From: Buttiauxella agrestis
GTDB taxonomy: Bacteria > Pseudomonadota > Gammaproteobacteria > Enterobacterales > Enterobacteriaceae
NCBI RefSeq assembly: GCF_900446255.1
Contig: NZ_UIGI01000001.1
Location: 4,552,763-4,616,762 of the forward strand
Length of the DNA stretch: 64,000 nucleotides
Direction of reading: 5' to 3'
The notes under the pieces: generated by a model
Seen by the model: the letters and a program-made list of their open reading frames with translations, nothing else
Told to the model about the DNA's origin: nothing
Databases searched by the model: none
Position numbers and translations under genes: made by a program
Part shown: positions 1-64,000 of the stretch, in pieces
Numbering within the stretch: position 1 is the first letter of the stretch
Layout: each line of letters opens with the position of its first letter

Positions 1-1020
1 ACAGATGAACTGGTTAGCCACGGCGAGCTGATGTCTACGCTGCTGTTTGTCGAGATCCTGCGCGAACGCAAAGTTGACGCGCAATGGTTTGATATCCGTA
101 AAATCATGCGTACTAACGACCGTTTTGGCCGCGCCGAGCCGGATGTCACCACCTTAGCGGACCTGGCGAGCCAACAGCTCCTGCCACGTCTGGCGCAATC
201 TCTGGTCATTACTCAAGGCTTTATCGGTAGCGAAGCGAAAGGCCGCACCACCACGCTTGGCCGTGGCGGCAGCGACTATACCGCGGCATTGTTGGGCGAG
301 GCGTTACATGCCAGCCGTGTCGATATCTGGACTGACGTGCCGGGCATTTACACCACCGATCCGCGCATGGTGCCCGCGGCAAAACGCATCGACAAAATTG
401 CGTTTGAAGAAGCAGCTGAAATGGCGACATTCGGTGCAAAAGTGCTGCACCCGGCTACGTTATTGCCTGCGGTTCGTTGCGGTATTCCGGTGTTTGTGGG
501 GTCCAGTAAAGATCCAAAAGCCGGTGGCACACTGGTGTGTAATCAAACTGAAAACCCGCCGCTGTTCCGCGCGCTGGCTGTTCGCCGCAAGCAAACGCTG
601 GTGACGCTGCACAGCATGAGCATGCTCCACTCCCACGGTTTCCTTGCGGAAGTGTTCAACATTCTGGCGCACCACAATGTCTCTGTCGATTTGGTGACGA
701 CATCTGAAGTCAGCGTCGCGTTGACGCTGGACACCACCGGTTCCACATCCACCTCAGACAGCCTCCTGACGACGTCTTTGCTGACCGAGCTTTCTTCATT
801 GTGCCGCGTTGAAGTGGAAGAAAACCTCGCGCTGGTTGCTATCATCGGCAACCAACTGTCGAAAGCCTGCGGCGTGGGCAAAGAGGTGTTTGGCGTGCTT
901 GAACCGTTCAATATCCGCATGATTTGCTACGGCGCATCCAGCTATAACCTGTGCTTCCTGGTGCCGGGCGATGACGCAGAAAAAGTGGTGCAGAAGTTGC
1001 ACCACAATTTGTTCGAGTAA
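1..1020 (+). CDS. lysC: Lysine-sensitive aspartokinase III, 3' part
   Basis: The reading frame is open from base 1, so the gene is cut by the left edge; about 110 N-terminal residues (including the KFGGTS nucleotide-binding motif) lie outside. The 339 visible residues match E. coli LysC nearly throughout: the kinase-domain segments GRGGSDYTAALL and WTDVPGIYTTDPR, then two C-terminal ACT domains ending in HHNLFE. The enzyme phosphorylates L-aspartate, the first step towards diaminopimelate, lysine, threonine and methionine, and the ACT domains bind the feedback inhibitor lysine. It is cytosolic. The lysine riboswitch expected upstream is outside the window. The stop codon directly abuts the convergent yjdP stop. 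The ATG at 31 is an internal methionine, not the start. Confidence 0.97.
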   Translation, partial: TDELVSHGELMSTLLFVEILRERKVDAQWFDIRKIMRTNDRFGRAEPDVTTLADLASQQLLPRLAQSLVITQGFIGSEAKGRTTTLGRGGSDYTAALLGEALHASRVDIWTDVPGIYTTDPRMVPAAKRIDKIAFEEAAEMATFGAKVLHPATLLPAVRCGIPVFVGSSKDPKAGGTLVCNQTENPPLFRALAVRRKQTLVTLHSMSMLHSHGFLAEVFNILAHHNVSVDLVTTSEVSVALTLDTTGSTSTSDSLLTTSLLTELSSLCRVEVEENLALVAIIGNQLSKACGVGKEVFGVLEPFNIRMICYGASSYNLCFLVPGDDAEKVVQKLHHNLFE

Positions 1021-1365
1021 TTAACGATAGTTATCGTCTAAGCGCCGCTCATCTTCCTCAAGCTGGCGGCGCTGTTCGTCTAACTGACGCTGCTGGTCAT
1101 CGAGCTGGCGGCGTCGGTCTTCAAGCTGACGGCGGCGATCCTCATACTGCCGACGCCCATCTTCGCTACGCTGCCTGTCCTGCTCTTCCCAACGGTTATC
1201 ATCACCGTCATCTTCACGGCTGTCGTTTGGCTTATAGGCGTCGTTTATCGCCTGCGAAATAGAACCGACAATCGAGTTGTCAAACAGGCCATCCAGCGCA
1301 TCGGCGTGGGCAATTGAGGTCATGGTCAGGGTGCCGAGCAGCAGCGCAGTGGAGTAGCGATTCAT
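1021..1365 (-). CDS. yjdP: YjdP-family periplasmic protein with RRRQL(D/E)(D/E) heptad repeats
   Basis: A 114-aa protein with a clear Sec signal peptide (residues 1-21, cleavage after IAHA). After a short segment containing QAINDAYKPN comes an acidic linker, and then about 60 residues of heptad-like repeats of the type RRRQLDDQ/RRQLEE, which should form one highly charged helix. Signal peptide, QAINDAY motif and the Arg/Gln/Leu/Asp repeat match E. coli YjdP, a secreted protein of unknown function. It converges on lysC with zero intergenic bases and is divergent from the symporter gene. The repeat is low in complexity, so family assignment rests mainly on the N-terminal third and overall length. 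Confidence 0.8.
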   Translation of the reverse strand: MNRYSTALLLGTLTMTSIAHADALDGLFDNSIVGSISQAINDAYKPNDSREDDGDDNRWEEQDRQRSEDGRRQYEDRRRQLEDRRRQLDDQQRQLDEQRRQLEEDERRLDDNYR

Positions 1366-1453
1366 AAGCCTGTCTCATGAAATTGGTTCGCTAAACGATA
1401 AGAAAAAGGCCTGAGCGCCAGTAGCGGAGAAATCCTAAAACATGATCCTCGTC

Positions 1454-1527
1454 CGCTATTTCAAATAAACATTGAAACGCTATTTCAAGTTATATGAGTG
1501 CGGTGTTTTAATGTTTCCAGTTGAAAC
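1454..1527. promoter_or_regulatory. Repeated CGCTATTTCAA / TTGAAAC elements in divergent promoter region
   Basis: The 189-bp gap between yjdP and the symporter gene contains CGCTATTTCAA twice, at 1454-1464 and 1478-1488, exactly 24 bp apart, and TTGAAAC at 1472-1478 and 1521-1527. TTGAAA (1472-1477) and TTTCAA (1483-1488) form an inverted repeat. This arrangement just upstream of a transporter gene is typical of a regulator-binding region; which regulator binds is unknown. Confidence 0.4.
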
Positions 1528-1554
1528 TTACTCATACGGACATGGGGTACTAAA

Positions 1555-3333
1555 ATGTCTTACGACTATATTGTAATAGCGGGTTATTTTTTATTAATGG
1601 TGGCGATTAGCCTGCTATTTAAAAAAATGGCGAATAATAGCACCAGCGACTATTTCCGCGGTGGCGGCAAGATGCTGTGGTGGATGGTTGGGGCAACGGC
1701 ATTTATGACGCAGTTCTCCGCCTGGACCTTCACGGGTGCCGCTGGTAAAGCCTTTACCGATGGCTTCGCCGTGCTGGCGGTGTTTATCGGCAACATGTTT
1801 GCTTATCTTCTGGCGTGGGCATACTTCGCTCGCCGCTTCCGCCAAATGCGCGTGGATACCCCAACTGAAGCGGTTCGCCGCCGTTTTGGCCCGGTCAACG
1901 AGCAGTTCTTTACCTGGGTGATTATCCCGCTGAGCGTGATTAACGCTGGCGTGTGGTTAAACGGCCTTGGGGTATTTGCCTCCGCCGTATTTAACGCCGA
2001 TATCATCACGACTATCTGGATTACCGGCCTCGCGGTGCTGGCGATTTCCATGCTGAGTGGCGCATGGGGCGTCGTGGCATCTGACTTTATTCAAACATTG
2101 GTTATTGCCGTTATTTCCGTAGCTTGCGCAGTGGTTGCCCTGTGGGCAGTGGGCGGCCCTGCAAACATCGTGACTGAATTCCCATCCGGCTTCTTTACTG
2201 GCCCGGATATGAATTACCCATTACTGATGGTTGGCACTTTCCTGTTCTTCGTGGTGAAACAGCTGCAAAGTATCAACAACATGCAGGAATCCTATCGCTT
2301 CCTGAATGCTAAAGACTCCAAAAACGCCAGCAAGGCCGCTTTAATGGCGCTGCTAATGATGCTGGTTGGGGCGGTGATTTGGTTCATTCCACCGTGGGCG
2401 ACGGCGATTCTTTACCCGAATGCAGGCGCACAGTATCCAGAACTTGGCGCGAAAGCACGTGATGCGGTTTACCTGGTGTTTGCCCGCGAAGCGATGCCGC
2501 TTGGGACCGTTGGGCTGTTGATGGCTGGCCTGTTCGCCGCAACCATGTCCTCTATGGACTCAGCACTTAACCGTAACTCCGGTATCTTCGTACGTAGCTT
2601 CTACGCAACGATTGTGCGCAAAGGCAAAGCGACCGACAAAGAGCAACTGCGTGCGGGCCAAATTGCCTGCCTGGTGAACGGCCTGCTGGTTATCTTCATG
2701 GCGCAGTTCTTCAACTCGCTCAAGCACCTGAGCCTTTTTGACCTGATGATGCAAGTCGCGACCCTGCTGCAATCGCCGATTCTGGTGCCATTATTCTTCG
2801 GTATGCTGATTCGCAGAACGCCTTCCTGGGCGCCGTGGGCAACGGTTATCTTCGGTCTGGGCGTCTCCTGGATGGTGGTTGATGTGTTCACGCCGCAGTA
2901 CGTCATGTCCTGGTTCGGTGTTGAAACACTGACTGGCCGTGAAGTGAGCGAGCTGAAAACCATCATTCCTATCGTTGCACACCTGGTGCTGACCGGCGGC
3001 TTCTTCTGCCTGAGCGCTCTGTTCTACAAACCGCAGGCCGACAGCAATGTTGCCGCTACAGATGCATTCTTTAAAGATGTCGAAACGGAGTGTGTTGAAG
3101 ACGACGCACAAGACATCGTTGACCGTATGCAACGTAACAAGCTGGGCGACCTGACTATCTACATGGCTGCGGGCTTGTCTGCGATGATGCTGATTCCAAA
3201 CCCAATGTGGGGCCGTCTGCTGTTCCTGGGCTGTGCTGCGGTGGTGTTTGCTGTCGGATATGCGCTAAAACGCAGTGCGCGAATGGATGATGCTACCGTC
3301 ATTCTCAAGCCCTCGACGCAAACGCAACGGTAA
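1555..3333 (+). CDS. Sodium:solute symporter (SSS family)
   Basis: A 592-aa inner-membrane protein with about 13-14 hydrophobic helices and the features of the SSS/SLC5 family: an N-terminal helix, a DYFRGGGKMLWWMVGATAFMTQFSAWTFTG segment resembling the sodium-binding TM1-TM2 region (here quoted in parts: DYFRGGGK, AFMTQFSAWTF), and a conserved ATMSSMDSALNRNSG stretch in the TM8 region. It should import a solute with Na+. The substrate cannot be read from sequence; the protein is clearly different from the acetate symporter ActP encoded at 39411 and from PutP or PanF. The start has a GGGG Shine-Dalgarno at 1544-1547. It stands alone between a divergent promoter region with repeated operators and a strong terminator, so it is a single-gene unit. 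Confidence 0.85.
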   Translation: MSYDYIVIAGYFLLMVAISLLFKKMANNSTSDYFRGGGKMLWWMVGATAFMTQFSAWTFTGAAGKAFTDGFAVLAVFIGNMFAYLLAWAYFARRFRQMRVDTPTEAVRRRFGPVNEQFFTWVIIPLSVINAGVWLNGLGVFASAVFNADIITTIWITGLAVLAISMLSGAWGVVASDFIQTLVIAVISVACAVVALWAVGGPANIVTEFPSGFFTGPDMNYPLLMVGTFLFFVVKQLQSINNMQESYRFLNAKDSKNASKAALMALLMMLVGAVIWFIPPWATAILYPNAGAQYPELGAKARDAVYLVFAREAMPLGTVGLLMAGLFAATMSSMDSALNRNSGIFVRSFYATIVRKGKATDKEQLRAGQIACLVNGLLVIFMAQFFNSLKHLSLFDLMMQVATLLQSPILVPLFFGMLIRRTPSWAPWATVIFGLGVSWMVVDVFTPQYVMSWFGVETLTGREVSELKTIIPIVAHLVLTGGFFCLSALFYKPQADSNVAATDAFFKDVETECVEDDAQDIVDRMQRNKLGDLTIYMAAGLSAMMLIPNPMWGRLLFLGCAAVVFAVGYALKRSARMDDATVILKPSTQTQR

Positions 3334-3368
3334 ACTCAACGTAAACAGACAACACACTTAATCCCCCA

Positions 3369-3396
3369 AAGCCACCGAACCCGGTGGCTTTTTATT
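3369..3396 (+). terminator. Rho-independent terminator after the symporter
   Basis: Perfect 9-bp stem AAGCCACCG / CGGTGGCTT with a 4-nt loop, followed by TTTATTTATT. It lies 35 bp after the symporter stop and isolates it from the giant adhesin operon. Confidence 0.9.
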
Positions 3397-3816
3397 TATT
3401 TTCACATCCTGCTAACATTATTTAGTAACTCATTATTTCTCAGATAATAGCTATTATTAGAAATATAAAAGTATTGCTTACTATTTAATCTAATCTGGCT
3501 CTGGTCGTTCTTGCCAATACACGTTTAATAATGCATTGAACTCTTAGATAGTCACTATTCCATGACGAAAAAATTAAAATACCACCCAATCTGTACGTCG
3601 CTTTATTATTAGCCCAGGCAACAATTTAGTTCTTTTATTCCGCCATCCTCCCTCCTGCCTAAAACCCTATAAAAAGCATGTGAATATTTCAGAAAATTCA
3701 CCCCCAATACATTCGTAAATATTATGTAATAAGCCCGCCTAATACATTCATATTATGTAAACACGTTGTATCATTATCTTAATGCTACCGACGCGCTAAC
3801 AGAGTGATGCACCGCT
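3397..3816 (+). promoter_or_regulatory. AT-rich 420-bp leader/promoter region of the giant adhesin operon
   Basis: No coding sequence is apparent. The stretch is much richer in A+T than the genes either side, as expected for a silenced surface-protein promoter. Near its 3' end lies an imperfect direct repeat: AATACATTC followed by ATATTATGTAA at 3706-3729 (four extra bases between the halves) and the same two blocks contiguous at 3741-3760. The copies are 31-35 bp apart, about three helical turns, suggesting an activator or repressor binding pair. The adhesin start is 57 bp beyond the second copy. Confidence 0.5.
3706..3760. repeat. Imperfect direct repeat upstream of the giant adhesin
   Basis: Copy 1 (3706-3729) and copy 2 (3741-3760) share AATACATTC and ATATTATGTAA; copy 1 has GTAA between them. 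The position just upstream of the operon start makes it a candidate operator. Confidence 0.6.
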
Positions 3817-6800
3817 ATGTCGACACAAAGAAGAGACAACCCCACCCGCCCTCGCCATCACCGTTTCGCTCTGGAGCCACGACAATTGTTCGATGGCGCA
3901 GCCGTCGCTGAGGCCGCAAGCCATGCGGATAACTCGCCAGACGCGCAGCATCACAATAATGCGCCGGACGCCTCGAAAGCGGTGATTGTGCCGCAATCAA
4001 CCGCCCCTGCTCCGGCGTCTATTACCGCGCCCGCGCCTGCACCTGCTGACGCCCCTGCTCCGCACGAGGTTTATGTTGTCGACAGCCACGTGCAGAACTG
4101 GCAGTCGCTGGTCAGCCAGTTGCCAGAGGGCAGTCGCGTGCTGGTGCTGGACTCAAAGCAGTCCGGGCTTGAGCAGATTAATGACGCCCTAAAAAACGAT
4201 AAAAATATCAGCGCGATTCATATCATCAGCCACGGCGCGAGCGATGAAATCACTCTCGGTAGCGACAAACTTAACGATAAAACGATTGCGCAGTATCAGC
4301 AGCAGCTAGAAAAACTGGGCGAAAAGCTCACGAGTGATGGCGATATTTTGCTGTATGGCTGCAATGTCACCGCGCAAGATACCGTGCTCATTACGCGCAT
4401 GGCGGATTACACCCATGCGGATGTGGCGGCGTCGAATGACGAAACCGGCAGCGCGGCAAAAGCCGCAGACTGGACGCTTGAGTCCAGCACTGGCGTCATT
4501 GAAACGCGCTCGTTATCCCTGGCTTATGACGGGGTTTTACAAGCGCCGGAAATCACCACTCGCGTGCCGGATATGGTGGTTTCGGAGCCAAGCACACTGC
4601 GTCCGGGCGCTGAAACCGGGAGTTTCAGTGGTTTAACGCTTAACGTCAGCGATGAAAACGTCGCGATTAGCGTGAGCTTAACGAATGCTGCCGCCGGGGA
4701 TTTGGTTAACGGTGCAACGTCCGGGAAAACCCTGGAATTCGTCGGGAGCGTGGCGGATGCCCAGGCCTGGCTTAACTCGCTGAAATTCACCGCCAGTGAT
4801 ACCGAACTGGGGCATCAGTCGGCCTCAACCGATGTGCAGTTTTTTGTCCTCACTCTTTCCGGTAACGACAGCCTGGTCACGCACATTTCGATTACGCCAG
4901 CCAACGACCCGGTCACGGTCGCCGACAGCACGCTCATCGTGCCGGAAAGAAACGGTTCGGGCACCGTGATTACTGAAGCTACGCTCGCCGCACTCGATCC
5001 TGAATTACAGATTGGCGCGCAAAGCGCATCGCAAATTGTCTACAGCCTGACGGCAATGCCACAATACGGTTATCTGACGCTCAACGGCACGCGCCTGGGC
5101 GTGGGGTCGGTGTTTACTCAGCAAAACGTGCGCGACGGTGCGCTGAAATATGTTCACACCGCGACGGGTGACACGCAAAACACCGCCGACGGGTTTTCCG
5201 CCAAAGTGAACGACGGTGCAACGCCCATCGGCCAATCCGACACCGTAAGCGTCACGCTTGAGATTGCCCCAGAAAACCAGCCGCCCACCATTAGCGGCGG
5301 GGGCATTGTGTATGAAGGCCAGCCGCAAAACGCAGCCAACACGGGGAATGTCGGGCAGTACATCGTGGCCGAAAGTGGTGGCGATACGCAGGACATCACT
5401 CTCACGCTAACCATTACTGCACTGCCCGCTCACGGCACACTTTATTTTAAGGGCGTACCGGTCACACAAGGCCAGCAGTTCAGCTATGCCGAACGCAATT
5501 TTTTGACCTATGAAAATGACGGCCAGGATAACGTAGGTACGGATTCATTCGGCGTGACCGTGACTGACGAGGGCGGTGGTACGGCTACGTCTGCCAGCAG
5601 CGATGCCATCATCAAGCTGGATATTCAACAGGTGGATGACGACCCGTTCCTTGATACCGACTCCAGCCTGCATGCCGATGTGGTGCCAGGCCCGGCTGAC
5701 GTGGTGCTTACGCCCGAAATGCTCACCAGCCTGGATACCGACTCCTCGGCCGATCGTGTCAGTTTTATTGTGGATACCGCCGGGCTGACGCACGGTTATT
5801 TGACGCTCAACGGCTTGCTGTTAAAGACCGGCGACACCTTCACCATGGAAGACGTGATTGGCGGGAAAGTCGCGTATACGCAGTATCTGAATGCGCAACC
5901 GGGCGGCATCGACGTGTTTAACTTCCGCGTGATTGACCACTCCACCGCGCTGCGCTGGAACCCGGACGGCACCACATTTACCCGCCAGGGCGGGATTTGG
6001 GACGGCGAGGCGGCAAGCAGCCAATTAACCCATTTCCAGTTCACAATTGGCCTGGTGCGCCTGGCAAACAACCCGACGCCGGATAACGTCCCGCCGTGGA
6101 GTATTCCCGACAGCACCAACAGTTCAGGGTACATCGGTACGGATGTCACCAATCCCACGCTGCCGCCGCATGGTTCGATTAACGAAGGCGGCTCGCTGGT
6201 GCTGTCTGGCACCGGAAACATCTCCGACGCCACGCCGGGCATGAGTTATGTGGTGCAAGGGATTAGCCCGGATCAAATTGTGTACACCTATCTCGGGACC
6301 GATGCGGGCCAAAGCGGCCTCACCATCATGAAAAGTGATGGCAACGGCGGCATGGTCGCGGTTAACGCGTTTGGTTCTTTCACCCAGGCCGAACTGGATG
6401 CAGGCCTGGTGCGCATCGTTCATGACGGTGGCGAAAACTTCGAGTTTAATGCGCGTTTCTCCGTTTCCGCAGGGCAAGTCACGCTCGACGCCAATGGCAA
6501 CCCGGTGGCAGTGACCTGGAATCCAGAGCTTAAAATTTTCGTCACTCCGGTTAACGATGCGCCCGTGATTACAGGCTCATCCAACACGGTTCTGGCAGAA
6601 GGCGAAACGGTGTATATCACCACCTCGCAGCTGAATTTAAACGACCCGGATGACGCCAATAGCGGCTCGCCGTGGGAAAACATCGCCAATATTAATGGCA
6701 GTAATAACTACGCACTCAATAACGAAGTTGTCGGAGCTAACGCCCTAAAAATTGTCTTCCAGTCGCTGCCAACCGGTGGCGTGTTGCAGTATTTCAATGG

Positions 6801-9800
6801 CACCAGTTGGGTCACGATCACCAGCGCCGATATCGGTACGCTAAAACTCGATGCCAGCCTGCTGAAAAACGATAACAGCAGCGGGCTGCGATTTGTCAGT
6901 AACGGATCTGAAGTCCGCAGCACCAGCTTTATTGTCTCGGCGGTGGATCGCTGGGGTACTGCGTCTGCGGCCAACGCGACGGTGGGGATTATCATCACCA
7001 ACGTTAACGATGGCCCGATGATCCCGGCAACGCCTGACAGCCCGGATATCACCGTGCCGCCGGACTCGCCCAATAACATCGGCGGTCAGCCCGCCAACAA
7101 CCCGGCTACGGTGGTGGAAGGCGGTTACGTCCAGCTCGACAGCTCCCAGCTTCAGGCCTACGACCCGGACAGCTCGCCCGAGCAGGTGCAATATACGGTT
7201 TCCACCGTCCCGGCTCACGGACGCCTGGCGTACTCCACCGACGGCGTGAATTTTAGCTTCCTCGGCAACGGCTCCACCTTTACCCAGGCGGACATCAACA
7301 ATGGCCGTATTTACTACCTGAACAACGGCGATGAGGCAGCAGGCAGCGGTCTGAATGCCGATGGTTTTAACTTCACGCTTTCGGATGGCGACAAAGAGCA
7401 ATCGGGGAATCACTTCGCGATTAATGTCACGCCGACCAACGATAAACCCACCGTCACCGCGCCTTCTGGCCCGATTGATATCGGCGGCAGCTCACACGCC
7501 GTCAACGGTTTTACCGTGGCCGACCCGGATATCGCAAGCGGTTCAAGCGCCACCAATATCCTCGAAACCACCGTGCGCTTACTGCACAGCAATGGCAGCG
7601 CCTTTAGCCAGGCCGAATACAACAACATCGTGCTGACGGCGGCGGTAAACACCGGAGCGACCGTCACAGGCGGTATCAATGGCTATCTGGTGATCACCGG
7701 AACCGTCGCCCAGATTAACGCGGCGCTGGCGGGATTGACCGTCACCTTCCCTGATGATCGCAACGCGCAATACCAGGTGCAAGTCATCACCGATGACCGC
7801 CTGCGTGATACCAACGGTAATTTAGACGGGGCGGCTAACGGCGGCCCGGTAAACCAGCCTGCGACTCCGGCATTCGGCACCCCGCCCGGCGCGGTTGATG
7901 GCACCACTTACAACTGGTATCTGGCTGGCGTTCCCGCCAGTAACGGCAACATCTCCGCTAATCAGGTGGTGATTAACGCCTCCGAAACCAATGACCCTGG
8001 CACCCTGGTGGTCGGTAACACCGACAAAACCACCTTTGAAGATCAGCCGACGATTATCGGGGGTGATATCACCATCGCGGATGACGAGTCAGCGGCTTTC
8101 GGCAAAAACGTGACCGTGACGTTGACCGTCGCCCAGGGCCAGCTGGGGATTGCAGGCGCAGATGACAACAGCGGTTTTATTATCGATGGCGTCACGATTA
8201 CGGGCGATAACAGCGGGCAACTCGTGCTAACCGGCACCGCCAGCGCCATTCAGGCGTTGCTCAATGACCCGACCCGTGGCCTGACTTACCTCAGCGATAA
8301 AGATGCCAACCACGATCAAAACGCGGCGGCGGCAGGCGATGTGACGCTCAATATTCATCTGGATACCTCGGCGTCTAGCGTCGGGAACACTATCAGCGCA
8401 GTACCAGCAGATGTGCAAATCGCCATTACCATTACGCCGGTGAACGATGCGCCAACCGTGACCGCGCCAACAGACACGATTCTGCTTGATAACAACGCGC
8501 CCGGTGGCAACAGCGTCGGCGGTTTTGTGATAAGCGACCCGGATGTTTCGGATGCGGGCGGCATTGCGACAGGCGAACAAAATATCGTGCAGGTGACCGT
8601 TCGCATCACCGATCAAAACGGCAACCCATTCCTGGTTGGGCAGTATCGCGACCAGCAAAACTCAGCGGTGAATATCTCCTCGCTGAACACCACCTCGGGT
8701 GTGACGGTGCAATCCACCAGCCCGGATGGCATCAACCCGCCGGCAAATGGCGTGAATGCGCCGCTGGTGATCACCGGTACCATCGACCAAATCAATGCTT
8801 ATCTCGCGCAATTGCAGGTGAGAATGAGCGGCATCGAGGTGGATGATGCTGACCAGTATTTCCGCGTCGAAGTGATTGTTGATGACCGCATGCGCGATGC
8901 AAACGGCAGACTGACGACCGGTGCCAACGGTGGGGATAATGCCAATCCTACAGGCGATGGGACTTCACCCGTTCCGACTACTGATACCAGCCCTTACGCT
9001 AAAGTCCCAACCGGGCTTGAGCTAAACGTTGCCACCACGTATCGCACCGTTTTCCAAAGCAGTATCAACGACCCGGCGCATATCGATCTGGGCGGCAGCC
9101 CGGTGCTTAACACCGATGAAAACAACGCCACGGTCACGCTGCCACCGATCACCCTCAGCGATGTGGATGCGGGCAGCCAGACCATGACGGTGACGGTTAA
9201 GCTGCCGAACGGATTTACCTTTGTCGCGCCAACCGGCAGCGGCGGCACCGTCACCGGAGCAGGCACCGACACGCTGACGTTTACCGGCTCATATGCGCAA
9301 ATTAATACTTACCTCGCGGGGCTAAAAGTCTCGCTGCCTGACGTACCTGGCAGTGCCGCGGCGTCGGACTGGAACGGCAATTTTGGCGTGACGGTGGCGG
9401 TCAACGATGGCGGTAACTCCGGTTCGCGCCCGGGGACATTACCCAATATGACCGATCCTAATTCCGACCCAGGCCAGGTCGAATACGAAGATGGCCCTGG
9501 CGGCACCTCGTCGGCACTGATCACAACGCGCACCTTTACCTTCACGGTCAATCCGGTGAATGACGCGCCCGTGGTCGTCGGCACGCCGACGGTGACAATC
9601 CCGACGCTCGAAGAGGACACGCTCGGGAGTTCAGTTAGCGGTCAAAGCGTTAACAGCCTGTTTAGCGGATTCTTCAACGACCAGCACGACACCGTGGATA
9701 ACAGCACCAATGGCGGCGCGGGCGGCTCCCTGGCGGATAACTTCTACGGCGTGGCTATCACGCAATTAACCACCAACGCCGCTCAGGGCGAATGGCAGTA

Positions 9801-12800
9801 TTCGCTCGATGGCGTGAACTGGCTTGCCGTGGGCAACCGCAGCGACAGTAACGCGTTAATCCTGACGGCCAGTTCGTCACTACGCTTTGTGCCTGCGCCA
9901 AACTATTTTGGCAACCCGGCAACGCTGGGTGTCCGGCTGGTAGAAACCAACGCCAACGGCGATATATCTTCCACGCCGACGGTTCTTCCCAACGGCAGCG
10001 TCACCGATATCAACACCACGGGCGGGCATGGCGGCACCTCAATCTACAGTGAAACCGTCATCACCCTCAGCACCGTCGTCACCAACATTAACGACCGCCC
10101 AACGCTGGGTGATAAAACGCTGACTATCGCCGAAGACACCAACGGCACGCAGACGGTCGGGCAACTTTTCCAGTCGGTTTATGGTGATGCCACCGATAAC
10201 CAGACCGCGATTGCAGGCGGCGGAAACGCCAGCGGCGCCCTGAGTTACATCGCGATTTACGCCAATGACACCGATGCCAGCAAAGGCCAATGGCAATATT
10301 TTGATGGCACCACCTGGCAGGCGATCCCGTCCGATCTGGGTGAGAACCGCGCCTTTGTGCTCGCCAGCACCACGCAGATGCGCTTTGTGCCGACCGCCGA
10401 TTACAACGGTTCAGTCAGCGGCGGCCTGCATTTGCGCGCCTCCGACACCACCGACACCACCGCCAACGGGATCTTTAGCGGTCGGGTGAATTTCTTCGAT
10501 TTTGCTCGCGATAACGACCCGACTTCGCACTGGTCAAATACCGCGACGCTGGGTGTGAACATTACGGCAGTGGCTGACGCGAACAACGACAGCTTCACCA
10601 CTCACGCCAATGTGCCGCTGATTAAAAATGCCAGCGACCTGCTGGCTAACGACTCGTTTACCAACGCGGATAAAACCGTTACCACGGTGACGCAACCGAC
10701 AAACGGCACGCTGACTTACGTCGGCGGCGTGCTGACGTATACGCCAAACCAGGGCTTTGTCGGCACCGATTCTTACACCTACACCGTCACCAGCGGCGGC
10801 GTAACGGAACAGGCAACGGTGACAATTAATGTCACCAACCAGGCGCCGATTGTTGCCAACGAAAACCAGACGCTTAACGAAGATACGTCGGCCTCGGGCA
10901 ACGTATTAACCAATGACCGCGACCCGGATGGCGCCGTCGATACCCTCACGGTGAAAACCTTCACCGTTGAGGGGCAAACCTACACCGCGGGCACCACCGT
11001 GACGCTGGCAGACAGCCACGGAACCCTGACCGTTAATGCTAATGGGACGTACAACTACACCCCAGGCGGCGACTGGCACGGCGATATTCTGGTGAGCTAT
11101 GTCGTGACCGACGGCAACATGAACGGTGACAAAACCGCGACGTTAGGGCTGCACATTGCCGCCGTAGACGATGCGATCGATAACATCGAAAAAGAGCATA
11201 CCGGCACCGTCATTACGACCGATGTGCTGGCAAACGATAGCTTTATAAACTCGGATCGGGCCGTCACCGATTTCAGCCAGGGTACGCACGGCACCGTGAC
11301 TCGCGGCCCCGGTAACTCGCTGATTTACACCCCGACGCCGGGCTATGTCGGCCAGGACAAATATACCTATACCGTCACCAGCGGCGGCGTTACCGAAACC
11401 GCCACGGTGTTTATTCTGCTGACCAACACACCGCCCACGCCGACCAAACAGTTAGCGTCAACGCCGGAAGATACGGCGCTCAATGGCGACGTGCTGCATA
11501 CCATTGTTGACCCCGATAACGACCCGTTGCACGTGACCGATTTCCAGATTGCGGGAATCACAGGAACATTCCAGGCGGGCGATAGCGTCGTTATTGCCGA
11601 TAAAGGCACCTTTATCCTGCGCGCCAATGGCACTTACACCTTCGTGCCGATTGCCGACTGGAACGGCAAAGTGCCGATTATCACGTTTAGCGTGTCGGAT
11701 AATACCTTCGACCCGCCGACCCAAAGCACCCTGGAAATCACCGTCACGCAGGTTCAAGACGCCGTGAATGACTCGGTATCCACGCATGCCGGGACACCTG
11801 TCACCATTAACGCGCTAAACAACGACCGTTTCAGTAATGCCGACGCCACCATCACCGGCACCGGTGTGCCTGCGCATGGTTCGGTGAGTATTGTGAATAA
11901 CCAACTGGTTTATACGCCGGATGCGGGTTATGTCGGCGAAGATTCCTTCACCTACACCGTCACCAGCGGCGGCGTCACTGAAATCGCGACGGTCACGGTC
12001 ACGATGACCAACGCCGCGCCGACGGTGCCGAATGTGTATATCACCACCACGGAAGACCGCCCGATCCTCGACACCCTGCTTGGCGGTGCGACGGATGGCG
12101 ACAACGATAATCTGAGCATTGTTAAATTCACGATTAACGGCACCGATTACGCGGCGGGATTGACCCCGGTTGATATCCCCGGCATGGGCCGAATCACCAT
12201 CACCCAGGAAGGGCTGTATTTATTTACCCCGCTCGCTGACTGGAATGGCATCGTGCCGCCAATAAACTACACCGTGAGTGACGGCAACCAGGGCGGCGAA
12301 GTCAGCAGCACGCTGGTGATTACCGTGACGCCCGTGGTGGATATTCAGGCAGACCAGGCCAGCACGCACTCTGATGACGCCGTCATTATTAACGTATTAG
12401 CCAATGACACCTTCACCAACGCCGACCGCCAGGTCTCGGTTTCCGGGATCAGTGCGCAAGGCGGCAGGCTGGAAGTGCTGTCGGATAACACGGTGCGTTA
12501 CTCGCCACCTGCGGGCTACTCGGGGCGCGATAGCTTCACCTATACCGTCACCAGCGGCGGCATAACTGAAACCACAATTGTCTCGATTCTGGTCACGAAC
12601 ACGTCACCACTGAGCGGCAATATGCAGCTCGTCATGAACGAAGACGGCGCACCGCTTACCGGCCTTTTGAATGTGACCGATCCGGATAACGACGTATTGC
12701 GAGTGACGTCATTCCAGATTGACGGCATAACCACGCCATTCACGGTGCCGGATAACGGTGTTCCCGTCAGCGCTGACATTGCAGGTGTCGGGGTCTTCAC

Positions 12801-15800
12801 CCTGACGTCTGACCTGAAATATACCTTCAAGCCGGTCGCCGACTGGAATGGCATCGTGCCGCAAATTAGCTACACCGTGACGGATGACAACGGCGGCGCG
12901 ATCGTGGTCGGTAAAATCGACATCGCGGTAAACCCGGTGAAGGATATCGCCGATGACTACGTGACGATGCACGCCGGAACCAGCGCGACGACGGACGTGT
13001 TTGCCAACGACACGTTCGTCAACCCGGACAAGGAAATCAGCGACTTAGGCACCGCCAAATTTGGCACCGTTAAATTAAGCCCTGACGGCAAAAGTATTGT
13101 CTACACGCCAGCGCCTGCATTTGTCGGCAACGACAGTTACACCTACACCGTCACCAGCGGTGGCATTACCGAAACTGCCACGGTGTACATCACCGTCACC
13201 AACGCCCCTCCGGTGGCGCAGCCTGATGTCAATGCAGGTGACGAAGACACGACCCTCGCCGGGAACGTCTTAACCAACGATACCGACGCCGATAACCTCC
13301 CCGCCGTTCAGGACACGCTGACCGTCACAGGCTTCACCCTGGCTGGCGATTCGCTTTCTCGCGTGGTCGGCAGCCCGGTATTTATCTCCGGGCAAGGGCA
13401 ATTTACCCTCAACGCGGATGGCACCTACACGTTTGTTCCGGTCAAAGACTGGAATGGCACGCTGCCGGTGATTACCTACCAGATTAGCGACGGGCGAAAC
13501 GGCGGCACCAGCAGCAGCACTCTGACGCTGACCGTCACGCCAGTGCAGGACATCGCCCGCGACAGCGCCACCACACACGCCGGAACGCCCGTCGTCATTG
13601 ACGTTCTGGCCAACGACACCTTTGAAAATAGCGACCATCAGATAACCGCCACCACCAACGGCCTGCACGGCACCACAACGATTGTGAACGGGAAAGTGGT
13701 TTACACCCCGGTCGCGGGTTTTGTGGGAACCGATATCTTTGGCTACACCGTGACCAGCGGCGGCGTGCGTGAAACCACCTTTGTCACCGTCAACATTACC
13801 AACACCGCGTCACAGGCGGCTGACGACAGCAACGCCACGCCAGAAGATGGCATGGCGAGCGGCAATGTGCTGACCAACGATAGCGATGCTGATAACGACA
13901 AACTGACCCTCACCGGCTTTACCGTGGATGGCACGACGATTTACTCGGCGGGCGGCGCGCTCAACATCCCCAATATGGGCGTGTTGGTCATGCAGGCGGA
14001 CGGCAACTGGACGTTCACCCCGGTCGCCGACTGGAATGGCACTTTGCCGGAAGTGACGTATTTCGTCAGCGATGGCAATAATGGCGGCGAATCCGAAGCC
14101 AAACTACGGGTCATCATCACGTCGGTAAAAGATGCCTTTGACGATAACGTCACGGTACACGGCAACACTTCCGTGACCACCGATGTCTTCGCCAACGACA
14201 CTTTCGCCAACGGCGATAAAATTATTCAGAGCGTGACCCAGGGTAGCCACGGCACGGTGAGCATCGTCAACGGCAAAATCACCTACACGCCGAACGTGGG
14301 GTATGTCGGTGCCGACACTTATACCTACACCGTACTGAGCGGCGGAATTATCGAAAGGGCGACGGTTAACGTCACGGTGGAAAACACCCTGCCCGTGACG
14401 CGCCCGGATCTCAACATTACGCCGGAAGATAATGTCGTCAGCGGCAACGTGCTGAATAACGACACCGATCCCGACGGCGACCCGCTCACCGTCACGCAAT
14501 TTAGCGTCGGCGGGCAAACTGCGCCTGCGGGATATCCGGTGATTATCGCGGGCGTGGGGGAATTTACCTTACGCAGCGACGGCAGTTACACGCTAACCCC
14601 TATTGCCGACTGGAACGGCGTGGTGCCCACCGTCACTTACACCGTTAACGATGCGCTGATTGGCGGCACCTCGACCGGCACGCTGAATATCATTATTTCG
14701 CCAGTGGCCGATATTAATGCCGACGACTCCACCGTCCACGCCGGAAACGCGGTGACGACGGATGTCCTCGCCAACGATAACTTCGAGAACCCGAACGCCA
14801 TCATCACCGCCGTGACCAACGGTGAAAACGGCAGCGCCGTATTACAACCAGACGGGCAGATAACCTATACGCCGCGCGCGGGTTTTGTCGGCACCGATAC
14901 CTACACCTACACCGTGACCAGCGGCGGCGTCACTGAAACCACCACCGTCACCGTTCATGTCATTAACAGCGCGCCCGTCGTCAGCCCGGAAGGGGTCATT
15001 ACTCCGCAAGGGGACGCGGTTTCCGGCAACGTGTTAACCAACGATTCGGACCCGGACGGCGACCCGATTCATCTGTCCAGCTTCCAGTTTGGCGGCCAAC
15101 GTTACGCCGCGGGCGAAACCGCTGTGCTGGCGGGCGTTGGTAGCCTGACGGTACTGCGCGACGGCAGTTACACCTTTACGCCAGTGAGCAGCAAATTCGG
15201 CTTCGTTCCGCCCGTTTCCTACACCGTGAGCGATGGCAATGAAGGGGGCGAAACCAACGGCACATTGCGCATTCTGGTTGCGCCGTCGGTGGAAATTCAG
15301 GTCAGAGAGTCTGGCCTGACGCCGCTTGACCCAGGCGCTCAGGAAGTCAGCGGCACGCTGGATGTGCTGTCGCTGGATAAACTGCGCACCCTCACCTTCC
15401 AGGGGCGGGTGATCACCGCCGAGCAGCTTTTGCAGCTCAATCCGCTGTCGCCAATCACTATCGAAACCGTGACCGGCACCATCACGCTGCTGGCGTATTA
15501 CAGCCCGGCCGACGGCGAAGGCCGCATTGATTACCGCTTCACCCTGCGCGGAGCGGTGTCGCAGCCTGGGTTTGTCAGCACGCACAACGATTACGCCGTG
15601 CAGGTCAACGGAGCCACCATCGGCCAGTTGCGCATCACGGTGTTTAACGATTCGCCAACCGCCACCGATGACAACGCCGAAATCTTGCAGGACCAGGGCC
15701 AGGAATCGGCCAGCGGCAACCTGTTTAACGATGACCGTATCGGGGCGGATGGGGCGGCAAGCAATGGGCCAGTCACCGGCGTCAGCTCTGAAAACACCGG

Positions 15801-16521
15801 TAGCACGGGCATCATTGGCGGCAATACCTCCGGGCAATACGGCACGCTGACGCTCGACAACCAGGGCAACTGGCGTTACCAGGTGAACAGCAGCGACCCG
15901 CGTGTGGCAGCCCTTGAAGCCAATGCGTCGTTGAGCGAAGTGTTCGTTTACACCATCACCGACAGCGACGGGAACACAAGCGAAGCGCGTCTGACCATTT
16001 TGATTCATGGCATCACCGCCATGCCAAACACCGACAACCGGGACGGCGACCAGATTTTCGGTCGCGAAGAAGAGGAATTGCTGCCGCCTTATAGCCAAAG
16101 CTACGAGCCGGGCTTGTTTATTCTGCCGTTGGTCTATGATTTACAAAGCGATTCAGTGGGTCTGCAAACTCGCCTTAACAGCCGGTTTGCCGCCTACGGT
16201 TATGGCATCGAACATGCCAATGCGCCGGTCATGCAACAGGCGGTGCTGTTCTCGCGTTGGTACAACGACACGCGTGAACAACGCACGCTGCCAGGCCTTG
16301 AAAGCAACGGTCTGGGGCAAAACTCGCTGGGGAACTCATTTGGCCCATTCGCCGTAGGGCAGCCTGAAAAAGCCGTTGAACCACCCGTTGAACAAACCAT
16401 TGAACAACCTCCGGTTATCGCACTGGGGGCACAACCGCTCACGGCGCAGCTCGCGGCTTTAGAGAAACACACTTTGGCATCTGGAAAACACATTGCGGTC
16501 CCGACAATGACTCGCCGGTAA
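3817..16521 (+). CDS. Giant cadherin-like repeat surface protein with N-terminal LEPR motif and DUF4347
   Basis: A 4234-aa protein (estimated over 400 kDa). There is no Sec signal peptide; the N-terminus is basic and carries FALEPRQLFDGAA (residues 17-29), the LEPR-XLL-type motif found at the start of many giant exported proteins. A Pro/Ala-rich linker is followed by a DUF4347 domain (about residues 85-245; HIISHGAS and LLYGCNV motifs). Then come about eight divergent cadherin/Ig-like domains marked by xPVNDAP-type junctions (about 260-2260), eight tandem 194-201-aa units (about 2260-3720), a ninth partial unit, and a VCBS-like domain (about 3940-4065). The C-terminal 165 residues are non-repetitive. 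Acidic DxD/DPDGD calcium-type motifs are frequent, but no RTX nonapeptides were seen. Four export-type genes follow directly. The likely role is a surface or biofilm adhesin; receptor and function are inferred only. Confidence 0.85.
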   Translation: MSTQRRDNPTRPRHHRFALEPRQLFDGAAVAEAASHADNSPDAQHHNNAPDASKAVIVPQSTAPAPASITAPAPAPADAPAPHEVYVVDSHVQNWQSLVSQLPEGSRVLVLDSKQSGLEQINDALKNDKNISAIHIISHGASDEITLGSDKLNDKTIAQYQQQLEKLGEKLTSDGDILLYGCNVTAQDTVLITRMADYTHADVAASNDETGSAAKAADWTLESSTGVIETRSLSLAYDGVLQAPEITTRVPDMVVSEPSTLRPGAETGSFSGLTLNVSDENVAISVSLTNAAAGDLVNGATSGKTLEFVGSVADAQAWLNSLKFTASDTELGHQSASTDVQFFVLTLSGNDSLVTHISITPANDPVTVADSTLIVPERNGSGTVITEATLAALDPELQIGAQSASQIVYSLTAMPQYGYLTLNGTRLGVGSVFTQQNVRDGALKYVHTATGDTQNTADGFSAKVNDGATPIGQSDTVSVTLEIAPENQPPTISGGGIVYEGQPQNAANTGNVGQYIVAESGGDTQDITLTLTITALPAHGTLYFKGVPVTQGQQFSYAERNFLTYENDGQDNVGTDSFGVTVTDEGGGTATSASSDAIIKLDIQQVDDDPFLDTDSSLHADVVPGPADVVLTPEMLTSLDTDSSADRVSFIVDTAGLTHGYLTLNGLLLKTGDTFTMEDVIGGKVAYTQYLNAQPGGIDVFNFRVIDHSTALRWNPDGTTFTRQGGIWDGEAASSQLTHFQFTIGLVRLANNPTPDNVPPWSIPDSTNSSGYIGTDVTNPTLPPHGSINEGGSLVLSGTGNISDATPGMSYVVQGISPDQIVYTYLGTDAGQSGLTIMKSDGNGGMVAVNAFGSFTQAELDAGLVRIVHDGGENFEFNARFSVSAGQVTLDANGNPVAVTWNPELKIFVTPVNDAPVITGSSNTVLAEGETVYITTSQLNLNDPDDANSGSPWENIANINGSNNYALNNEVVGANALKIVFQSLPTGGVLQYFNGTSWVTITSADIGTLKLDASLLKNDNSSGLRFVSNGSEVRSTSFIVSAVDRWGTASAANATVGIIITNVNDGPMIPATPDSPDITVPPDSPNNIGGQPANNPATVVEGGYVQLDSSQLQAYDPDSSPEQVQYTVSTVPAHGRLAYSTDGVNFSFLGNGSTFTQADINNGRIYYLNNGDEAAGSGLNADGFNFTLSDGDKEQSGNHFAINVTPTNDKPTVTAPSGPIDIGGSSHAVNGFTVADPDIASGSSATNILETTVRLLHSNGSAFSQAEYNNIVLTAAVNTGATVTGGINGYLVITGTVAQINAALAGLTVTFPDDRNAQYQVQVITDDRLRDTNGNLDGAANGGPVNQPATPAFGTPPGAVDGTTYNWYLAGVPASNGNISANQVVINASETNDPGTLVVGNTDKTTFEDQPTIIGGDITIADDESAAFGKNVTVTLTVAQGQLGIAGADDNSGFIIDGVTITGDNSGQLVLTGTASAIQALLNDPTRGLTYLSDKDANHDQNAAAAGDVTLNIHLDTSASSVGNTISAVPADVQIAITITPVNDAPTVTAPTDTILLDNNAPGGNSVGGFVISDPDVSDAGGIATGEQNIVQVTVRITDQNGNPFLVGQYRDQQNSAVNISSLNTTSGVTVQSTSPDGINPPANGVNAPLVITGTIDQINAYLAQLQVRMSGIEVDDADQYFRVEVIVDDRMRDANGRLTTGANGGDNANPTGDGTSPVPTTDTSPYAKVPTGLELNVATTYRTVFQSSINDPAHIDLGGSPVLNTDENNATVTLPPITLSDVDAGSQTMTVTVKLPNGFTFVAPTGSGGTVTGAGTDTLTFTGSYAQINTYLAGLKVSLPDVPGSAAASDWNGNFGVTVAVNDGGNSGSRPGTLPNMTDPNSDPGQVEYEDGPGGTSSALITTRTFTFTVNPVNDAPVVVGTPTVTIPTLEEDTLGSSVSGQSVNSLFSGFFNDQHDTVDNSTNGGAGGSLADNFYGVAITQLTTNAAQGEWQYSLDGVNWLAVGNRSDSNALILTASSSLRFVPAPNYFGNPATLGVRLVETNANGDISSTPTVLPNGSVTDINTTGGHGGTSIYSETVITLSTVVTNINDRPTLGDKTLTIAEDTNGTQTVGQLFQSVYGDATDNQTAIAGGGNASGALSYIAIYANDTDASKGQWQYFDGTTWQAIPSDLGENRAFVLASTTQMRFVPTADYNGSVSGGLHLRASDTTDTTANGIFSGRVNFFDFARDNDPTSHWSNTATLGVNITAVADANNDSFTTHANVPLIKNASDLLANDSFTNADKTVTTVTQPTNGTLTYVGGVLTYTPNQGFVGTDSYTYTVTSGGVTEQATVTINVTNQAPIVANENQTLNEDTSASGNVLTNDRDPDGAVDTLTVKTFTVEGQTYTAGTTVTLADSHGTLTVNANGTYNYTPGGDWHGDILVSYVVTDGNMNGDKTATLGLHIAAVDDAIDNIEKEHTGTVITTDVLANDSFINSDRAVTDFSQGTHGTVTRGPGNSLIYTPTPGYVGQDKYTYTVTSGGVTETATVFILLTNTPPTPTKQLASTPEDTALNGDVLHTIVDPDNDPLHVTDFQIAGITGTFQAGDSVVIADKGTFILRANGTYTFVPIADWNGKVPIITFSVSDNTFDPPTQSTLEITVTQVQDAVNDSVSTHAGTPVTINALNNDRFSNADATITGTGVPAHGSVSIVNNQLVYTPDAGYVGEDSFTYTVTSGGVTEIATVTVTMTNAAPTVPNVYITTTEDRPILDTLLGGATDGDNDNLSIVKFTINGTDYAAGLTPVDIPGMGRITITQEGLYLFTPLADWNGIVPPINYTVSDGNQGGEVSSTLVITVTPVVDIQADQASTHSDDAVIINVLANDTFTNADRQVSVSGISAQGGRLEVLSDNTVRYSPPAGYSGRDSFTYTVTSGGITETTIVSILVTNTSPLSGNMQLVMNEDGAPLTGLLNVTDPDNDVLRVTSFQIDGITTPFTVPDNGVPVSADIAGVGVFTLTSDLKYTFKPVADWNGIVPQISYTVTDDNGGAIVVGKIDIAVNPVKDIADDYVTMHAGTSATTDVFANDTFVNPDKEISDLGTAKFGTVKLSPDGKSIVYTPAPAFVGNDSYTYTVTSGGITETATVYITVTNAPPVAQPDVNAGDEDTTLAGNVLTNDTDADNLPAVQDTLTVTGFTLAGDSLSRVVGSPVFISGQGQFTLNADGTYTFVPVKDWNGTLPVITYQISDGRNGGTSSSTLTLTVTPVQDIARDSATTHAGTPVVIDVLANDTFENSDHQITATTNGLHGTTTIVNGKVVYTPVAGFVGTDIFGYTVTSGGVRETTFVTVNITNTASQAADDSNATPEDGMASGNVLTNDSDADNDKLTLTGFTVDGTTIYSAGGALNIPNMGVLVMQADGNWTFTPVADWNGTLPEVTYFVSDGNNGGESEAKLRVIITSVKDAFDDNVTVHGNTSVTTDVFANDTFANGDKIIQSVTQGSHGTVSIVNGKITYTPNVGYVGADTYTYTVLSGGIIERATVNVTVENTLPVTRPDLNITPEDNVVSGNVLNNDTDPDGDPLTVTQFSVGGQTAPAGYPVIIAGVGEFTLRSDGSYTLTPIADWNGVVPTVTYTVNDALIGGTSTGTLNIIISPVADINADDSTVHAGNAVTTDVLANDNFENPNAIITAVTNGENGSAVLQPDGQITYTPRAGFVGTDTYTYTVTSGGVTETTTVTVHVINSAPVVSPEGVITPQGDAVSGNVLTNDSDPDGDPIHLSSFQFGGQRYAAGETAVLAGVGSLTVLRDGSYTFTPVSSKFGFVPPVSYTVSDGNEGGETNGTLRILVAPSVEIQVRESGLTPLDPGAQEVSGTLDVLSLDKLRTLTFQGRVITAEQLLQLNPLSPITIETVTGTITLLAYYSPADGEGRIDYRFTLRGAVSQPGFVSTHNDYAVQVNGATIGQLRITVFNDSPTATDDNAEILQDQGQESASGNLFNDDRIGADGAASNGPVTGVSSENTGSTGIIGGNTSGQYGTLTLDNQGNWRYQVNSSDPRVAALEANASLSEVFVYTITDSDGNTSEARLTILIHGITAMPNTDNRDGDQIFGREEEELLPPYSQSYEPGLFILPLVYDLQSDSVGLQTRLNSRFAAYGYGIEHANAPVMQQAVLFSRWYNDTREQRTLPGLESNGLGQNSLGNSFGPFAVGQPEKAVEPPVEQTIEQPPVIALGAQPLTAQLAALEKHTLASGKHIAVPTMTRR
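10590..14965 (+). repeat. Eight tandem ~590-bp coding repeats in the giant adhesin
   Basis: Each unit ends with a segment like YTYTVTSGGVTETATV. The serine codon in TSGG recurs at about 10792, 11380, 11965, 12553, 13156, 13756, 14338 and 14920, giving periods of 588, 585, 588, 603, 600, 582 and 582 bp. Every period is a multiple of three. Within a unit a DWNG-containing cadherin-like half (GNVLTNDxDPDxD ... ADWNG ... YTVSDG) alternates with a half containing VLANDTF and YTPxxGFVGxDTYTYTVTSGG. Nucleotide identity is highest over the TSGG block. Confidence 0.85.
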
Positions 16522-16531
16522 AGGCTTTAAG

Positions 16532-18454
16532 ATGGAAATAACAACGATGAACGCATACGTGATAACTGAACAAAAAAAACGTGGCGTGCCGTTAGTCAAA
16601 CCTGTTGCCGGGTTGATTGCGGTGCTGATTTTGGCAGGCTGTGGCACCATTAAACCGGAACCGCTCTCTCAGGATGAAATAACCGCGCGAGTGAATCGTG
16701 ACCGGGCAGAAATGTACCGTGGGCAGGAAGCACTCAGCGGCCCCATGACGTTGTCCGACGCCATGGCGCGCGCGTTGAAATACAACCTCGACTACCGTCT
16801 GAAAATGATGGAAACCGCGCTGTCGCGCAGTTTGCTGGATGTTTCGCAACAAGACATGCTGCCCAAACTGATGGCAGATGCGGGCTATCGCTGGCGCAAT
16901 AACGACTCCGGCGGCACCAGCGTCGGCATCGATGACGGGCTGGTCAGCTTGCGTCCGTCCACGTCCGAAGAGCGCGAACATTATCTTTCCAGCGCCACCT
17001 TCTCCTGGGATTTGCTCGATTTCGGGATGAGCTACTTCCGCGCCAAACAGCAGGCCGATGAAGTCAACATTGCCGAAGAACGCCGCCGTAAAGTGCTGCA
17101 AAACATCGTCCAGGAAGTGCGTGATGCCTACTGGCGTGCGCTGGGTGCGCAGCGTTTACTCGACGAAACTCAACCGCTGGCCGAGCAAATTGCCCAGGCG
17201 CTGGATAAAACGCGTGAGGCCGAACAGGCCGGGATCCTGCCGCCAATCGAAGGGCTGGAATATCAACGCGCCCTGCTGGATGCCATGACCTTGCTGAACC
17301 AGAAGCGCCAGCAAATGGAGCTGGCGAAAAGCGAGCTGACGGCGCTTATCAACTTGCCGCCAGGCACGCCGCTGGTGTTGCAGGACACGCCAACACCGCT
17401 GGCTCCGGCACCGACAAATATCGATAAACTTGAGCAAATGGCGCTCGAACGACGCCCTGAGCTGCGCGAAGAAGATTACAAAACGCGTATCGACAGTTAC
17501 GAAACCAAGCGCCAGATCGCCTCATTGTTCCCGAGCCTGAACTTGTTCGCCGGGCTGAATTACGACTCTAACGATTATCTCTACAACAATGACTGGATTG
17601 AAGGCGGCGTGGGTGTCTCGATGAACCTGTTTAAACTGCTGAGTATTCCGGCCATCAGTAACGCCAGCGATGCCCGCGCTCAAACCGACGACGCTCGCCG
17701 TATGGCGCTGAGTATGGCGGTTCTGACCCAGGTGCGTGTAGCAACCGAGCGCTACAAACTCGCCTCGTATGACTTCCAGATTGCCGAGCAATCCGCGCAG
17801 GTGGACCAACGCCTGGCGAGTATTTCCCGCGCCGGATCTGACAACTCGCTGACCAGTGACCTCGAAACATTGCGTACTCAGGCGCGTTCGATTGTGTCGC
17901 GCTTCCAGGAAGCCTCATCGTATGCCGAAGCCCAGGCCGCTTACGGGCGCGTACTGAACTCCGTGGGGATTGACTTACTGCCGGATCAGGTCGCAAAAAC
18001 CGACGTTGCCAGCTTATCGCGACAAATCGCCACCAGTTTGCGCCAGCAAGAGAGCAGCGTGTTTGCGCGTACCGCAGGCATCAGCGTGGAAAAACATCCG
18101 ATTGCGATTCAGATTACGCGCGTGCCGTCCGGCGTGTCGCGTGGTGCTGTCGAACAGTCGGTTGGCCGTGTGATTGAAGCCAATCACCTGTCGCTGGAAC
18201 CGTCGCCAAACAGCCTAAATCTGCAAATGAGCTTTAGCACCGGAGCCAGCAGCGGCACGCGCAAAGGCGTGTGGACGATGCGCGTGAAAGATGCGACCGG
18301 AGCCGAAGTGCTGACGCGCCAGTACACCAGTTATCTGCCAAACGAAACCAGCACACGTTCCATTACCGCCCTGGCAGAAGCCGCGACGTTATCCATTACC
18401 AGTGATTTGCAGAGGCTCGCAGGAGCACCCCCTGTTCTGACCGCGACGCCATGA
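16532..18454 (+). CDS. TolC-family outer-membrane factor, lipoprotein type, with extra C-terminal domain
   Basis: 640 aa. A lipobox LAGC (Cys37) predicts an outer-membrane lipoprotein, as in CusC/OprM-type factors. Residues of about 70-500 show the repeated helical-hairpin TolC fold, with MTLSDAMARALKYN at the start and a second half beginning around RRPELREEDYKTRID. About 140 residues follow the TolC core (roughly 500-640), containing SVEKHPIAIQITRVPSG and a VWTMRVKDATG strand pattern; this is not normal in TolC proteins and may be a periplasmic docking domain. The start follows the adhesin stop by 10 bp with AAGG at 16521-16524, so translation is probably coupled. It should form the outer-membrane duct for the giant protein. 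Confidence 0.82.
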   Translation: MEITTMNAYVITEQKKRGVPLVKPVAGLIAVLILAGCGTIKPEPLSQDEITARVNRDRAEMYRGQEALSGPMTLSDAMARALKYNLDYRLKMMETALSRSLLDVSQQDMLPKLMADAGYRWRNNDSGGTSVGIDDGLVSLRPSTSEEREHYLSSATFSWDLLDFGMSYFRAKQQADEVNIAEERRRKVLQNIVQEVRDAYWRALGAQRLLDETQPLAEQIAQALDKTREAEQAGILPPIEGLEYQRALLDAMTLLNQKRQQMELAKSELTALINLPPGTPLVLQDTPTPLAPAPTNIDKLEQMALERRPELREEDYKTRIDSYETKRQIASLFPSLNLFAGLNYDSNDYLYNNDWIEGGVGVSMNLFKLLSIPAISNASDARAQTDDARRMALSMAVLTQVRVATERYKLASYDFQIAEQSAQVDQRLASISRAGSDNSLTSDLETLRTQARSIVSRFQEASSYAEAQAAYGRVLNSVGIDLLPDQVAKTDVASLSRQIATSLRQQESSVFARTAGISVEKHPIAIQITRVPSGVSRGAVEQSVGRVIEANHLSLEPSPNSLNLQMSFSTGASSGTRKGVWTMRVKDATGAEVLTRQYTSYLPNETSTRSITALAEAATLSITSDLQRLAGAPPVLTATP

Positions 18455-18461
18455 GGCTTTT

Positions 18462-19358
18462 ATGAATACAAAAACAATGGTGGATGACGCTACGCTTATC
18501 CACCCTACAAAACATGCGAATCATTTTCGTCCGGTGAATACATCCTTGAATGGTCTTCGTAGGTCGGATAAGCGCAGCGCCATCCGACAAAAATTTATCG
18601 CCGGGTTAATCTGCGCCCTTTCCTGCCTGGCTGTTCCTGCGTTTGCCCAGGACGGTAACACCCAGGTGCGCTTCCTGGTACTCGCCAACCGCGAAAGCCC
18701 ACTTTCCAGCGTGGTTCCCGGACGCATGGCGAAAATCAACGTGCAGCTCGGCGATTCGGTCACGCAAAACAAAGTGCTGGCGACCATGGACTGTAGCGAT
18801 TTGGTGGCGCGTAAAAATGCCGCCGAAGCGGAATATCACGCCGCGCAATTGCGTTACGAAGCCAAAGCAAAACTGCAAGGTTTGCAGTCTGCCGCCGCAC
18901 TGGAAGTGGGTTTAGCCGCCTCCGAAGTGAACCGTACCAAAGGCCAGATGGGAATTTTTGACGCCCAACTGGCGCAGTGCAAATTCATCTCGCCGTTTAA
19001 CGGACGGGTGGCGAAAATCTACGTCAAAGAAGGTCAGGGCATTGGGGCGGGAGCACCGGTGATTGATCTCGTCGGCAGCGGCACATTGCGCGCGCGTTTA
19101 AACGTGCCATCAAACTGGGTGGCGTGGCTGAAAATTGGCTCGCAGCTGAATGCCTCGGTCGGCGAAACGGGCAAACAATATCCGCTCACCGTGACCAACA
19201 TCAGCGGCAAAGTGGACGCCGTCAGCCAGACCATCGAAATCGAAACCCGCTTCCCGGAAAAAACGGACGACGTGCTGCCAGGGATGAGCGGGCAAGCCGT
19301 GGCAATTTGCCCGCCGGATGAAAACCGTTGCCTGAAAAGCGGAGCTGCAAATTCGTGA
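18462..19358 (+). CDS. Periplasmic adaptor (HlyD/RND-adaptor type) with REP-encoded N-terminal extension
   Basis: 298 aa. From about residue 63 on it is a soluble adaptor: barrel-sandwich halves (SSVVPGRMAKINVQLGDSV and FISPFNGRVAKIYVKEGQG) around a short helical hairpin, then a beta-barrel domain (LRARLNVPSNW). It has a Sec signal sequence (hydrophobic core 45-58, cleavage after VPAFA), but the n-region is about 43 residues, very long. Residues 6-15 and 34-43 are encoded by two REP-like palindromes. The ATG has a good GAGG site at 18453-18456 and follows the previous stop by 7 bp; a TTG at 18546 could give a normal-length signal peptide. The likely role is to bridge inner- and outer-membrane parts of the export complex. 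Confidence 0.8.
   Translation: MNTKTMVDDATLIHPTKHANHFRPVNTSLNGLRRSDKRSAIRQKFIAGLICALSCLAVPAFAQDGNTQVRFLVLANRESPLSSVVPGRMAKINVQLGDSVTQNKVLATMDCSDLVARKNAAEAEYHAAQLRYEAKAKLQGLQSAAALEVGLAASEVNRTKGQMGIFDAQLAQCKFISPFNGRVAKIYVKEGQGIGAGAPVIDLVGSGTLRARLNVPSNWVAWLKIGSQLNASVGETGKQYPLTVTNISGKVDAVSQTIEIETRFPEKTDDVLPGMSGQAVAICPPDENRCLKSGAANS
18479..18588. repeat. Pair of REP-like palindromes inside the adaptor coding sequence
   Basis: Element A at 18479-18504 has arms GGTGGAT and ATCCACC around a GCTACGC core. Element B at 18563-18588 has arms GTCGGAT and ATCCGAC. Both are followed by ACAAAA-type tails. Copies of the same two families occur between genes at 29921, 38973, 39010, 48614 and 48660, where they are intergenic or touch only a gene end. 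Confidence 0.85.
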
Positions 19359-20707
19359 CTTCCCCAACAGCCTTCTACCAGCTTGCTGCAAGGGTAGAAG
19401 CGATAAGCCACTCCACAGAGTTAGGCTTCGCGATATGTAATGAAACACGCCAACTGGTGGAATATCGCCAGGCGGCGCTGCTGTCCCTCAGTGCAGCAAA
19501 CCGCGCAAAACTGGTTGCCCATTCCGGGTTAAGCGATACCGATAACAACACGCCGTACGCCTTGTGGCTGGCGGATGTGGCCAAAGAAATCGCCCCCCAT
19601 TGCCGGGCGCTGCCGCCCGAAGCCCGCGTGCTGGCACTGGCACCGGCACAACTCAGTGAACCCCTCGCCCACCAGTGGAGCGAATGGCTGCCGCCGCACG
19701 TTTGGGTGCTGCCGTTAACCGGTGCCGACGGCGAAATTCACGCGCTGTGGTTTTTAGGGCGCGATGAAGCCTGGCCGACCTCGCTTGCCCCGGATTCACC
19801 GGAATTTGCGCTACTGCAACTGAGCGGTTTATACGGATACGCCTGGTGGGCGTTGACCGCAAAACCCTCGCGCTTCCGACAATTCTGGCAGCGTAATACC
19901 GGGCGGCGTCTGGCTTATATCCTGCTGGCGATTGTGCTGGTGATGTGTATTCCAGTGCGGGAATACACGCTGGTTCCCGCTGAAATTATCTCGCTACAAA
20001 GTGAAGTGATTGCCGCCCCGGATTCCGGCGTGATTCAACGCATGGTGGTTTTGCCTAACAGCGATGTGAAGAAAGGCCAGGTGCTGGCGACGCTTGACGA
20101 CACCACGCTGCACAACCGTCTTGCAGTGGCGCAGGCGGAACTGGAAACCGCGGAAACCACGCTGCATCAGGCTTCGCAACAAGCCATTGAAGATCAGCAG
20201 GCGAAATCAGAACTGGCGATGGCAGAAGGCAAATATCGCGAGAAAAAAGTCGAAGTCGAGTCGATAAAACGCGATCTGGCAAAACTGACGATTCGCGCCC
20301 CCGGCAACGGCGTGTTTGTCTATTCCGACCCGGATGACTGGGCTGGCCGCCCGGTACAGACCGGCGAGCGCATTGGTTTACTGGCCGATCCGAACAATTT
20401 AGGCGTTCGCGCCTGGGCGCCGGTGAGCGAGTCCACCAACCTTGATCACGGTGCGCCGATGAAAGTGTTTTTGAAAGTCGCGCCGCTGGACTCGTTTACC
20501 GCGAAACTGGATTACGCGGGCTATCAAACCGTCGAAGCGCCGAACGGCATCGCCAGTTATCTGCTGCGCGGCACGCTTGATGGCAAACCGGCTGTGGCGC
20601 GTATCGGCTTGCAGGGGACGGCTCGCGTGACGGGCGACTGGGCGCTGCTCGGTTACTTGCTGCTGCGCCGCCCCATCGCCACATTACGTGCCGGGAGCGG
20701 CTGGTGA
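19355..20707 (+). CDS. Inner-membrane HlyD-like adaptor with cytoplasmic GAF-like N-terminal domain
   Basis: 450 aa from a GTG start that overlaps the previous stop (GTGA) and is preceded by GGAG at 19341-19344. The first 165 residues form a soluble, probably cytoplasmic domain that looks GAF-like (ELGFAICNETRQLVEYRQAALL ... WVLPLTGADGEIHALWFLGR, quoted in part). One transmembrane helix follows (about 186-201), then a periplasmic barrel-sandwich segment (VIAAPDSGVIQRMVVLPNSD), a coiled-coil hairpin of about 60 residues, and the returning half (LTIRAPGNGVFVY). Domain order is that of HlyD-type adaptors of type I secretion, but the large N-terminal domain is unusual and could sense or bind a ligand or the substrate. 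GAF assignment is by pattern only. Confidence 0.75.
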   Translation: MTSPTAFYQLAARVEAISHSTELGFAICNETRQLVEYRQAALLSLSAANRAKLVAHSGLSDTDNNTPYALWLADVAKEIAPHCRALPPEARVLALAPAQLSEPLAHQWSEWLPPHVWVLPLTGADGEIHALWFLGRDEAWPTSLAPDSPEFALLQLSGLYGYAWWALTAKPSRFRQFWQRNTGRRLAYILLAIVLVMCIPVREYTLVPAEIISLQSEVIAAPDSGVIQRMVVLPNSDVKKGQVLATLDDTTLHNRLAVAQAELETAETTLHQASQQAIEDQQAKSELAMAEGKYREKKVEVESIKRDLAKLTIRAPGNGVFVYSDPDDWAGRPVQTGERIGLLADPNNLGVRAWAPVSESTNLDHGAPMKVFLKVAPLDSFTAKLDYAGYQTVEAPNGIASYLLRGTLDGKPAVARIGLQGTARVTGDWALLGYLLLRRPIATLRAGSGW

Positions 20708-22809
20708 TCAACGCCGCTGCCACCGCTCCACCGTGGCCCGCGCTGCGCGATGAACTGCGCCTCAACAGCGCGGGCAGCAACCGCGACGGTTCCCCGGCGT
20801 GGCATTTATCAGACCCGGTGCGAAACCTGTTTTTCCGTCTCGGCTGGCTGGAAATTGAAATTCTTAAGCGCTGGCAATTAGCCGATGCAGGGAAGATCGC
20901 GCAGGCGATTAATCAGCAAACCACGCTGAATGTCGAAGAAGACGATATCAAAGCCTTTGTGCTGTTTTTGCAGCAACAGCAACTGCTGCGCACCGCCCGT
21001 TTTCGCCCGGCATCTTCGGCGTGGAAATGGCTGCTGCACAGCTATTTGTTTATCCGCATTCCGCTGGTTCACCCGGAAAAAGCCCTGCGCAAAGCGCTGC
21101 CGTGGGTGCAACCGCTGTTCAGCAAAACCTTTCTTTGGCTGACGCTGTTTGTGGCAATTACCGGTATTGTGCTGGCGGCTCGCCAATGGGATACCGTCGT
21201 CGCCACGCTGCATAATTCGGTGAACTGGCACGGTGCCGTAGCGTTTGCCATCGCGCTGGTATTTTCCAAATGCTGGCACGAAATGGGCCACGCGCTGACC
21301 GCCACAAAGCATGGCGTGCGGGTCGGGCATATGGGCGTCGCACTGTTGGTGATGTTGCCGATGGCCTACACCGACACCGGCGAAAGCTGGAAACTGATTC
21401 GTTCGCGCGACCGGCTAAAAATCGCCGCCGCCGGGATTGTTTCTGAGCTGGTGCTGGCGGCGTGGGCGACGTTGCTGTGGTCATTCGCCCCCGAAGGCAG
21501 CGTGAAAAACGCGCTGTTTTTCCTCGCCACCACCGCGTGGATTATGACGGTGGTGGTCAACGCCAGCCCGTTTATGCGCTTCGATGGCTACTACATTCTG
21601 AGCGATATTCTCGACTTTCCAGGCCTCCACGAGCGCGCCGGAAACTGGGCGAAACGGGCGATGCGCTGGCATTTGTTTGGCATCAACGACCCAAAGCCCG
21701 ATAACGTCACTCCGGCCTTCGCCCGCTTTCTGACGGTATTTGCTTTCGCGACCTGGATTTACCGCCTGCTACTGTTTATCGGCATCGCGGTGTTGGTCTA
21801 TCACGCCTTCTTTAAGGCGCTGGGCGTAGTGCTGTTTTTAATAGAGATTGTGACTTTTGTGGTGCAGCCGATGATCAGAGAAATCAAAACTATTTGGGCG
21901 CGTCGGCAGGAAAGCCAGCCGTTTTATCGCCGCAGATTACTGTTGATTACCGCCGTCGTGTTGCTGGCCATTTTTGTGCCGTGGTCGAATAAAGTGAGCC
22001 TGCCGGGCGTGATTGAAGCCGGTTTTGTGCAGCCGATTTATACGCCTTACAGCGCAAAACTTGAGAAGGTTTTTGTCACCGACGGGCAAGAAGTGAAAGC
22101 CGGGCAACCGCTGTTTGAGTTGATAGCCCCGCTGCCGGAAACGTCGCAGCGCAAGGCCGAAGAGATGCGCCGAGCCTGGGAATTCAGCGCGCGGGGTGCG
22201 TTGGGTCTGGATAAAGACGGCCCGGCAAAACAGGTGCTGGCAGACCAAATGGCACGCCAGTATTCGCTCCAGCAAAGTGCGGGCAACAGCGAATTGCTGC
22301 GTCTGCGGCTGGTGGCGGCGTCTGCGGGAAGGATTGAAGACCGTGATTTATCGTTGCAGCCTGGAAGCTGGGTTTCGCCAACGTCGCACATCGCGACCCT
22401 GGTGAATGCCGATCGTTGGCGAGTGAAAGCGCTGGTGGGCGAGGAAGATCTGGCGCGATTACGGGTGGGTTCACCCGCCAAAATTTATCAGAACGGTGAA
22501 TGGCATCCGCTTATCGGGCGTGTGGTTTCTATCGATCATAACGTGGTGACGCGCCTGCCCTCGCTGCTGCTGGCTAAAGATCATGGCGGGCCGGTGCAGC
22601 TTAACCCGACGGCTCAGGCAAAAGATCTGCGTCCGCAAGGCGTGTGGTATCGCGTGTCGATTGAAGGTGACGGGAAAACGACGCAGCTAAATCGGGAGAA
22701 TCTCGCCGAAATCTCAGTTGAGAGCCAACGCCAGAGTCTCGCGCATCGCTGGTTTAATAGCGTGTCATTGATGTTAATTCAGCAGACGGGAATGGGGAAA
22801 GACGGGTAA
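20704..22809 (+). CDS. PqqD-like / M50 zinc metalloprotease / HlyD-like fusion protein
   Basis: 701 aa from a GTG start overlapping the previous stop by 4 bp. Residues of about 30-105 resemble a PqqD-type winged helix (LSDPVRNLFFRLGWLE ... LQQQQLL). Several membrane helices (about 140-400) carry the site-2-protease signature: HEMGH at 192-196 and, distally, NASPFMRFDGYY with Asp294 as likely third zinc ligand. After a further helix (about 415-435), residues of 450-560 form a barrel-sandwich segment typical of HlyD-like adaptors (YTPYSAKLEKVFVTDGQEVKAG), then a beta-barrel region. All catalytic residues seem intact. With the preceding genes it forms an export-like complex; whether the protease cuts the giant protein or some other partner is unknown. 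The family is known from genome surveys, but I know of no assigned mechanism. Confidence 0.8.
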   Translation: MINAAATAPPWPALRDELRLNSAGSNRDGSPAWHLSDPVRNLFFRLGWLEIEILKRWQLADAGKIAQAINQQTTLNVEEDDIKAFVLFLQQQQLLRTARFRPASSAWKWLLHSYLFIRIPLVHPEKALRKALPWVQPLFSKTFLWLTLFVAITGIVLAARQWDTVVATLHNSVNWHGAVAFAIALVFSKCWHEMGHALTATKHGVRVGHMGVALLVMLPMAYTDTGESWKLIRSRDRLKIAAAGIVSELVLAAWATLLWSFAPEGSVKNALFFLATTAWIMTVVVNASPFMRFDGYYILSDILDFPGLHERAGNWAKRAMRWHLFGINDPKPDNVTPAFARFLTVFAFATWIYRLLLFIGIAVLVYHAFFKALGVVLFLIEIVTFVVQPMIREIKTIWARRQESQPFYRRRLLLITAVVLLAIFVPWSNKVSLPGVIEAGFVQPIYTPYSAKLEKVFVTDGQEVKAGQPLFELIAPLPETSQRKAEEMRRAWEFSARGALGLDKDGPAKQVLADQMARQYSLQQSAGNSELLRLRLVAASAGRIEDRDLSLQPGSWVSPTSHIATLVNADRWRVKALVGEEDLARLRVGSPAKIYQNGEWHPLIGRVVSIDHNVVTRLPSLLLAKDHGGPVQLNPTAQAKDLRPQGVWYRVSIEGDGKTTQLNRENLAEISVESQRQSLAHRWFNSVSLMLIQQTGMGKDG

Positions 22810-22813
22810 AGTC

Positions 22814-22835
22814 AGCCCCTCTTTGCAGAGGGGCT
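22814..22835 (+). terminator. Hairpin at end of the adhesin/export operon
   Basis: AGCCCCTC / GAGGGGCT 8-bp stem with a TTTGCA loop, 4 bp after the stop codon. No strong T-run follows, so it may be a weak terminator or a 3' protective hairpin. The rest of the gap to 23021 shows no recognisable gene. Confidence 0.55.
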
Positions 22836-23021
22836 AAGTCCTTGCTACAGGATGATCAGTGAGGTGCATATCAATACATGTGGCGGCTAAGTTGTGTCCT
22901 GGACCCACCCACTTCCTCCTGGGATACTGGAAGGGGTCTTTCTATTAATGTCTGCTTCTGAGCCTTGAGTCAATTGTTTGACGATGACCTTTTCATTGAT
23001 TTGCAAACCTGACACAAAATT

Positions 23022-25586
23022 TTATTGATTCCGAGCAAGGCGCAAAGCCTGCGCCAGTTTTTGCTGGTTGAAAGGCTTACGCAAAAGCTCGACCGGCGGC
23101 AGTTGCTGCCCGCTGCGGCGCAGATCCTGGCCACTGATTAACAAGCAGGTCAGATGCGGATAATGCTCGCAAGCGTGCAGGATTACCTCCGCCCCGCTCA
23201 TCGGTCCAGGAAGCATTAAATCACTGATAACAACCTGAATATCCGGCACATCTTTCAGCAATTGAATGGCCTGCTGGCTGTCGCTGGTTTCCAGCGTCAG
23301 ATAGCCAAGCTGATGCAATTGCTCGCAGAGCGTCTGGCGCACATCGTGTTCATCTTCCAGCACCAACACTAACGGGTTCTCTTCAGCATTAGCTCCGGCT
23401 GGTTCCGGTAATACTTCGCTGACCGCCTGCGCGGGCGCGCGTGGCAATTGTAAACGTACCAACGTTCCCTGCCCTGGTGCACTTTCAATTTCCACTCGTC
23501 CACCGGACTGGCGCACAAATCCATACACCATCGACAACCCCAAACCGCTGCCGCTCCCCGTCGGTTTGGTGGTGAAAAACGGCTCGAAGACCTGGGCTTT
23601 TATCTCCGCAGACATCCCCTGCCCGCTGTCTATCACTTCCAGCGCCACCATATCCTGCTTTCCACCGCCCGAACGCACCACGCGCTGGTTCCAGGTACGA
23701 ATTTTTATGCTGCCGCTTTGCCCATCCATCGCGTCACGCGCATTCATCACCAGATTGATAATCGCATTCTCAAGCTGGTTAACGTCAATCCAGGCGGGCC
23801 ACGCCGGGTGCTGGGCTTCAATTTCAAGCGTGAGAGTGGCAGGCAGCGAATGGCGGATCAGCGGGTCGAGGTTTTCCAGCAGATTTTTCATCGATATCGT
23901 ATGCGGGTGCAGCGACTGTTTGCGGGAAAACGCCAGTAAGCGCTGGGTCAGCTGCGCGCCACGTTCGGCGGCTTTTAAGGCGCGTTGAATGCGTATGGCA
24001 TCAGGCGAATCCACAGATGTCAGTTCCAGACTGCCGATAATCACTGCCAGCAAGTTGTTGAAATCATGCGCCAGGCCACCCGTTAATTGCCCCACCGCTT
24101 TCATCTTCTGGCTGTGAACCAGCGCCTCCTCCAGCGCTTTACGTTCGCTGCGCTCCAGCACCACGTTGACCATGCCGCGCCCCGGCACCGGGCTAAAACG
24201 CAGCTCGATAGTGCGATTGTCCGCAAGCCTTAGCTCCTGCGGTTTAGGAAGCGGGCGCGAAAGGTTCTCAACGATATGTTCCTGGAGCGGAGTCACCTGT
24301 TTTAGCAGGCTCATATAATGCTGCCCACGCTGGAGATGTTCCGGCGCAAGCCCCAGCAGCAGCGGATACTGCGGGTTCCACACCACCAGGATTCCATCGT
24401 TATCAAACAGCGCAAAACCGTCGCGCATGGCGTGGAAGGTGGTTTCCAGTTGCGTGCTTTTTTCTTTCAGCAGTTTCGAGGTGTGTTCCAGCGATGCGGT
24501 GTTTCTCGCAAAAACGTTAAATGCCCGCGCCAGTTCACCCAGTTCATCACGCCGCTGCAACGCAGGCACGCTAACATCACGCTCGCCCCGCGCCAGCCGC
24601 GTCATCGCATGGGAAATCGCCGTCAGGTTCGAGCCGAGGTTGCGGTAAATATACCACCCGGCAAACCCCGTAATCACCAGTGCCAGCAGGGCAAACAGGC
24701 CGATAAACGCAATCATCGATTGCAGCTCTTTGTGGCTCTGCTCGGTACGGTTGAGCGACTCCTGCGCCACCTTTTGCACGTACAGGTTGATGTCCTGATT
24801 CAAAAACGCGACCAGCGCTTTGATGTGGTACATATACCAGGAAATTCCGAGGTCGCTGTTTTCAAGCCGATCCGCAAGTGGCAGCAATTGCTGCAAATGA
24901 GCGGTGAACTCCTGCAATATCCCATCAACAAGCGGTGAAGCGGCGTGCTTTGGGAGTTGCTCCATCACGTCGGTAAGCTGCACCACGGTCGCTTTTGGCG
25001 ATGGCGTTTGAATGGCAATCAGAATCAGGCGGTCCATTTCCGTTAACAGGCGCGCCTCCGGCAGCGCCAGCCCGTCACGGGCATTGATATCCTGAATATG
25101 ATGCAAGTAACTTTGGTTTTGATACAGCGCACTGAGCAGCGCGTTGCGCTCCAGATGGCGGCGATGACCGAGTTCCAGCATCCGTGTGACACTGCTTTCC
25201 AGCTCGTTGCTGCGCTCCGTGATGCGTGTAACCAACTCCGGTTCGTGACTGGCCAGCGGGGCATTCGCCAGATGATTGAGCGAGTTCTGTAGCGCCTGCT
25301 GCGTTTGTTGCAAACGCTGCGCTTCACTTTGATATTCCAGCGCACCCACCACCTGCGTGAGACGCACCGCCGCCGTCGCCACATTGGCGGTATCCCGCGC
25401 CAACTCCATGCTGCCGGACATATCGCTCAGCGTTTGCCCCTGGACTTGCTCCTGCAAACGGCTGGCGTGATCAAAACCTAAAATCGCCACGCCGCACACC
25501 AGCAAAGTCACCGCCACTACCAGCAAATTAAAAGACAGCAAACGTCCACGGGCGCTGGTGAGAAAGGGTGTGCGGGGTGCAGGCAT
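23022..25586 (-). CDS. Hybrid sensor histidine kinase (HAMP-PAS-HisKA-HATPase-REC)
   Basis: 854 aa from the ATG at 25586, which has GGAG 5 bp upstream; an upstream in-frame ATG at 25631 is less well placed. Two membrane helices (about 12-35 and 295-320) enclose a helical periplasmic sensor domain of about 250 residues, as in TorS-like kinases. A HAMP linker, a PAS-like segment (FHAMRDGFALFDNDG), the HisKA box GGLAHDFNNLLAVI (His about 507), HATPase motifs (NLVMNARDAM, DSGQGM, GSGLGLSMV) and a C-terminal receiver (about 738-854; Asp about 789 in VVISDLMLPG, Lys about 837) follow. There is no HPt domain, so the receiver may act as a phosphate sink. The likely partner is the regulator at 33612-34346, on the far side of the sugar operon. 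The kinase stop is 212 bp from the convergent export operon. Confidence 0.88.
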   Translation of the reverse strand: MPAPRTPFLTSARGRLLSFNLLVVAVTLLVCGVAILGFDHASRLQEQVQGQTLSDMSGSMELARDTANVATAAVRLTQVVGALEYQSEAQRLQQTQQALQNSLNHLANAPLASHEPELVTRITERSNELESSVTRMLELGHRRHLERNALLSALYQNQSYLHHIQDINARDGLALPEARLLTEMDRLILIAIQTPSPKATVVQLTDVMEQLPKHAASPLVDGILQEFTAHLQQLLPLADRLENSDLGISWYMYHIKALVAFLNQDINLYVQKVAQESLNRTEQSHKELQSMIAFIGLFALLALVITGFAGWYIYRNLGSNLTAISHAMTRLARGERDVSVPALQRRDELGELARAFNVFARNTASLEHTSKLLKEKSTQLETTFHAMRDGFALFDNDGILVVWNPQYPLLLGLAPEHLQRGQHYMSLLKQVTPLQEHIVENLSRPLPKPQELRLADNRTIELRFSPVPGRGMVNVVLERSERKALEEALVHSQKMKAVGQLTGGLAHDFNNLLAVIIGSLELTSVDSPDAIRIQRALKAAERGAQLTQRLLAFSRKQSLHPHTISMKNLLENLDPLIRHSLPATLTLEIEAQHPAWPAWIDVNQLENAIINLVMNARDAMDGQSGSIKIRTWNQRVVRSGGGKQDMVALEVIDSGQGMSAEIKAQVFEPFFTTKPTGSGSGLGLSMVYGFVRQSGGRVEIESAPGQGTLVRLQLPRAPAQAVSEVLPEPAGANAEENPLVLVLEDEHDVRQTLCEQLHQLGYLTLETSDSQQAIQLLKDVPDIQVVISDLMLPGPMSGAEVILHACEHYPHLTCLLISGQDLRRSGQQLPPVELLRKPFNQQKLAQALRLARNQ

Positions 25587-25803
25587 GTTGGCTCCGGACT
25601 GTAACCGAAAGTATGGAAACAGAATTGCCATATTCTCCAACCAGTGTCTAGTATTCCTCACTCAAAGTGGCGTAACAGCAATAAAGCATGGAAGCCTTAA
25701 TAGTTCCTTCAATAAATCGGTAGAATTATTTATTCGAAATTCAATATCCAATAAATAAGCATCCATTAAATTACTAATTATTTACACTAAAGTAAGGTGC
25801 AAT

Positions 25804-26283
25804 ATGGCAAACTCAATTTATCTGACACTTAATGGAAAAAATCAGGGGTTAATATCTTCTGGTTGTATGTCGCTGGATTCAATCGGCAACAAGGCTCAGA
25901 CCTCACATCTTGATCAAATTATGGTGTATGAGTTAAACCATCGTTTAACACGTATTGATAATGTGAATCACCAGTGTCTTACAATCAGAAAACCTATTGA
26001 TAAATCATCCCCATTATTAAGCAAAGCCATTAATGATAATGAAATATTAAATTGTGAGTTTCCTCTTTATCGGACAAATCGTTTTGGGCTTAATGAGTTG
26101 TACTACATCATTAAGCTTACGGAGGCTCGTATTTGTGATTTACGACTTTCTGTGCCGCATGTTGTCGATGATAGTCAAGGTCTCGCAGAAGAGACCGTCT
26201 CATTTGTTTATGAAGCCATTAGCTGGGAGCATTGTTCTGCCGGGACAAGCTCTTATAGCTTGTGGATGGACCGTGTTTTTTAA
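25804..26283 (+). CDS. hcp: Hcp-family type VI secretion tube protein (orphan)
   Basis: 159 aa with the family hallmarks ANSIYLTLNGKNQGLISSGC at the start, IRKPIDKSSPLL in the middle, and EETVSFVYEAISWEH ... SLWMDRVF at the end. Hcp hexamers stack into the T6SS tube and chaperone small effectors. Length fits a plain Hcp with no fused toxin. No other T6SS component is present here, so it must use an apparatus encoded elsewhere. It is AT-richer than the genes on both sides. AAGG lies 6 bp before the ATG. It starts a three-gene rightward cassette with the two unknown genes downstream, the usual arrangement for Hcp-carried effectors. Confidence 0.85.
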   Translation: MANSIYLTLNGKNQGLISSGCMSLDSIGNKAQTSHLDQIMVYELNHRLTRIDNVNHQCLTIRKPIDKSSPLLSKAINDNEILNCEFPLYRTNRFGLNELYYIIKLTEARICDLRLSVPHVVDDSQGLAEETVSFVYEAISWEHCSAGTSSYSLWMDRVF

Positions 26284-26321
26284 CGTATTCAAGATTATCA
26301 CTCTATTAATGGACTATAGGT

Positions 26322-27014
26322 ATGAATAATTCTAATTATTTAAAAATGAATATGGAGTCGGAAAGAAAAATAGCATTATCTCTAGAGGAAGGGTTAACAT
26401 CGTTTCGGAAAAATGGGCATGAAGTGCTCAATAGCATCTATTCAGGTGCAGAGAGGGTGAGCTGGTACACATCCTGCTTTTTTGATAATTACCAGGATGT
26501 ATGTCAGGAGTTAAAAGAAGAAGACAAAAGGATGATTGCCGCAATCAATGAAGTCTTCACAAGGAAAGATGTCATATTTGATATGATTGAGTTATATACT
26601 GGACATGTTTTAGATAACTTCAGTGATTCTGCCAGGGAAAGAATTGTCATTCAGGTAACAGGTTTTTTGGCAAAAAACAGAACTAAGTTTTCAACTAAAT
26701 CAGCGCTATCATATTTAATAGCGAAATCTATTTCAGAGTCAATAAACTTCACCACTAAAATTCGAGTAGCGATTGGTAAAGTAAGCAATGTTATTCTTAC
26801 GTTACTTGATTTCTATAGTAACATACAAAAAGCAGCTCTTTCAGCGAGACGATTGAAAACACTTAACCCAGTATTTTATCACATTCTCTACCGAAACAAT
26901 CTGGAAATGCTGTACTTCATCCTTGAGCCTGCACTGCAAAGAAATATAGGAATTATCAATACCACCCTTAATGAAAGAGATGCTATCGCTATATTAAGAG
27001 ATATTACAAAATGA
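26322..27014 (+). CDS. Unknown protein downstream of hcp, candidate T6SS effector
   Basis: 230 aa, not recognised. It is predicted to be almost entirely helical, Lys/Ser/Asn-rich, with several moderately hydrophobic stretches (ALSYLIAKSISESINF, VAIGKVSNVILTLLDFY, VFYHILYRNNLEMLYFILE) but no signal peptide or obvious membrane anchor. No catalytic motif of known nucleases, lipases or amidases was seen. It begins 38 bp after hcp and its last codons overlap the next small membrane-protein gene (ATGA). The position after an orphan hcp and before a small membrane protein suggests an Hcp-delivered effector, perhaps acting on membranes, with the next gene as immunity protein. That role is inference from context only. 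Confidence 0.55.
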   Translation: MNNSNYLKMNMESERKIALSLEEGLTSFRKNGHEVLNSIYSGAERVSWYTSCFFDNYQDVCQELKEEDKRMIAAINEVFTRKDVIFDMIELYTGHVLDNFSDSARERIVIQVTGFLAKNRTKFSTKSALSYLIAKSISESINFTTKIRVAIGKVSNVILTLLDFYSNIQKAALSARRLKTLNPVFYHILYRNNLEMLYFILEPALQRNIGIINTTLNERDAIAILRDITK

Positions 27015-27211
27015 AAAAATTCATGAAACAGTTCATTTTTGACTGGATAAAAACCGAAACATTGTATTCATATTTCCCGCTAGCCATCATTATTATTTTG
27101 TCCTGCGCTTTTTACAGATATTTTCCTGAGCATTGGGGGAAATTAACGTTTCTTTCAATTTTCATTGTCATCGTCGCGGTCTGGAAAATAGCGAAACGTA
27201 TAGAAAAATAA
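27011..27211 (+). CDS. Small two-helix membrane protein, candidate immunity protein
   Basis: 66 aa. Two hydrophobic segments (about 19-34, SYFPLAIIIILSCAFY, and 43-58, KLTFLSIFIVIVAVWK) are flanked by lysines, so it is probably an inner-membrane hairpin. Its ATG overlaps the stop of the preceding gene by 4 bp, implying translational coupling and matched stoichiometry. Small membrane proteins in this position often protect against membrane-targeting toxins; nothing in its sequence proves that. Confidence 0.55.
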   Translation: MKKFMKQFIFDWIKTETLYSYFPLAIIIILSCAFYRYFPEHWGKLTFLSIFIVIVAVWKIAKRIEK

Positions 27212-27236
27212 CCTCTATCACAAAATTCCTCACTCA

Positions 27237-27297
27237 TATACCCGTCATTCTCCGAGTCGCAATCAATGTACCTGCAATTCACAGAATGATGGATATA
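27237..27297. repeat. Short degenerate ERIC-like element
   Basis: A 61-bp element with 15-bp ends that are inverted copies at 13 of 15 positions (TATACCCGTCATTCT and AGAATGATGGATATA) followed inside by GAGTCGCA and TGCAATTC. The ends resemble the termini of the ERIC elements near ghxP, but the central palindrome is missing. It sits between the hcp cassette and the sugar operon. Confidence 0.5.
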
Positions 27298-27386
27298 TGA
27301 CAAATATGAACGACTTCTGACATTTTGCATTTACTTTGACGTGTTCAACTGGCAGCAATCGAACCTTCACCCGCAGGAGTCGCGCC

Positions 27387-28910
27387 ATGAGTAGCGTTCC
27401 CATTCTGGAGATGCGCAACATTGCCAAATCATTTGGCAAGTTTTATGCGTTGAAAGGTGTCGACTTAACGGTGTTCCCCGGCGAAATTCACGCGCTAATG
27501 GGGGAAAACGGGGCCGGGAAAAGCACGCTGATGAAGATTCTCGCCGGGGCCTATACCGCCACCAGCGGCGAGATTTTAATTAACGGCCAGCCGTACAGTA
27601 TTAAAGGGCCGAAGGATGCGCTCAACGCAGGCATCACTCTGATTTATCAGGAGATGCAGCTGGCACCGAATCTGACGGTGGCTGAGAATATTTTCCTCGG
27701 CAGCGAGCTTTCTCGCGGTGGTCTGGTCAAGCGCAAAGAGATGGTGATGCAGGCGCAAGCGGTCATCGACCGCCTCGGTGCGCAGTTTAAGGCCAGCGAT
27801 TTGGTTTCGCGCCTGACGATAGCCGAACAGCAGCAGGTGGAGATCGCCCGTGCGCTGCACCGCAACAGCCGCATTTTAGTGATGGATGAGCCCACCGCCG
27901 CCCTTTCCTCGCGTGAAACTCATCGCCTGTTCGAGCTAATTATGCGGCTGCGCGACGAAGGCATGGCGATTATCTATATCAGCCATCGCATGGCGGAAGT
28001 GTACGAGCTTTCCGGCCGCGTGAGCGTGCTGCGCGACGGGCAATACGTCGGCAGTCTGACGCGTGAAAACCTCAATGCGAACGAACTGGTGCGCATGATG
28101 GTGGGCCGCCCGCTCAGTGACCTGTTTAATAAAGAGCGCGATATTCCGCTGGGCAGTGTGCGCCTGAACGTTCACCACCTGACGGACGGCGCAAAAGTGC
28201 AGCCGGTCAGCCTACAGGTCAAATCCGGCGAGATTGTCGGGCTGGCCGGATTAGTCGGAGCCGGGCGTTCTGAACTCGCACAGCTGATTTTTGGCGTGCG
28301 CAAATCGACGGGAGGGAGCATCGAAATCGACGGTAAGCCCGTCAAAATCCATTCACCACGTGAAGCGATTAGTCTCGGGATCGGTTTCCTGACCGAGAAC
28401 CGCAAAGAGCAGGGTTTGTTCCTCGAACTCGCCGCGCAAGACAACATCACCATGGCGACCCTTGAGCGTGACGCCCATTACGGCTGGCTGGATCGCAAGA
28501 AAGCTCAGACCATTTCTGACGATGCCATCAGTTTGCTGAATATTCGCGTGCCACACGCGCAAGTGCGGGCTGGCGGGCTATCTGGCGGCAATCAGCAAAA
28601 ACTTTTGATCTCGCGCTGGGTGGCGATCGGCCCACGCATATTGATCCTTGATGAGCCAACGCGCGGCGTGGATGTCGGCGCAAAAAGCGAGATCTACCGG
28701 ATCATGAGTCAGATGGCAAAACAGGGCGTGGCGATCCTGATGATCTCAAGCGAATTGCCTGAGGTCGTCGGCATGAGCGACCGGGTTTACGTGATGCGAG
28801 AAGGCAGTATCGCCGGGGAGTTACATGCCGCGGATATTACGCAAGAGAACATTATGACGCTGGCAACGGGCGTTGAAGATGCCCATAAAAAGGGGGTTCA
28901 CCATGGCTAG
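27387..28910 (+). CDS. Ribose-type sugar ABC transporter ATPase (double nucleotide-binding domain)
   Basis: 507 aa. The ATG at 27387 has AGGAG at 27375-27379; the frame is open further upstream but without a comparable site. It is an RbsA/XylG-type protein with two fused ATPase domains. The first has Walker [10 protein letters not shown] and Walker [13 protein letters not shown]. The second has a degenerate P-loop (GLVGAGRSE), signature LSGGNQQK and Walker [13 protein letters not shown], as usual in this family where the second site is altered. It powers sugar import through the permease and binding protein encoded next. The last 8 bp overlap the permease start. With the lyxose isomerase downstream, the substrate is probably D-lyxose or a related aldose or ketose. 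Confidence 0.9.
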
Positions 28911-29898
28911 CCCAACCACGCCACAGCAAGTCGCTAAATCCGCCTCGCTGAAAAAAGCGCTGTTTGGCGATCTGATGCAAACCGTCGGCATTTTGCCGAT
29001 TCTGATCCTGATCGTCGCCATTTTTGGCTTTATCACGCCAAACTTTTTTACCGAATCTAATCTGCTGAATATCGCCCGTCAGTCGTCGATCAATATCGTG
29101 CTCGCCGCGGGGATGACGTTCATTATTTTGACTGGCGGGATAGATCTTTCCGTCGGCTCCATTCTGGGAACCACGGCAGTGACCGCGATGGTGGTTTCAC
29201 TGCTACCGGGCTGGGAATCGCTGTCGATCCCCGCCGCATTAATGATGGGCACCGGGCTGGGGCTGTTTAACGGCATGTTGGTCGCCTGGGCCGGATTACC
29301 GCCGTTTATTGTCACGCTCGGCACCTATACCGCCCTGCGCGGGGCGGCGTATTTGCTGGCCGACGGCACCACGGTGATTAATTCCAATATCAATTTTGAA
29401 TGGATAGGTAACTCGTATCTCGGGCCGATTCCGTGGCTGGTCGTCATTGCACTGGCGGTGATTGTGGTCTGCTGGTTCATTCTGCGACGCACCACGCTCG
29501 GCGTTCATATTTATGCGGTTGGCGGCAATATGCAGGCCGCACGCCTGACCGGGATCAAAGTCTGGCTGGTGCTGCTGTTCGTGTATGGCATGAGCGGGCT
29601 GCTCTCGGGCCTCGGCGGCGTGATGAGCGCCTCGCGGCTGTACAGCGCCAACGGCAATCTCGGTACCGGTTATGAGCTGGATGCTATCGCTGCGGTCATT
29701 CTTGGCGGCACCAGTTTTGTCGGCGGTATCGGCACGATTACCGGCACGCTGGTCGGGGCGCTGATTATCGCCACGCTCAACAATGGCATGACGCTGATGG
29801 GCGTTTCGTATTTCTGGCAACTGGTGATCAAGGGTGCGGTGATCATCATTGCGGTGCTGATCGACAAATACCGTACCCGTCATCATCAAAGTGCATAA
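28903..29898 (+). CDS. Ribose-type sugar ABC transporter permease
   Basis: 331 aa from ATG 28903, overlapping the ATPase gene by 8 bp with a purine-rich GGGGG site before it. About 9-10 membrane helices with the RbsC-family signatures [15 protein letters not shown] and [18 protein letters not shown] (EAA-like coupling region). It should form a homodimeric channel for sugar import with the neighbouring ATPase and binding protein. Confidence 0.9.
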
Positions 29899-29920
29899 CA
29901 CAACACAACAATAGTCGTAG

Positions 29921-29947
29921 GTCGGATAAGCGTGAGCGTCATCCGAC
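29921..29947. repeat. REP-like palindrome between permease and binding-protein genes
   Basis: Arms GTCGGAT and ATCCGAC around AAGCGTGAGCGTC, in the 72-bp gap inside the operon. Such elements commonly stabilise upstream mRNA, which could set different levels of transporter parts. Confidence 0.75.
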
Positions 29948-29970
29948 AAAACCAGACAGGAGATTTCACC

Positions 29971-30903
29971 ATGCGTTTAAAGCTACTCGCTGCTGCACTC
30001 ATGATTGCCGCTGTGCCTTTTGTTCAGGCAAAAGAACTGAAATCCATCGGGGTGACGGTGGGCGATCTCGCCAACCCGTTCTTCGTACAGATAACCAAAG
30101 GTGCGGAACTTGAAGCCCGAAAACTGGCGGGAGACAACGTGAAAGTGACGCTGGTTTCCAGCGGCTACGATCTCGGCCAGCAAGTTTCTCAAATTGATAA
30201 TTTTATCGCTGCCAAAGTCGACATGATAATTCTGAACGCTGCGGACTCTAAAGGGATCGGTCCGGCGGTGAAACGAGCGAAAGATGCCGGGATCGTGGTG
30301 GTTGCGGTGGACGTGGCGGCGGAAGGTGCCGATGCAACGATCACCTCGAACAACACCCAGGCGGGCGAGATGGCCTGTAAATACATTGCGGATCGCCTGA
30401 AAGAAAAAGGCAACGTGGTGATCATCAACGGGCCGCCGGTTTCTGCGGTGCAAAACCGTGTTGAAGGTTGTGAAACCGAATTTAAAAAACACCCGGGCAT
30501 TAAGATTCTTTCTTCTAACCAGAACGCCAAAGGCAGTCGTGAAGGAGGACTTGAAGTGATGACCTCTTTACTGGCGGCCAATCCGAAGATCGACGGCGTG
30601 TTTGCTATCAACGATCCGACCGCGATCGGTGCCGATCTGGCGGCGAAACAAGCCCAACGTAAAGAATTCTTTATCGTCGGCGTGGATGGAAGCCCGGATG
30701 CGGAAGAAGCGCTGAAACGCGGTGGAAATACGCTGTTTGTCGCAACGCCTGCGCAAGACCCGCAAGTGATGGCGGCGAAAGCGGTGGAGATTGGTTACGA
30801 CATTCTGCAAGGCAAACCAGCGCCTAAAGAGCCGGTGCTGATCCCGGTGACGATGATCGATAAAAACAATATCGGCACGTATAAGGGCTGGACGGTGAAA
30901 TAG
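29971..30903 (+). CDS. Periplasmic sugar-binding protein (RbsB family)
   Basis: 310 aa from ATG 29971 with AGGAG at 29958-29962. A Sec signal peptide (about residues 1-21, PFVQA) leads into a two-lobed type I periplasmic binding fold: IGVTVGDLANPFFVQITKGAE at the start of lobe 1, DMIILNAADSKGIGPAVK, and GVFAINDPTAIGADLAA in lobe 2. It captures the substrate for the ABC importer encoded upstream. Sequence features do not identify the sugar; the following isomerase suggests lyxose, mannose or a related ketose. Confidence 0.9.
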   Translation: MRLKLLAAALMIAAVPFVQAKELKSIGVTVGDLANPFFVQITKGAELEARKLAGDNVKVTLVSSGYDLGQQVSQIDNFIAAKVDMIILNAADSKGIGPAVKRAKDAGIVVVAVDVAAEGADATITSNNTQAGEMACKYIADRLKEKGNVVIINGPPVSAVQNRVEGCETEFKKHPGIKILSSNQNAKGSREGGLEVMTSLLAANPKIDGVFAINDPTAIGADLAAKQAQRKEFFIVGVDGSPDAEEALKRGGNTLFVATPAQDPQVMAAKAVEIGYDILQGKPAPKEPVLIPVTMIDKNNIGTYKGWTVK

Positions 30904-30908
30904 TTTTC

Positions 30909-30989
30909 CCCTCACCCCAACCCTCTCCCAAAGGAGAGGGGGAAGACCGACCTGTTCCCTCTCCCTCAGGGAGAGGGCCAGGGTGAGGG
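30909..30989. repeat. 81-bp long palindromic repeat with nested stems
   Basis: Outer arms CCCTCACCC and GGGTGAGGG enclose two inner hairpins, CCCTCTCC...GGAGAGGG and CCCTCTCCCTCAGGGAGAGGG-type. It lies between the binding-protein stop and the isomerase Shine-Dalgarno. This C/G-rich element type is widespread between genes in proteobacteria. It could attenuate or stabilise the operon transcript. Confidence 0.75.
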
Positions 30990-31007
30990 TTGTTGAAAGG
31001 AGACAAA

Positions 31008-31691
31008 ATGAAACGCTCCGAAGTTAATCAGATCCTCTCTCAAACGCGCCATTTCTTTATGCAGCACGATGTCCATTTGCCCCCTTTTGCGTCATTCGAC
31101 CTGGCAAAATGGCAGCAGGTTGATAAGCAAATCTGGCAAGAAGTGTTTGATTTAAAACTCGGGTGGGATGTTACCGCATTCGGTGGCAATGATTTTTTCA
31201 CTCAGGGCCTGACGCTTTTCACGCTGCGTAACGGTTCACCCGATGGCACACCGTATGCCAAATGTTATGCCGAAAAAATCATGCATGTTCGCGACGGGCA
31301 AATCACGCCGATGCATTTTCACTGGCGCAAACGCGAGGACATTATCAATCGCGGCGGCGGCAATTTGATTGTCGAATTGTGGAATGCCGATCAGTTCGAG
31401 CAGACCGAAGACAGCGACGTCACCGTGGTGATTGATGGTTGTCGCCAGACGCACGCGGCGGGCAGCCAGTTGCGCCTCTCACCAGGGGAAAGCATTTGCC
31501 TGGTGCCGGGTATTTACCACAGTTTCTGGGGCGAGTCGGGTTATGGCGATGTACTGGTTGGGGAAGTGTCGATGGTGAATGACGATGACCGTGACAACCG
31601 TTTCCTCAAGCCGCTTGAGCGCTTTAACGCCATTGTTGAAGACGAACCCGCGCGGCAATTGCTGTGCAACGAATATCGCCAGACCCTTTAA
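31008..31691 (+). CDS. D-lyxose ketol-isomerase (EcSI-type cupin sugar isomerase)
   Basis: 227 aa from ATG 31008 (AAGGAG at 30997-31002), the length of the D-lyxose/D-mannose isomerase of E. coli O157:H7. It is a cupin with metal ligands in the pattern MHFHWRKRED (two His and a Glu) and a later His in GIYHSFWGE. It interconverts D-lyxose and D-xylulose and, more slowly, D-mannose and D-fructose. In this operon it would convert the imported aldose to a ketose for the PfkB kinase, whose product would then go to the class II aldolase. Family identification is strong; the physiological substrate is inferred. Confidence 0.88.
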   Translation: MKRSEVNQILSQTRHFFMQHDVHLPPFASFDLAKWQQVDKQIWQEVFDLKLGWDVTAFGGNDFFTQGLTLFTLRNGSPDGTPYAKCYAEKIMHVRDGQITPMHFHWRKREDIINRGGGNLIVELWNADQFEQTEDSDVTVVIDGCRQTHAAGSQLRLSPGESICLVPGIYHSFWGESGYGDVLVGEVSMVNDDDRDNRFLKPLERFNAIVEDEPARQLLCNEYRQTL

Positions 31692-31727
31692 TTTCCAACA
31701 ATTTTTCCAACACCAGGGGAAACTATT

Positions 31728-32588
31728 ATGGCTTTGATATCGCTCGCTGATGGGCTGAAACACGCGCGGGAAAATGGCTATGCGTTAGGGGCTTTTAACG
31801 TGCTCGACAGCCATTTTCTGCGCGCCCTTTTTGCTGCGGCAAAGCAGGAAAACTCGCCGTTTATCATCAATATCGCCGAAGTGCATTTTAAGTATGTCTC
31901 GCTAGATTCGCTGGTTGAAGCCGTCAAGTTCGAAGCGGTGCGCCACGATATTCCGGTGGTGCTCAATCTCGATCACGGCCTGCATTTTGAGGCGGTCGTT
32001 CGCGCTTTACGCCTCGGTTTTAGCTCAGTCATGTTCGATGGTTCTACACTTGAATATGAGGAGAATGTTCGCCAGACGCGTGAAGTGGTGAAAATGTGCC
32101 ACGCGGTGGGTGTTTCGGTTGAAGCGGAGCTGGGTGCCGTCGGCGGTGACGAAGGCGGTGCGCTGTATGGCGAAGCCGACAGCAACAAGTTTACCGACCC
32201 CAAAATCGCGCGTGATTTTGTCGACAGAACCGGCATCGACACGCTGGCCGTCGCGATTGGCAATGCGCATGGCAAATACAAAGGCGAGCCGAAACTCGAT
32301 TTCGACAGACTTGCCGCAATTGCCCAACAAACCGGCCTTCCGCTGGTGTTGCATGGTGGCTCCGGCATCAGTGATGAAGATTTCAGGAAGGCGATAACGC
32401 TCGGCATTCACAAGATTAATTTCTACACCGGGATGTCGCAGGCAGCACTCGGTGCCGTCGAGCAGCGAATGAATCAGCGTCACGCCATTTATGACGAATT
32501 CGCGGAGTTGCTGCTGGGTATAGAAGAGGCGATTACGGATGTCGTCGCACAACAGATGCAGATTTTTGGCAGTTCGGGTAAAGCGTAA
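31728..32588 (+). CDS. Class II ketose-bisphosphate aldolase
   Basis: 286 aa, GGGG site before the ATG. It shows the class II zinc aldolase signatures: LNLDHGLHFEAV (catalytic Asp and zinc His), SVEAELGAVGG, AIGNAHGKYKG (zinc His), VLHGGSGISDEDFRKAITLGI (zinc His and phosphate binding) and INFYTGM. Such enzymes split ketose mono- or bisphosphates into glycolytic trioses. Given the isomerase and PfkB kinase on either side, it probably cleaves the ketose phosphate made from the imported sugar. It belongs with the FbaA/GatY/KbaY group, but the exact substrate cannot be told. Confidence 0.88.
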   Translation: MALISLADGLKHARENGYALGAFNVLDSHFLRALFAAAKQENSPFIINIAEVHFKYVSLDSLVEAVKFEAVRHDIPVVLNLDHGLHFEAVVRALRLGFSSVMFDGSTLEYEENVRQTREVVKMCHAVGVSVEAELGAVGGDEGGALYGEADSNKFTDPKIARDFVDRTGIDTLAVAIGNAHGKYKGEPKLDFDRLAAIAQQTGLPLVLHGGSGISDEDFRKAITLGIHKINFYTGMSQAALGAVEQRMNQRHAIYDEFAELLLGIEEAITDVVAQQMQIFGSSGKA

Positions 32589-32597
32589 GGAGAGGTT

Positions 32598-33605
32598 ATG
32601 AATGAGCGCAGCGGGATTATTGCCGCCGGAAACATGTTAGTCGACCATGTGCATCAAATTGTGCAGTGGCCGCAGCGCGGTTGGCTCGCGGAAATTGTCC
32701 ACAGCGAACGCTCCACCGGCGGCGCTCCGCTTAACGTTCTGCTGACGCTGGCAAAAATGCATGTCGGCCTGCCTCTCCAGGCCGTGGGTTTAGTCGGTGA
32801 CGACCACGACGGCGATTACATTATGGCCATGCTCGATCAGTATCATGTGAATCGCCAGCATGTGCACCGCACCACCTTTGCGCCAACGTCGATGTCGCAA
32901 GTGATGACCGACCCTGACGGGCAGCGCACGTTTTTCCACTCGCCAGGTGCGAATCGCCTGCTTGATTTACCCGCTTTTGACCGTCTTGAATCGTCGTTCA
33001 AAATCTTCCATTTGGGTTATTTATTACTGCTCGATAGCCTCGATATGGAGGATGCGGAATACGGCACGCGCAGCGCCAGATTACTGGCGATGATGGCGCA
33101 GCAAGGCTATGAAACCTCGCTGGATTTAGTCTCGCGCCAGGGAGATCCGCGCTACCGCCCGATGGTGCTCCCAGCCCTGCGTTGGCTCGATTATCTGGTG
33201 ATAAACGAGCTGGAAGCCGGTGAATTTAGCGGGCTGGAAATTCGTCACACCAACGGAGCGCCGCACATCGAAAATATTGCACAAGCAGCAACGTTGCTGC
33301 TGGAATCGGGTGTGAAGCAAAGAGTCGTGATTCATTGCCCGGAAGGGGCATGGGGCGTTGAACGTGGAAAAGAAGGCATGTGGGTGCCGTCGTTTATACT
33401 CGCCCGGAATGAAATTATCGGCAGCGTCGGCGCAGGTGACGCATTTTGTGCCGGAATATTATATGGCTGCCATGAAAAATGGTCGCTGGCTGACAGCCTG
33501 AAATTAGCCCACGCCTGCGCGCGATCCAATCTTTTATGTGCAAATGCGATAGATGGCGCAAAAACATTAACGGAATTACAGAGTTTTATTAGCGAGCAGA
33601 ATTGA
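32598..33605 (+). CDS. PfkB-family carbohydrate kinase
   Basis: 335 aa, 9 bp after the aldolase, with AGGAGAGG before the ATG. The ribokinase/PfkB fold is shown by GGAPLNVLLTLAKM near the N-terminus, the substrate-lid region, and the C-terminal catalytic motif IGSVGAGDAFCAGIL containing the catalytic Asp. It transfers phosphate from ATP to a sugar or sugar phosphate, probably the ketose made by the lyxose isomerase. It is the last gene of the operon and converges on the response-regulator gene with 6 bp between stops, so no independent terminator fits between them. Confidence 0.87.
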   Translation: MNERSGIIAAGNMLVDHVHQIVQWPQRGWLAEIVHSERSTGGAPLNVLLTLAKMHVGLPLQAVGLVGDDHDGDYIMAMLDQYHVNRQHVHRTTFAPTSMSQVMTDPDGQRTFFHSPGANRLLDLPAFDRLESSFKIFHLGYLLLLDSLDMEDAEYGTRSARLLAMMAQQGYETSLDLVSRQGDPRYRPMVLPALRWLDYLVINELEAGEFSGLEIRHTNGAPHIENIAQAATLLLESGVKQRVVIHCPEGAWGVERGKEGMWVPSFILARNEIIGSVGAGDAFCAGILYGCHEKWSLADSLKLAHACARSNLLCANAIDGAKTLTELQSFISEQN

Positions 33606-33611
33606 TATTTA

Positions 33612-34346
33612 TTACGCCGCATTATTTTCCGCCTGAATAACATCAGCCGAAAATACATATCCCACACCGCGTATGGTTCTTATTAATGCGGGCTGATGTG
33701 GGTTCGGTTCTATTTTTTTACGCAGGCGCATAATCAGCACATCTATCGTTCTGTCGAAGACTTCAAGGCTTTCGCTGTGGGTCAGTTCCAGTAATCTCTC
33801 ACGCGATAACACTTTGCGGGCATTTTGCACCAGGGCCAGCAGCAGCCCGTATTCGCCCTGGGTGAGATCAACTTGTTCATGTGCACCATTGAATAGCTGG
33901 CAACGCCCGGTATCCAGCCGCCAGCCGTTGAAATGCACGCCGCTGGTTTTGGTTGTCGTCGTTTCTACCGCTAATGCGCCGGAACGCCGGAGCACCGCTT
34001 TAACTCTCGCCACCACCACACGCGGATTAAACGGTTTGCCGATGTAGTCATCAGCGCCCATTTCAAGGCCGACCACCACGTCAGATTCGCTACCTAATCC
34101 AGTGAGCATCACCACCGGCAAATCTGGCCGCTGGCGCTGAATCTGTTGCAGCACCAGCAGTCCATTAATATCCGGCAAAATCATGTCCAGCAGCACCAGC
34201 GCAATTTCTGGAAACTGCGCGATGGCTGTCAGCGCATCGTTTCCTGTATGGCAAACCCGCACCTCAAAAACGTGTTCGTTCAGCACGTCTCGCAGTACGT
34301 CACAGATTGCCAGATCGTCATCCACCAGCAAAATTGCAGGTTTCAT
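33612..34346 (-). CDS. OmpR-family response regulator (TorR-like)
   Basis: 244 aa from ATG 34346 (GGAG 7 bp upstream); a longer frame exists but lacks this spacing. The N-terminal receiver has DDD near residue 10, the phospho-acceptor Asp in LLDMILPD, Thr in MLTG and Lys in GKPF. A C-terminal winged helix of OmpR type ends in IRTIRGVGYVF. Similarity to TorR fits with the TorS-like hybrid kinase at 23022-25586. No kinase gene adjoins it. The two genes bracket the lyxose-type operon, so they may jointly control it; this pairing is an inference. Confidence 0.85.
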   Translation of the reverse strand: MKPAILLVDDDLAICDVLRDVLNEHVFEVRVCHTGNDALTAIAQFPEIALVLLDMILPDINGLLVLQQIQRQRPDLPVVMLTGLGSESDVVVGLEMGADDYIGKPFNPRVVVARVKAVLRRSGALAVETTTTKTSGVHFNGWRLDTGRCQLFNGAHEQVDLTQGEYGLLLALVQNARKVLSRERLLELTHSESLEVFDRTIDVLIMRLRKKIEPNPHQPALIRTIRGVGYVFSADVIQAENNAA

Positions 34347-34473
34347 GGTTGTACTCCGCGATGGATGCATTGAGAAATTATAAGTGTGAGTGATTGTTGA
34401 TGGAGTACCGCATAAATCCCAACAGGCCGTGCCGAATTTTCAACCAGTGTCACAAACCGGGAGTGGGTCGACA

Positions 34474-34487
34474 CGTCACTTTTGACG
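34474..34487 (+). promoter_or_regulatory. Candidate FhlA upstream activating site of fdhF
   Basis: Inverted repeat CGTCA-CTTT-TGACG about 85 bp upstream of the sigma-54 promoter, where FhlA (formate-responsive activator) binds upstream of E. coli fdhF. Assignment rests on position and symmetry. Confidence 0.45.
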
Positions 34488-34559
34488 ATGTCCTGTTTTT
34501 CGTCAGGGTTTTGCTGCTTTTATCACCGTAAGATGCCTGTAATTCCCACTCTTTCTATG

Positions 34560-34575
34560 TGGCATAGATAATGCA
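34560..34575 (+). promoter_or_regulatory. Sigma-54 promoter of fdhF
   Basis: TGGCAT-N5-ATGCA: the invariant GG (34561-34562) and GC (34573-34574) are separated by 10 bp, as required for RpoN promoters, and lie 43 bp before the fdhF start. In E. coli fdhF also uses RpoN with FhlA. Confidence 0.85.
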
Positions 34576-34617
34576 TAGAAAGCGGCAAGGTAAGTAATAT
34601 TGACTGGAGCAACACTG

Positions 34618-36765
34618 ATGAAAAAAGTCGTCACGGTTTGCCCCTATTGTGCCTCGGGTTGCAAAATCAACCTCGTGGTCGATAACGGCAAAGTCGTCAA
34701 GGCGGAAGCGGCTCAGGGTAAAACTAACCAGGGCGATTTATGCCTGAAGGGTTACTACGGCTGGGATTTTATTAACGATACTAAAATCCTCACTCCACGC
34801 CTGAAATCTCCGATGATTCGTCGCCAGAAAGGCGGCAAACTCGAAAACGTTTCCTGGGATGAAGCGCTGAACTACGTCAGCACCCGTCTGAGTGAAATCA
34901 AAGCGAAACACGGCTCCGATGCCATCATGACCACCGGTTCTTCCCGTGGGACAGGCAACGAAACTAACTATGTAATGCAGAAATTTGCGCGCGCCGTTAT
35001 TGGTACCAATAACGTCGATTGCTGCGCACGCGTCTGACACGGCCCATCGGTTGCAGGTCTGCACCAATCGGTCGGTAACGGCGCTATGAGCAACTCAATC
35101 GTCGAGATTGAGGATACCGATTTAGTGTTTGTGTTCGGGTATAACCCGGCAGATTCACACCCTATCGTTGCTAACCGCGTGATTCGCGCGAAGCAAAAAG
35201 GGGCGCAAATCATTGTTGTCGATCCGCGCAAAATTGAAACCGCGCGCATCGCTGATATGCATTTGCAGTTAAGAAATGGTTCTAACATCGCCCTGCTTAA
35301 CGCAATTGGGCATGTGATTATCGAAGAAAACCTGTACGACCAGTCATTCGTGGCCGAACGTACCGAAGGTTTCGACGAGTATCGCAAAATTGTGTCGGGC
35401 TACACGCCTGAATCTGTTGAAGAAATTACCGGCGTGACGGCAGCGGAAATTCGCGGTGCAGCACGTATGTATGCGAAGGCGAAAACCGCCACGATTCTGT
35501 GGGGCATGGGCGTGACCCAGTTCTATCAGGGCGTGGAAACCGTTCGCTCGCTGACAAGTCTGGCGCTGATGACTGGCAACCTGGGTAAACCGAACGTCGG
35601 TGTTAACCCGGTTCGTGGTCAAAACAACGTTCAGGGTGCCTGCGATATGGGCGCGCTGCCGGATACCTATCCTGGCTATCAGTACGTTAAAGATGATTTC
35701 AGCCGCGAGAAGTTTGCGAAAGCGTGGGGCGTGCCATCGCTGCCTGCTCACACTGGCTACCGCATCAGCGAGCTGCCGCACCGTGTGGCGCATGGCGAAG
35801 TGTATGCGGCGTACATCATGGGCGAAGATCCCCTTCAAACGGATGCGGAGCTTTCAGCGGTTCGCAAAGCGTTTGAAGAGCTCGAGCTGGTGATTGTACA
35901 AGACATCTTCATGACCAAAACCGCGGCTGCCGCCGATGTGATTTTGCCGTCCACTTCGTGGGGCGAACATGAAGGCGTTTATACCGCCGCTGACCGTGGT
36001 TTCCAGCGCTTCTTTAAAGCGGTAGAACCGAAGTGGGACCTGAAAACGGACTGGCAGATTATCAGTGAAATCGCCACCCGTATGGGCTACCCGATGCACT
36101 ACAACAACACCCAGGAAATTTGGGATGAGTTGCGTGGTCTGTGCCCTGACTTCTACGGTGCCACTTACGAGAAAATGGGCGAGCTGGGTTATATCCAGTG
36201 GCCTTGCCGCGATGTTGCTGAAAGCGACCAGGGTACGTCGTTCTTGTACGACGGTAAGTTCGACCGTGCAAACGGTCTGGGCGAGTTCTTTACCTGCGAC
36301 TGGGCGCCGCCAATCGACAAAGTCACCGAAGAGTACCCGATGGTGCTTTCCACGGTGCGTGAAGTTGGCCACTACTCTTGCCGTTCGATGACCGGCAACT
36401 GTGCGGCACTGGCAGCTCTGGCGGATGAACCAGGCTATGCGCAAATCCACATCGACGATGCCGCACGTTTGGGTATCGAAGATGAAGCGCTGGTGTGGGT
36501 CAATTCACGCAAAGGCCGTGTTATCACGCGTGCGAATGTGAGCGAGCGTCCTAATAAGGGTGCCGTTTACATGACGTATCAGTGGTGGATTGGCGCGTGT
36601 AACGAGCTGGTGACTGAAAACCTCAGCCCGATTACCAAAACGCCGGAGTATAAATACTGCGCCGTGCGCGTCGAACCCATCGCCGATCAGAAAGCTGCCG
36701 AGCAGTATGTGATTGACGAATACAGCAAGTTAAAAGCCAGTTTGCGCGAAAGCGCGGCGGGTTAA
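34618..36765 (+). CDS. fdhF: Formate dehydrogenase H, selenocysteine-containing (Sec140 at TGA 35035-35037)
   Basis: 715 aa when the in-frame TGA at codon 140 is read as selenocysteine, the same length as E. coli FdhF. The N-terminus MKKVVTVCPYCASGCKI holds the first [4Fe-4S] cysteines, and the Mo-bis-MGD fold continues on both sides of the TGA with no frame change. The context CCARV-U-HGPSV is that of the E. coli enzyme, with the catalytic Sec and the following His. It oxidises formate to CO2 in the formate hydrogenlyase complex at the inner face of the membrane under fermentation. The start has GGAG at 34606-34609; a sigma-54 promoter and a terminator frame the gene, so it is monocistronic. 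Standard gene calling splits it in two; it is not a pseudogene. Confidence 0.97.
35038..35080 (+). promoter_or_regulatory. Bacterial SECIS element of fdhF
   Basis: Immediately after the TGA the mRNA can fold into a hairpin with the apical GGTCTGC loop sequence (35056-35062) flanked by GGTTGCA and TGCACCAATCG arms, the SelB-binding element of E. coli fdhF. It directs Sec insertion at 35035-35037. Confidence 0.92.
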
Positions 36766-36787
36766 TAATCCCCAGGAAACACGCCCG

Positions 36788-36816
36788 AGAGCTGCCAATT
36801 GGCAGCTCTTTTTTTT
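36788..36816 (+). terminator. Rho-independent terminator after fdhF
   Basis: AGAGCTGCC / GGCAGCTCT stem with AATT loop followed by eight T residues, 22 bp after the stop. Confidence 0.95.
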
Positions 36817-36973
36817 GCCTTTTGCCCCTCGCCTCACAGGATGTATTGATTAAATTTTCAACCATTTAATTAATGCGTGATCTGTCGCCCAAATAATAAA
36901 CAAAGCTTCCCAGGCACTCTGCGATTAACGTTTATGTGACATATTATTAACATCCTAAAAGGAGAAAAAAAGC

Positions 36974-38932
36974 ATGAGCCAAATACATAAACACGCCATT
37001 CCCGCAAATATTGCGGACAACTGCCTGATAAACCCGGAGCAATACCAATCCATGTACCAACATTCGGTACATGATCCAGACGCATTTTGGGGCGAACAAG
37101 GGAAGATCCTCGATTGGATCAAGCCTTACCAGAAGGTGAAAAACACCTCTTTCGCCCCTGGAAACGTCTCTATCAAGTGGTATGAAGACGGCACGCTGAA
37201 TCTCGCCGCCAACTGCCTGGACCGACACCTGAAAGAACGCGGCGATCAAACCGCCATCATCTGGGAAGGCGACGACGCCACTCAGAGCAAAACCATTACC
37301 TACCGTGAACTGCATCGTGAAGTGTGCCGTTTCGCCAATACTCTGGTGGAACTGGGCATCAAGAAAGGCGATGTGGTGGCGATTTATATGCCGATGGTGC
37401 CGGAAGCCGCCGTGGCGATGCTGGCCTGCGCACGCATTGGCGCGGTGCATTCTGTGATATTCGGTGGCTTCTCACCGGAAGCCGTTGCCGGGCGCATCAT
37501 CGACTCCAGCTCTAAACTGGTGATTACCGCCGACGAAGGCATTCGTGCCGGGCGCTCCATTCCGCTGAAGAAAAACGTCGATGACGCGCTCAAAAACCCT
37601 GGCGTTAAAACTGTCGAACACGTTGTCGTGCTTAAACGTACCGGCGCTAATATCGAATGGCACGAAGGCCGTGACCTGTGGTGGAACGAACTGGTTGAGA
37701 AAGCCAGCGCTCATCACCAGCCCGTCGAAGTGAACGCCGAAGATCCACTGTTCATCCTTTACACCTCCGGTTCAACCGGCAAGCCAAAAGGCGTGCTGCA
37801 CACCACCGGCGGGTATCTGGTTTATGCCGCAACCACCTTTAAATATGTCTTCGATTACCATCCGGGCGACGTGTACTGGTGCACCGCCGATGTGGGCTGG
37901 GTCACAGGACACAGCTACCTGCTCTACGGCCCGCTGGCGTGTGGCGCGATCACCCTGATGTTCGAGGGCGTGCCAAACTGGCCTGCACCAAACCGCATGG
38001 CGCAAGTTGTTGATAAGCATAAGGTGAATATTCTCTACACCGCGCCAACCGCGATTCGTGCGCTGATGGCCGAAGGTGATAAAGCCGTTGAAAACACCGA
38101 CCGTTCGTCGCTGCGTATTCTGGGTTCGGTTGGCGAGCCTATCAACCCGGAAGCATGGGAATGGTACTGGAAGAAAATCGGTAACGAGAAATGCCCGGTG
38201 GTGGACACCTGGTGGCAGACCGAAACCGGTGGTTTCATGATCACCCCCATTCCAGGCGCGACCGAGCTGAAAGCCGGTTCCGCCACGCGTCCGTTCTTCG
38301 GCGTGCAGCCTGCACTGGTGGATAACGAAGGCAACCCGCAACAAGGGGCGACCGAAGGTAATCTGGTGATCACCGATTCATGGCCGGGCCAGGCGCGCAC
38401 GCTGTTTGGCGACCACGAACGTTTCGAGCAGACCTATTTCTCGACCTTCAAAAATATGTATTTCAGCGGTGACGGCGCACGCCGTGACGAAGACGGTTAC
38501 TACTGGATTACCGGGCGTGTGGATGACGTGCTGAACGTGTCCGGCCACCGTCTGGGTACCGCAGAAATCGAGTCGGCACTGGTGTCGCACCCGAAAGTCG
38601 CCGAGGCGGCTGTGGTCGGCATTCCGCATAACATTAAAGGCCAGGCGATTTACGCGTACGTGACGCTCAATCACGGCGAAGAGCCAACGCCTGAGCTGTA
38701 TACCGAAGTGCGCAACTGGGTGCGTAAAGAGATTGGCCCGCTTGCCACGCCGGATATTTTGCACTGGACAGATTCACTACCAAAAACCCGCTCCGGCAAA
38801 ATTATGCGTCGCATTTTGCGCAAAATTGCCGCCGGGGATACCAGTAACTTTGGTGATACTTCAACGCTTGCCGATCCGGGCGTTGTTGAGAAGTTACTGG
38901 AAGAAAAACAATCTATTACCATGCCTTCGTAA
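36974..38932 (+). CDS. acs: Acetyl-CoA synthetase
   Basis: 652 aa, same length and near-identical to E. coli Acs across the alignment I can make by eye. It converts acetate, ATP and CoA to acetyl-CoA via acetyl-AMP in the cytosol, scavenging low acetate. Visible motifs: the adenylate-forming P-loop [11 protein letters not shown], the WWQTETGG core, and the C-terminal [11 protein letters not shown] with the lysine that is reversibly acetylated. GGAG lies at 36961-36964. Upstream (36817-36973) is AT-rich promoter DNA with a TGTGA half-site at about 36935 that could bind CRP, as in E. coli. It heads acs-yjcH-actP. In E. coli nrf genes lie between acs and fdhF; here they are absent. Confidence 0.97.
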
Positions 38933-38972
38933 TCATTCTTGATATGCTCTGCCCTCTCACTTTCTGTTGTAG

Positions 38973-39035
38973 GGCGGATAAGTGCAACGTCATCCGCCAC
39001 CGTTTTTAAGGTGGATGATGCTTCGCTTATCCCCC
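38973..39035. repeat. REP-like palindrome pair between acs and yjcH
   Basis: Element at 38973-38998 has arms GGCGGAT/ATCCGCC. Element at 39010-39035 has a GGTGGAT arm and a partly mismatched ATCCCCC arm. They are the same two families as the pairs at 18479 and 48614, in the acs-yjcH gap inside the operon. Confidence 0.8.
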
Positions 39036-39099
39036 CTACGCCGTTTCAGCCGGTATGAGGGAATTATAAAAAATCAACCATACCTGTGGAGACTGTGTG

Positions 39100-39414
39100 A
39101 TGAATGAATCCATTTATCAACGGATAGAAGACAGTGCGCATTTCAGGGAGTTAGTCGCTAAACGGCAACGGTTTGCCACCATTTTGTCCATCATCATGCT
39201 GGTGATTTATGTCAGTTTTATCCTGCTGATTGCCTTTGCCCCCGGCTGGTTGGGTACACCTTTGCACGAAGGCACCACCGTCACACGCGGCATTCCGATT
39301 GGTGTCGGCGTGATTCTGATTTCATTCTTCCTGACGGCCGTCTACGTCTGGCGGGCGAACGGTGAATTTGACCGTCTGAATAATGCAGTGGTTCGCGAGG
39401 TGAAGGTATCATGA
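39100..39414 (+). CDS. yjcH: DUF485 inner-membrane protein YjcH
   Basis: 104 aa from ATG 39100 (GGAG at 39088-39091; a GTG one codon upstream is less likely), as in E. coli YjcH. Two membrane helices (about 25-48 and 60-83) and the conserved [14 protein letters not shown] and [17 protein letters not shown] segments mark the DUF485 family. It is co-transcribed between acs and actP, and the last 4 bp overlap actP (ATGA), so translation is coupled. Its function is not established; conservation of this order suggests a role with the acetate symporter. Confidence 0.95.
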
Positions 39415-41069
39415 AACGTCTTCTCGGCCTTGCTGCCGCACCGCTGTTAAGCCTGCCAGCCTCTGCGTTTGCCGCGGATGCCATTACGGGGGCTGTGCAA
39501 CGCCAGCCGACCAACTGGCAGGCGATTATCATGTTTATCGTGTTTGTCGCATTCACCCTGGGCATCACTTATTGGGCGTCGAAACGCACCCGTACCCGTA
39601 GCGATTATTACACTGCGGGCGGCAATATTACCGGCTTCCAGAATGGCCTGGCGATTGCGGGCGACTATATGTCTGCCGCATCGTTCCTCGGCATTTCAGC
39701 GCTGGTATTTACCTCCGGCTATGACGGCCTGATTTACTCCCTGGGCTTCCTGGTCGGCTGGCCAATTATCCTGTTCCTGATTGCCGAACGCTTACGAAAC
39801 CTCGGCAAATACACCTTTGCCGACGTCGCCTCTTATCGCTTAAAACAGGGGCCAATCCGTATTCTTTCGGCCTGCGGTTCTCTGGTGGTTGTCGCCCTGT
39901 ATCTGATTGCTCAGATGGTTGGCGCAGGCAAACTTATCGAGCTGCTGTTTGGCCTGAACTACCATGTCGCGGTAGTGCTGGTCGGCGTGTTGATGGTGAT
40001 GTACGTCCTGTTCGGCGGCATGTTAGCCACCACCTGGGTGCAAATCATCAAAGCCGTATTGCTGCTGTTCGGCGCAAGTTTCATGGCCTTTATGGTGATG
40101 AAACACGTCGGTTTTAGCTTCAACAATTTGTTCGCCGAAGCGATTGCCGTGCATCCGAAAGGGGTGGCGATCATGAGCCCTGGCGGATTGGTAAAAGACC
40201 CGATATCCGCCCTGTCGTTGGGGTTAGGATTGATGTTTGGTACGGCGGGCTTGCCGCACATTCTAATGCGTTTCTTCACGGTCAGCGATGCTCGCGAAGC
40301 GCGTAAAAGCGTGCTCTACGCTACCGGTTTCATGGGTTATTTCTACATCCTGACCTTTATCATCGGCTTTGGTGCCATCATGTTGGTCGGTGCAAACCCA
40401 GCCTTTAAAGACGCCGCAGGGGCGTTGATTGGCGGCAACAACATGGCGGCGGTTCACCTCGCGGATGCGGTTGGCGGCAGCTTGTTCTTAGGCTTTATCT
40501 CGGCGGTTGCCTTCGCCACCATCCTTGCGGTGGTTGCCGGTTTAACGCTGGCGGGCGCGTCTGCGGTTTCGCACGACCTTTACGCCAACGTGTTCCGCAA
40601 AGGGGCTTCTGAACGTGACGAGCTGAGAGTGTCCAAAATCACCGTTCTGGTGCTGGGCGTGGTGGCTATCTTGCTGGGTATTTTGTTCGAGAAACAGAAC
40701 ATCGCCTTCATGGTCGGCCTGGCGTTCTCGATTGCGGCGAGCTGTAACTTCCCGATCATTCTGCTCTCCATGTACTGGTCGAAACTGACCACGCGTGGCG
40801 CGATGATCGGCGGCTGGCTGGGCCTGATTACGGCGGTGCTGCTGATGATCCTCGGCCCAACGGTTTGGGTGCAGGTGCTGGGCCACGCAACGGCAATCTT
40901 CCCGTACGAATACCCGGCGCTGTTCTCGATTCTGGTGGCGTTCGTCGGTATCTGGGTGTTCTCTGCGACGGATAACAGCCCGGAAGGCAATCTCGAACGT
41001 GAGAAATTCCGTGCTCAGTTCATCCGTTCCCAGACCGGGATCGGCATTGAACAAGGTCGTGCGCATTAA
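39411..41069 (+). CDS. actP: Acetate/glycolate:cation symporter ActP
   Basis: 552 aa, close to the 549 of E. coli ActP. A cleavable N-terminal signal (ending PASAFA) is followed by about 13 transmembrane helices of the SSS family; typical segments are [16 protein letters not shown] and [22 protein letters not shown]. It imports acetate (and glycolate) with Na+ or H+, feeding Acs encoded two genes upstream. Translation is coupled to yjcH by a 4-bp overlap. A hairpin follows at 41084-41105. Confidence 0.96.
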
Positions 41070-41083
41070 TTAGCATTAACTCT

Positions 41084-41105
41084 CCCCGGTTCGTTCGAGC
41101 CGGGG
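41084..41105 (+). terminator. Probable terminator of acs-yjcH-actP
   Basis: CCCCGGTTCG / CGAGCCGGGG stem (one G-T pair) followed by ATCACATTTTC; the T-run is short and displaced, so termination may be partial. Confidence 0.65.
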
Positions 41106-41203
41106 ATCACATTTTCGCCTTTCCAGCATTTCAATCCCGCTCCAGAGGGCTACAGTAGCTCATAAATGAAACAATGTTTTATTTAATAACTGGCGAGGAA
41201 TGG

Positions 41204-42496
41204 ATGAAAAAGTATGCCCTGGTAGGAACCGGCGGACGTGCCGGGTTATATATCGAAGCGATTAGCGGTCAATGGAAAGATAACGCCCAACTGGTCGCTT
41301 TTTGCGACACCAACCAGACGCGAATGAATTATGCCAATACGCTTTTGAGTCAGGCGGGTGCCGCTCCGGCATCAACCTGGAAAGCGGCAGATTTCGACAC
41401 CATGATTCATGAAACGCGCCCGGATATTGTCATCGTCACCACCATGGACCGCACGCACGACGAGTACATTGTGCGGGCGCTGCATGCTGGTTGCGATGTG
41501 ATTACCGAAAAACCGATGACCATTGATGAAAAGCGTGCGCTGCGCATTCTCGATGCCATCGAAGAAACGGGTCGTCAGGTGCGTGTCGCCTTTAATTATC
41601 GTTACGCGCCACATCACAGCAAAATCCGTGAATTGCTGATGAACGACACCATTGGCGAGGTGTTTTCAGTGCATTTCGAATGGTTGCTCAATACCGAGCA
41701 CGGCGCGGATTATTTCCGTCGCTGGCACCGCGAGAAACGCAACAGCGGCGGCCTGCTGGTGCATAAATCCACCCACCATTTCGACCTGATGAACTTCTGG
41801 CTGGGCAGTTATCCGGAACGCGTGTATGCGGAAGGTGGGCTGCGTTTTTATGGCAAAGAGAATGCCGAAAAGCGAGGGGTCTCGCAGTTTTACCCACGCG
41901 CTCACGGTTATGCCGCCGCAAAAGACGACCCGTTCGCGCTGCATATGGAAGACAACGAGCAGCTCAAAGCGCTGTATCTGGATGCGGAACACGAAGATAA
42001 CTATTACCGCGATCAGAGCGTTTTTAGCGACGGCATCACTATCGAAGATACGCTATCGGTGCTGGTGAAATACCAAAACCAGGTGCAGATGACTTACTCG
42101 CTGAATGCGTATTTGCCGTGGGAAGGGCTGAATGTGGTGTTCAATGGGAGCCGTGGGCGGCTTGAAATGAAACTGGTGGAAATGTCGTACGTGAATGCCG
42201 GTGGCGACCGCGAAAACGAAGGTAGCCTGGAAAGCTGCGATATCACCGTGTTCCCGATGTTTGCCGCACCATATAAAGCCGATTTCAATATGGGTGCAGG
42301 CGGCCATGGCGGAGGCGATAACGCAATGCTGGCTGATTTATTTGGCGAGCCGGGCAACGACCCGCTGAAGCGAGCCGCCGATCACCGCGCCGGAGCGATG
42401 TCGATTCTGACCGGAATCGCCGGGAATATTTCGATGCAGCAGCAACGCCCGGTGCAGTTTAAGGAGTTTGAACTGGTGTCGCGGTTAAAAAAGTAA
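41204..42496 (+). CDS. Gfo/Idh/MocA-family oxidoreductase
   Basis: 430 aa from ATG 41204, with GAGGA at 41195-41199; the frame is open 30 bp further but without a binding site. The N-terminal Rossmann fold binds NAD(P) through ALVGTGGRAGLY, and the family motif EKPMT with the catalytic Lys follows (VITEKPMTIDEKRA). The C-terminal half has a THHFDLMNFWLG motif with the catalytic-type His/Asp, and a glycine-rich segment GAGGHGGGDN near residue 370. The family oxidises or reduces sugars, inositols and sugar derivatives; no substrate can be named. It stands alone between actP and the convergent lrgB, whose stop abuts its own. Confidence 0.85.
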   Translation: MKKYALVGTGGRAGLYIEAISGQWKDNAQLVAFCDTNQTRMNYANTLLSQAGAAPASTWKAADFDTMIHETRPDIVIVTTMDRTHDEYIVRALHAGCDVITEKPMTIDEKRALRILDAIEETGRQVRVAFNYRYAPHHSKIRELLMNDTIGEVFSVHFEWLLNTEHGADYFRRWHREKRNSGGLLVHKSTHHFDLMNFWLGSYPERVYAEGGLRFYGKENAEKRGVSQFYPRAHGYAAAKDDPFALHMEDNEQLKALYLDAEHEDNYYRDQSVFSDGITIEDTLSVLVKYQNQVQMTYSLNAYLPWEGLNVVFNGSRGRLEMKLVEMSYVNAGGDRENEGSLESCDITVFPMFAAPYKADFNMGAGGHGGGDNAMLADLFGEPGNDPLKRAADHRAGAMSILTGIAGNISMQQQRPVQFKEFELVSRLKK

Positions 42497-43189
42497 TCAA
42501 AACATGAGCCAACCCACCAATGGTGCAATCAACACCATGACTACGCCGGAAAACATCATCACCAGACTGGCGACCACACCTTCCTGCGGGCCAAGCTCGT
42601 AGGATCGTGCAGTGCCTGCACCGTGCGAAGCGGCACCAAAACCCGCGCCTTTCGCCATTCCTTCACGGATAGCGAGGCGCAAGAACAGCACATCGCCCAC
42701 CGCCATGCCAAATACCCCTGTCACGACGACAAATAACGCCACCAGCTCAGGTTGCCCGCCGAGCGGTTTGGCCGCTGCGAGCGCAAATGGCGTGGTAATA
42801 GAACGCACCGCCAGGCTGCGCTGAATTTCATCGGACAAGGTAAACAAACGTGCTAACCAAACCGAGCTGGTGACTGCCACCACCGTCGCCGTCATAACCC
42901 CTGCGGAGAGTGACATCCAGTGGCGTTTAATCACATTCAGGTTGTCATACACCGGCACCGCAAAGGCGATGGTCGCTGGGCCAAGTAACCACAGCAGCCA
43001 GTGCGCTTCGCCCATATAATTTTGATAAGAGATATGGCCAAATATCAGTATCACCACCAGCAGAAGTGGCGTTAACACCAGCGGCATTAACGGTAATTTG
43101 CGAAAGCGGCGATAGAGTTTTTTATTGGCAAAATACAGGCCGAGCGTGACGACCAGACAGAGAATGCTTAACTGAAAATTACTCACCAC
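42497..43189 (-). CDS. LrgB/CidB-family membrane protein
   Basis: 230 aa from tandem GTG codons at 43189/43186, overlapping the end of the lrgA-like gene, which suggests coupled translation. Several hydrophobic helices and the family motifs SITTPFALAAAKPLGG and GAASHGAGTARSYELG identify LrgB/CidB (E. coli YohK). Partners of LrgA/CidA, these proteins have been linked to holin-like control of murein hydrolases in Gram-positives and to pyruvate or small-molecule transport; function in enterobacteria is uncertain. Its stop is back-to-back with the oxidoreductase stop. Confidence 0.85.
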   Translation of the reverse strand: MVSNFQLSILCLVVTLGLYFANKKLYRRFRKLPLMPLVLTPLLLVVILIFGHISYQNYMGEAHWLLWLLGPATIAFAVPVYDNLNVIKRHWMSLSAGVMTATVVAVTSSVWLARLFTLSDEIQRSLAVRSITTPFALAAAKPLGGQPELVALFVVVTGVFGMAVGDVLFLRLAIREGMAKGAGFGAASHGAGTARSYELGPQEGVVASLVMMFSGVVMVLIAPLVGWLMF

Positions 43190-43604
43190 TTGCCTGCCTG
43201 CGGGCAATACGCGCCAGTTCGTAACGGTAGACTTTTTCCACCACCAGGGCGGTGGTGCTCAGTACCAGCAAGGTACTAATGGCGATAACCAGGAAGATAC
43301 GCCAGCCATCGACCATCAGTAATTCGGCGTAATTCACCACCGCAACCACGGCAGGCACGAAGAACAGCAGCATCTCTGCCAGTAACCAGCGGGAACCGGC
43401 TCGCACCCATTTTAGTGGCACCACGCGGCAAACAATCAGCGCCAGTAACAGCAGCATTCCGACCAGGTTTGCAGGCAGCGGCAAGTGCCACCAGTCAACC
43501 AGCTGCTGGGCGAAAATAAATAACCCTACATATAGCGCAACTTGTACCGGCACCTGAATGCGGCGAAAAAGAACAGGCGTAAAACTACGTAACGCCACAG
43601 CCAT
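43179..43604 (-). CDS. LrgA/CidA-family holin-like protein
   Basis: 141 aa with GGAG 9 bp before the ATG. Four hydrophobic helices, with the family segment QQLVDWWHLPLPANLVGMLLL and AEMLLFFVPAVVAVVNY (E. coli YohJ-like). It is paired with the LrgB-type gene by a short overlap. A TATAAT box at 43636-43641 upstream gives the pair its own promoter within the 80-bp gap to wzc, so it does not depend on the wz genes. Confidence 0.85.
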   Translation of the reverse strand: MAVALRSFTPVLFRRIQVPVQVALYVGLFIFAQQLVDWWHLPLPANLVGMLLLLALIVCRVVPLKWVRAGSRWLLAEMLLFFVPAVVAVVNYAELLMVDGWRIFLVIAISTLLVLSTTALVVEKVYRYELARIARRQASGE

Positions 43605-43635
43605 CAGTTTTTACTCCGTAACACGATAGAGGTGC

Positions 43636-43641
43636 ATTATA
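43636..43641 (-). promoter_or_regulatory. Perfect -10 box (TATAAT) for lrgA-lrgB
   Basis: On the minus strand TATAAT lies 31 bp upstream of the lrgA start. The -35 is weak (TTATTT with an 18-bp spacer), consistent with dependence on an activator such as the LysR protein at 47723. Confidence 0.5.
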
Positions 43642-43684
43642 GAGGCGCTGTTACGCCAAAAATAATGAATAAAAAGCATTGTTA

Positions 43685-45838
43685 CTATAGTGATGTGGAA
43701 TACCTGGAGTATTTATAAGCTGAAGACTCACCGTTTTGCACACCGTTGAATACTGCCCGGTCCAGCTCAATACCACACTTTTTGAAGCGGTGGATTACGT
43801 TGCTCAACTCTTTCACGCTATTCGTTTTATAGCGCAGCACAAGCAATACAAAACCAACGTGTTCAGCAACTATCGCAGCATCGGTTATTGCCAGAATCGG
43901 AGGGGTATCAACTATCACATAGTCATACTGGAGCTGCGCCCATTGCAGCAGTTGAGCAAAAAGGTCGCTCCCTAAAAGCTCGGAAGATTGACCAGACACG
44001 CTGCCACGGGAGAGGATGTCCAGCCCCGCTCGAGCCGTAGGCTGGATTGCCTTCTCGAACATCAATGAGCCTTGCAAAATGTCACTCACCCCTTCTTTTT
44101 CCCGGACCCCAAGCAATTCATGCAATTTGCCGAGCCGTAAATCGGCATCAATTAATAAAATTGATTTTCCGGTGTCGGCCATAATCGCCGCCAGGTTACT
44201 GCTAATAAATGTTTTCCCCGCACCTGGGGTGGCACCAGAAATAAGAAGACTGTTCTTTCCCGCCTGTTTGAGTGCAATAAAAATAGACGTTCGTAAGCTG
44301 CGAAGGGATTCAATAGCCAGATCCTCCGGATGTTCCTGCGCAAGCCAGATATCCTGGCTGGTCTTTCCAGAAGTGAGCTTATGGCGCCGCTTACGTTGTG
44401 AGTATTCGCTAACAGGAATGGAAGCCAACACATCTACGCCGTGGCGTTCAATCATGTCTACATCTTCAAGCGTGCGACGGAACACATGAAGCGCCAGGCA
44501 ATAACCGCAGGACAGTATGCCCCCCAGAAGCGCACCTAAAACGACATTAAGCCCCTTATTGCTACCCGTGGGAATGGGATTGCTAACGGCTTCATCAATA
44601 ATTCTGATGCTGGCAACAGTGCTGGCACGGGTTATACCTAATTCATGCTGTTTGGACAGCAACTGCATATAAATTTCCTGCCCGGCTTCTATATCCCTTT
44701 TAATACTCAAAATCTCCTGCTGTTTTTTTGGCATGGCCGCAATGACCTGCGAGAGCGCATTTTTGTCTTGATTGAGTAATGCCTCTTTTTCCAGCAGAGC
44801 ACGATAAACCGGATGGTTGGAGGTATATTTTTTCGAAAGTTCAACCTTCGCCAGTTGCAACTCATTTTGCTGTGACTGAATAGCGACGGATGAGTCCAGT
44901 GCCGCCTTCACTTCCATAGGCAAATCAATAGAACCATTTTCTTCTTTAAAATTATGCAACTGCCTGTCAGCCTGATTCAGTTTTTCCTGCACACCGGGGA
45001 GAAGGCTGTTAACAAAATCAAGTTTTTTGGATGCCTCTTCCGCCTTTCGCTGCCGGTTATCCTCCATGAAATTCAGGCTGATACTATTGAGGATAGCGAT
45101 GATTTTTTGTTTATCTGGCCCAGAGAATGAAACATTGAGCAATCGACTGTCTTTATTAAGCTCCACGGCGGTAAGGCGTTTAAGCAACGCCTGTGTCACA
45201 GCATATCTTGAGTATTTAGTGAGGATAAACTTAGTCCCCTCTGGCGCATTCAATGCGGCAACATTTAGAGTAAAACCGTTTTGCTTCAGAGTTTGGTGAG
45301 TCTTTCCTGATACGACGCCTGATTCACCAGTATCAATCTGATAGCGGTCAGGGCCTAATACCGTGAGAGTCCATGGTTTGTCTTCGTTTTCAGTGGGTAC
45401 ATTGAAACTCGATACTGAAATGTCATGCGGGGATTCTTTTGTAAACGCTGAAAGCCATTGACCAATAAAAGGAAACTTCTTTTCCCGAACATCAATCTGC
45501 AACCCAAGTTTATCGATGGTTTGGTTAAGTACCCGGCGAGAGGTGAGGATGCCTATTTCGGTTGCCGAGGAAGTCGATTCATCAATCAATGGGTCCATCA
45601 ATTTACTAATAAGATTATTTTGCGTATTTTTTTCCAGTTGGACTAATACACTTGCGGTATAGAGTGGTTCTATATTCACGCTATATAAAAAAGCAAGGAG
45701 CGCGCAGAGTAGTGTCGTAATAATTATTTTATACTTATGCGCGAAAAGTGTTAATAAAATATCTACCAGGTCTATTTCTTCCGTGCCATTCAGCTGCGCG
45801 GGAAAATGTTCATTTGTTTTCATAGGTTGTCGTTCCAT
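43685..45838 (-). CDS. wzc: Polysaccharide co-polymerase / bacterial tyrosine kinase (Wzc type)
   Basis: 717 aa. Two membrane helices (about 37-57 and 430-452) flank a long periplasmic domain with coiled coil (Wzz domain). The cytoplasmic BY-kinase has Walker A GATPGAGKT (535-543), Walker A' ILLIDADLR (about 559-568) and Walker B VIVDTPP (about 641-647). The Tyr cluster at the C-terminus is short, only three Tyr (about 708, 710, 713) in YKYSRY. It controls polysaccharide chain length and export by cycles of autophosphorylation, reversed by Wzb. A second ATG at 45823 is possible. It is the last of wza-wzb-wzc and no glycosyltransferase follows. Codon usage is AT-richer than neighbours. Confidence 0.88.
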   Translation of the reverse strand: MERQPMKTNEHFPAQLNGTEEIDLVDILLTLFAHKYKIIITTLLCALLAFLYSVNIEPLYTASVLVQLEKNTQNNLISKLMDPLIDESTSSATEIGILTSRRVLNQTIDKLGLQIDVREKKFPFIGQWLSAFTKESPHDISVSSFNVPTENEDKPWTLTVLGPDRYQIDTGESGVVSGKTHQTLKQNGFTLNVAALNAPEGTKFILTKYSRYAVTQALLKRLTAVELNKDSRLLNVSFSGPDKQKIIAILNSISLNFMEDNRQRKAEEASKKLDFVNSLLPGVQEKLNQADRQLHNFKEENGSIDLPMEVKAALDSSVAIQSQQNELQLAKVELSKKYTSNHPVYRALLEKEALLNQDKNALSQVIAAMPKKQQEILSIKRDIEAGQEIYMQLLSKQHELGITRASTVASIRIIDEAVSNPIPTGSNKGLNVVLGALLGGILSCGYCLALHVFRRTLEDVDMIERHGVDVLASIPVSEYSQRKRRHKLTSGKTSQDIWLAQEHPEDLAIESLRSLRTSIFIALKQAGKNSLLISGATPGAGKTFISSNLAAIMADTGKSILLIDADLRLGKLHELLGVREKEGVSDILQGSLMFEKAIQPTARAGLDILSRGSVSGQSSELLGSDLFAQLLQWAQLQYDYVIVDTPPILAITDAAIVAEHVGFVLLVLRYKTNSVKELSNVIHRFKKCGIELDRAVFNGVQNGESSAYKYSRYSTSL

Positions 45839-45842
45839 CTAT

Positions 45843-46277
45843 TTAATCTTGTAAGGCTTGAGTCCATGTATTTGCAGCAGCAACCAGTCGTTGATAAACA
45901 AATCGATAGTATTCCTGGCTTTTTTTATAAGGATCAGGAATATCTTCCCGGCCATTCCAGTAAGTGAATAGATGGCATTTACCGCTGAGTTGCGGATATT
46001 GTTGAGAAATAATGCGAGCTTGTTTTTTTTCCATGACAAGAATGAGATCATGCTCAAGCCCCTGTTCAAGAGTAAATTTTTGCGAGCAATGATCAGCAAG
46101 CGCAATACCATTTTCCCTGGCAAGTTCCGCCATCGTGCTATCTGCTGGCATTCCTGGTGAGGCGATTAATCCCACAGAATGCACCGTGATATGCGGCAGA
46201 AAGCTGCAAAGTAACCGCTCGGCGACGGGCGAACGGCAAAGGTTTCCCATGCAGATAACCAAAATTGACGTGATCAC
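45843..46277 (-). CDS. wzb: Low-molecular-weight protein-tyrosine phosphatase (Wzb type)
   Basis: 144 aa. The P-loop ICMGNLCRSP near the N-terminus has the catalytic Cys and Arg (CxxxxCR), and the general-acid Asp is in DIPDPYKK. It dephosphorylates the tyrosine tail of the Wzc kinase encoded 4 bp downstream. The start directly follows the wza stop. Gene order wza-wzb-wzc is that of capsule and exopolysaccharide loci. Confidence 0.9.
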   Translation of the reverse strand: MITSILVICMGNLCRSPVAERLLCSFLPHITVHSVGLIASPGMPADSTMAELARENGIALADHCSQKFTLEQGLEHDLILVMEKKQARIISQQYPQLSGKCHLFTYWNGREDIPDPYKKSQEYYRFVYQRLVAAANTWTQALQD

Positions 46278-47423
46278 TTATTCATTCCAGCCGCGAATGA
46301 AACGCGTTGTTTCTGTAATATCTTTAATTCCGCTGATAGTCGGAATTAGCTGGCTGATCACGCGATTCCAGCGAGCAATGGGTGCGCTGGTAACATAGAC
46401 AATGTCGTAAGGTTCGAGTTGAAAGGCCGCGCCCATAACCAGAGCGCTAGCGTCTGAAGCATTCAGTTGATAAATCTTTGCTATTTTATTGTCAGATTGT
46501 TTATCACGCAGGGCGCGGATGATGAAAATACCCGTCGCATCAGAAGTTATTTGATTCACACCTTCCGCCCGACCCAGGGCTTCCGCGAGAGTCATACCAC
46601 TGCTATCCATTTTCAGCATGGTTTGTTTATTGACTTCACCCATCACAAAAACTTTCAATTCATCATTGCGGGGTACATAAAAAATATCACCTGCGAGAAG
46701 TAACCGATTTTGTGTCAGGTCGCCGGATTTAAGTAATGCTTTTAAAGAAATAATTTCTTTTTTGCCTGCCCGACTTAATACCGCATGATTCCAGTCAGCA
46801 AACTCTGTCAATCCTCCGGCTTTATTGAGAGCGTCAACAATCGTGAGAGGGACATTGGTTATCGCTTGCTGCCCTGAATTTGCGACTTCCCCAGTGATGT
46901 AAGCCTTTTGAGAGCGGAAATCTGCCACGCTTACATCAACCTGCGGGGATTCAATCCATGGTGCGAGTTTTTCCGTTAGTATTGTGCGTACATCCTCTAG
47001 TGTTTTTCCCGCAACATGAACCTTTCCCGCATAGGGATAAAATATAGTGCCATTAGCTTGCACCCAATTCCCAGTATCGCTCGCACTACGATATTGCCCG
47101 GCCGGGGTTGTGAGTTCAGGGTGATCCCAAACTGTCACCATCAGTATATCGCCCACGCCAATTCGGTAATGGTATTCTTGTAATAGTGCTTCAAGGGAAG
47201 GATTGGCTTGCGCCGTAACGCTGGGAACCAACAGCGAAGCGATAATCTTTGGTGAAATCGGATAAATGTCGACCAGTTCATTCACATCTACTGGGCTATT
47301 CTTATCGTTAACAATATTTTTATTGGAAACATTCAGATGAGTACCCGGCACCACGGTGCAACCGCCAATAAAAATAACCAGTGACAGGTTTATTATTTTT
47401 GAAAATATTATTTTTTTCATCAT
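46278..47423 (-). CDS. wza: Polysaccharide export outer-membrane lipoprotein (Wza type)
   Basis: About 381 aa from ATG 47423 (ATG 47420 and GTG 47429 are also possible). Signal peptide with lipobox IGGC (Cys22) and the Wza segments [20 protein letters not shown] and [13 protein letters not shown], followed by SLBB-type repeats ([34 protein letters not shown]). It forms the octameric outer-membrane channel for a polysaccharide, working with Wzc. Upstream, 47424-47722 is AT-rich with no JUMPStart/ops motif recognised. Confidence 0.9.
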
Positions 47424-47722
47424 GCTCACAAAAACAAAAGTAGTACGACAGTAACAAATGAACTGTCATTTTAATAAAAACCGACTTTCTTGATGCCTAA
47501 ATGAATAAATACATGCGGATTAAAAACCGAATAATATCCATAAAGCCCAGGTTGTCAACTTCGTGAAAATTAACGTTTTATTAAGAACTACTAACATCCT
47601 TGTGATGATAGCGATCGTTGTACTAAATTAAGAAAAAGTGAGGTTTTTATTTTTCATATTACTCTGCAAAAAATACAAAAAATGAATTAACATTACAGAA
47701 TACATAATCAACAGGAATAGTT

Positions 47723-48622
47723 ATGGACATCCGGACGCTGCGTTATTTTGTTGAAGTGGTTCGCCAGCAAAGTTTTACCCGCGCTGCCCAGAAGATGTTC
47801 GTGACTCAGCCAACCATCAGCAAGATGCTACGCAATCTCGAAGATGAACTGGGTTGTACGCTGCTGATCCGCGATGGCCGCAAGCTCTTGATGACGGATA
47901 CCGGCGAAGTGGTATATCAGCGCGGTTTGGCGATTTTGGCGGAGTTTCGTCAGCTAGAAGCCGAACTTGGCGATATTAACCATCTGAATAAAGGCGTGCT
48001 GCGCCTCGGTATTCCGCCAATGGTGGGTATGCTGATGGCCGGGCCGATTAGCCTCTATCGCCAGCGCTACCCCGGTGTCGAGCTGAAGATTTCCGAATTT
48101 GGCGGCTTAACGGTGCAACAAGCCGTGCTCAACGGCGAGCTGGATTTAGCCATGACCGCACTTCCGGTTGATGACGAGCACACGTTCTCCTCGCTCCCTC
48201 TGCTGCACAATCCACTGTGCGTTCTGGTTCCGCGTTCCGGCCCGTGGATGAAGCGCGAAAGTATCGACCCAATTGAACTCGCCGCACATCCATTGCTGAT
48301 TTATAACGAAGATTTCGCCCTGAGCCGCCAGCTCATTCAGCTGTTCCACGAGCACGGCTTTACGCCGCGCATTGCGGTGCGCAGCGGGCAATGGGATTTC
48401 CTCGCTGCGATGGTGCAGGCAGGCGTGGGGATTGCCATTTTGCCGGAAACGATTTGCCAGAAGCTGGATAAAAACACGCTGATGTGGCTGCCGTTAAATA
48501 GCGATTTAACCTGGCAACTGGCGATGATTTGGCGCGAAGGGGTTTATATGTCGCAAAGTGCGCAGGCGTGGATTGCGTGCTGTAAGGAGTTTTGGCCGGT
48601 AGTGAGTGACAATGGTGGATGA
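47723..48622 (+). CDS. LysR-family regulator (CidR-like position)
   Basis: 299 aa with AGGA 6 bp before the ATG. N-terminal winged helix typical of LysR proteins (LRYFVEVVRQQSFTRAAQKMFVTQPTISKMLRNLEDELG) and a C-terminal two-lobed effector domain. The last two codons and the stop lie within a REP element. Relatives often stand divergent to lrgAB/cidAB; here wza-wzb-wzc lies between, suggesting they were inserted. The inducer is unknown. Confidence 0.88.
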   Translation: MDIRTLRYFVEVVRQQSFTRAAQKMFVTQPTISKMLRNLEDELGCTLLIRDGRKLLMTDTGEVVYQRGLAILAEFRQLEAELGDINHLNKGVLRLGIPPMVGMLMAGPISLYRQRYPGVELKISEFGGLTVQQAVLNGELDLAMTALPVDDEHTFSSLPLLHNPLCVLVPRSGPWMKRESIDPIELAAHPLLIYNEDFALSRQLIQLFHEHGFTPRIAVRSGQWDFLAAMVQAGVGIAILPETICQKLDKNTLMWLPLNSDLTWQLAMIWREGVYMSQSAQAWIACCKEFWPVVSDNGG

Positions 48623-48686
48623 CGCTTCGCTTATCCACCCTACAAAACACACACCGTAGGGCGGGGTAAGCGCAGCGCCACCCGCC
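48614..48686. repeat. REP-like palindrome pair between the LysR gene and yjcE
   Basis: 48614-48639 has arms GGTGGAT/ATCCACC; 48660-48686 has arms GGCGGG/CCCGCC. The first contributes the last two codons and TGA of the LysR gene; the second ends 2 bp before the yjcE stop. It fills the convergent gap and could serve as a bidirectional transcription end. Confidence 0.8.
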
Positions 48687-48688
48687 GC

Positions 48689-50335
48689 TTATTGCTGCTC
48701 GACCAGCAACGCTTCGAGCAAATCGAGATCGTGCAGCAGTTTCATCAGCGTTTCATTGCTGATTTTCTGCGTGGCACGTAAATGGTACAGCTCGGCGCGT
48801 TCGGAACGTAATGCCGCCAGGCGGAAGCGTCGCTCAAGATTTTCTTCCAGCTCGCTGCTTTCCACATCGTTACGCCCGTCTGCCCGGCGACGCAAATTCC
48901 CGATAACCCGCGAACTCACCTCTTTTAGCAGTTGATCGTCGATGTTTTCGTTCACATCGGCTTGCAGACGCTCTTCCATTTTCTCAATGGCGGTAATCGC
49001 GACTTCTGCCGTGGCGGCGCGGGCGATACGTTCTTCCTTGCGTGCCATTGATTTATCGGGAACTTCCACGTTACGTAATAAAATCGGCAGCATGATAACG
49101 CCCACAAATAACGAGAACAGAATCACGCCCGCCGCGAGGAAGATAAGCTCATAACGCGCCGGGAAAGGCGTACCGTCGCCCAATAGCAGCGGAATTGAGA
49201 GTACACCTGCAAGCGTAATCGCCCCTCGCACACCGGCAAATGACGCAATGCAAAGCTCGCGAGTTGAGTAGCTGCCGAACTCCAGCGGACGCTTTTTCAT
49301 AAAGCGCAGGCTGATGCGTTTCATGGTCCACAGCCATAAGAAACGTACCCCAATCAGCGCGAAATAGATAAGCCCGACATCAACAAACAGCATCCATAAT
49401 TCAACGTTCGGGTCGGCATTCGCCGCCGCGACGGAGGTTTTCAGAATGCCCGGAAATTGCAGGCCCAGCATCAGGAAAACCATGCCGTTGAACACGAATT
49501 CGAGCATTGCCCAGACGCTGTTCGCACGCAGCCGCATCGCCAGTGGTGCGCTGCGCAACACGCCGGAACGCGTGATAGTCATACCCGCCGCAACGGCGGC
49601 CAGGATACCGGAAACGCCGATGTGTTCGGCAATCAGATAAGAAGCAAACGGCAACAGCAGAAGCAGCAGGATTTGGGTGGCCGGTTCGTCGCCGCTCCAG
49701 CGGCTCATCAGGCGCAGTGATTTACCATACAGCCAGCTCACGGCAATCCCCGCCAGCAGGCCGCCAATCGCCACTTTTAAGAACTCTACGGTCGCGCCAC
49801 CGACGGTAAACACCATCGTGCCTACCGCCACCGCGACCGCCATTTTCAGCGATACCAGGCCGGATGCGTCGTTCATCAACGCTTCGCCCTGCAAAATCCC
49901 CATGATTTTCTTCGGTATGCGCCCTTCTCCGACAATGCCGGAAAGTGCCACGGCATCGGTCGGCGAGAGCACCGCCGCCAGTGCAAACGCCGGAATGAGC
50001 GGAATGCCCGGCACCAGGAAGTAAATCAGGAAGCCAATGCCGACCACCGTAACCAGCACCAGCACCAACGCCAGGCCGATAATTTCCCGCCCATGGTTGA
50101 GAAATTCGTGCGTCGGCGTTTTCCAGCCATCGGCAAATAGCAGCGGCGGAATAAACAGCACCAGGAACAGTTCCGGGTTGAAATCGACGTGTAATCCAAA
50201 GTGCGGCCAGGCGAGCAAGGCTCCAATCGCAATTTGCATTAACGGAAGTGGGATCTGGAACGGCAGCATGCGTGTAGCCACACCAGAGAGCGAAACCACA
50301 AGGGTCATGATGAGAATAGTAAAGAAGATTTCCAT
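48689..50335 (-). CDS. yjcE: Na+/H+ antiporter family protein YjcE
   Basis: 548 aa, matching the 549 of E. coli YjcE. About 12 membrane helices of the CPA1 monovalent cation:proton antiporter family, with ALAAVLSPTDAVALSGI and GEALMNDASGLV (the ND pair typical of CPA1) and a long cytoplasmic C-terminal tail (about 150 residues) rich in charged heptads. It likely exchanges Na+ or another cation for H+ at the inner membrane. AGGA lies just before the ATG. It is a single-gene unit between REP elements and ERIC repeats. Confidence 0.94.
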   Translation of the reverse strand: MEIFFTILIMTLVVSLSGVATRMLPFQIPLPLMQIAIGALLAWPHFGLHVDFNPELFLVLFIPPLLFADGWKTPTHEFLNHGREIIGLALVLVLVTVVGIGFLIYFLVPGIPLIPAFALAAVLSPTDAVALSGIVGEGRIPKKIMGILQGEALMNDASGLVSLKMAVAVAVGTMVFTVGGATVEFLKVAIGGLLAGIAVSWLYGKSLRLMSRWSGDEPATQILLLLLLPFASYLIAEHIGVSGILAAVAAGMTITRSGVLRSAPLAMRLRANSVWAMLEFVFNGMVFLMLGLQFPGILKTSVAAANADPNVELWMLFVDVGLIYFALIGVRFLWLWTMKRISLRFMKKRPLEFGSYSTRELCIASFAGVRGAITLAGVLSIPLLLGDGTPFPARYELIFLAAGVILFSLFVGVIMLPILLRNVEVPDKSMARKEERIARAATAEVAITAIEKMEERLQADVNENIDDQLLKEVSSRVIGNLRRRADGRNDVESSELEENLERRFRLAALRSERAELYHLRATQKISNETLMKLLHDLDLLEALLVEQQ

Positions 50336-50416
50336 GCTTTCCTTAGTCGCGGTGTTTTGTGAAACCCTTTTTGCAGGATGTTGTTATACCCAATAGTAAA
50401 ACAACTTTTTACCCCC

Positions 50417-50528
50417 GTCATACTTCAAGTTGCAGGTGCGTTGACTGCATCCGCGCGCCCCAGTCACATAGTTCACTATGCTCCTGGGGACTTGCGGTCT
50501 TGTCGCCTTTCTGCAACTCGAATTATTT
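50417..50528. repeat. ERIC element 1
   Basis: About 112 bp starting GTCATACTTCAAGTTGCAG and ending CTGCAACTCGAATTATT, with the ERIC core CCCCAGTCAC...GCTCCTGGGG. Intergenic, upstream of yjcE and downstream of ghxP. The yjcE-ghxP gap (50336-50713) holds this and ERIC 2, with no gene. Confidence 0.85.
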
Positions 50529-50601
50529 AGGGGTTCACCGGAAGGAAACAGGAAAAGATTTGAGGTGTTTGGGAGGGATATTCTGAAAACTTTTTAATCA
50601 A

Positions 50602-50714
50602 AATAATTCAAGTTGCAGCCAGGCGGCAAAAGAGCGAATCCCCAGGAGCTTACAAAAGTAAGTGACTGGGGTTCGCGAGTGCAGCCAACGACCCTGCAGC
50701 TTGAAGTATGAAGT
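50602..50714. repeat. ERIC element 2
   Basis: About 113 bp, AATTCAAGTTGCAG to CTTGAAGTATGAAGT, with the core GAATCCCCAGGAGCTTAC and AAGTAAGTGACTGGGG, close to the ERIC consensus. It is in opposite orientation to ERIC 1, 73 bp away, and runs into the ghxP stop. Confidence 0.9.
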
Positions 50715-52063
50715 TAAATAGCCCAGCCGCCTGCGTAGAATGCGACCAATGCGATGGCAATCACCACCGTTCCGATGTTCAGCTTGCGCCATTCACCCGA
50801 TACGATGCGGCCAATCACCAGAGAGGCGAAACCAATCATGATGCCGGTAACGATGTTACAGGTCAGCACGATGAACACCGCAGTGATCAGGCCCGCCATA
50901 GCATCAACGAAATCAGCGAAATCGATTTTTGCTACGTTGCTCAACATCAGCAAGCCCACATACATCAGCGCCGGAGCGGTGGCGTAAGCAGGAACCAGAT
51001 AAGAGAGCGGTGAAAGGAACAGAATCAGCAGGAACAATACGCCAACGGTGATTGCCGTCAGGCCAGTTTTACCGCCCGCCGCCGTACCTGCCGCAGATTC
51101 GATGTAAACCGCCGCAGGCGCCGCACCCACCAGGCCCGAGAACACGGAGCTGAGGGAGTCGGTGGTCAGCGCTTTGCCGCCATCAATGATTTGACCGTCT
51201 TTATCCAGCAGATTTGCCTGGCCCGCAACGGCGCGAATGGTGCCGGTTGCATCGAATACCGCCGTCATGACCAGCGCCAGAACGCTTGGCAATACCACTG
51301 GGTTCAGCGCGCCCATAATATCCAGGCTGCCAATCAGTGAGTTACCCGCTTCGTCTTTCAGCGAAGGCATCGCGAAGATGCCGGAAAAATGCACTGTCGG
51401 ATCGAAAATCAGGCCGAAAACAGAAATCCCGATGATAGTCAGCAAAATGCCGCCAGGGACTTTCAGTTTTTCCAGACCAATGATTACCGCCAGGCCAATC
51501 AAAGACATAATCACCGGGAAGCTGGCGAAATGGCCAAGCGCAACAGGCAGGCCGTCCAGTGGGTTTTTGATAACCAAACCGACACCGTTTGCCGCAATCA
51601 GCAGCAGGAACAGGCCGATACCGATACCGGTGCCGTGCGCAACGCCCATCGGCAAGTTACGCAAAATCCAGCTACGAATACCGGTTGCGGAGATGATGGT
51701 GAACAGCACACCCATCAGGAACACGGCACCTAACGCAACCGGAACGCTGATGTGTTGGCCGAGCACCAGGCTGAATGCGGTGAACGCGGTCAGTGAAATA
51801 GCGCAACCAATGGCCAGCGGCAGGTTCGCCCACAAGCCCATCACCAGAGAGCCAACACCGGCGACCAGACAAGTTGCCACAAAGACCGCCGCAGGAGGGA
51901 AACCTGCTTTACCGAGCATGCCCGGTACCACGATCACGGAGTACACCATCGCGAGAAAGGTCGTTAAACCCGCAACAACTTCCTGGCGAACGGTGCTGCC
52001 ACGTGCAGATATTTTGAACCAGGCGTCGATGCCGCTGGTTGCACGCGGAGAATGATTAGACAT
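50714..52063 (-). CDS. ghxP: Guanine/hypoxanthine permease GhxP (YjcD)
   Basis: 449 aa from ATG 52063, identical in length to E. coli GhxP (YjcD); the frame is open 120 bp further, but the E. coli start MSxxSxR is at this ATG. NCS2/AzgA-like family with about 13 membrane helices; characteristic segments are [42 protein letters not shown] and the conserved [13 protein letters not shown]. It imports guanine and hypoxanthine by proton symport for purine salvage. Three PurR-box matches upstream (52202-52361) imply repression when purines are plentiful. Confidence 0.95.
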
Positions 52064-52201
52064 AGTGAAAAATCCCCTGAGATTTTTATGATTAAGTCGG
52101 TATGCGTGGCGGAATCCGCTTCTAATTAAACGTTCATATTCAAAAAAAACGACGAATAAATCCCTGTGCTGCGTTTGCGACAAAAAAGGGCGTCACAAAA
52201 A

Positions 52202-52361
52202 AAGCAAACGTTTAACTCCACGCATACAAACTGTGCGTCAAAATTAAGGCAAACGATTATCCGGCCTTCTTACATGGATTTTCAACCGAACTTTGCCGCT
52301 TTTTGCCGAAAAATGCGTTAGCCGGTCAAAATATCGCCACCTCATGCGCAAACGTTATCGT
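52202..52361 (-). promoter_or_regulatory. Three candidate PurR boxes upstream of ghxP
   Basis: AAGCAAACGTTTAACT (52202-52217), AGGCAAACGATTATCC (52247-52262) and GCGCAAACGTTATCGT (52346-52361) resemble the PurR operator ACGCAAACGTTTTCGT; the third matches about 14 of 16. E. coli yjcD is a known PurR target. The rest of the 504-bp gap 52064-52567 is promoter DNA and ERIC 3. Confidence 0.7.
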
Positions 52362-52443
52362 CGATGCGCAATTTAGCAACAATGATGCAAGATACGGGTA
52401 ATGCATTTTCCTGGCTCATAGGATTTTTCAATATCCAAAACTA

Positions 52444-52568
52444 ATATCCTAAATCATTCGATTCGCATTGCGGCGGCAAGAGAAAGAGTCCCAATGAGCT
52501 GACATAAGTCAGTGATTTGGGCGAGTGAGCGCAGCCAACAAAAAGGCGAATTGAAGAATGACGGATAT
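52444..52568. repeat. ERIC element 3 (degenerate)
   Basis: About 125 bp, near the full ERIC length of 127, with ends ATATCCTAAATCATTCG and GAAGAATGACGGATAT and a diverged core (GTCCCAATGAGCTGACATAAGTCAGTGATTTGGG region, given by position 52489-52522). It abuts the end of the GST gene. Confidence 0.75.
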
Positions 52569-53230
52569 TACGGGATTTCGAATGGCCCGCCTTGCTGAAT
52601 TGCCCGTTGCCAGGCAGGGCGCATTTGCACCTGGTTATACCAATTCTGCAAATTCGGCAGGTCGCTTATGCCACCGCGAGACAGCAAAGCGATAACCGGG
52701 AAACTCATCTGAATATCCGCCGCACTTATCGCTTGCCCGGCAAACCAGGGCGTTTTTTGCAGACAATCTTCGAGGTAACGCGCATGCGTCAAAATCTGTT
52801 TGTTCAGATACGCCTTTTGCACGCCCTGCCCCAAAACATTGCCGACCGGACGTAACAACCACGGCACAGGCGCTTTGCCCAGGCTACCAAAGACCAGTTT
52901 CATCATCAGCAAGGGCATCAGCGATCCTTCGGCATAATGGAGCCAGAATCGATAACGCAGTTTATCCTCGCAGGAAATCGGCTTGAGACGGCTTTCGGGG
53001 TCATAGGTTTCTTGCAGATATTCGATGATTGCCCCGGATTCCACGAGGATATTGCCGTTATCTTCCACCACCGGCGATTTCCCTAGCGGGTGCACGGCTT
53101 TTAATGACTCTGGTGCGAGCATCGTGGGTTCGCGCTGATAGCGAACGATCTGGTACGGCACCTGAAGCTCTTCAAGCATCCATAATATGCGCTGTGAGCG
53201 GGAGTTATTGAGATGATGAACGGTAAGCAT
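52568..53230 (-). CDS. Glutathione S-transferase family protein
   Basis: 220 aa with AAGG 7 bp before the ATG. The N-terminal thioredoxin-like domain has LNNSRSQRILWMLEEL (the catalytic Ser/Asn region) and the cis-Pro and glutathione-binding segment KSPVVEDNGNILVESGAIIEYL. The helical C-terminal domain has WFAGQAISAADIQMSFPV, the family N-capping box. It probably conjugates or reduces electrophiles with glutathione in the cytosol. The neighbouring soxRS redox genes suggest a stress role, but no SoxS site was identified. Its last codon and stop lie at the edge of ERIC 3. Confidence 0.88.
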   Translation of the reverse strand: MLTVHHLNNSRSQRILWMLEELQVPYQIVRYQREPTMLAPESLKAVHPLGKSPVVEDNGNILVESGAIIEYLQETYDPESRLKPISCEDKLRYRFWLHYAEGSLMPLLMMKLVFGSLGKAPVPWLLRPVGNVLGQGVQKAYLNKQILTHARYLEDCLQKTPWFAGQAISAADIQMSFPVIALLSRGGISDLPNLQNWYNQVQMRPAWQRAIQQGGPFEIP

Positions 53231-53358
53231 GAGTTAACCTTCTGTTTAGCAAGATGAGTTAACTATAGGAAACGTTGCGCAATGTGGCGCATTAGAATTG
53301 TTCAAAAAACATGCAAACTCACCTTGAAACCTGACTATGCCTGGCTACACTTAAATTG

Positions 53359-53500
53359 TCAGTGCAATCCGGAACCTCCTGAGAATGTGTAATTGAGGGA
53401 CGCTGATGTCGGGGGAAACCCTCCTTGCGAAAAGCGGGATAGATCGAAAGACAAAGACCGGGTAATAAACTAAAGCGCCGAAGTTGGGCGCTTTAGTTTT
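53359..53500 (+). ncRNA. sraL: Small RNA SraL (RyjA)
   Basis: Between soxR and the ghxP side, where E. coli and Salmonella carry SraL. A sigma-S-like -10 box CTACACTTAA starts at 53345, giving a start around 53359; the RNA would run about 140 nt, the SraL length. It ends in a perfect 13-bp terminator hairpin, AAACTAAAGCGCC (53467-53479) / GGCGCTTTAGTTT (53487-53499). Identity is by position, size and promoter, with sequence resemblance from memory. SraL is stationary-phase-induced and represses tig in Salmonella. The hairpin can also terminate soxR from the other side. The gene lies in the 284-bp gap 53231-53514. Confidence 0.72.
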
Positions 53501-53514
53501 GCCTGCGATTCACC

Positions 53515-53973
53515 TTAATCATCTTCTAAAAGACGTGCGCCAGTCCCCTCTTCACCAAGTTTATCGCCAGGATTTCGCAGCGGGCAGTCGGCACCCGATA
53601 AACAACCGCAGCCGATGCAGCCATCAAGTTCGTCACGCAGCGCAGTCAGCATGTTGATGCGCCGATCGAGCTCTTCACGCCATTGCGACGACATCTTTTT
53701 CCAGTCGTTTTTATTAATTTTATGGCCGTCCGGTAGCACGCCAAACTCTTCACCAATAGTCGACAGCGGAATGCCGATTCGCTGGGCGATTTTAATAATG
53801 GCGACGTTTCGCAGCACATCACGCGTATAACGCCGCTGGTTTCCGCTATTTCGTCTGCTTTTGATCAGCCCCTTGCTTTCGTAGAAGTGCAAAGCGGAAA
53901 CAGCCACGCCGCTGCGCTTTGCCACTTCACCAGGACTGAGTAACGGTTTAAAGCGCGGTGTTTTCTTTTCCAT
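53515..53973 (-). CDS. soxR: Redox-sensing transcriptional activator SoxR
   Basis: 152 aa (E. coli 154). MerR-family helix-turn-helix ([26 protein letters not shown]), long dimerisation helix, and the [2Fe-2S] cluster loop with Cys119, Cys122, Cys124 and Cys130 in [12 protein letters not shown]. Oxidation of the cluster by redox-cycling compounds or superoxide turns on soxS transcription. It is divergent from soxS with the shared operator in the 86-bp gap. All cluster ligands are present. Confidence 0.97.
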
Positions 53974-53980
53974 AATCCTC

Positions 53981-54011
53981 TTTACCTCAAGTTAACTTGA
54001 GGAATTATACT
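53981..54011 (+). promoter_or_regulatory. soxS promoter with SoxR operator
   Basis: The perfect 18-bp palindrome CCTCAAGTTAACTTGAGG (53985-54002) lies between a -35 (TTTACC, 53981-53986) and a -10 (TATACT, 54006-54011). The spacer is 19 bp, the over-long spacing of MerR-type promoters that SoxR untwists to activate. Confidence 0.95.
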
Positions 54012-54059
54012 CGCTGCCAACAAAACCTGCTAACGAACACACAGGCTTGAGGATGACTT

Positions 54060-54383
54060 ATGGCGCATCAGGACATTATTCAAACTTTGACTGAATGGAT
54101 TGACGATCACATTGATCAACCGCTGAACATTGACGTTGTGGCAAAAAAATCAGGCTATTCAAAATGGTACCTTCAACGAATGTTCCGTACCGTTAAGCGC
54201 CAGACGTTAGGTGAATACATTCGCCAGCGCCGTCTGTTGATGGCAGCGAAAGAGCTGCGAAATACCCAGCGCCCCATTTTTGATATCGCGATGGACTACG
54301 GTTATGTTTCTCAGCAAACATTTTCCCGCGTTTTCCGCCGTGAGTTTGACCGCACACCGACTGATTATCGTCACCACGCCTGA
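54060..54383 (+). CDS. soxS: AraC-family superoxide-response regulator SoxS
   Basis: 107 aa as in E. coli SoxS, with both helix-turn-helix motifs (LNIDVVAKKSGYSKWYLQRMFR and FDIAMDYGYVSQQTFSRVFRREF, quoted in parts) and the FxRxFDRTPTDYR end. It is the effector of the regulon (superoxide defence, efflux, repair) and is made only when SoxR is oxidised. There is no ligand domain, so activity follows synthesis and Lon turnover. The downstream gap to yjcB (54384-54619) shows no gene. Confidence 0.97.
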   Translation: MAHQDIIQTLTEWIDDHIDQPLNIDVVAKKSGYSKWYLQRMFRTVKRQTLGEYIRQRRLLMAAKELRNTQRPIFDIAMDYGYVSQQTFSRVFRREFDRTPTDYRHHA

Positions 54384-54619
54384 CGGTATTTGCCGCAGTA
54401 TTGTTGCCTGAACATTCGAGAAATGGGTCAGAAAATGCGCCACAGAACTGGCGATTAAAAGAACAAATGTGATATAGTTCACAAATCCTGTGAGACAGGA
54501 TTCTTCTTACATTTTTTGTACCCACTTATTCCCCTGACGGTCCCGAGTTGTCATTGCTGCGCCTTATGTCGCGCATAACCGTTTAGCGTGATGAGTTATG
54601 TGATTAAGGAACAATTTTC

Positions 54620-54901
54620 ATGGCGGCAATTACTACCAGCGTTTTATTAATGCGCTGGCCTTTAGTCAGTGCGGTTCTGATGTTTTTAGCCAGCACGTTG
54701 AATATCCAGTTTCGCAAATCCGATTACACGTTTTTTGCCATCGTCAGCAGCATGCTGGGGATTGCGTCTGCGTTGTGGTTTGCGACCGGCTTATTGGGGC
54801 TGGAGTGGGCCGATTTCCCGGTCATCTGGGCATCGTTTAAAGACATTATGGTTGAGATCTCAAGCCATGCGCCACCTGAATGGCCGATGGTAATGACCTG
54901 A
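54620..54901 (+). CDS. yjcB: Small inner-membrane protein YjcB
   Basis: 93 aa, same length and pattern as E. coli YjcB: three hydrophobic helices (LLMRWPLVSAVLMFLASTLNI; FFAIVSSMLGIASALWFATGLLGL; final PPEWPMVMT). Function is unknown. It is followed by a strong terminator that also faces the lacI-type gene. Confidence 0.92.
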   Translation: MAAITTSVLLMRWPLVSAVLMFLASTLNIQFRKSDYTFFAIVSSMLGIASALWFATGLLGLEWADFPVIWASFKDIMVEISSHAPPEWPMVMT

Positions 54902-54920
54902 TTGGTCAGCCAGAAATGTG

Positions 54921-54955
54921 AAAGGCCTCTGTTAAATACGAGGCCTTTTTTGTTT
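54921..54955 (+). terminator. Terminator between yjcB and the LacI-family gene
   Basis: Stem AAAGGCCTC / GAGGCCTTT with a 10-nt loop and a following T-run, 20 bp after yjcB; the A-run on the other side makes it potentially bidirectional. Confidence 0.88.
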
Positions 54956-54962
54956 TTGTCGA

Positions 54963-55988
54963 TCAGCGTTTTGCGTCGCGAGCATTCACCGTGCTTTGCC
55001 TGAATACCAATTCCGCTTTGGCTCTGCTGCCCGGTGGTTCATCATGCCGGGCGAGTTTTTCCAGCATCATCTGGCAGGCTTCTCGCGCAAGATGCTTCTC
55101 GTTTTGGCGCATTGCCCAAATATTATTCGCAAGGAAACTGAGCATAATATTGTCATCGAAGGTGCCAATGTTTATCTCGTGCGGAATATAGCCGTAGCGC
55201 TCGCGCAATACCCCTAGCGCACCTTGTAAAATTGGCAACGACGACGCAATAAAATGCTGCGGCCAGCGGTGATGGGTATCGATATAATCCGCCATCATTT
55301 TTTCACCGTCGCTTAGCTGGTTATGCCCGGCGCTGCTGATGTGCTCGGGCATAATTTTGATGCCATGCTGTTTCATCGCCGCGCGATAACCGGTCAGGCG
55401 GTCAACGATTGACGGTGAATTCGGGTCGCCAACGAAGAACTGAATCGGCGCGTGAGTGTGGTTCAGCATCGCGTCCGTCAGCCGAAAGCCGCTATCCACG
55501 TTATCCGTCACCACGCAACACGCGCCTTCAACGCCAAAATCCCTGTCGAGAAACACCAGCGGTTTCTGGCAGTTTTTCAGGTAATGCGCCTGGCTTGTTG
55601 CGTTGGTCGAGACGACAAAAATCCCATCAACGTTGCGATTCTCCAGCGATTTCACCAACAAGTTTTCATACGCCGTATCGTTGTTGGTGCAGCTAATCAT
55701 TAACTGATAACCCTGCTCACGACAGCGTGCTTCCAGTAATTCGGCCAGTGCAGAAAAGAAGGGGTTAGACAGGCGCGGGATCACCAGGCCAAAGGTGTCC
55801 GTCTTATTAAGCTTTAAACTCCGCGCAGCAAGATTGATGGTATAGCTATGTTTTTTAACGTAACTATTGATTCTTTCCTGGGTCTTTTCGCTAATGCGAT
55901 ATTTCTGCGCATTGCCATTCAACACGGCTCGCACCGTGGTGATTGAAACGCCAAGATCCGTGGCGATTTGCTCAATTGTCTTTGCCAA
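54963..55988 (-). CDS. LacI-family transcriptional regulator
   Basis: 341 aa from a TTG start with a GGAAGAG site (no ATG nearby). The N-terminal headpiece is TIEQIATDLGVSITTVRAVLNG with the hinge helix LAARSLKLNKTDTFGLVIP. The C-terminal part is a periplasmic-binding-protein-like effector domain. It is the last gene of the operon, 12 bp after tctA, so it probably regulates it in response to the imported substrate or its phosphate. The effector is unknown. Confidence 0.85.
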   Translation of the reverse strand: MAKTIEQIATDLGVSITTVRAVLNGNAQKYRISEKTQERINSYVKKHSYTINLAARSLKLNKTDTFGLVIPRLSNPFFSALAELLEARCREQGYQLMISCTNNDTAYENLLVKSLENRNVDGIFVVSTNATSQAHYLKNCQKPLVFLDRDFGVEGACCVVTDNVDSGFRLTDAMLNHTHAPIQFFVGDPNSPSIVDRLTGYRAAMKQHGIKIMPEHISSAGHNQLSDGEKMMADYIDTHHRWPQHFIASSLPILQGALGVLRERYGYIPHEINIGTFDDNIMLSFLANNIWAMRQNEKHLAREACQMMLEKLARHDEPPGSRAKAELVFRQSTVNARDAKR

Positions 55989-56000
55989 TCTGACTCTTCC

Positions 56001-57509
56001 TTAGCTGGTTTGTCTACGCCATAAGGCTTTTAAACGCGGGCCAAAAATCGGTAACAACAGCGTCAGTATTGCGATACCTAAAAACACTGCGCAGACCGGG
56101 CGCGTGAGGAATATCATCGGGTCGCCTTCGGAGATAACCAGCGTGCGGCGGAAATTCGACTCTGCCATCGGCCCAAGAATAATACCGATAACAATGGGCG
56201 ACATCGAAAAATCCAGCTTAATCAGAATATACGCCGCAAGCCCTGCGCCCATCATGACAAACACATCGGTCATATCATGGTTAACGGAATATGCCCCAAC
56301 CGAGCACAACACAAAGATAATCGGCACCAGTACACGGCGCGGCACGCTCATCACTTTGGCAAATAAGCGCATCCCCATAAAGCCCATGATGCCCATAAAG
56401 ATATTCGCCGCAAACAAACCGATGAAAATGGAATTGACTTCAACCGGATGATCCGTGAATAACTGCGGCCCGAGCGCCAGCCCTTGCACCATAAACGCGC
56501 CCATGATAATTGCCGTCGCGCCATCGCCCGGAATACCCAGCGTCATCAGCGGCACCATTGCGCCACCCGCCACGGAGTTTGCCCCCGCTTCCGGCGCTGA
56601 AACGCCTTCCGGTGAACCGTGCCCAAATTCTTCCGGGTGTTTTGACCAGCGTTTGGCTTCGTTATAAGCAATAAACGAGGCGATATCGCCGCCAGTCCCA
56701 GGAATTGCACCGATACCCGTACCGATGATTGATGAGCGGATATAGGTTGGCATCACGCGTTTAATATCAGACCAGGTGGGCAGAATGCGGTCAATTTTAC
56801 TTTTGGTCTGGCGAACAATTCCCGCCAGCTTTTCGCGATGATCCTCTTCAAGGCTTAATAAGCCCTGCGAGAAAGCGAACAGGCCAACGAGAACTGGAAT
56901 AAAGGAAATCCCACCCATCAGGTAAATTGAATCAAAGGTAAAACGCATGCCGCTGGTCATCGGGTCCAGACCAATGGTGGCAATAAATAAGCCCAGCACG
57001 CCGCCGATTAAACCTTTAATAACCGACTGCGAGGAAACGCTGGTAATAATGCTGATGCCAAAAATAGCGAGAGCAAAATATTCCGCGGAAGAAAATCCGG
57101 TAGCCACTTTTGCCAGCAGCGGCGCAATTAAAACCAGTGCGATGGTACTGAACACGCCACCGAACATCGATGCCAGCGTGGATAAACCCAGCGCGCGTCC
57201 CGCTTCGCCACGTTTTGCCATCGGATAGCCATCAAGCACCGTGGCCGCAGAAGCAGGCGTGCCTGGCGTGCTGATTAATATCGCCGTAATTGAACCGCCA
57301 TAAACCGCACCGCAATAAACCCCCAGCAGCATCAGGATGCCGGTCATTCCCTGGAAGGAATACGTTAGCGGCAGCAGCAGGGCGATACCCATATTCACCG
57401 TTAAACCCGGTAGCGCACCAATGATGATCCCCGCCAGAACGCCAAGCAAAATCATGCCGGTCGTTTCTAAGCTAAAGACAATCATCAGGGCATCAAGAAT
57501 TTCGTTCAT
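56001..57509 (-). CDS. Tripartite tricarboxylate transporter large membrane subunit (TctA family)
   Basis: 502 aa with about 11-12 membrane helices and the two family signatures GALPGLTVNMGIALLLPLTYSF and GAIPGTGGDIASFIAYNEAKRWSKHPEEFG. With TctB and the binding protein TctC it forms a secondary importer driven by the ion gradient. Solutes in this family include citrate, tartrate, terephthalate and other carboxylates. The neighbouring sugar-metabolising enzymes suggest a sugar acid or other carboxylated carbohydrate, but that is inference. AGAGG is 5 bp before the ATG. Confidence 0.9.
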   Translation of the reverse strand: MNEILDALMIVFSLETTGMILLGVLAGIIIGALPGLTVNMGIALLLPLTYSFQGMTGILMLLGVYCGAVYGGSITAILISTPGTPASAATVLDGYPMAKRGEAGRALGLSTLASMFGGVFSTIALVLIAPLLAKVATGFSSAEYFALAIFGISIITSVSSQSVIKGLIGGVLGLFIATIGLDPMTSGMRFTFDSIYLMGGISFIPVLVGLFAFSQGLLSLEEDHREKLAGIVRQTKSKIDRILPTWSDIKRVMPTYIRSSIIGTGIGAIPGTGGDIASFIAYNEAKRWSKHPEEFGHGSPEGVSAPEAGANSVAGGAMVPLMTLGIPGDGATAIIMGAFMVQGLALGPQLFTDHPVEVNSIFIGLFAANIFMGIMGFMGMRLFAKVMSVPRRVLVPIIFVLCSVGAYSVNHDMTDVFVMMGAGLAAYILIKLDFSMSPIVIGIILGPMAESNFRRTLVISEGDPMIFLTRPVCAVFLGIAILTLLLPIFGPRLKALWRRQTS

Positions 57510-57518
57510 CTTAGCCTC

Positions 57519-57986
57519 TTAGAATGACTCGGAAAATATGGATTCCGGCAGCGGTGAATTAAAGACAACTTCAAATGAGACATATATACACAGCACAATC
57601 AGCGCGGTGGTAATGGCTAAAAATAGCGGACGCCGCTCACCCATTACCCACATAATTGCGGGGATCAAAATTACCGATGAAGCAATAAACCCGGCATAAC
57701 AAAGGGCCACCGCGTATATCACCATCAGGACCGTGACACCGTAGGCTTTACGCACCGGATAAGAGCTAAGATCGGCTTTTTCGCCATCTGCAGTATCACG
57801 TTGCAAATAAATACTTATCCATTGGATAACACCTAAGCCAATAAATAACCAGGCCAGGGTATAGGGCCAGAAACGCTCACCTAATATGCCGTTTTCATCA
57901 AACATCGGCATATTGCGCGAGAGGAAGATAATCGCTATCCCCAATACCAGAGAGAACATCCCAACAAAAAAATTCTGCGTTCGCAT
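57519..57986 (-). CDS. Tripartite tricarboxylate transporter small membrane subunit (TctB family)
   Basis: 155 aa with four hydrophobic helices (for example SLVLGIAIIFLSRNM and YTLAWLFIGLGVIQWISIYL) and a GAGGGAG site before the ATG; 9 bp separate it from tctA. It is the poorly conserved membrane partner of TctA. Confidence 0.85.
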   Translation of the reverse strand: MRTQNFFVGMFSLVLGIAIIFLSRNMPMFDENGILGERFWPYTLAWLFIGLGVIQWISIYLQRDTADGEKADLSSYPVRKAYGVTVLMVIYAVALCYAGFIASSVILIPAIMWVMGERRPLFLAITTALIVLCIYVSFEVVFNSPLPESIFSESF

Positions 57987-58044
57987 TGTCGAATCTCCCT
58001 CCTGCCGGCATTCACCGACAGGAGATGGGTGATATTTTTATCGA

Positions 58045-59016
58045 TTATTTCTTCGTGGTTTCGGCAATCAGTTTGCCGTACAACTCGTGGTCGTCTTTCA
58101 TCATTTCATAGGCATCGTCACCGGTAATCACGACCGGCATAATGCCTTGTTTCTTCAGCGCTTCCTGGTATGCCGGGGTTTTCACCACTTCGGTAAACGT
58201 ATCAACCAGTTGTTTCTTGATGTTGTCGTCCACTTTTGCGGTGGTCGCCAGAACCGCCCAGGCGCGCATTTTTACGTTTACATCCAGATTCAGCGCTTCT
58301 TTAAATGTCGGAACATCCGGGAATAACGGGAATCGTTTTTCATCCATCACACCGAGTACTTTTAAAATACCGGCATCGACCTGAGATTTAACTGAACCCG
58401 GAGTGGTTAACACCGCGTCTATGTGCTCGCCCACTAATGCGGCGATGGAAGGACCGGTGCCTTCGTTATAAGGAATACGGTTGAATTTCGTGCCAGTAAT
58501 TTTCTCAATGTTGATGGTCGCGAGATCGTAAATGGCACCCATGCCGGAGTTACCCACTTTAATTTTCCCTGGGTTCGCTTTCGCGGCATCAATAAATTCT
58601 TGCAGCGTGTTGTACGGTGATTTGGCATTTACCACCACCGCAACCGGGTCAGCGATGGTAGTGACGATGGGAGTGAAATCTTTATACGTTACCGGTGATT
58701 TCCCCTGGTGCGGGAACATCGCCAGCTCAACGGTCGTCATCACCAGTTTGTAGCCGTCCGGACGCGCTTTTGCGACTTCCAGCAGGCCCGTAATTCCGTT
58801 GCCCGCAGGTTTATTAACCGGAACCATCATGGTGCCGGACGGCATTCTGTCACGCGCAAATTCAATGACGGTACGCGCGGAAGTATCCGTGCCGCCACCA
58901 GGGTTTTTAGGGATAACGACATCAATGTTCTTTTTCGGGTAGGTCAGGGTTTGTTCGGCATGAACGGCACCAAACGGTAGCAACATCAATAGGGCACATA
59001 ACAGGTTCTTTTTCAT
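58045..59016 (-). CDS. Tripartite tricarboxylate transporter periplasmic binding protein (TctC family)
   Basis: 323 aa. Sec signal peptide (cleavage after AVHA), then the Bug/TctC fold: VVIPKNPGGGTDTSARTVIEFA near the N-terminus, and GGTDTSAR as the carboxylate-binding loop. GGAG lies 5 bp before the ATG. It presents the substrate to TctAB. The family usually binds carboxylates through that loop, so an acidic ligand is likely. Confidence 0.9.
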   Translation of the reverse strand: MKKNLLCALLMLLPFGAVHAEQTLTYPKKNIDVVIPKNPGGGTDTSARTVIEFARDRMPSGTMMVPVNKPAGNGITGLLEVAKARPDGYKLVMTTVELAMFPHQGKSPVTYKDFTPIVTTIADPVAVVVNAKSPYNTLQEFIDAAKANPGKIKVGNSGMGAIYDLATINIEKITGTKFNRIPYNEGTGPSIAALVGEHIDAVLTTPGSVKSQVDAGILKVLGVMDEKRFPLFPDVPTFKEALNLDVNVKMRAWAVLATTAKVDDNIKKQLVDTFTEVVKTPAYQEALKKQGIMPVVITGDDAYEMMKDDHELYGKLIAETTKK

Positions 59017-59032
59017 AGGGTCTCCACTGTTT

Positions 59033-60082
59033 TTATTTGTTGTGTGTAATTGTCTGATAAACGATGTTTGTTCGGTTGAAAGTCCAGGTCAGATGTAAAA
59101 CCTCCCCCTCGGCAATAATGGCTGGATAGGAAAACTCACCTTTGCTGTGTTCTAAAGCCCAGGGTTGCGACCACGTTGCGCCATTATCCTGCGATTCCAG
59201 TAAAGCAATCGGATAACGGCGACCCCAGTTTCCTTCGATGGGATTACATGCCAGAACCAGCGTTCCATCACTGAGTCTCACCACATCAATTCCACTGTTA
59301 TTATTAGGAAGCGCTGTGGCATAGGCCGCGCACCAGCTACGACCATAATCAACAGAATCAGTACGATAGATCTTTCCACGCGTGCTGCGTAGCAACGCAT
59401 GAATATTCCCCGGTTGGGATTCCCACAACGTGGGCTGAATCACACCATCCCAGGCAAACACTTGCTTTAAATTGCACTCCCACAGCGCATTATCTTTAAG
59501 CCCCTGCCAGGTGTTTTCGTCCGCGCCTTGCTCCGGTGCCTGGTGCTCAAAAGGAATATCGACTTTGTACCAGGACTGCCCGCAGTCCGCAGAAACATCG
59601 ACAAACGCATCCCAGTGCTGGTCATTTTCCGTTGAACCTGGCGCTAACCACTCGCCGTTACTCATCACCAGAATTTTATTTTTCACCGGCCCGCGTGGCT
59701 GTGTATCGCCGCTTATCAGTGAGCGCGGTGCGCTCCAGCTCAGGCCACCATCGTGCGAAACCGCCACGCGCGTCGTCCAGGTGTGGACGTCCGGTCCGAC
59801 TTTATAGAAAAGCCATACCGCGCCTTGCTGGTAGTGAAGCACCGGGTTCCAGTGCGCCACACCCGGCTCTGCCATGATGCGCTGTGCAGGCAACCATTCA
59901 CTGTTTTCAGAGCGCGACAGCCAGATGGCGGTGTCGCCACTGCCTTCTTTTGTTCCGGCAAAAAAAGCCACCAGCACGGAATTATGCTCCGGCAATGCCA
60001 CCAGCGTGGAGGCATGGCATTGGGCAAAATCCGTTTGCGTTTCGGACAGTAAAAACTGGCGGCTTTGCTGAGTGAACGGCAT
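59033..60082 (-). CDS. BNR-repeat sialidase-fold protein, cytoplasmic
   Basis: 349 aa without signal peptide, with GGAG before the ATG. At least four Asp boxes are seen: SHDGGLSW, SADCGQSW, SVDYGRSW and SQDNGATW. The N-terminal FAQCHASTLVAL...FFAGTKEGSGDTAIWLSR pattern is that of the BNR_2 branch rather than canonical GH33 sialidases: the FRIP motif is absent. Six-bladed beta-propellers of this type can be hydrolases, lyases or binding proteins. Here it is cytoplasmic and placed among sugar-catabolic genes, so a small imported oligosaccharide or conjugate is a plausible substrate. No specific reaction is claimed. Confidence 0.75.
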   Translation of the reverse strand: MPFTQQSRQFLLSETQTDFAQCHASTLVALPEHNSVLVAFFAGTKEGSGDTAIWLSRSENSEWLPAQRIMAEPGVAHWNPVLHYQQGAVWLFYKVGPDVHTWTTRVAVSHDGGLSWSAPRSLISGDTQPRGPVKNKILVMSNGEWLAPGSTENDQHWDAFVDVSADCGQSWYKVDIPFEHQAPEQGADENTWQGLKDNALWECNLKQVFAWDGVIQPTLWESQPGNIHALLRSTRGKIYRTDSVDYGRSWCAAYATALPNNNSGIDVVRLSDGTLVLACNPIEGNWGRRYPIALLESQDNGATWSQPWALEHSKGEFSYPAIIAEGEVLHLTWTFNRTNIVYQTITHNK

Positions 60083-60093
60083 CGGTTATCTCC

Positions 60094-61020
60094 TTATATC
60101 GCCAGCGTTTTCTGAATATCGCGCCCCAACTGCACCATGCTGTCGATAGCCTGCGGGAAGAAGGTTTCACGATAGCCCTGGCTGCTGCGGACCCGGCAGG
60201 TGTGGGTTGAGAAATTACCAATTTGCTGCTGGAAAGATTTCGCGCAAACCGGGTAATCCAGGTTTTCTGCCAGGGCTGCCGTGGAAAGGTAATCTGCCAG
60301 TCGTTGAGCTTTTTCTGGCTGTGTCTGGAAGTTTTCGTACAACCAGACATACAGCTCAGGATGGAAGTTCGCCATCACGCCGCTGTAGGCCTGGCAACCT
60401 TCTTGCAGCGATGAAAGCAGCGTCTGACTATTCGCGTTTGCCAGATGCAGGCGGCTACCTTTGGTTAATGCCAGGCGGCGCTTGATCATCGGCAAGCTGC
60501 AACAAGTGTCTTTGATAAAGGTGTAGCGACCGCTTTGCGCACACCACGCCACGGTTTCTTCACTCAACAAACGCTTATAAGGGAACGGACATTCGTAAAT
60601 ACCGAGATCGACATGCTTTGGCACATCTAAGGTCAGGCGCTGTAGATTTTCCAGCGCTAGTGCGTCGCTTTCTCCGGCCAATGCCAGGCGGTTACTGATG
60701 AGAATCACCGCGTCCACGCCGGTATCCGACATCTTAATCAACTGCTCACGCTGGTGATTGAAGGCGTTGGCGGTATGGCCGGAAGCCACCACCGGCACGC
60801 GACCTTTCACGCACTTCACAACGAATTTCACCAGTTCGAGAGATTCTTCGTCGCTGAGAAAGAACATTTCACTCGACTGGCAATCGGCGAATAAGCCATG
60901 CACGCCAGCCGACAGATACCACTCGATCAAGCGTTCCAGCGATGTCCAGTCGATCTCTTTTTGTTCGGTAAATGGCGTTAACATCACCGGCCAGATACCA
61001 CGGTATTTTTGCTCGTTCAT
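60094..61020 (-). CDS. DHDPS/N-acetylneuraminate-lyase family aldolase
   Basis: 308 aa, TIM-barrel class I aldolase family. The Schiff-base Lys is in YTFIKDTC (about residue 168), the catalytic Tyr in LGIYECPFPYK, and the pyruvate-carboxylate loop appears as CQSSEMFFLSDEE, in place of the usual GTTGE motif. That altered loop suggests a substrate other than pyruvate plus aspartate semialdehyde. The family makes or splits 2-keto-3-deoxy acids and related compounds. It lies between the BNR protein and the isomerase-like gene. Confidence 0.8.
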   Translation of the reverse strand: MNEQKYRGIWPVMLTPFTEQKEIDWTSLERLIEWYLSAGVHGLFADCQSSEMFFLSDEESLELVKFVVKCVKGRVPVVASGHTANAFNHQREQLIKMSDTGVDAVILISNRLALAGESDALALENLQRLTLDVPKHVDLGIYECPFPYKRLLSEETVAWCAQSGRYTFIKDTCCSLPMIKRRLALTKGSRLHLANANSQTLLSSLQEGCQAYSGVMANFHPELYVWLYENFQTQPEKAQRLADYLSTAALAENLDYPVCAKSFQQQIGNFSTHTCRVRSSQGYRETFFPQAIDSMVQLGRDIQKTLAI

Positions 61021-61032
61021 CCACTCGTCCTC

Positions 61033-62679
61033 TTACAACAACCGAATTGCGTCACCGGCAACGTGAACCCGAATACCCTGGGTCAGCGACTGAGCAACGA
61101 AGGCCTGCAAAACCGTTTGCAGTTCATTTTCTGGAACATACGCCACCGTCAGGTGGTTACTTTGATGGCCTGCCATCAGGTCGTCGCGCCCGACACCATC
61201 CAACACGGCGTTAAGCAAAGGCCATTCGTAGCAGGTCGCACGGCGACGGCGTTCGAACTCGTCGGCCGGTAATTCCACCGCGTGCCCGGTGCCGATATGC
61301 ATGATGACGTCAGTCCCTTCGTAGTGCGCACGCGCCCAGATAAAGCGCCCGGCTTTGCCCTGGCCGCTAATGGTGGAGCCACCATACGGGAAGTACATCG
61401 CTGGCTGGCGATAACCTGTCGCCCCGGCAATTCCCCCTTTCAGGTGTTCAAACGGTACGGCACCAGAAATTTCCAGATCCCAGTAAAATGTATCCTGATA
61501 AACGCTGCCCCAGCGGATGTCGTGCAGCGTAGTTTCGGCAGGTAAGGAGAAGGAGGTCAGCAAGCGCCACAGCATGGTTTGCGGGATGGCGGTGCCCATA
61601 TCGACTTCATTGATACATGGGATCGGCTGGCCTTCGCAGATGATATTTCCCTGCTCGTCAGGGATAGGGAAACGCTCGGTTGAGCCAATCGCACCTTCGG
61701 CAAAATCAGAAGCCGCGCAGCTATCTTTCAGGCCTTGCTGGTATTGCACACCCACCGCAGAAAGACCAAAACGCTGCACAAATCGCGCCATCGCAATCAT
61801 CATGGCGCACTGCTCTTTAACTTGTTCGCGGGTCAGTTCTTCGCGGCTGTTTTCACCAAACTGGAATTTCATGCCGCGTTCCTGATACCAGGCCAGGCAC
61901 GTTTCACGCAGGTCGTCAGGCACTTTTGCCATTTCCACCAGCAGCGCCGACTGCGAAAGGGATTCGATTGGCATGCCGATATTCACCATCGCCTGCTGCG
62001 GGAATACGCCGTTAATCATCCCCATACAGAAGGTGTCGAACAGGCCGAGGATCTCTTTGTTTTTCAGGATAAATTCACCGGCGTTTCGCCCCATTGCCCC
62101 GGCTTGCGTCGCCATCACCGGGTGGGTAGGTGCTATCTCTTGCAAATAGCCGGTGGAGTGCTGCAAAGAACCATAGCGCAACCAGGTTTGCAGGCCATTG
62201 ACGAACAGGTCGTCATCGAAATTTTCTGACCACAAACGCGAGTACGATTTCCCGAGGCTGGTCAGCGATCCCGCCAGGCAGAGCATGCCCACCAGACCCG
62301 GCCACGTGCCGTCAAAGTTTGCCAGCAGCAAAACCGGCCCTTTGTGATGAACCAACGAAGGTGCAACGTGATGAGAATATTGCCAGGCGGTCAGCAGCAC
62401 TATCACCGGCGCGTTTTCGTCAATTTGAGCGAACAGCGAGCTACCCTGGCGCTGGCTGCTGATAAATCCGTGGCCACGCTCTTCATCTATCGGATGAGCG
62501 CGCTTCATGCTGTAACCCAGCGAACTCAGGGCATCGTGCAATTTCGCTTCGTATTTTTGTTGTACCGGCCAGCAGGCGAGGTTCGCTGATTCGCGTAAAT
62601 CTGCATTAGTCACCATCAGGATTTCATTGTTACCCGCAGTGATTTTTTGCGACACAGAAGGCAGAGTTTGTGTAAGCAC
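61033..62679 (-). CDS. L-fucose/L-arabinose isomerase-fold protein
   Basis: 548 aa from a GTG start with AGGA 8 bp upstream. Resemblance is to the fucose isomerase superfamily, with conserved blocks AGAMGRNAGEFILKNKEILGLFDTFCMGM and a C-terminal domain with GGIAGATGYRQPAMYFPYGGS and HIGTGHAVELP. Such enzymes interconvert aldoses and ketoses using a divalent metal. Together with the FGGY kinase it suggests conversion to a ketose that is then phosphorylated. The true substrate is unknown, and it is distant from the known FucI of E. coli. Confidence 0.72.
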   Translation of the reverse strand: MLTQTLPSVSQKITAGNNEILMVTNADLRESANLACWPVQQKYEAKLHDALSSLGYSMKRAHPIDEERGHGFISSQRQGSSLFAQIDENAPVIVLLTAWQYSHHVAPSLVHHKGPVLLLANFDGTWPGLVGMLCLAGSLTSLGKSYSRLWSENFDDDLFVNGLQTWLRYGSLQHSTGYLQEIAPTHPVMATQAGAMGRNAGEFILKNKEILGLFDTFCMGMINGVFPQQAMVNIGMPIESLSQSALLVEMAKVPDDLRETCLAWYQERGMKFQFGENSREELTREQVKEQCAMMIAMARFVQRFGLSAVGVQYQQGLKDSCAASDFAEGAIGSTERFPIPDEQGNIICEGQPIPCINEVDMGTAIPQTMLWRLLTSFSLPAETTLHDIRWGSVYQDTFYWDLEISGAVPFEHLKGGIAGATGYRQPAMYFPYGGSTISGQGKAGRFIWARAHYEGTDVIMHIGTGHAVELPADEFERRRRATCYEWPLLNAVLDGVGRDDLMAGHQSNHLTVAYVPENELQTVLQAFVAQSLTQGIRVHVAGDAIRLL

Positions 62680-62700
62680 TTTCTTTTTCCTTTTATGTAA

Positions 62701-64000
62701 TTAAGAGGCCACGAGGGTTTTCTGCATCACAGCCTGATAGCGCTGCTGGTCCTGGTACATTTGCAGGTAAACCTGATATTTCGCGTCGTGGAATGCACGG
62801 TGTGCAGCGTCGGGCTCAATGGTTTTATCGCGCCTGACCATGGCGCTAGCCGCCGTTGAAAAACTGCTGAATGCCTTGCAGGCAACAGCGCCATTGAGTG
62901 CCGCCCCAAGCGTAACGGCATCTTCTTCTTCAACCAGATGGATGGCGCGCCCGGTGACGTTGGCGTATTCGCGCAGCCAGAGCGGATTTTTACTCGCGCC
63001 GCCGCATAGCGTTATTGAGTCAATGCGCTGGCCGTTGTGTTCCATGGTGTCGATGATGTGGCGCGTGCCGTAAGCAATGGCCTGCAAGGTGGCGAGGTAC
63101 AATCGCGCAAGCTGAGACGGGCCTTTTTCGAGCGTCAGCCCGGCGATCATGCCACGGGCGTTAGCGTCGGATCGTGGAGAGCGGTTGCCGTGGTGGTCCG
63201 CCAGAATATGGAGTTGGCTGGTAGGATATTTTTCTGCGGCTTCGAGTTGCGCGACCCACTGGTTAAGGATTTGGTAAACCCTACAGCCCAGCGCGTCGGC
63301 TTCATTTTTTAATGCAGGCCAGGCGTCGCTTTGCGTCAATGCCCAGTCCACCAGCGCCCCGGCAGCACTTTGCCCGCCTTCGTTGAGCCACCAGCCTGGG
63401 TACATCGCAGCGAAATAAGGTCCCCACACGCCAGGCACCGATTTCGCCTCTTTGCTGACAATCATGTGGCAATTAGAGGTGCCGCTGATAATCGCGAGAT
63501 TAGCTTCAGGAGCCGCCGCCACTAATGCCAGGCCGCCCGCGTGGGCGTCAATCAAACCGCTGGCGACAACGACATCAGGCGTTAAGCCCAGTTGCGCGGC
63601 CACATCAGTGCGCAGAGTGCCTACGGGCTGCCCCACTTGAATAATGCTCGGTGGGATTTTATTCACCAAATCCGCTAATTCGACGGACTCAAGCAAACTC
63701 TGGCTAAAGCGTTCTTCATGCGCCAGATAGTTCCATTTGCAGGTCAGCGTACAAACGCCTGCCGCATCCACGCCCGTGGCACGCCATACCAGGTAATCGG
63801 CTAAGTCGAAGAACCGCCAGATGGCGGCATAACGCTCAGGAAAATGGTTTTTCAGCCAAAGAATTTTAGGCAATTCCATCTCAATGCTGACCTGTCCACC
63901 GACGTATTGCAGCGCGGAATCATTCGTGGCGTTGATACGTTGGGTTTCTTCGCCTGCACGGTGATCCATCCACATCACGATGTCGTGGTCAGCATCACCT
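62701..64000 (-). CDS. FGGY-family carbohydrate kinase, 5' end outside window
   Basis: 433 codons are visible; the frame stays open to the right edge (GDADHDIVMWMDHRAGEE at its start), so about 80-110 N-terminal residues are missing, including the ATP-phosphate motif. WMDHRA, the catalytic-Asp region LIDAHAGGL, and the C-terminal LCGGASKNPLWLREYANVTGRAIHLVEEEDAVTLGAA identify FGGY kinases of the ribulokinase-like branch. It phosphorylates a ketose (pentulose or similar), probably that made by the isomerase-like protein encoded 21 bp downstream. It is the first visible gene of the operon, and the promoter lies beyond 64000. Confidence 0.85.
   Translation of the reverse strand, partial: GDADHDIVMWMDHRAGEETQRINATNDSALQYVGGQVSIEMELPKILWLKNHFPERYAAIWRFFDLADYLVWRATGVDAAGVCTLTCKWNYLAHEERFSQSLLESVELADLVNKIPPSIIQVGQPVGTLRTDVAAQLGLTPDVVVASGLIDAHAGGLALVAAAPEANLAIISGTSNCHMIVSKEAKSVPGVWGPYFAAMYPGWWLNEGGQSAAGALVDWALTQSDAWPALKNEADALGCRVYQILNQWVAQLEAAEKYPTSQLHILADHHGNRSPRSDANARGMIAGLTLEKGPSQLARLYLATLQAIAYGTRHIIDTMEHNGQRIDSITLCGGASKNPLWLREYANVTGRAIHLVEEEDAVTLGAALNGAVACKAFSSFSTAASAMVRRDKTIEPDAAHRAFHDAKYQVYLQMYQDQQRYQAVMQKTLVAS

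Follow-up and report, generated by a model that had tools for sequence, protein, structure and literature searches.

The window analyzed here, a stretch of 64,000 nucleotides from Buttiauxella agrestis, contains five tightly packed genes whose predicted products would, on balance, form an export line across two membranes for a single giant repeat protein, directed by the leader of that protein and built on an M50/HlyD base with no ABC transporter. We put at about even the chances that this locus represents an unrecognized secretion pathway, in which a LExR leader would be received by an RRE-M50-HlyD base and which would comprise one branch driven by a SecA-like ATPase and another, the window branch, without a dedicated NTPase.

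A five-gene locus without an ABC gene

In the ORF list of the window, the five genes encode a giant protein, a TolC-type lipoprotein, a periplasmic adaptor, a HlyD-like adaptor, and an M50/HlyD fusion (Table 1). The set is as the initial annotation had described it, since the size of the giant, the gaps of 10 bp and 7 bp, and the overlap of 4 bp at 20704 match the ORF list. That annotation had also proposed that an ABC gene is absent from the operon and that a protease/adaptor fusion occupies the place of the inner-membrane transporter; there is no ABC gene among the ORFs of the operon, and both M50 and HlyD domains were found in the fusion. The frame of the HlyD-like adaptor is open from a TTG at 19328, and a start at the GTG at 19355 gives a 4-bp GTGA overlap.

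Table 1. Features of the locus, with positions in the window
Feature	Position	Strand	Basis or description
Giant (P0001), 4234 aa	3817..16521	+	DUF4347 and cadherin/Ig-type (tandem-95) repeats; hydrophobic signal peptide not seen
Leader motif LEPRQLFDGAA, residues 19-29 of giant	3871..3903	+	motif in 36/36 window-branch giants with readable start
DUF4347 of giant, residues 85-232	4069..4512	+	E 2.2e-47
TolC/OEP-type outer-membrane lipoprotein (P0002), 640 aa	16532..18454	+	domain search, lipobox
Soluble periplasmic adaptor (P0003), RND/HlyD type, 298 aa	18462..19358	+	signal-peptide-like N terminus
HlyD-like adaptor (P0004)	19355..20707	+	~190-aa N-terminal part, one membrane segment, HlyD part
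M50/HlyD fusion (P0005), 701 aa	20704..22809	+	proposed inner-membrane base, leader receptor/protease
PqqD(RRE)-like N-terminal region of fusion, ~residues 12-105	20737..21018	+	predicted from profile alignment with SecA branch
HEMGH zinc motif of fusion, residues 192-196	21277..21291	+	M50 site
NASPFMRFDG distal motif of fusion, residues 286-295	21559..21588	+	M50 distal motif
HlyD periplasmic part of fusion, ~residues 444-615	22033..22548	+	domain search

Pfam/NCBIfam-type searches identified HlyD-type domains in three proteins of the locus. The TolC-type lipoprotein has an OEP domain (Pfam, E = 3e-37) and an LAGC lipobox, the cysteine of which (C37) is invariant in 7 of 7 aligned sequences. 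Hydropathy scans revealed a single hydrophobic segment in the HlyD-like adaptor, at residues 198-216, and 5 strong ones in the M50/HlyD fusion, whose metalloprotease part the initial annotation had given six helices; the folds of these two proteins (P0004 and P0005) rest on sequence profiles. GAF scores appear in 3 of 59 window-branch relatives of the HlyD-like adaptor, although not in P0004 itself. The giant, P0001, combines DUF4347 with cadherin/Big_9/tandem-95 repeats, and none of its 8 Pfam matches is to the RTX/HemolysinCabind family. Its assignment as a BapA/Bap/LapF adhesin (NF045619) was rejected on a score of 114 bits against a cut-off of 180.

Type I secretion of giant adhesins such as LapA and SiiE combines a giant repeat protein with an ABC transporter, a HlyD-type adaptor, and a TolC-type channel. 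The ABC gene of a type I system normally belongs to its locus; the substrates often, though not always, have RTX repeats, and their secretion signal is C-terminal and uncleaved. The window locus shares the giant repeat protein, the adaptor, and the channel with these systems, but differs from them in having no ABC gene, an N-terminal leader, three HlyD-type proteins, and a protease fusion.

Conservation of the gene order

A genome scan identified at least 582 relatives of the M50/HlyD fusion. Of 398 Pseudomonadota genomes sampled, 91 contain a match to the fusion, as do 76 plasmid records. One follow-up search covered 80 of these 91 M50-positive genomes, leaving out 8 of low completeness and 3 weak ones. 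The initial annotation had suggested conservation of gene order as a check, and running it on a set of 80 genome loci showed the TolC, adaptor, HlyD, and M50 genes to be contiguous in 65; 38 of the 80 loci are shorter than 22 kb and have their flanks cut. The family of the giant recurs in 59 of 86 loci, versus 8 of 86 for the next neighbor family (ORFs of at least 90 aa). Given the contiguity of the four genes and the recurrence of the giant, the arrangement is not due to chance. No further conserved neighbor that might act as an engine occurs in more than 8 of the 86 loci. The giant was not seen in 4 of 33 informative stretches (L222, L229, L243, and L256). Eight of 40 stretches were set downstream of the M50 gene because a DUF4347 or LEPR-XLL match lay there.

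A SecA-linked sister branch

A related locus has been known since 2015, when Kamneva, Poudel and Ward described a "secondary SecA_DEAD" locus of M50, GAF/HlyD, and adaptor genes with a SecA-like ATPase, and proposed the M50 protein as the pore and SecA_DEAD as the ATPase (PMC4452313). As far as the accessible part of that article goes (PMC4452313), M50/HlyD, a HlyD adaptor, sometimes OEP, and the lack of an ABC gene are common to both loci, and the GAF/HlyD protein may have its counterpart in the HlyD-like adaptor. SecA_DEAD, however, is missing from the window branch. That same part names no substrate, leader, PqqD domain, giant, or SecA-free branch (PMC4452313).

The window-type HlyD-like adaptor profile matches the corresponding gene in most SecA loci. 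The window locus itself contains no SecA_DEAD gene, and near the 80 window-branch loci the search returned just one SecA match, a 98-aa edge fragment in L093 (E = 9e-5). The nearest genome has one SecA (a 904-aa frame) and a second, weak match at L009, which we take to be a RecG-like helicase.

In a tree of the M50 proteins, in which 37 of the 88 window-branch rows were retained, the window type forms a separate, SecA-free clade (SH-aLRT 99). For the sister branch, the unbiased figure comes from 20 loci chosen on M50 alone, 14 of which have SecA_DEAD next to the M50 gene. The SecA-positive rows of the tree, 32 in number, are enriched because L178-L196 were chosen for sitting at a secondary SecA. 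Not all SecA-free rows belong to the window clade: three (L161, L173, and L174) lie within the SecA branch, two (L175 and L176) lie next to that branch, and a sixth, the long branch L177, lies next to the window clade.

The M50/HlyD fusion

The zinc site is conserved throughout, with HExxH in 125 of 125 M50 proteins and the distal NxxPxxx[LFYM]DG in 122 of them; DA replaces DG in the remaining three. Both motifs are those of M50 site-2 proteases, enzymes that cleave membrane-associated substrates. The membrane domain resembles the daptide HExxH and YydH-LiaK metalloproteases (NF041824 and NF058609), with scores far below the cut-offs. These intramembrane metalloproteases act in peptide maturation and are not known to have a HlyD part.

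The N-terminal region of the SecA-branch proteins resembles PqqD and RiPP recognition elements (RRE): 20 of 33 matched PqqD at an E value of 1 or better (best, 9.5e-9), and PDB matches of this N terminus are weak (E = 0.012 and 0.061). Among 62 window-branch fusions, one matched Pfam PqqD (E = 0.2). The SecA-branch M50 profile aligns with the window branch across residues 9-695 (hhalign probability 100, 689 columns). Judged by these profiles, the window fusion probably also carries a PqqD-like N-terminal domain, one that would read a leader tag. Unlike PqqD and RiPP recognition elements, this region is fused to M50 and HlyD parts, and its proposed ligand is the leader of the giant protein.

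The giant protein and its leader

Giants of both branches bear an N-terminal LExR leader. In P0001, it consists of a basic stretch, the motif LEPRQLFDGAA, and an Ala-rich stretch. Wherever the start of a window-branch giant could be read, in 36 cases, LExR followed by [FLY]D is present; 29 of these leaders come from one set of stretches (two of them read by eye) and 7 from another, and a script re-found 35 of the 36, with L215 masked by a shadow frame. In the background, the motif occurs in 1 of 1,363 ORFs of 200-899 aa, and that one is the start of a broken giant. This written motif and its background count served as the leader test for the window branch because the NCBIfam LEPR-XLL model is too weak for P0001.

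That model (NF012209, LEPR-XLL or LEPR-8K) likewise covers a short LExR motif near the N terminus of very large proteins. Run on five leader peptides, it placed two from the SecA branch and one from the window branch over the cut-off and one relative under it, and left the P0001 leader unmatched. Window-branch leaders depart from NF012209 in reading FD[GA]A at the place of the LLS[AG][DE] that prevails in the SecA branch. The two leader types, FD[GA] without SecA and mostly LLS[AG][DE] with SecA, track their machinery branch even within single genomes (G007, G015, and G303). At the key place, SecA-linked leaders have S in 16 of 18 cases, with N in G144 and D in G272, the latter an exception to the leader rule; the 18 derive from 15 of 16 linked-place stretches that were readable (L273 was not), plus L179, L193, and L204. 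The likeness of SecA-branch leaders to LEPR-XLL is partly built in, because they were found via the LEPR-XLL model. Of 64 LEPR-XLL frames, 57 belong to M50-positive genomes (Fisher p = 6e-37, ignoring kinship of the genomes), and so do 74 of 93 occurrences of DUF4347.

In hydropathy, the leader region falls below a Sec signal. In the best 15-residue window, 40 leaders have a median of 1.0 and a highest value of 1.9, versus 2.3-2.4 for P0003 and P0002. Frame lengths have medians of 10,081 aa for SecA-linked frames (n = 18) and 3,376 aa for window-branch giants (n = 16), from which we draw no conclusion because the latter were read from 20-kb stretches and long ones were left out; frames of up to 7,695 aa exist.

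ABC transporters and alternative readings

An ABC ATPase with two ABC_tran stretches is encoded at 27336-28910, 4.5 kb downstream of the operon. The genes after it encode a BPD_transp_2 permease and a Peripla_BP_4 binding protein, and together the three make up an importer set. No exporter-type ABC gene was seen in window-type loci, 7 of 80 of which contain weak ABC matches (E = 4e-5 to 2e-18). The initial annotation had asked whether relatives always encode an ABC ATPase just beyond the locus; in the loci covered, 38 of 80 of which have cut flanks, they do not, as the giant is the sole conserved neighbor.

One alternative is an ordinary type I system whose operon no longer contains the ABC gene and which relies on a type I ABC protein encoded elsewhere. 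Suitable genes do exist: two complete LssB-type loci lie at other places in the nearest genome, G001, and an LssB-type ABC over the family cut-off is present in 20 of the 41 other window-type genomes searched. (The search took in 44 genomes, namely, 41 of the 43 window-type genomes without a second SecA and three with the other type alone; of the 43, G001 was searched separately and G204 was left out.) However, both ABC genes of G001 adjoin their own HlyD and TolC genes, and 21 of the 41 genomes lack any that exceeds the cut-off. Three of these 21, from a single genus, yield nothing even at E = 1e-85, and a control E. coli genome passes that threshold. In G024 and G211, both with a listed completeness of 100, the M50 gene occurs together with a giant bearing the leader and with one SecA; the single ABC match in each lies at 1e-87 to 1e-93, close to the level that the control passes as well. 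The sister branch, moreover, has a SecA-like ATPase instead. We therefore regard a borrowed ABC protein as quite improbable. Of the two options in the initial annotation, a different engine or a borrowed ABC protein, the ABC-less, exporter-like locus is supported and the borrowing is disfavored.

It is also conceivable, though unlikely, that the giant crosses the inner membrane by Sec or another route and that the M50/HlyD set controls its surface retention or release, a task that LapG/LapD-type systems perform by other means. A conserved N-terminal tag and a conserved protease would suit cleavage-controlled release as well, and the leader could serve surface retention rather than export. Against this, the leader falls short of Sec-signal hydrophobicity, and the giants are accompanied by envelope genes, a TolC channel gene among them. 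We give very little credence to a small-molecule or RiPP exporter that adjoins the giant incidentally. PqqD/RRE domains do belong to RiPP systems, and the M50 part is similar to proteases of daptide/epipeptide maturation (E = 6e-50; 170 bits versus a cut-off of 300), but among ORFs of at least 90 aa no neighbor apart from the giant is widely conserved, and DUF4347 concentrates in M50-positive genomes.

Proposed working of the locus

In the leader-directed export line that we favor, the PqqD/RRE-like N terminus of the M50/HlyD fusion would bind the leader of the giant in the cytosol. The membrane domain and HlyD arm of the fusion, the HlyD-like adaptor, and the soluble adaptor would then form a tunnel through the inner membrane and periplasm to the TolC-type lipoprotein. 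While the giant passes or afterwards, the M50 site may cut or clear its leader, and export would proceed without an ABC protein. In the sister branch, the dedicated SecA-like ATPase would give the push. Because the window branch lacks such a gene, its push would most likely come from housekeeping SecA or the proton-motive force, helped by folding outside.

In the literature searched, in which coverage of subscription journals and preprints was thin, we did not find the SecA-free branch or the link between leader and machinery described; this includes the accessible parts of the 2015 article (PMC4452313) and of PMC8277102, the latter containing nothing on such a system. The locus joins three loose ends, namely, the SecA-linked type-I-like locus of 2015, the LEPR-XLL motif, and signal-less giant repeat proteins. 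It also opens a way to ask directly whether polypeptides thousands of residues long can be moved across two membranes with no ABC transporter, and what pushes them. The published SecA-linked branch (PMC4452313, as far as accessible), the shared N-terminal leader, and the PqqD-like N terminus are points that go beyond the initial annotation.

Conservation of the five-gene locus

The five open reading frames of the initial annotation, with their gaps and overlaps, were confirmed by re-reading the sequence. A domain search of the giant protein identified DUF4347 and cadherin/Ig-type repeats, and no hydrophobic signal was seen in it. The TolC-type protein carries a lipobox, the 298-aa adaptor starts with a signal-peptide-like N terminus, the HlyD-like adaptor has a single membrane segment (residues 198 to 216), and the last protein unites an M50 membrane protease and an HlyD arm in one chain. 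Downstream of the locus lies a hybrid histidine kinase gene in convergent orientation, and the ABC ATPase encoded 4.5 kb downstream is a member of an importer set.

Conservation of the gene order, named in the initial annotation as a check on its proposal of ABC-less export, was borne out. The fusion protein was matched in 76 of 72,556 plasmid records, with 51 matches covering at least 80% of its length, and the order giant-TolC-adaptor-HlyD-M50 was found in 5 of 6 fetched plasmid loci, in two of which the giant is split. On the Magnetospirillum plasmid pMSR-1, a short ELWxxDGT protein occupies the giant's position. Genome contigs yielded at least 582 confirmed relatives of the fusion; among the best 80, which were analyzed, the four machinery genes are contiguous in 65. 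Fourteen of the other 15 are missing one or another of the TolC, adaptor, and HlyD genes in the stretch (some lie at contig ends), and in the remaining one the giant sits between machinery genes. The fusion is matched in 91 of 398 Pseudomonadota genomes, and 76 of these, counted from the listed matches, are of the window type (M50 match above 590 bits). Neighbor clustering of 86 loci showed the giant's family at 59 of them; the second most frequent family occurs at 8, and no further conserved neighbor gene was found as a possible engine.

At four window-branch loci (L079, L080, L054, and L091), the giant lies directly 5' of the genes for HlyD and M50, and the stretch contains neither a TolC nor a soluble adaptor gene; in L054 and L091 the gene in the giant's place is a large frame.

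A sister branch with a SecA-like ATPase

Weaker M50 matches form a second branch. A SecA_DEAD gene adjoins the M50 gene in 14 of 20 second-branch loci, which were chosen by M50 match alone. Loci of this kind were published by Kamneva et al. 2015, who proposed SecA_DEAD as the ATPase and M50 as the pore and, in the portion of the article available, give the role of the locus as unknown (PMC4452313). The one SecA-like protein scanned retains the DEAD, P-loop, and preprotein cross-linking domains, and in a motif search of 33 such proteins, 32 carried one of the two ATPase motif types and 31 the other. On four named plasmids, the giant, HlyD proteins, M50, and SecA-like genes are adjacent and similarly ordered; the giants of Pontibrevibacter and Pseudosulfitobacter carry the annotation "LEPR-XLL domain-containing," with gene spans of 31.8 and 38.8 kb. 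In an unrooted M50 tree of 75 rows, built by a quick method, all 37 window-type rows fall on one side of a branch with an SH-aLRT value of 99, and the SecA label requires 4 changes.

Three of the four named plasmid loci (L259, L260, and L262) have a small DUF3467 gene right after the giant. Five other SecA-branch loci (L178, L180, L184, L187, and L192) adjoin large ORFs whose N termini look haemagglutinin-like, together with a gene of approximately 680 to 700 aa, an arrangement reminiscent of two-partner secretion. In locus L172 (genome G168), the SecA-like frame is 1,329 aa, and may be a fusion or overlong.

Branch-specific leaders of the giant proteins

The first residues of window-branch giants are variable and often basic; LExR-x-x-[F/L/Y]-D-[G/A] comes next, and then an Ala-rich stretch. 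Among 40 stretches beside window-type M50 genes, 29 had readable giant starts and 4 had no giant; the other 7 were too short, cut, or misplaced (6) or nonexistent (1). The motif is present in all 29 readable starts, of which a pattern search recognized 27 and visual inspection the other 2 (a script recovered all 29), and in 7 of 7 other stretches. As background, it occurs in 1 of 1,363 ORFs of 200 to 899 aa, that one being the start of a broken giant. Among 152 ORFs of 900 aa or more, which include unrelated large ORFs and shadow frames, 47 have it. In a Citrobacter (L257) and a Caballeronia (L003) plasmid locus, where the giant is two ORFs, the leader is kept on the N-terminal piece.

SecA-branch leaders have S at the corresponding place in 16 of 18 cases, mostly as LLS[AG][DE]. 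Genomes with both branches have both leader types, each next to its own machinery; in G007, for example, LEPRWMFDGAG lies by the SecA-free set and LEDRILLSAES and LEPRFMLSGEG by SecA sets. M50-positive genomes hold 57 of 64 LEPR-XLL matches, and five of the seven elsewhere are short, chance-like frames. They also hold 74 of 93 DUF4347 matches; 19 genomes carry DUF4347 without M50 machinery. The P values for such co-occurrence (Fisher P = 6e-37 for LEPR-XLL) are uncorrected for relatedness. An LEPR-XLL frame lies within 20 kb on the contig at 19 of 43 secondary SecA places and not at the other 24, perhaps in part due to contig ends. At G062:C115:112865 (L280), an LEPR-XLL leader heads a 19,427-aa open frame on a contig with no secondary SecA listed.

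RiPP leader peptides are bound by PqqD-type domains. In 20 of 33 SecA-branch M50 proteins, the N terminus matches PqqD with an E value no higher than 1 (best, 9.5e-9), and two named members are annotated as PqqD family. The profile of this N terminus also gave weak matches to the RRE-type TfuB1 (E = 0.012) and a PqqC/D protein (E = 0.061) in the PDB. Direct profile search did not recognize PqqD in the window branch; the M50 profiles of the two branches align end to end (residues 9 to 695, probability 100). HExxH, along with a distal motif, is present in 125 of 125 M50 proteins checked, and proteolysis is therefore probably among the fusion's functions.

The sister SecA locus and the LEPR-XLL motif are each already known, separately. 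Our literature search found no description of the SecA-free branch or of branch-specific leader types, nor any connection of the two branches with giants that carry the leader.

Proposed export without an ABC transporter

We consider it reasonably likely that the giants undergo leader-directed export without an ABC transporter, through the M50/HlyD base, with the leader possibly read by the PqqD-like N terminus of the M50 protein. A type I ABC protein borrowed from elsewhere in the genome appears highly improbable. The co-occurring ABC gene that the initial annotation had named as a check was only partly found: an LssB-type ABC exceeds the cutoff in 20 of 41 window-type genomes, and none does in 21. 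G001, the nearest genome, carries one SecA and a pair of complete type I loci with adaptors and channels of their own. Three genomes of one genus (G065, G089, and G177) have no LssB-type match even at E = 1e-85; a control E. coli genome does pass this threshold, so a match close to it cannot count as evidence for a type I ABC. G065 has two stops inside its M50 frame, and this copy may be dead. In G024 and G211 (both with a listed completeness of 100), the M50 gene is accompanied by a leader-bearing giant and a single SecA; each genome also has one ABC match, at 1e-87 to 1e-93.

That the M50/HlyD set instead controls retention or release of the giant, without inner-membrane export, is a doubtful alternative. 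If export is ABC-free, the push in the window branch is, in our judgment, somewhat more likely to come from housekeeping SecA than from the proton-motive force alone. No second SecA_DEAD match (E = 1e-8) was found in 46 of 80 M50-positive genomes searched, 43 of these 46 being window-type.

Other features of the window

Features of the window outside the five-gene locus.
Feature	Position	Strand
Importer set: double ABC ATPase, BPD_transp_2 permease, binding protein, then class II aldolase and PfkB kinase	27336-33605	+
Molybdopterin oxidoreductase gene, one in-frame TGA (residue 146 from 34600)	34600-36765	+
Wzc-like kinase and Wza-like export lipoprotein, low-GC stretch (~0.44)	43685-47429	-
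Rfam match, sRNA sraL	53358-53500	+
548-aa ORF, no Pfam match at E 1e-5	61033-62679	-

The molybdopterin oxidoreductase, presumably formate dehydrogenase-like, reads as a selenoprotein; an Rfam SECIS_2 match lies within its gene at 35030 to 35084. The Wzc/Wza region is of capsule or colanic type, and the 548-aa ORF adjoins BNR-repeat, DHDPS-like, and FGGY-kinase genes.
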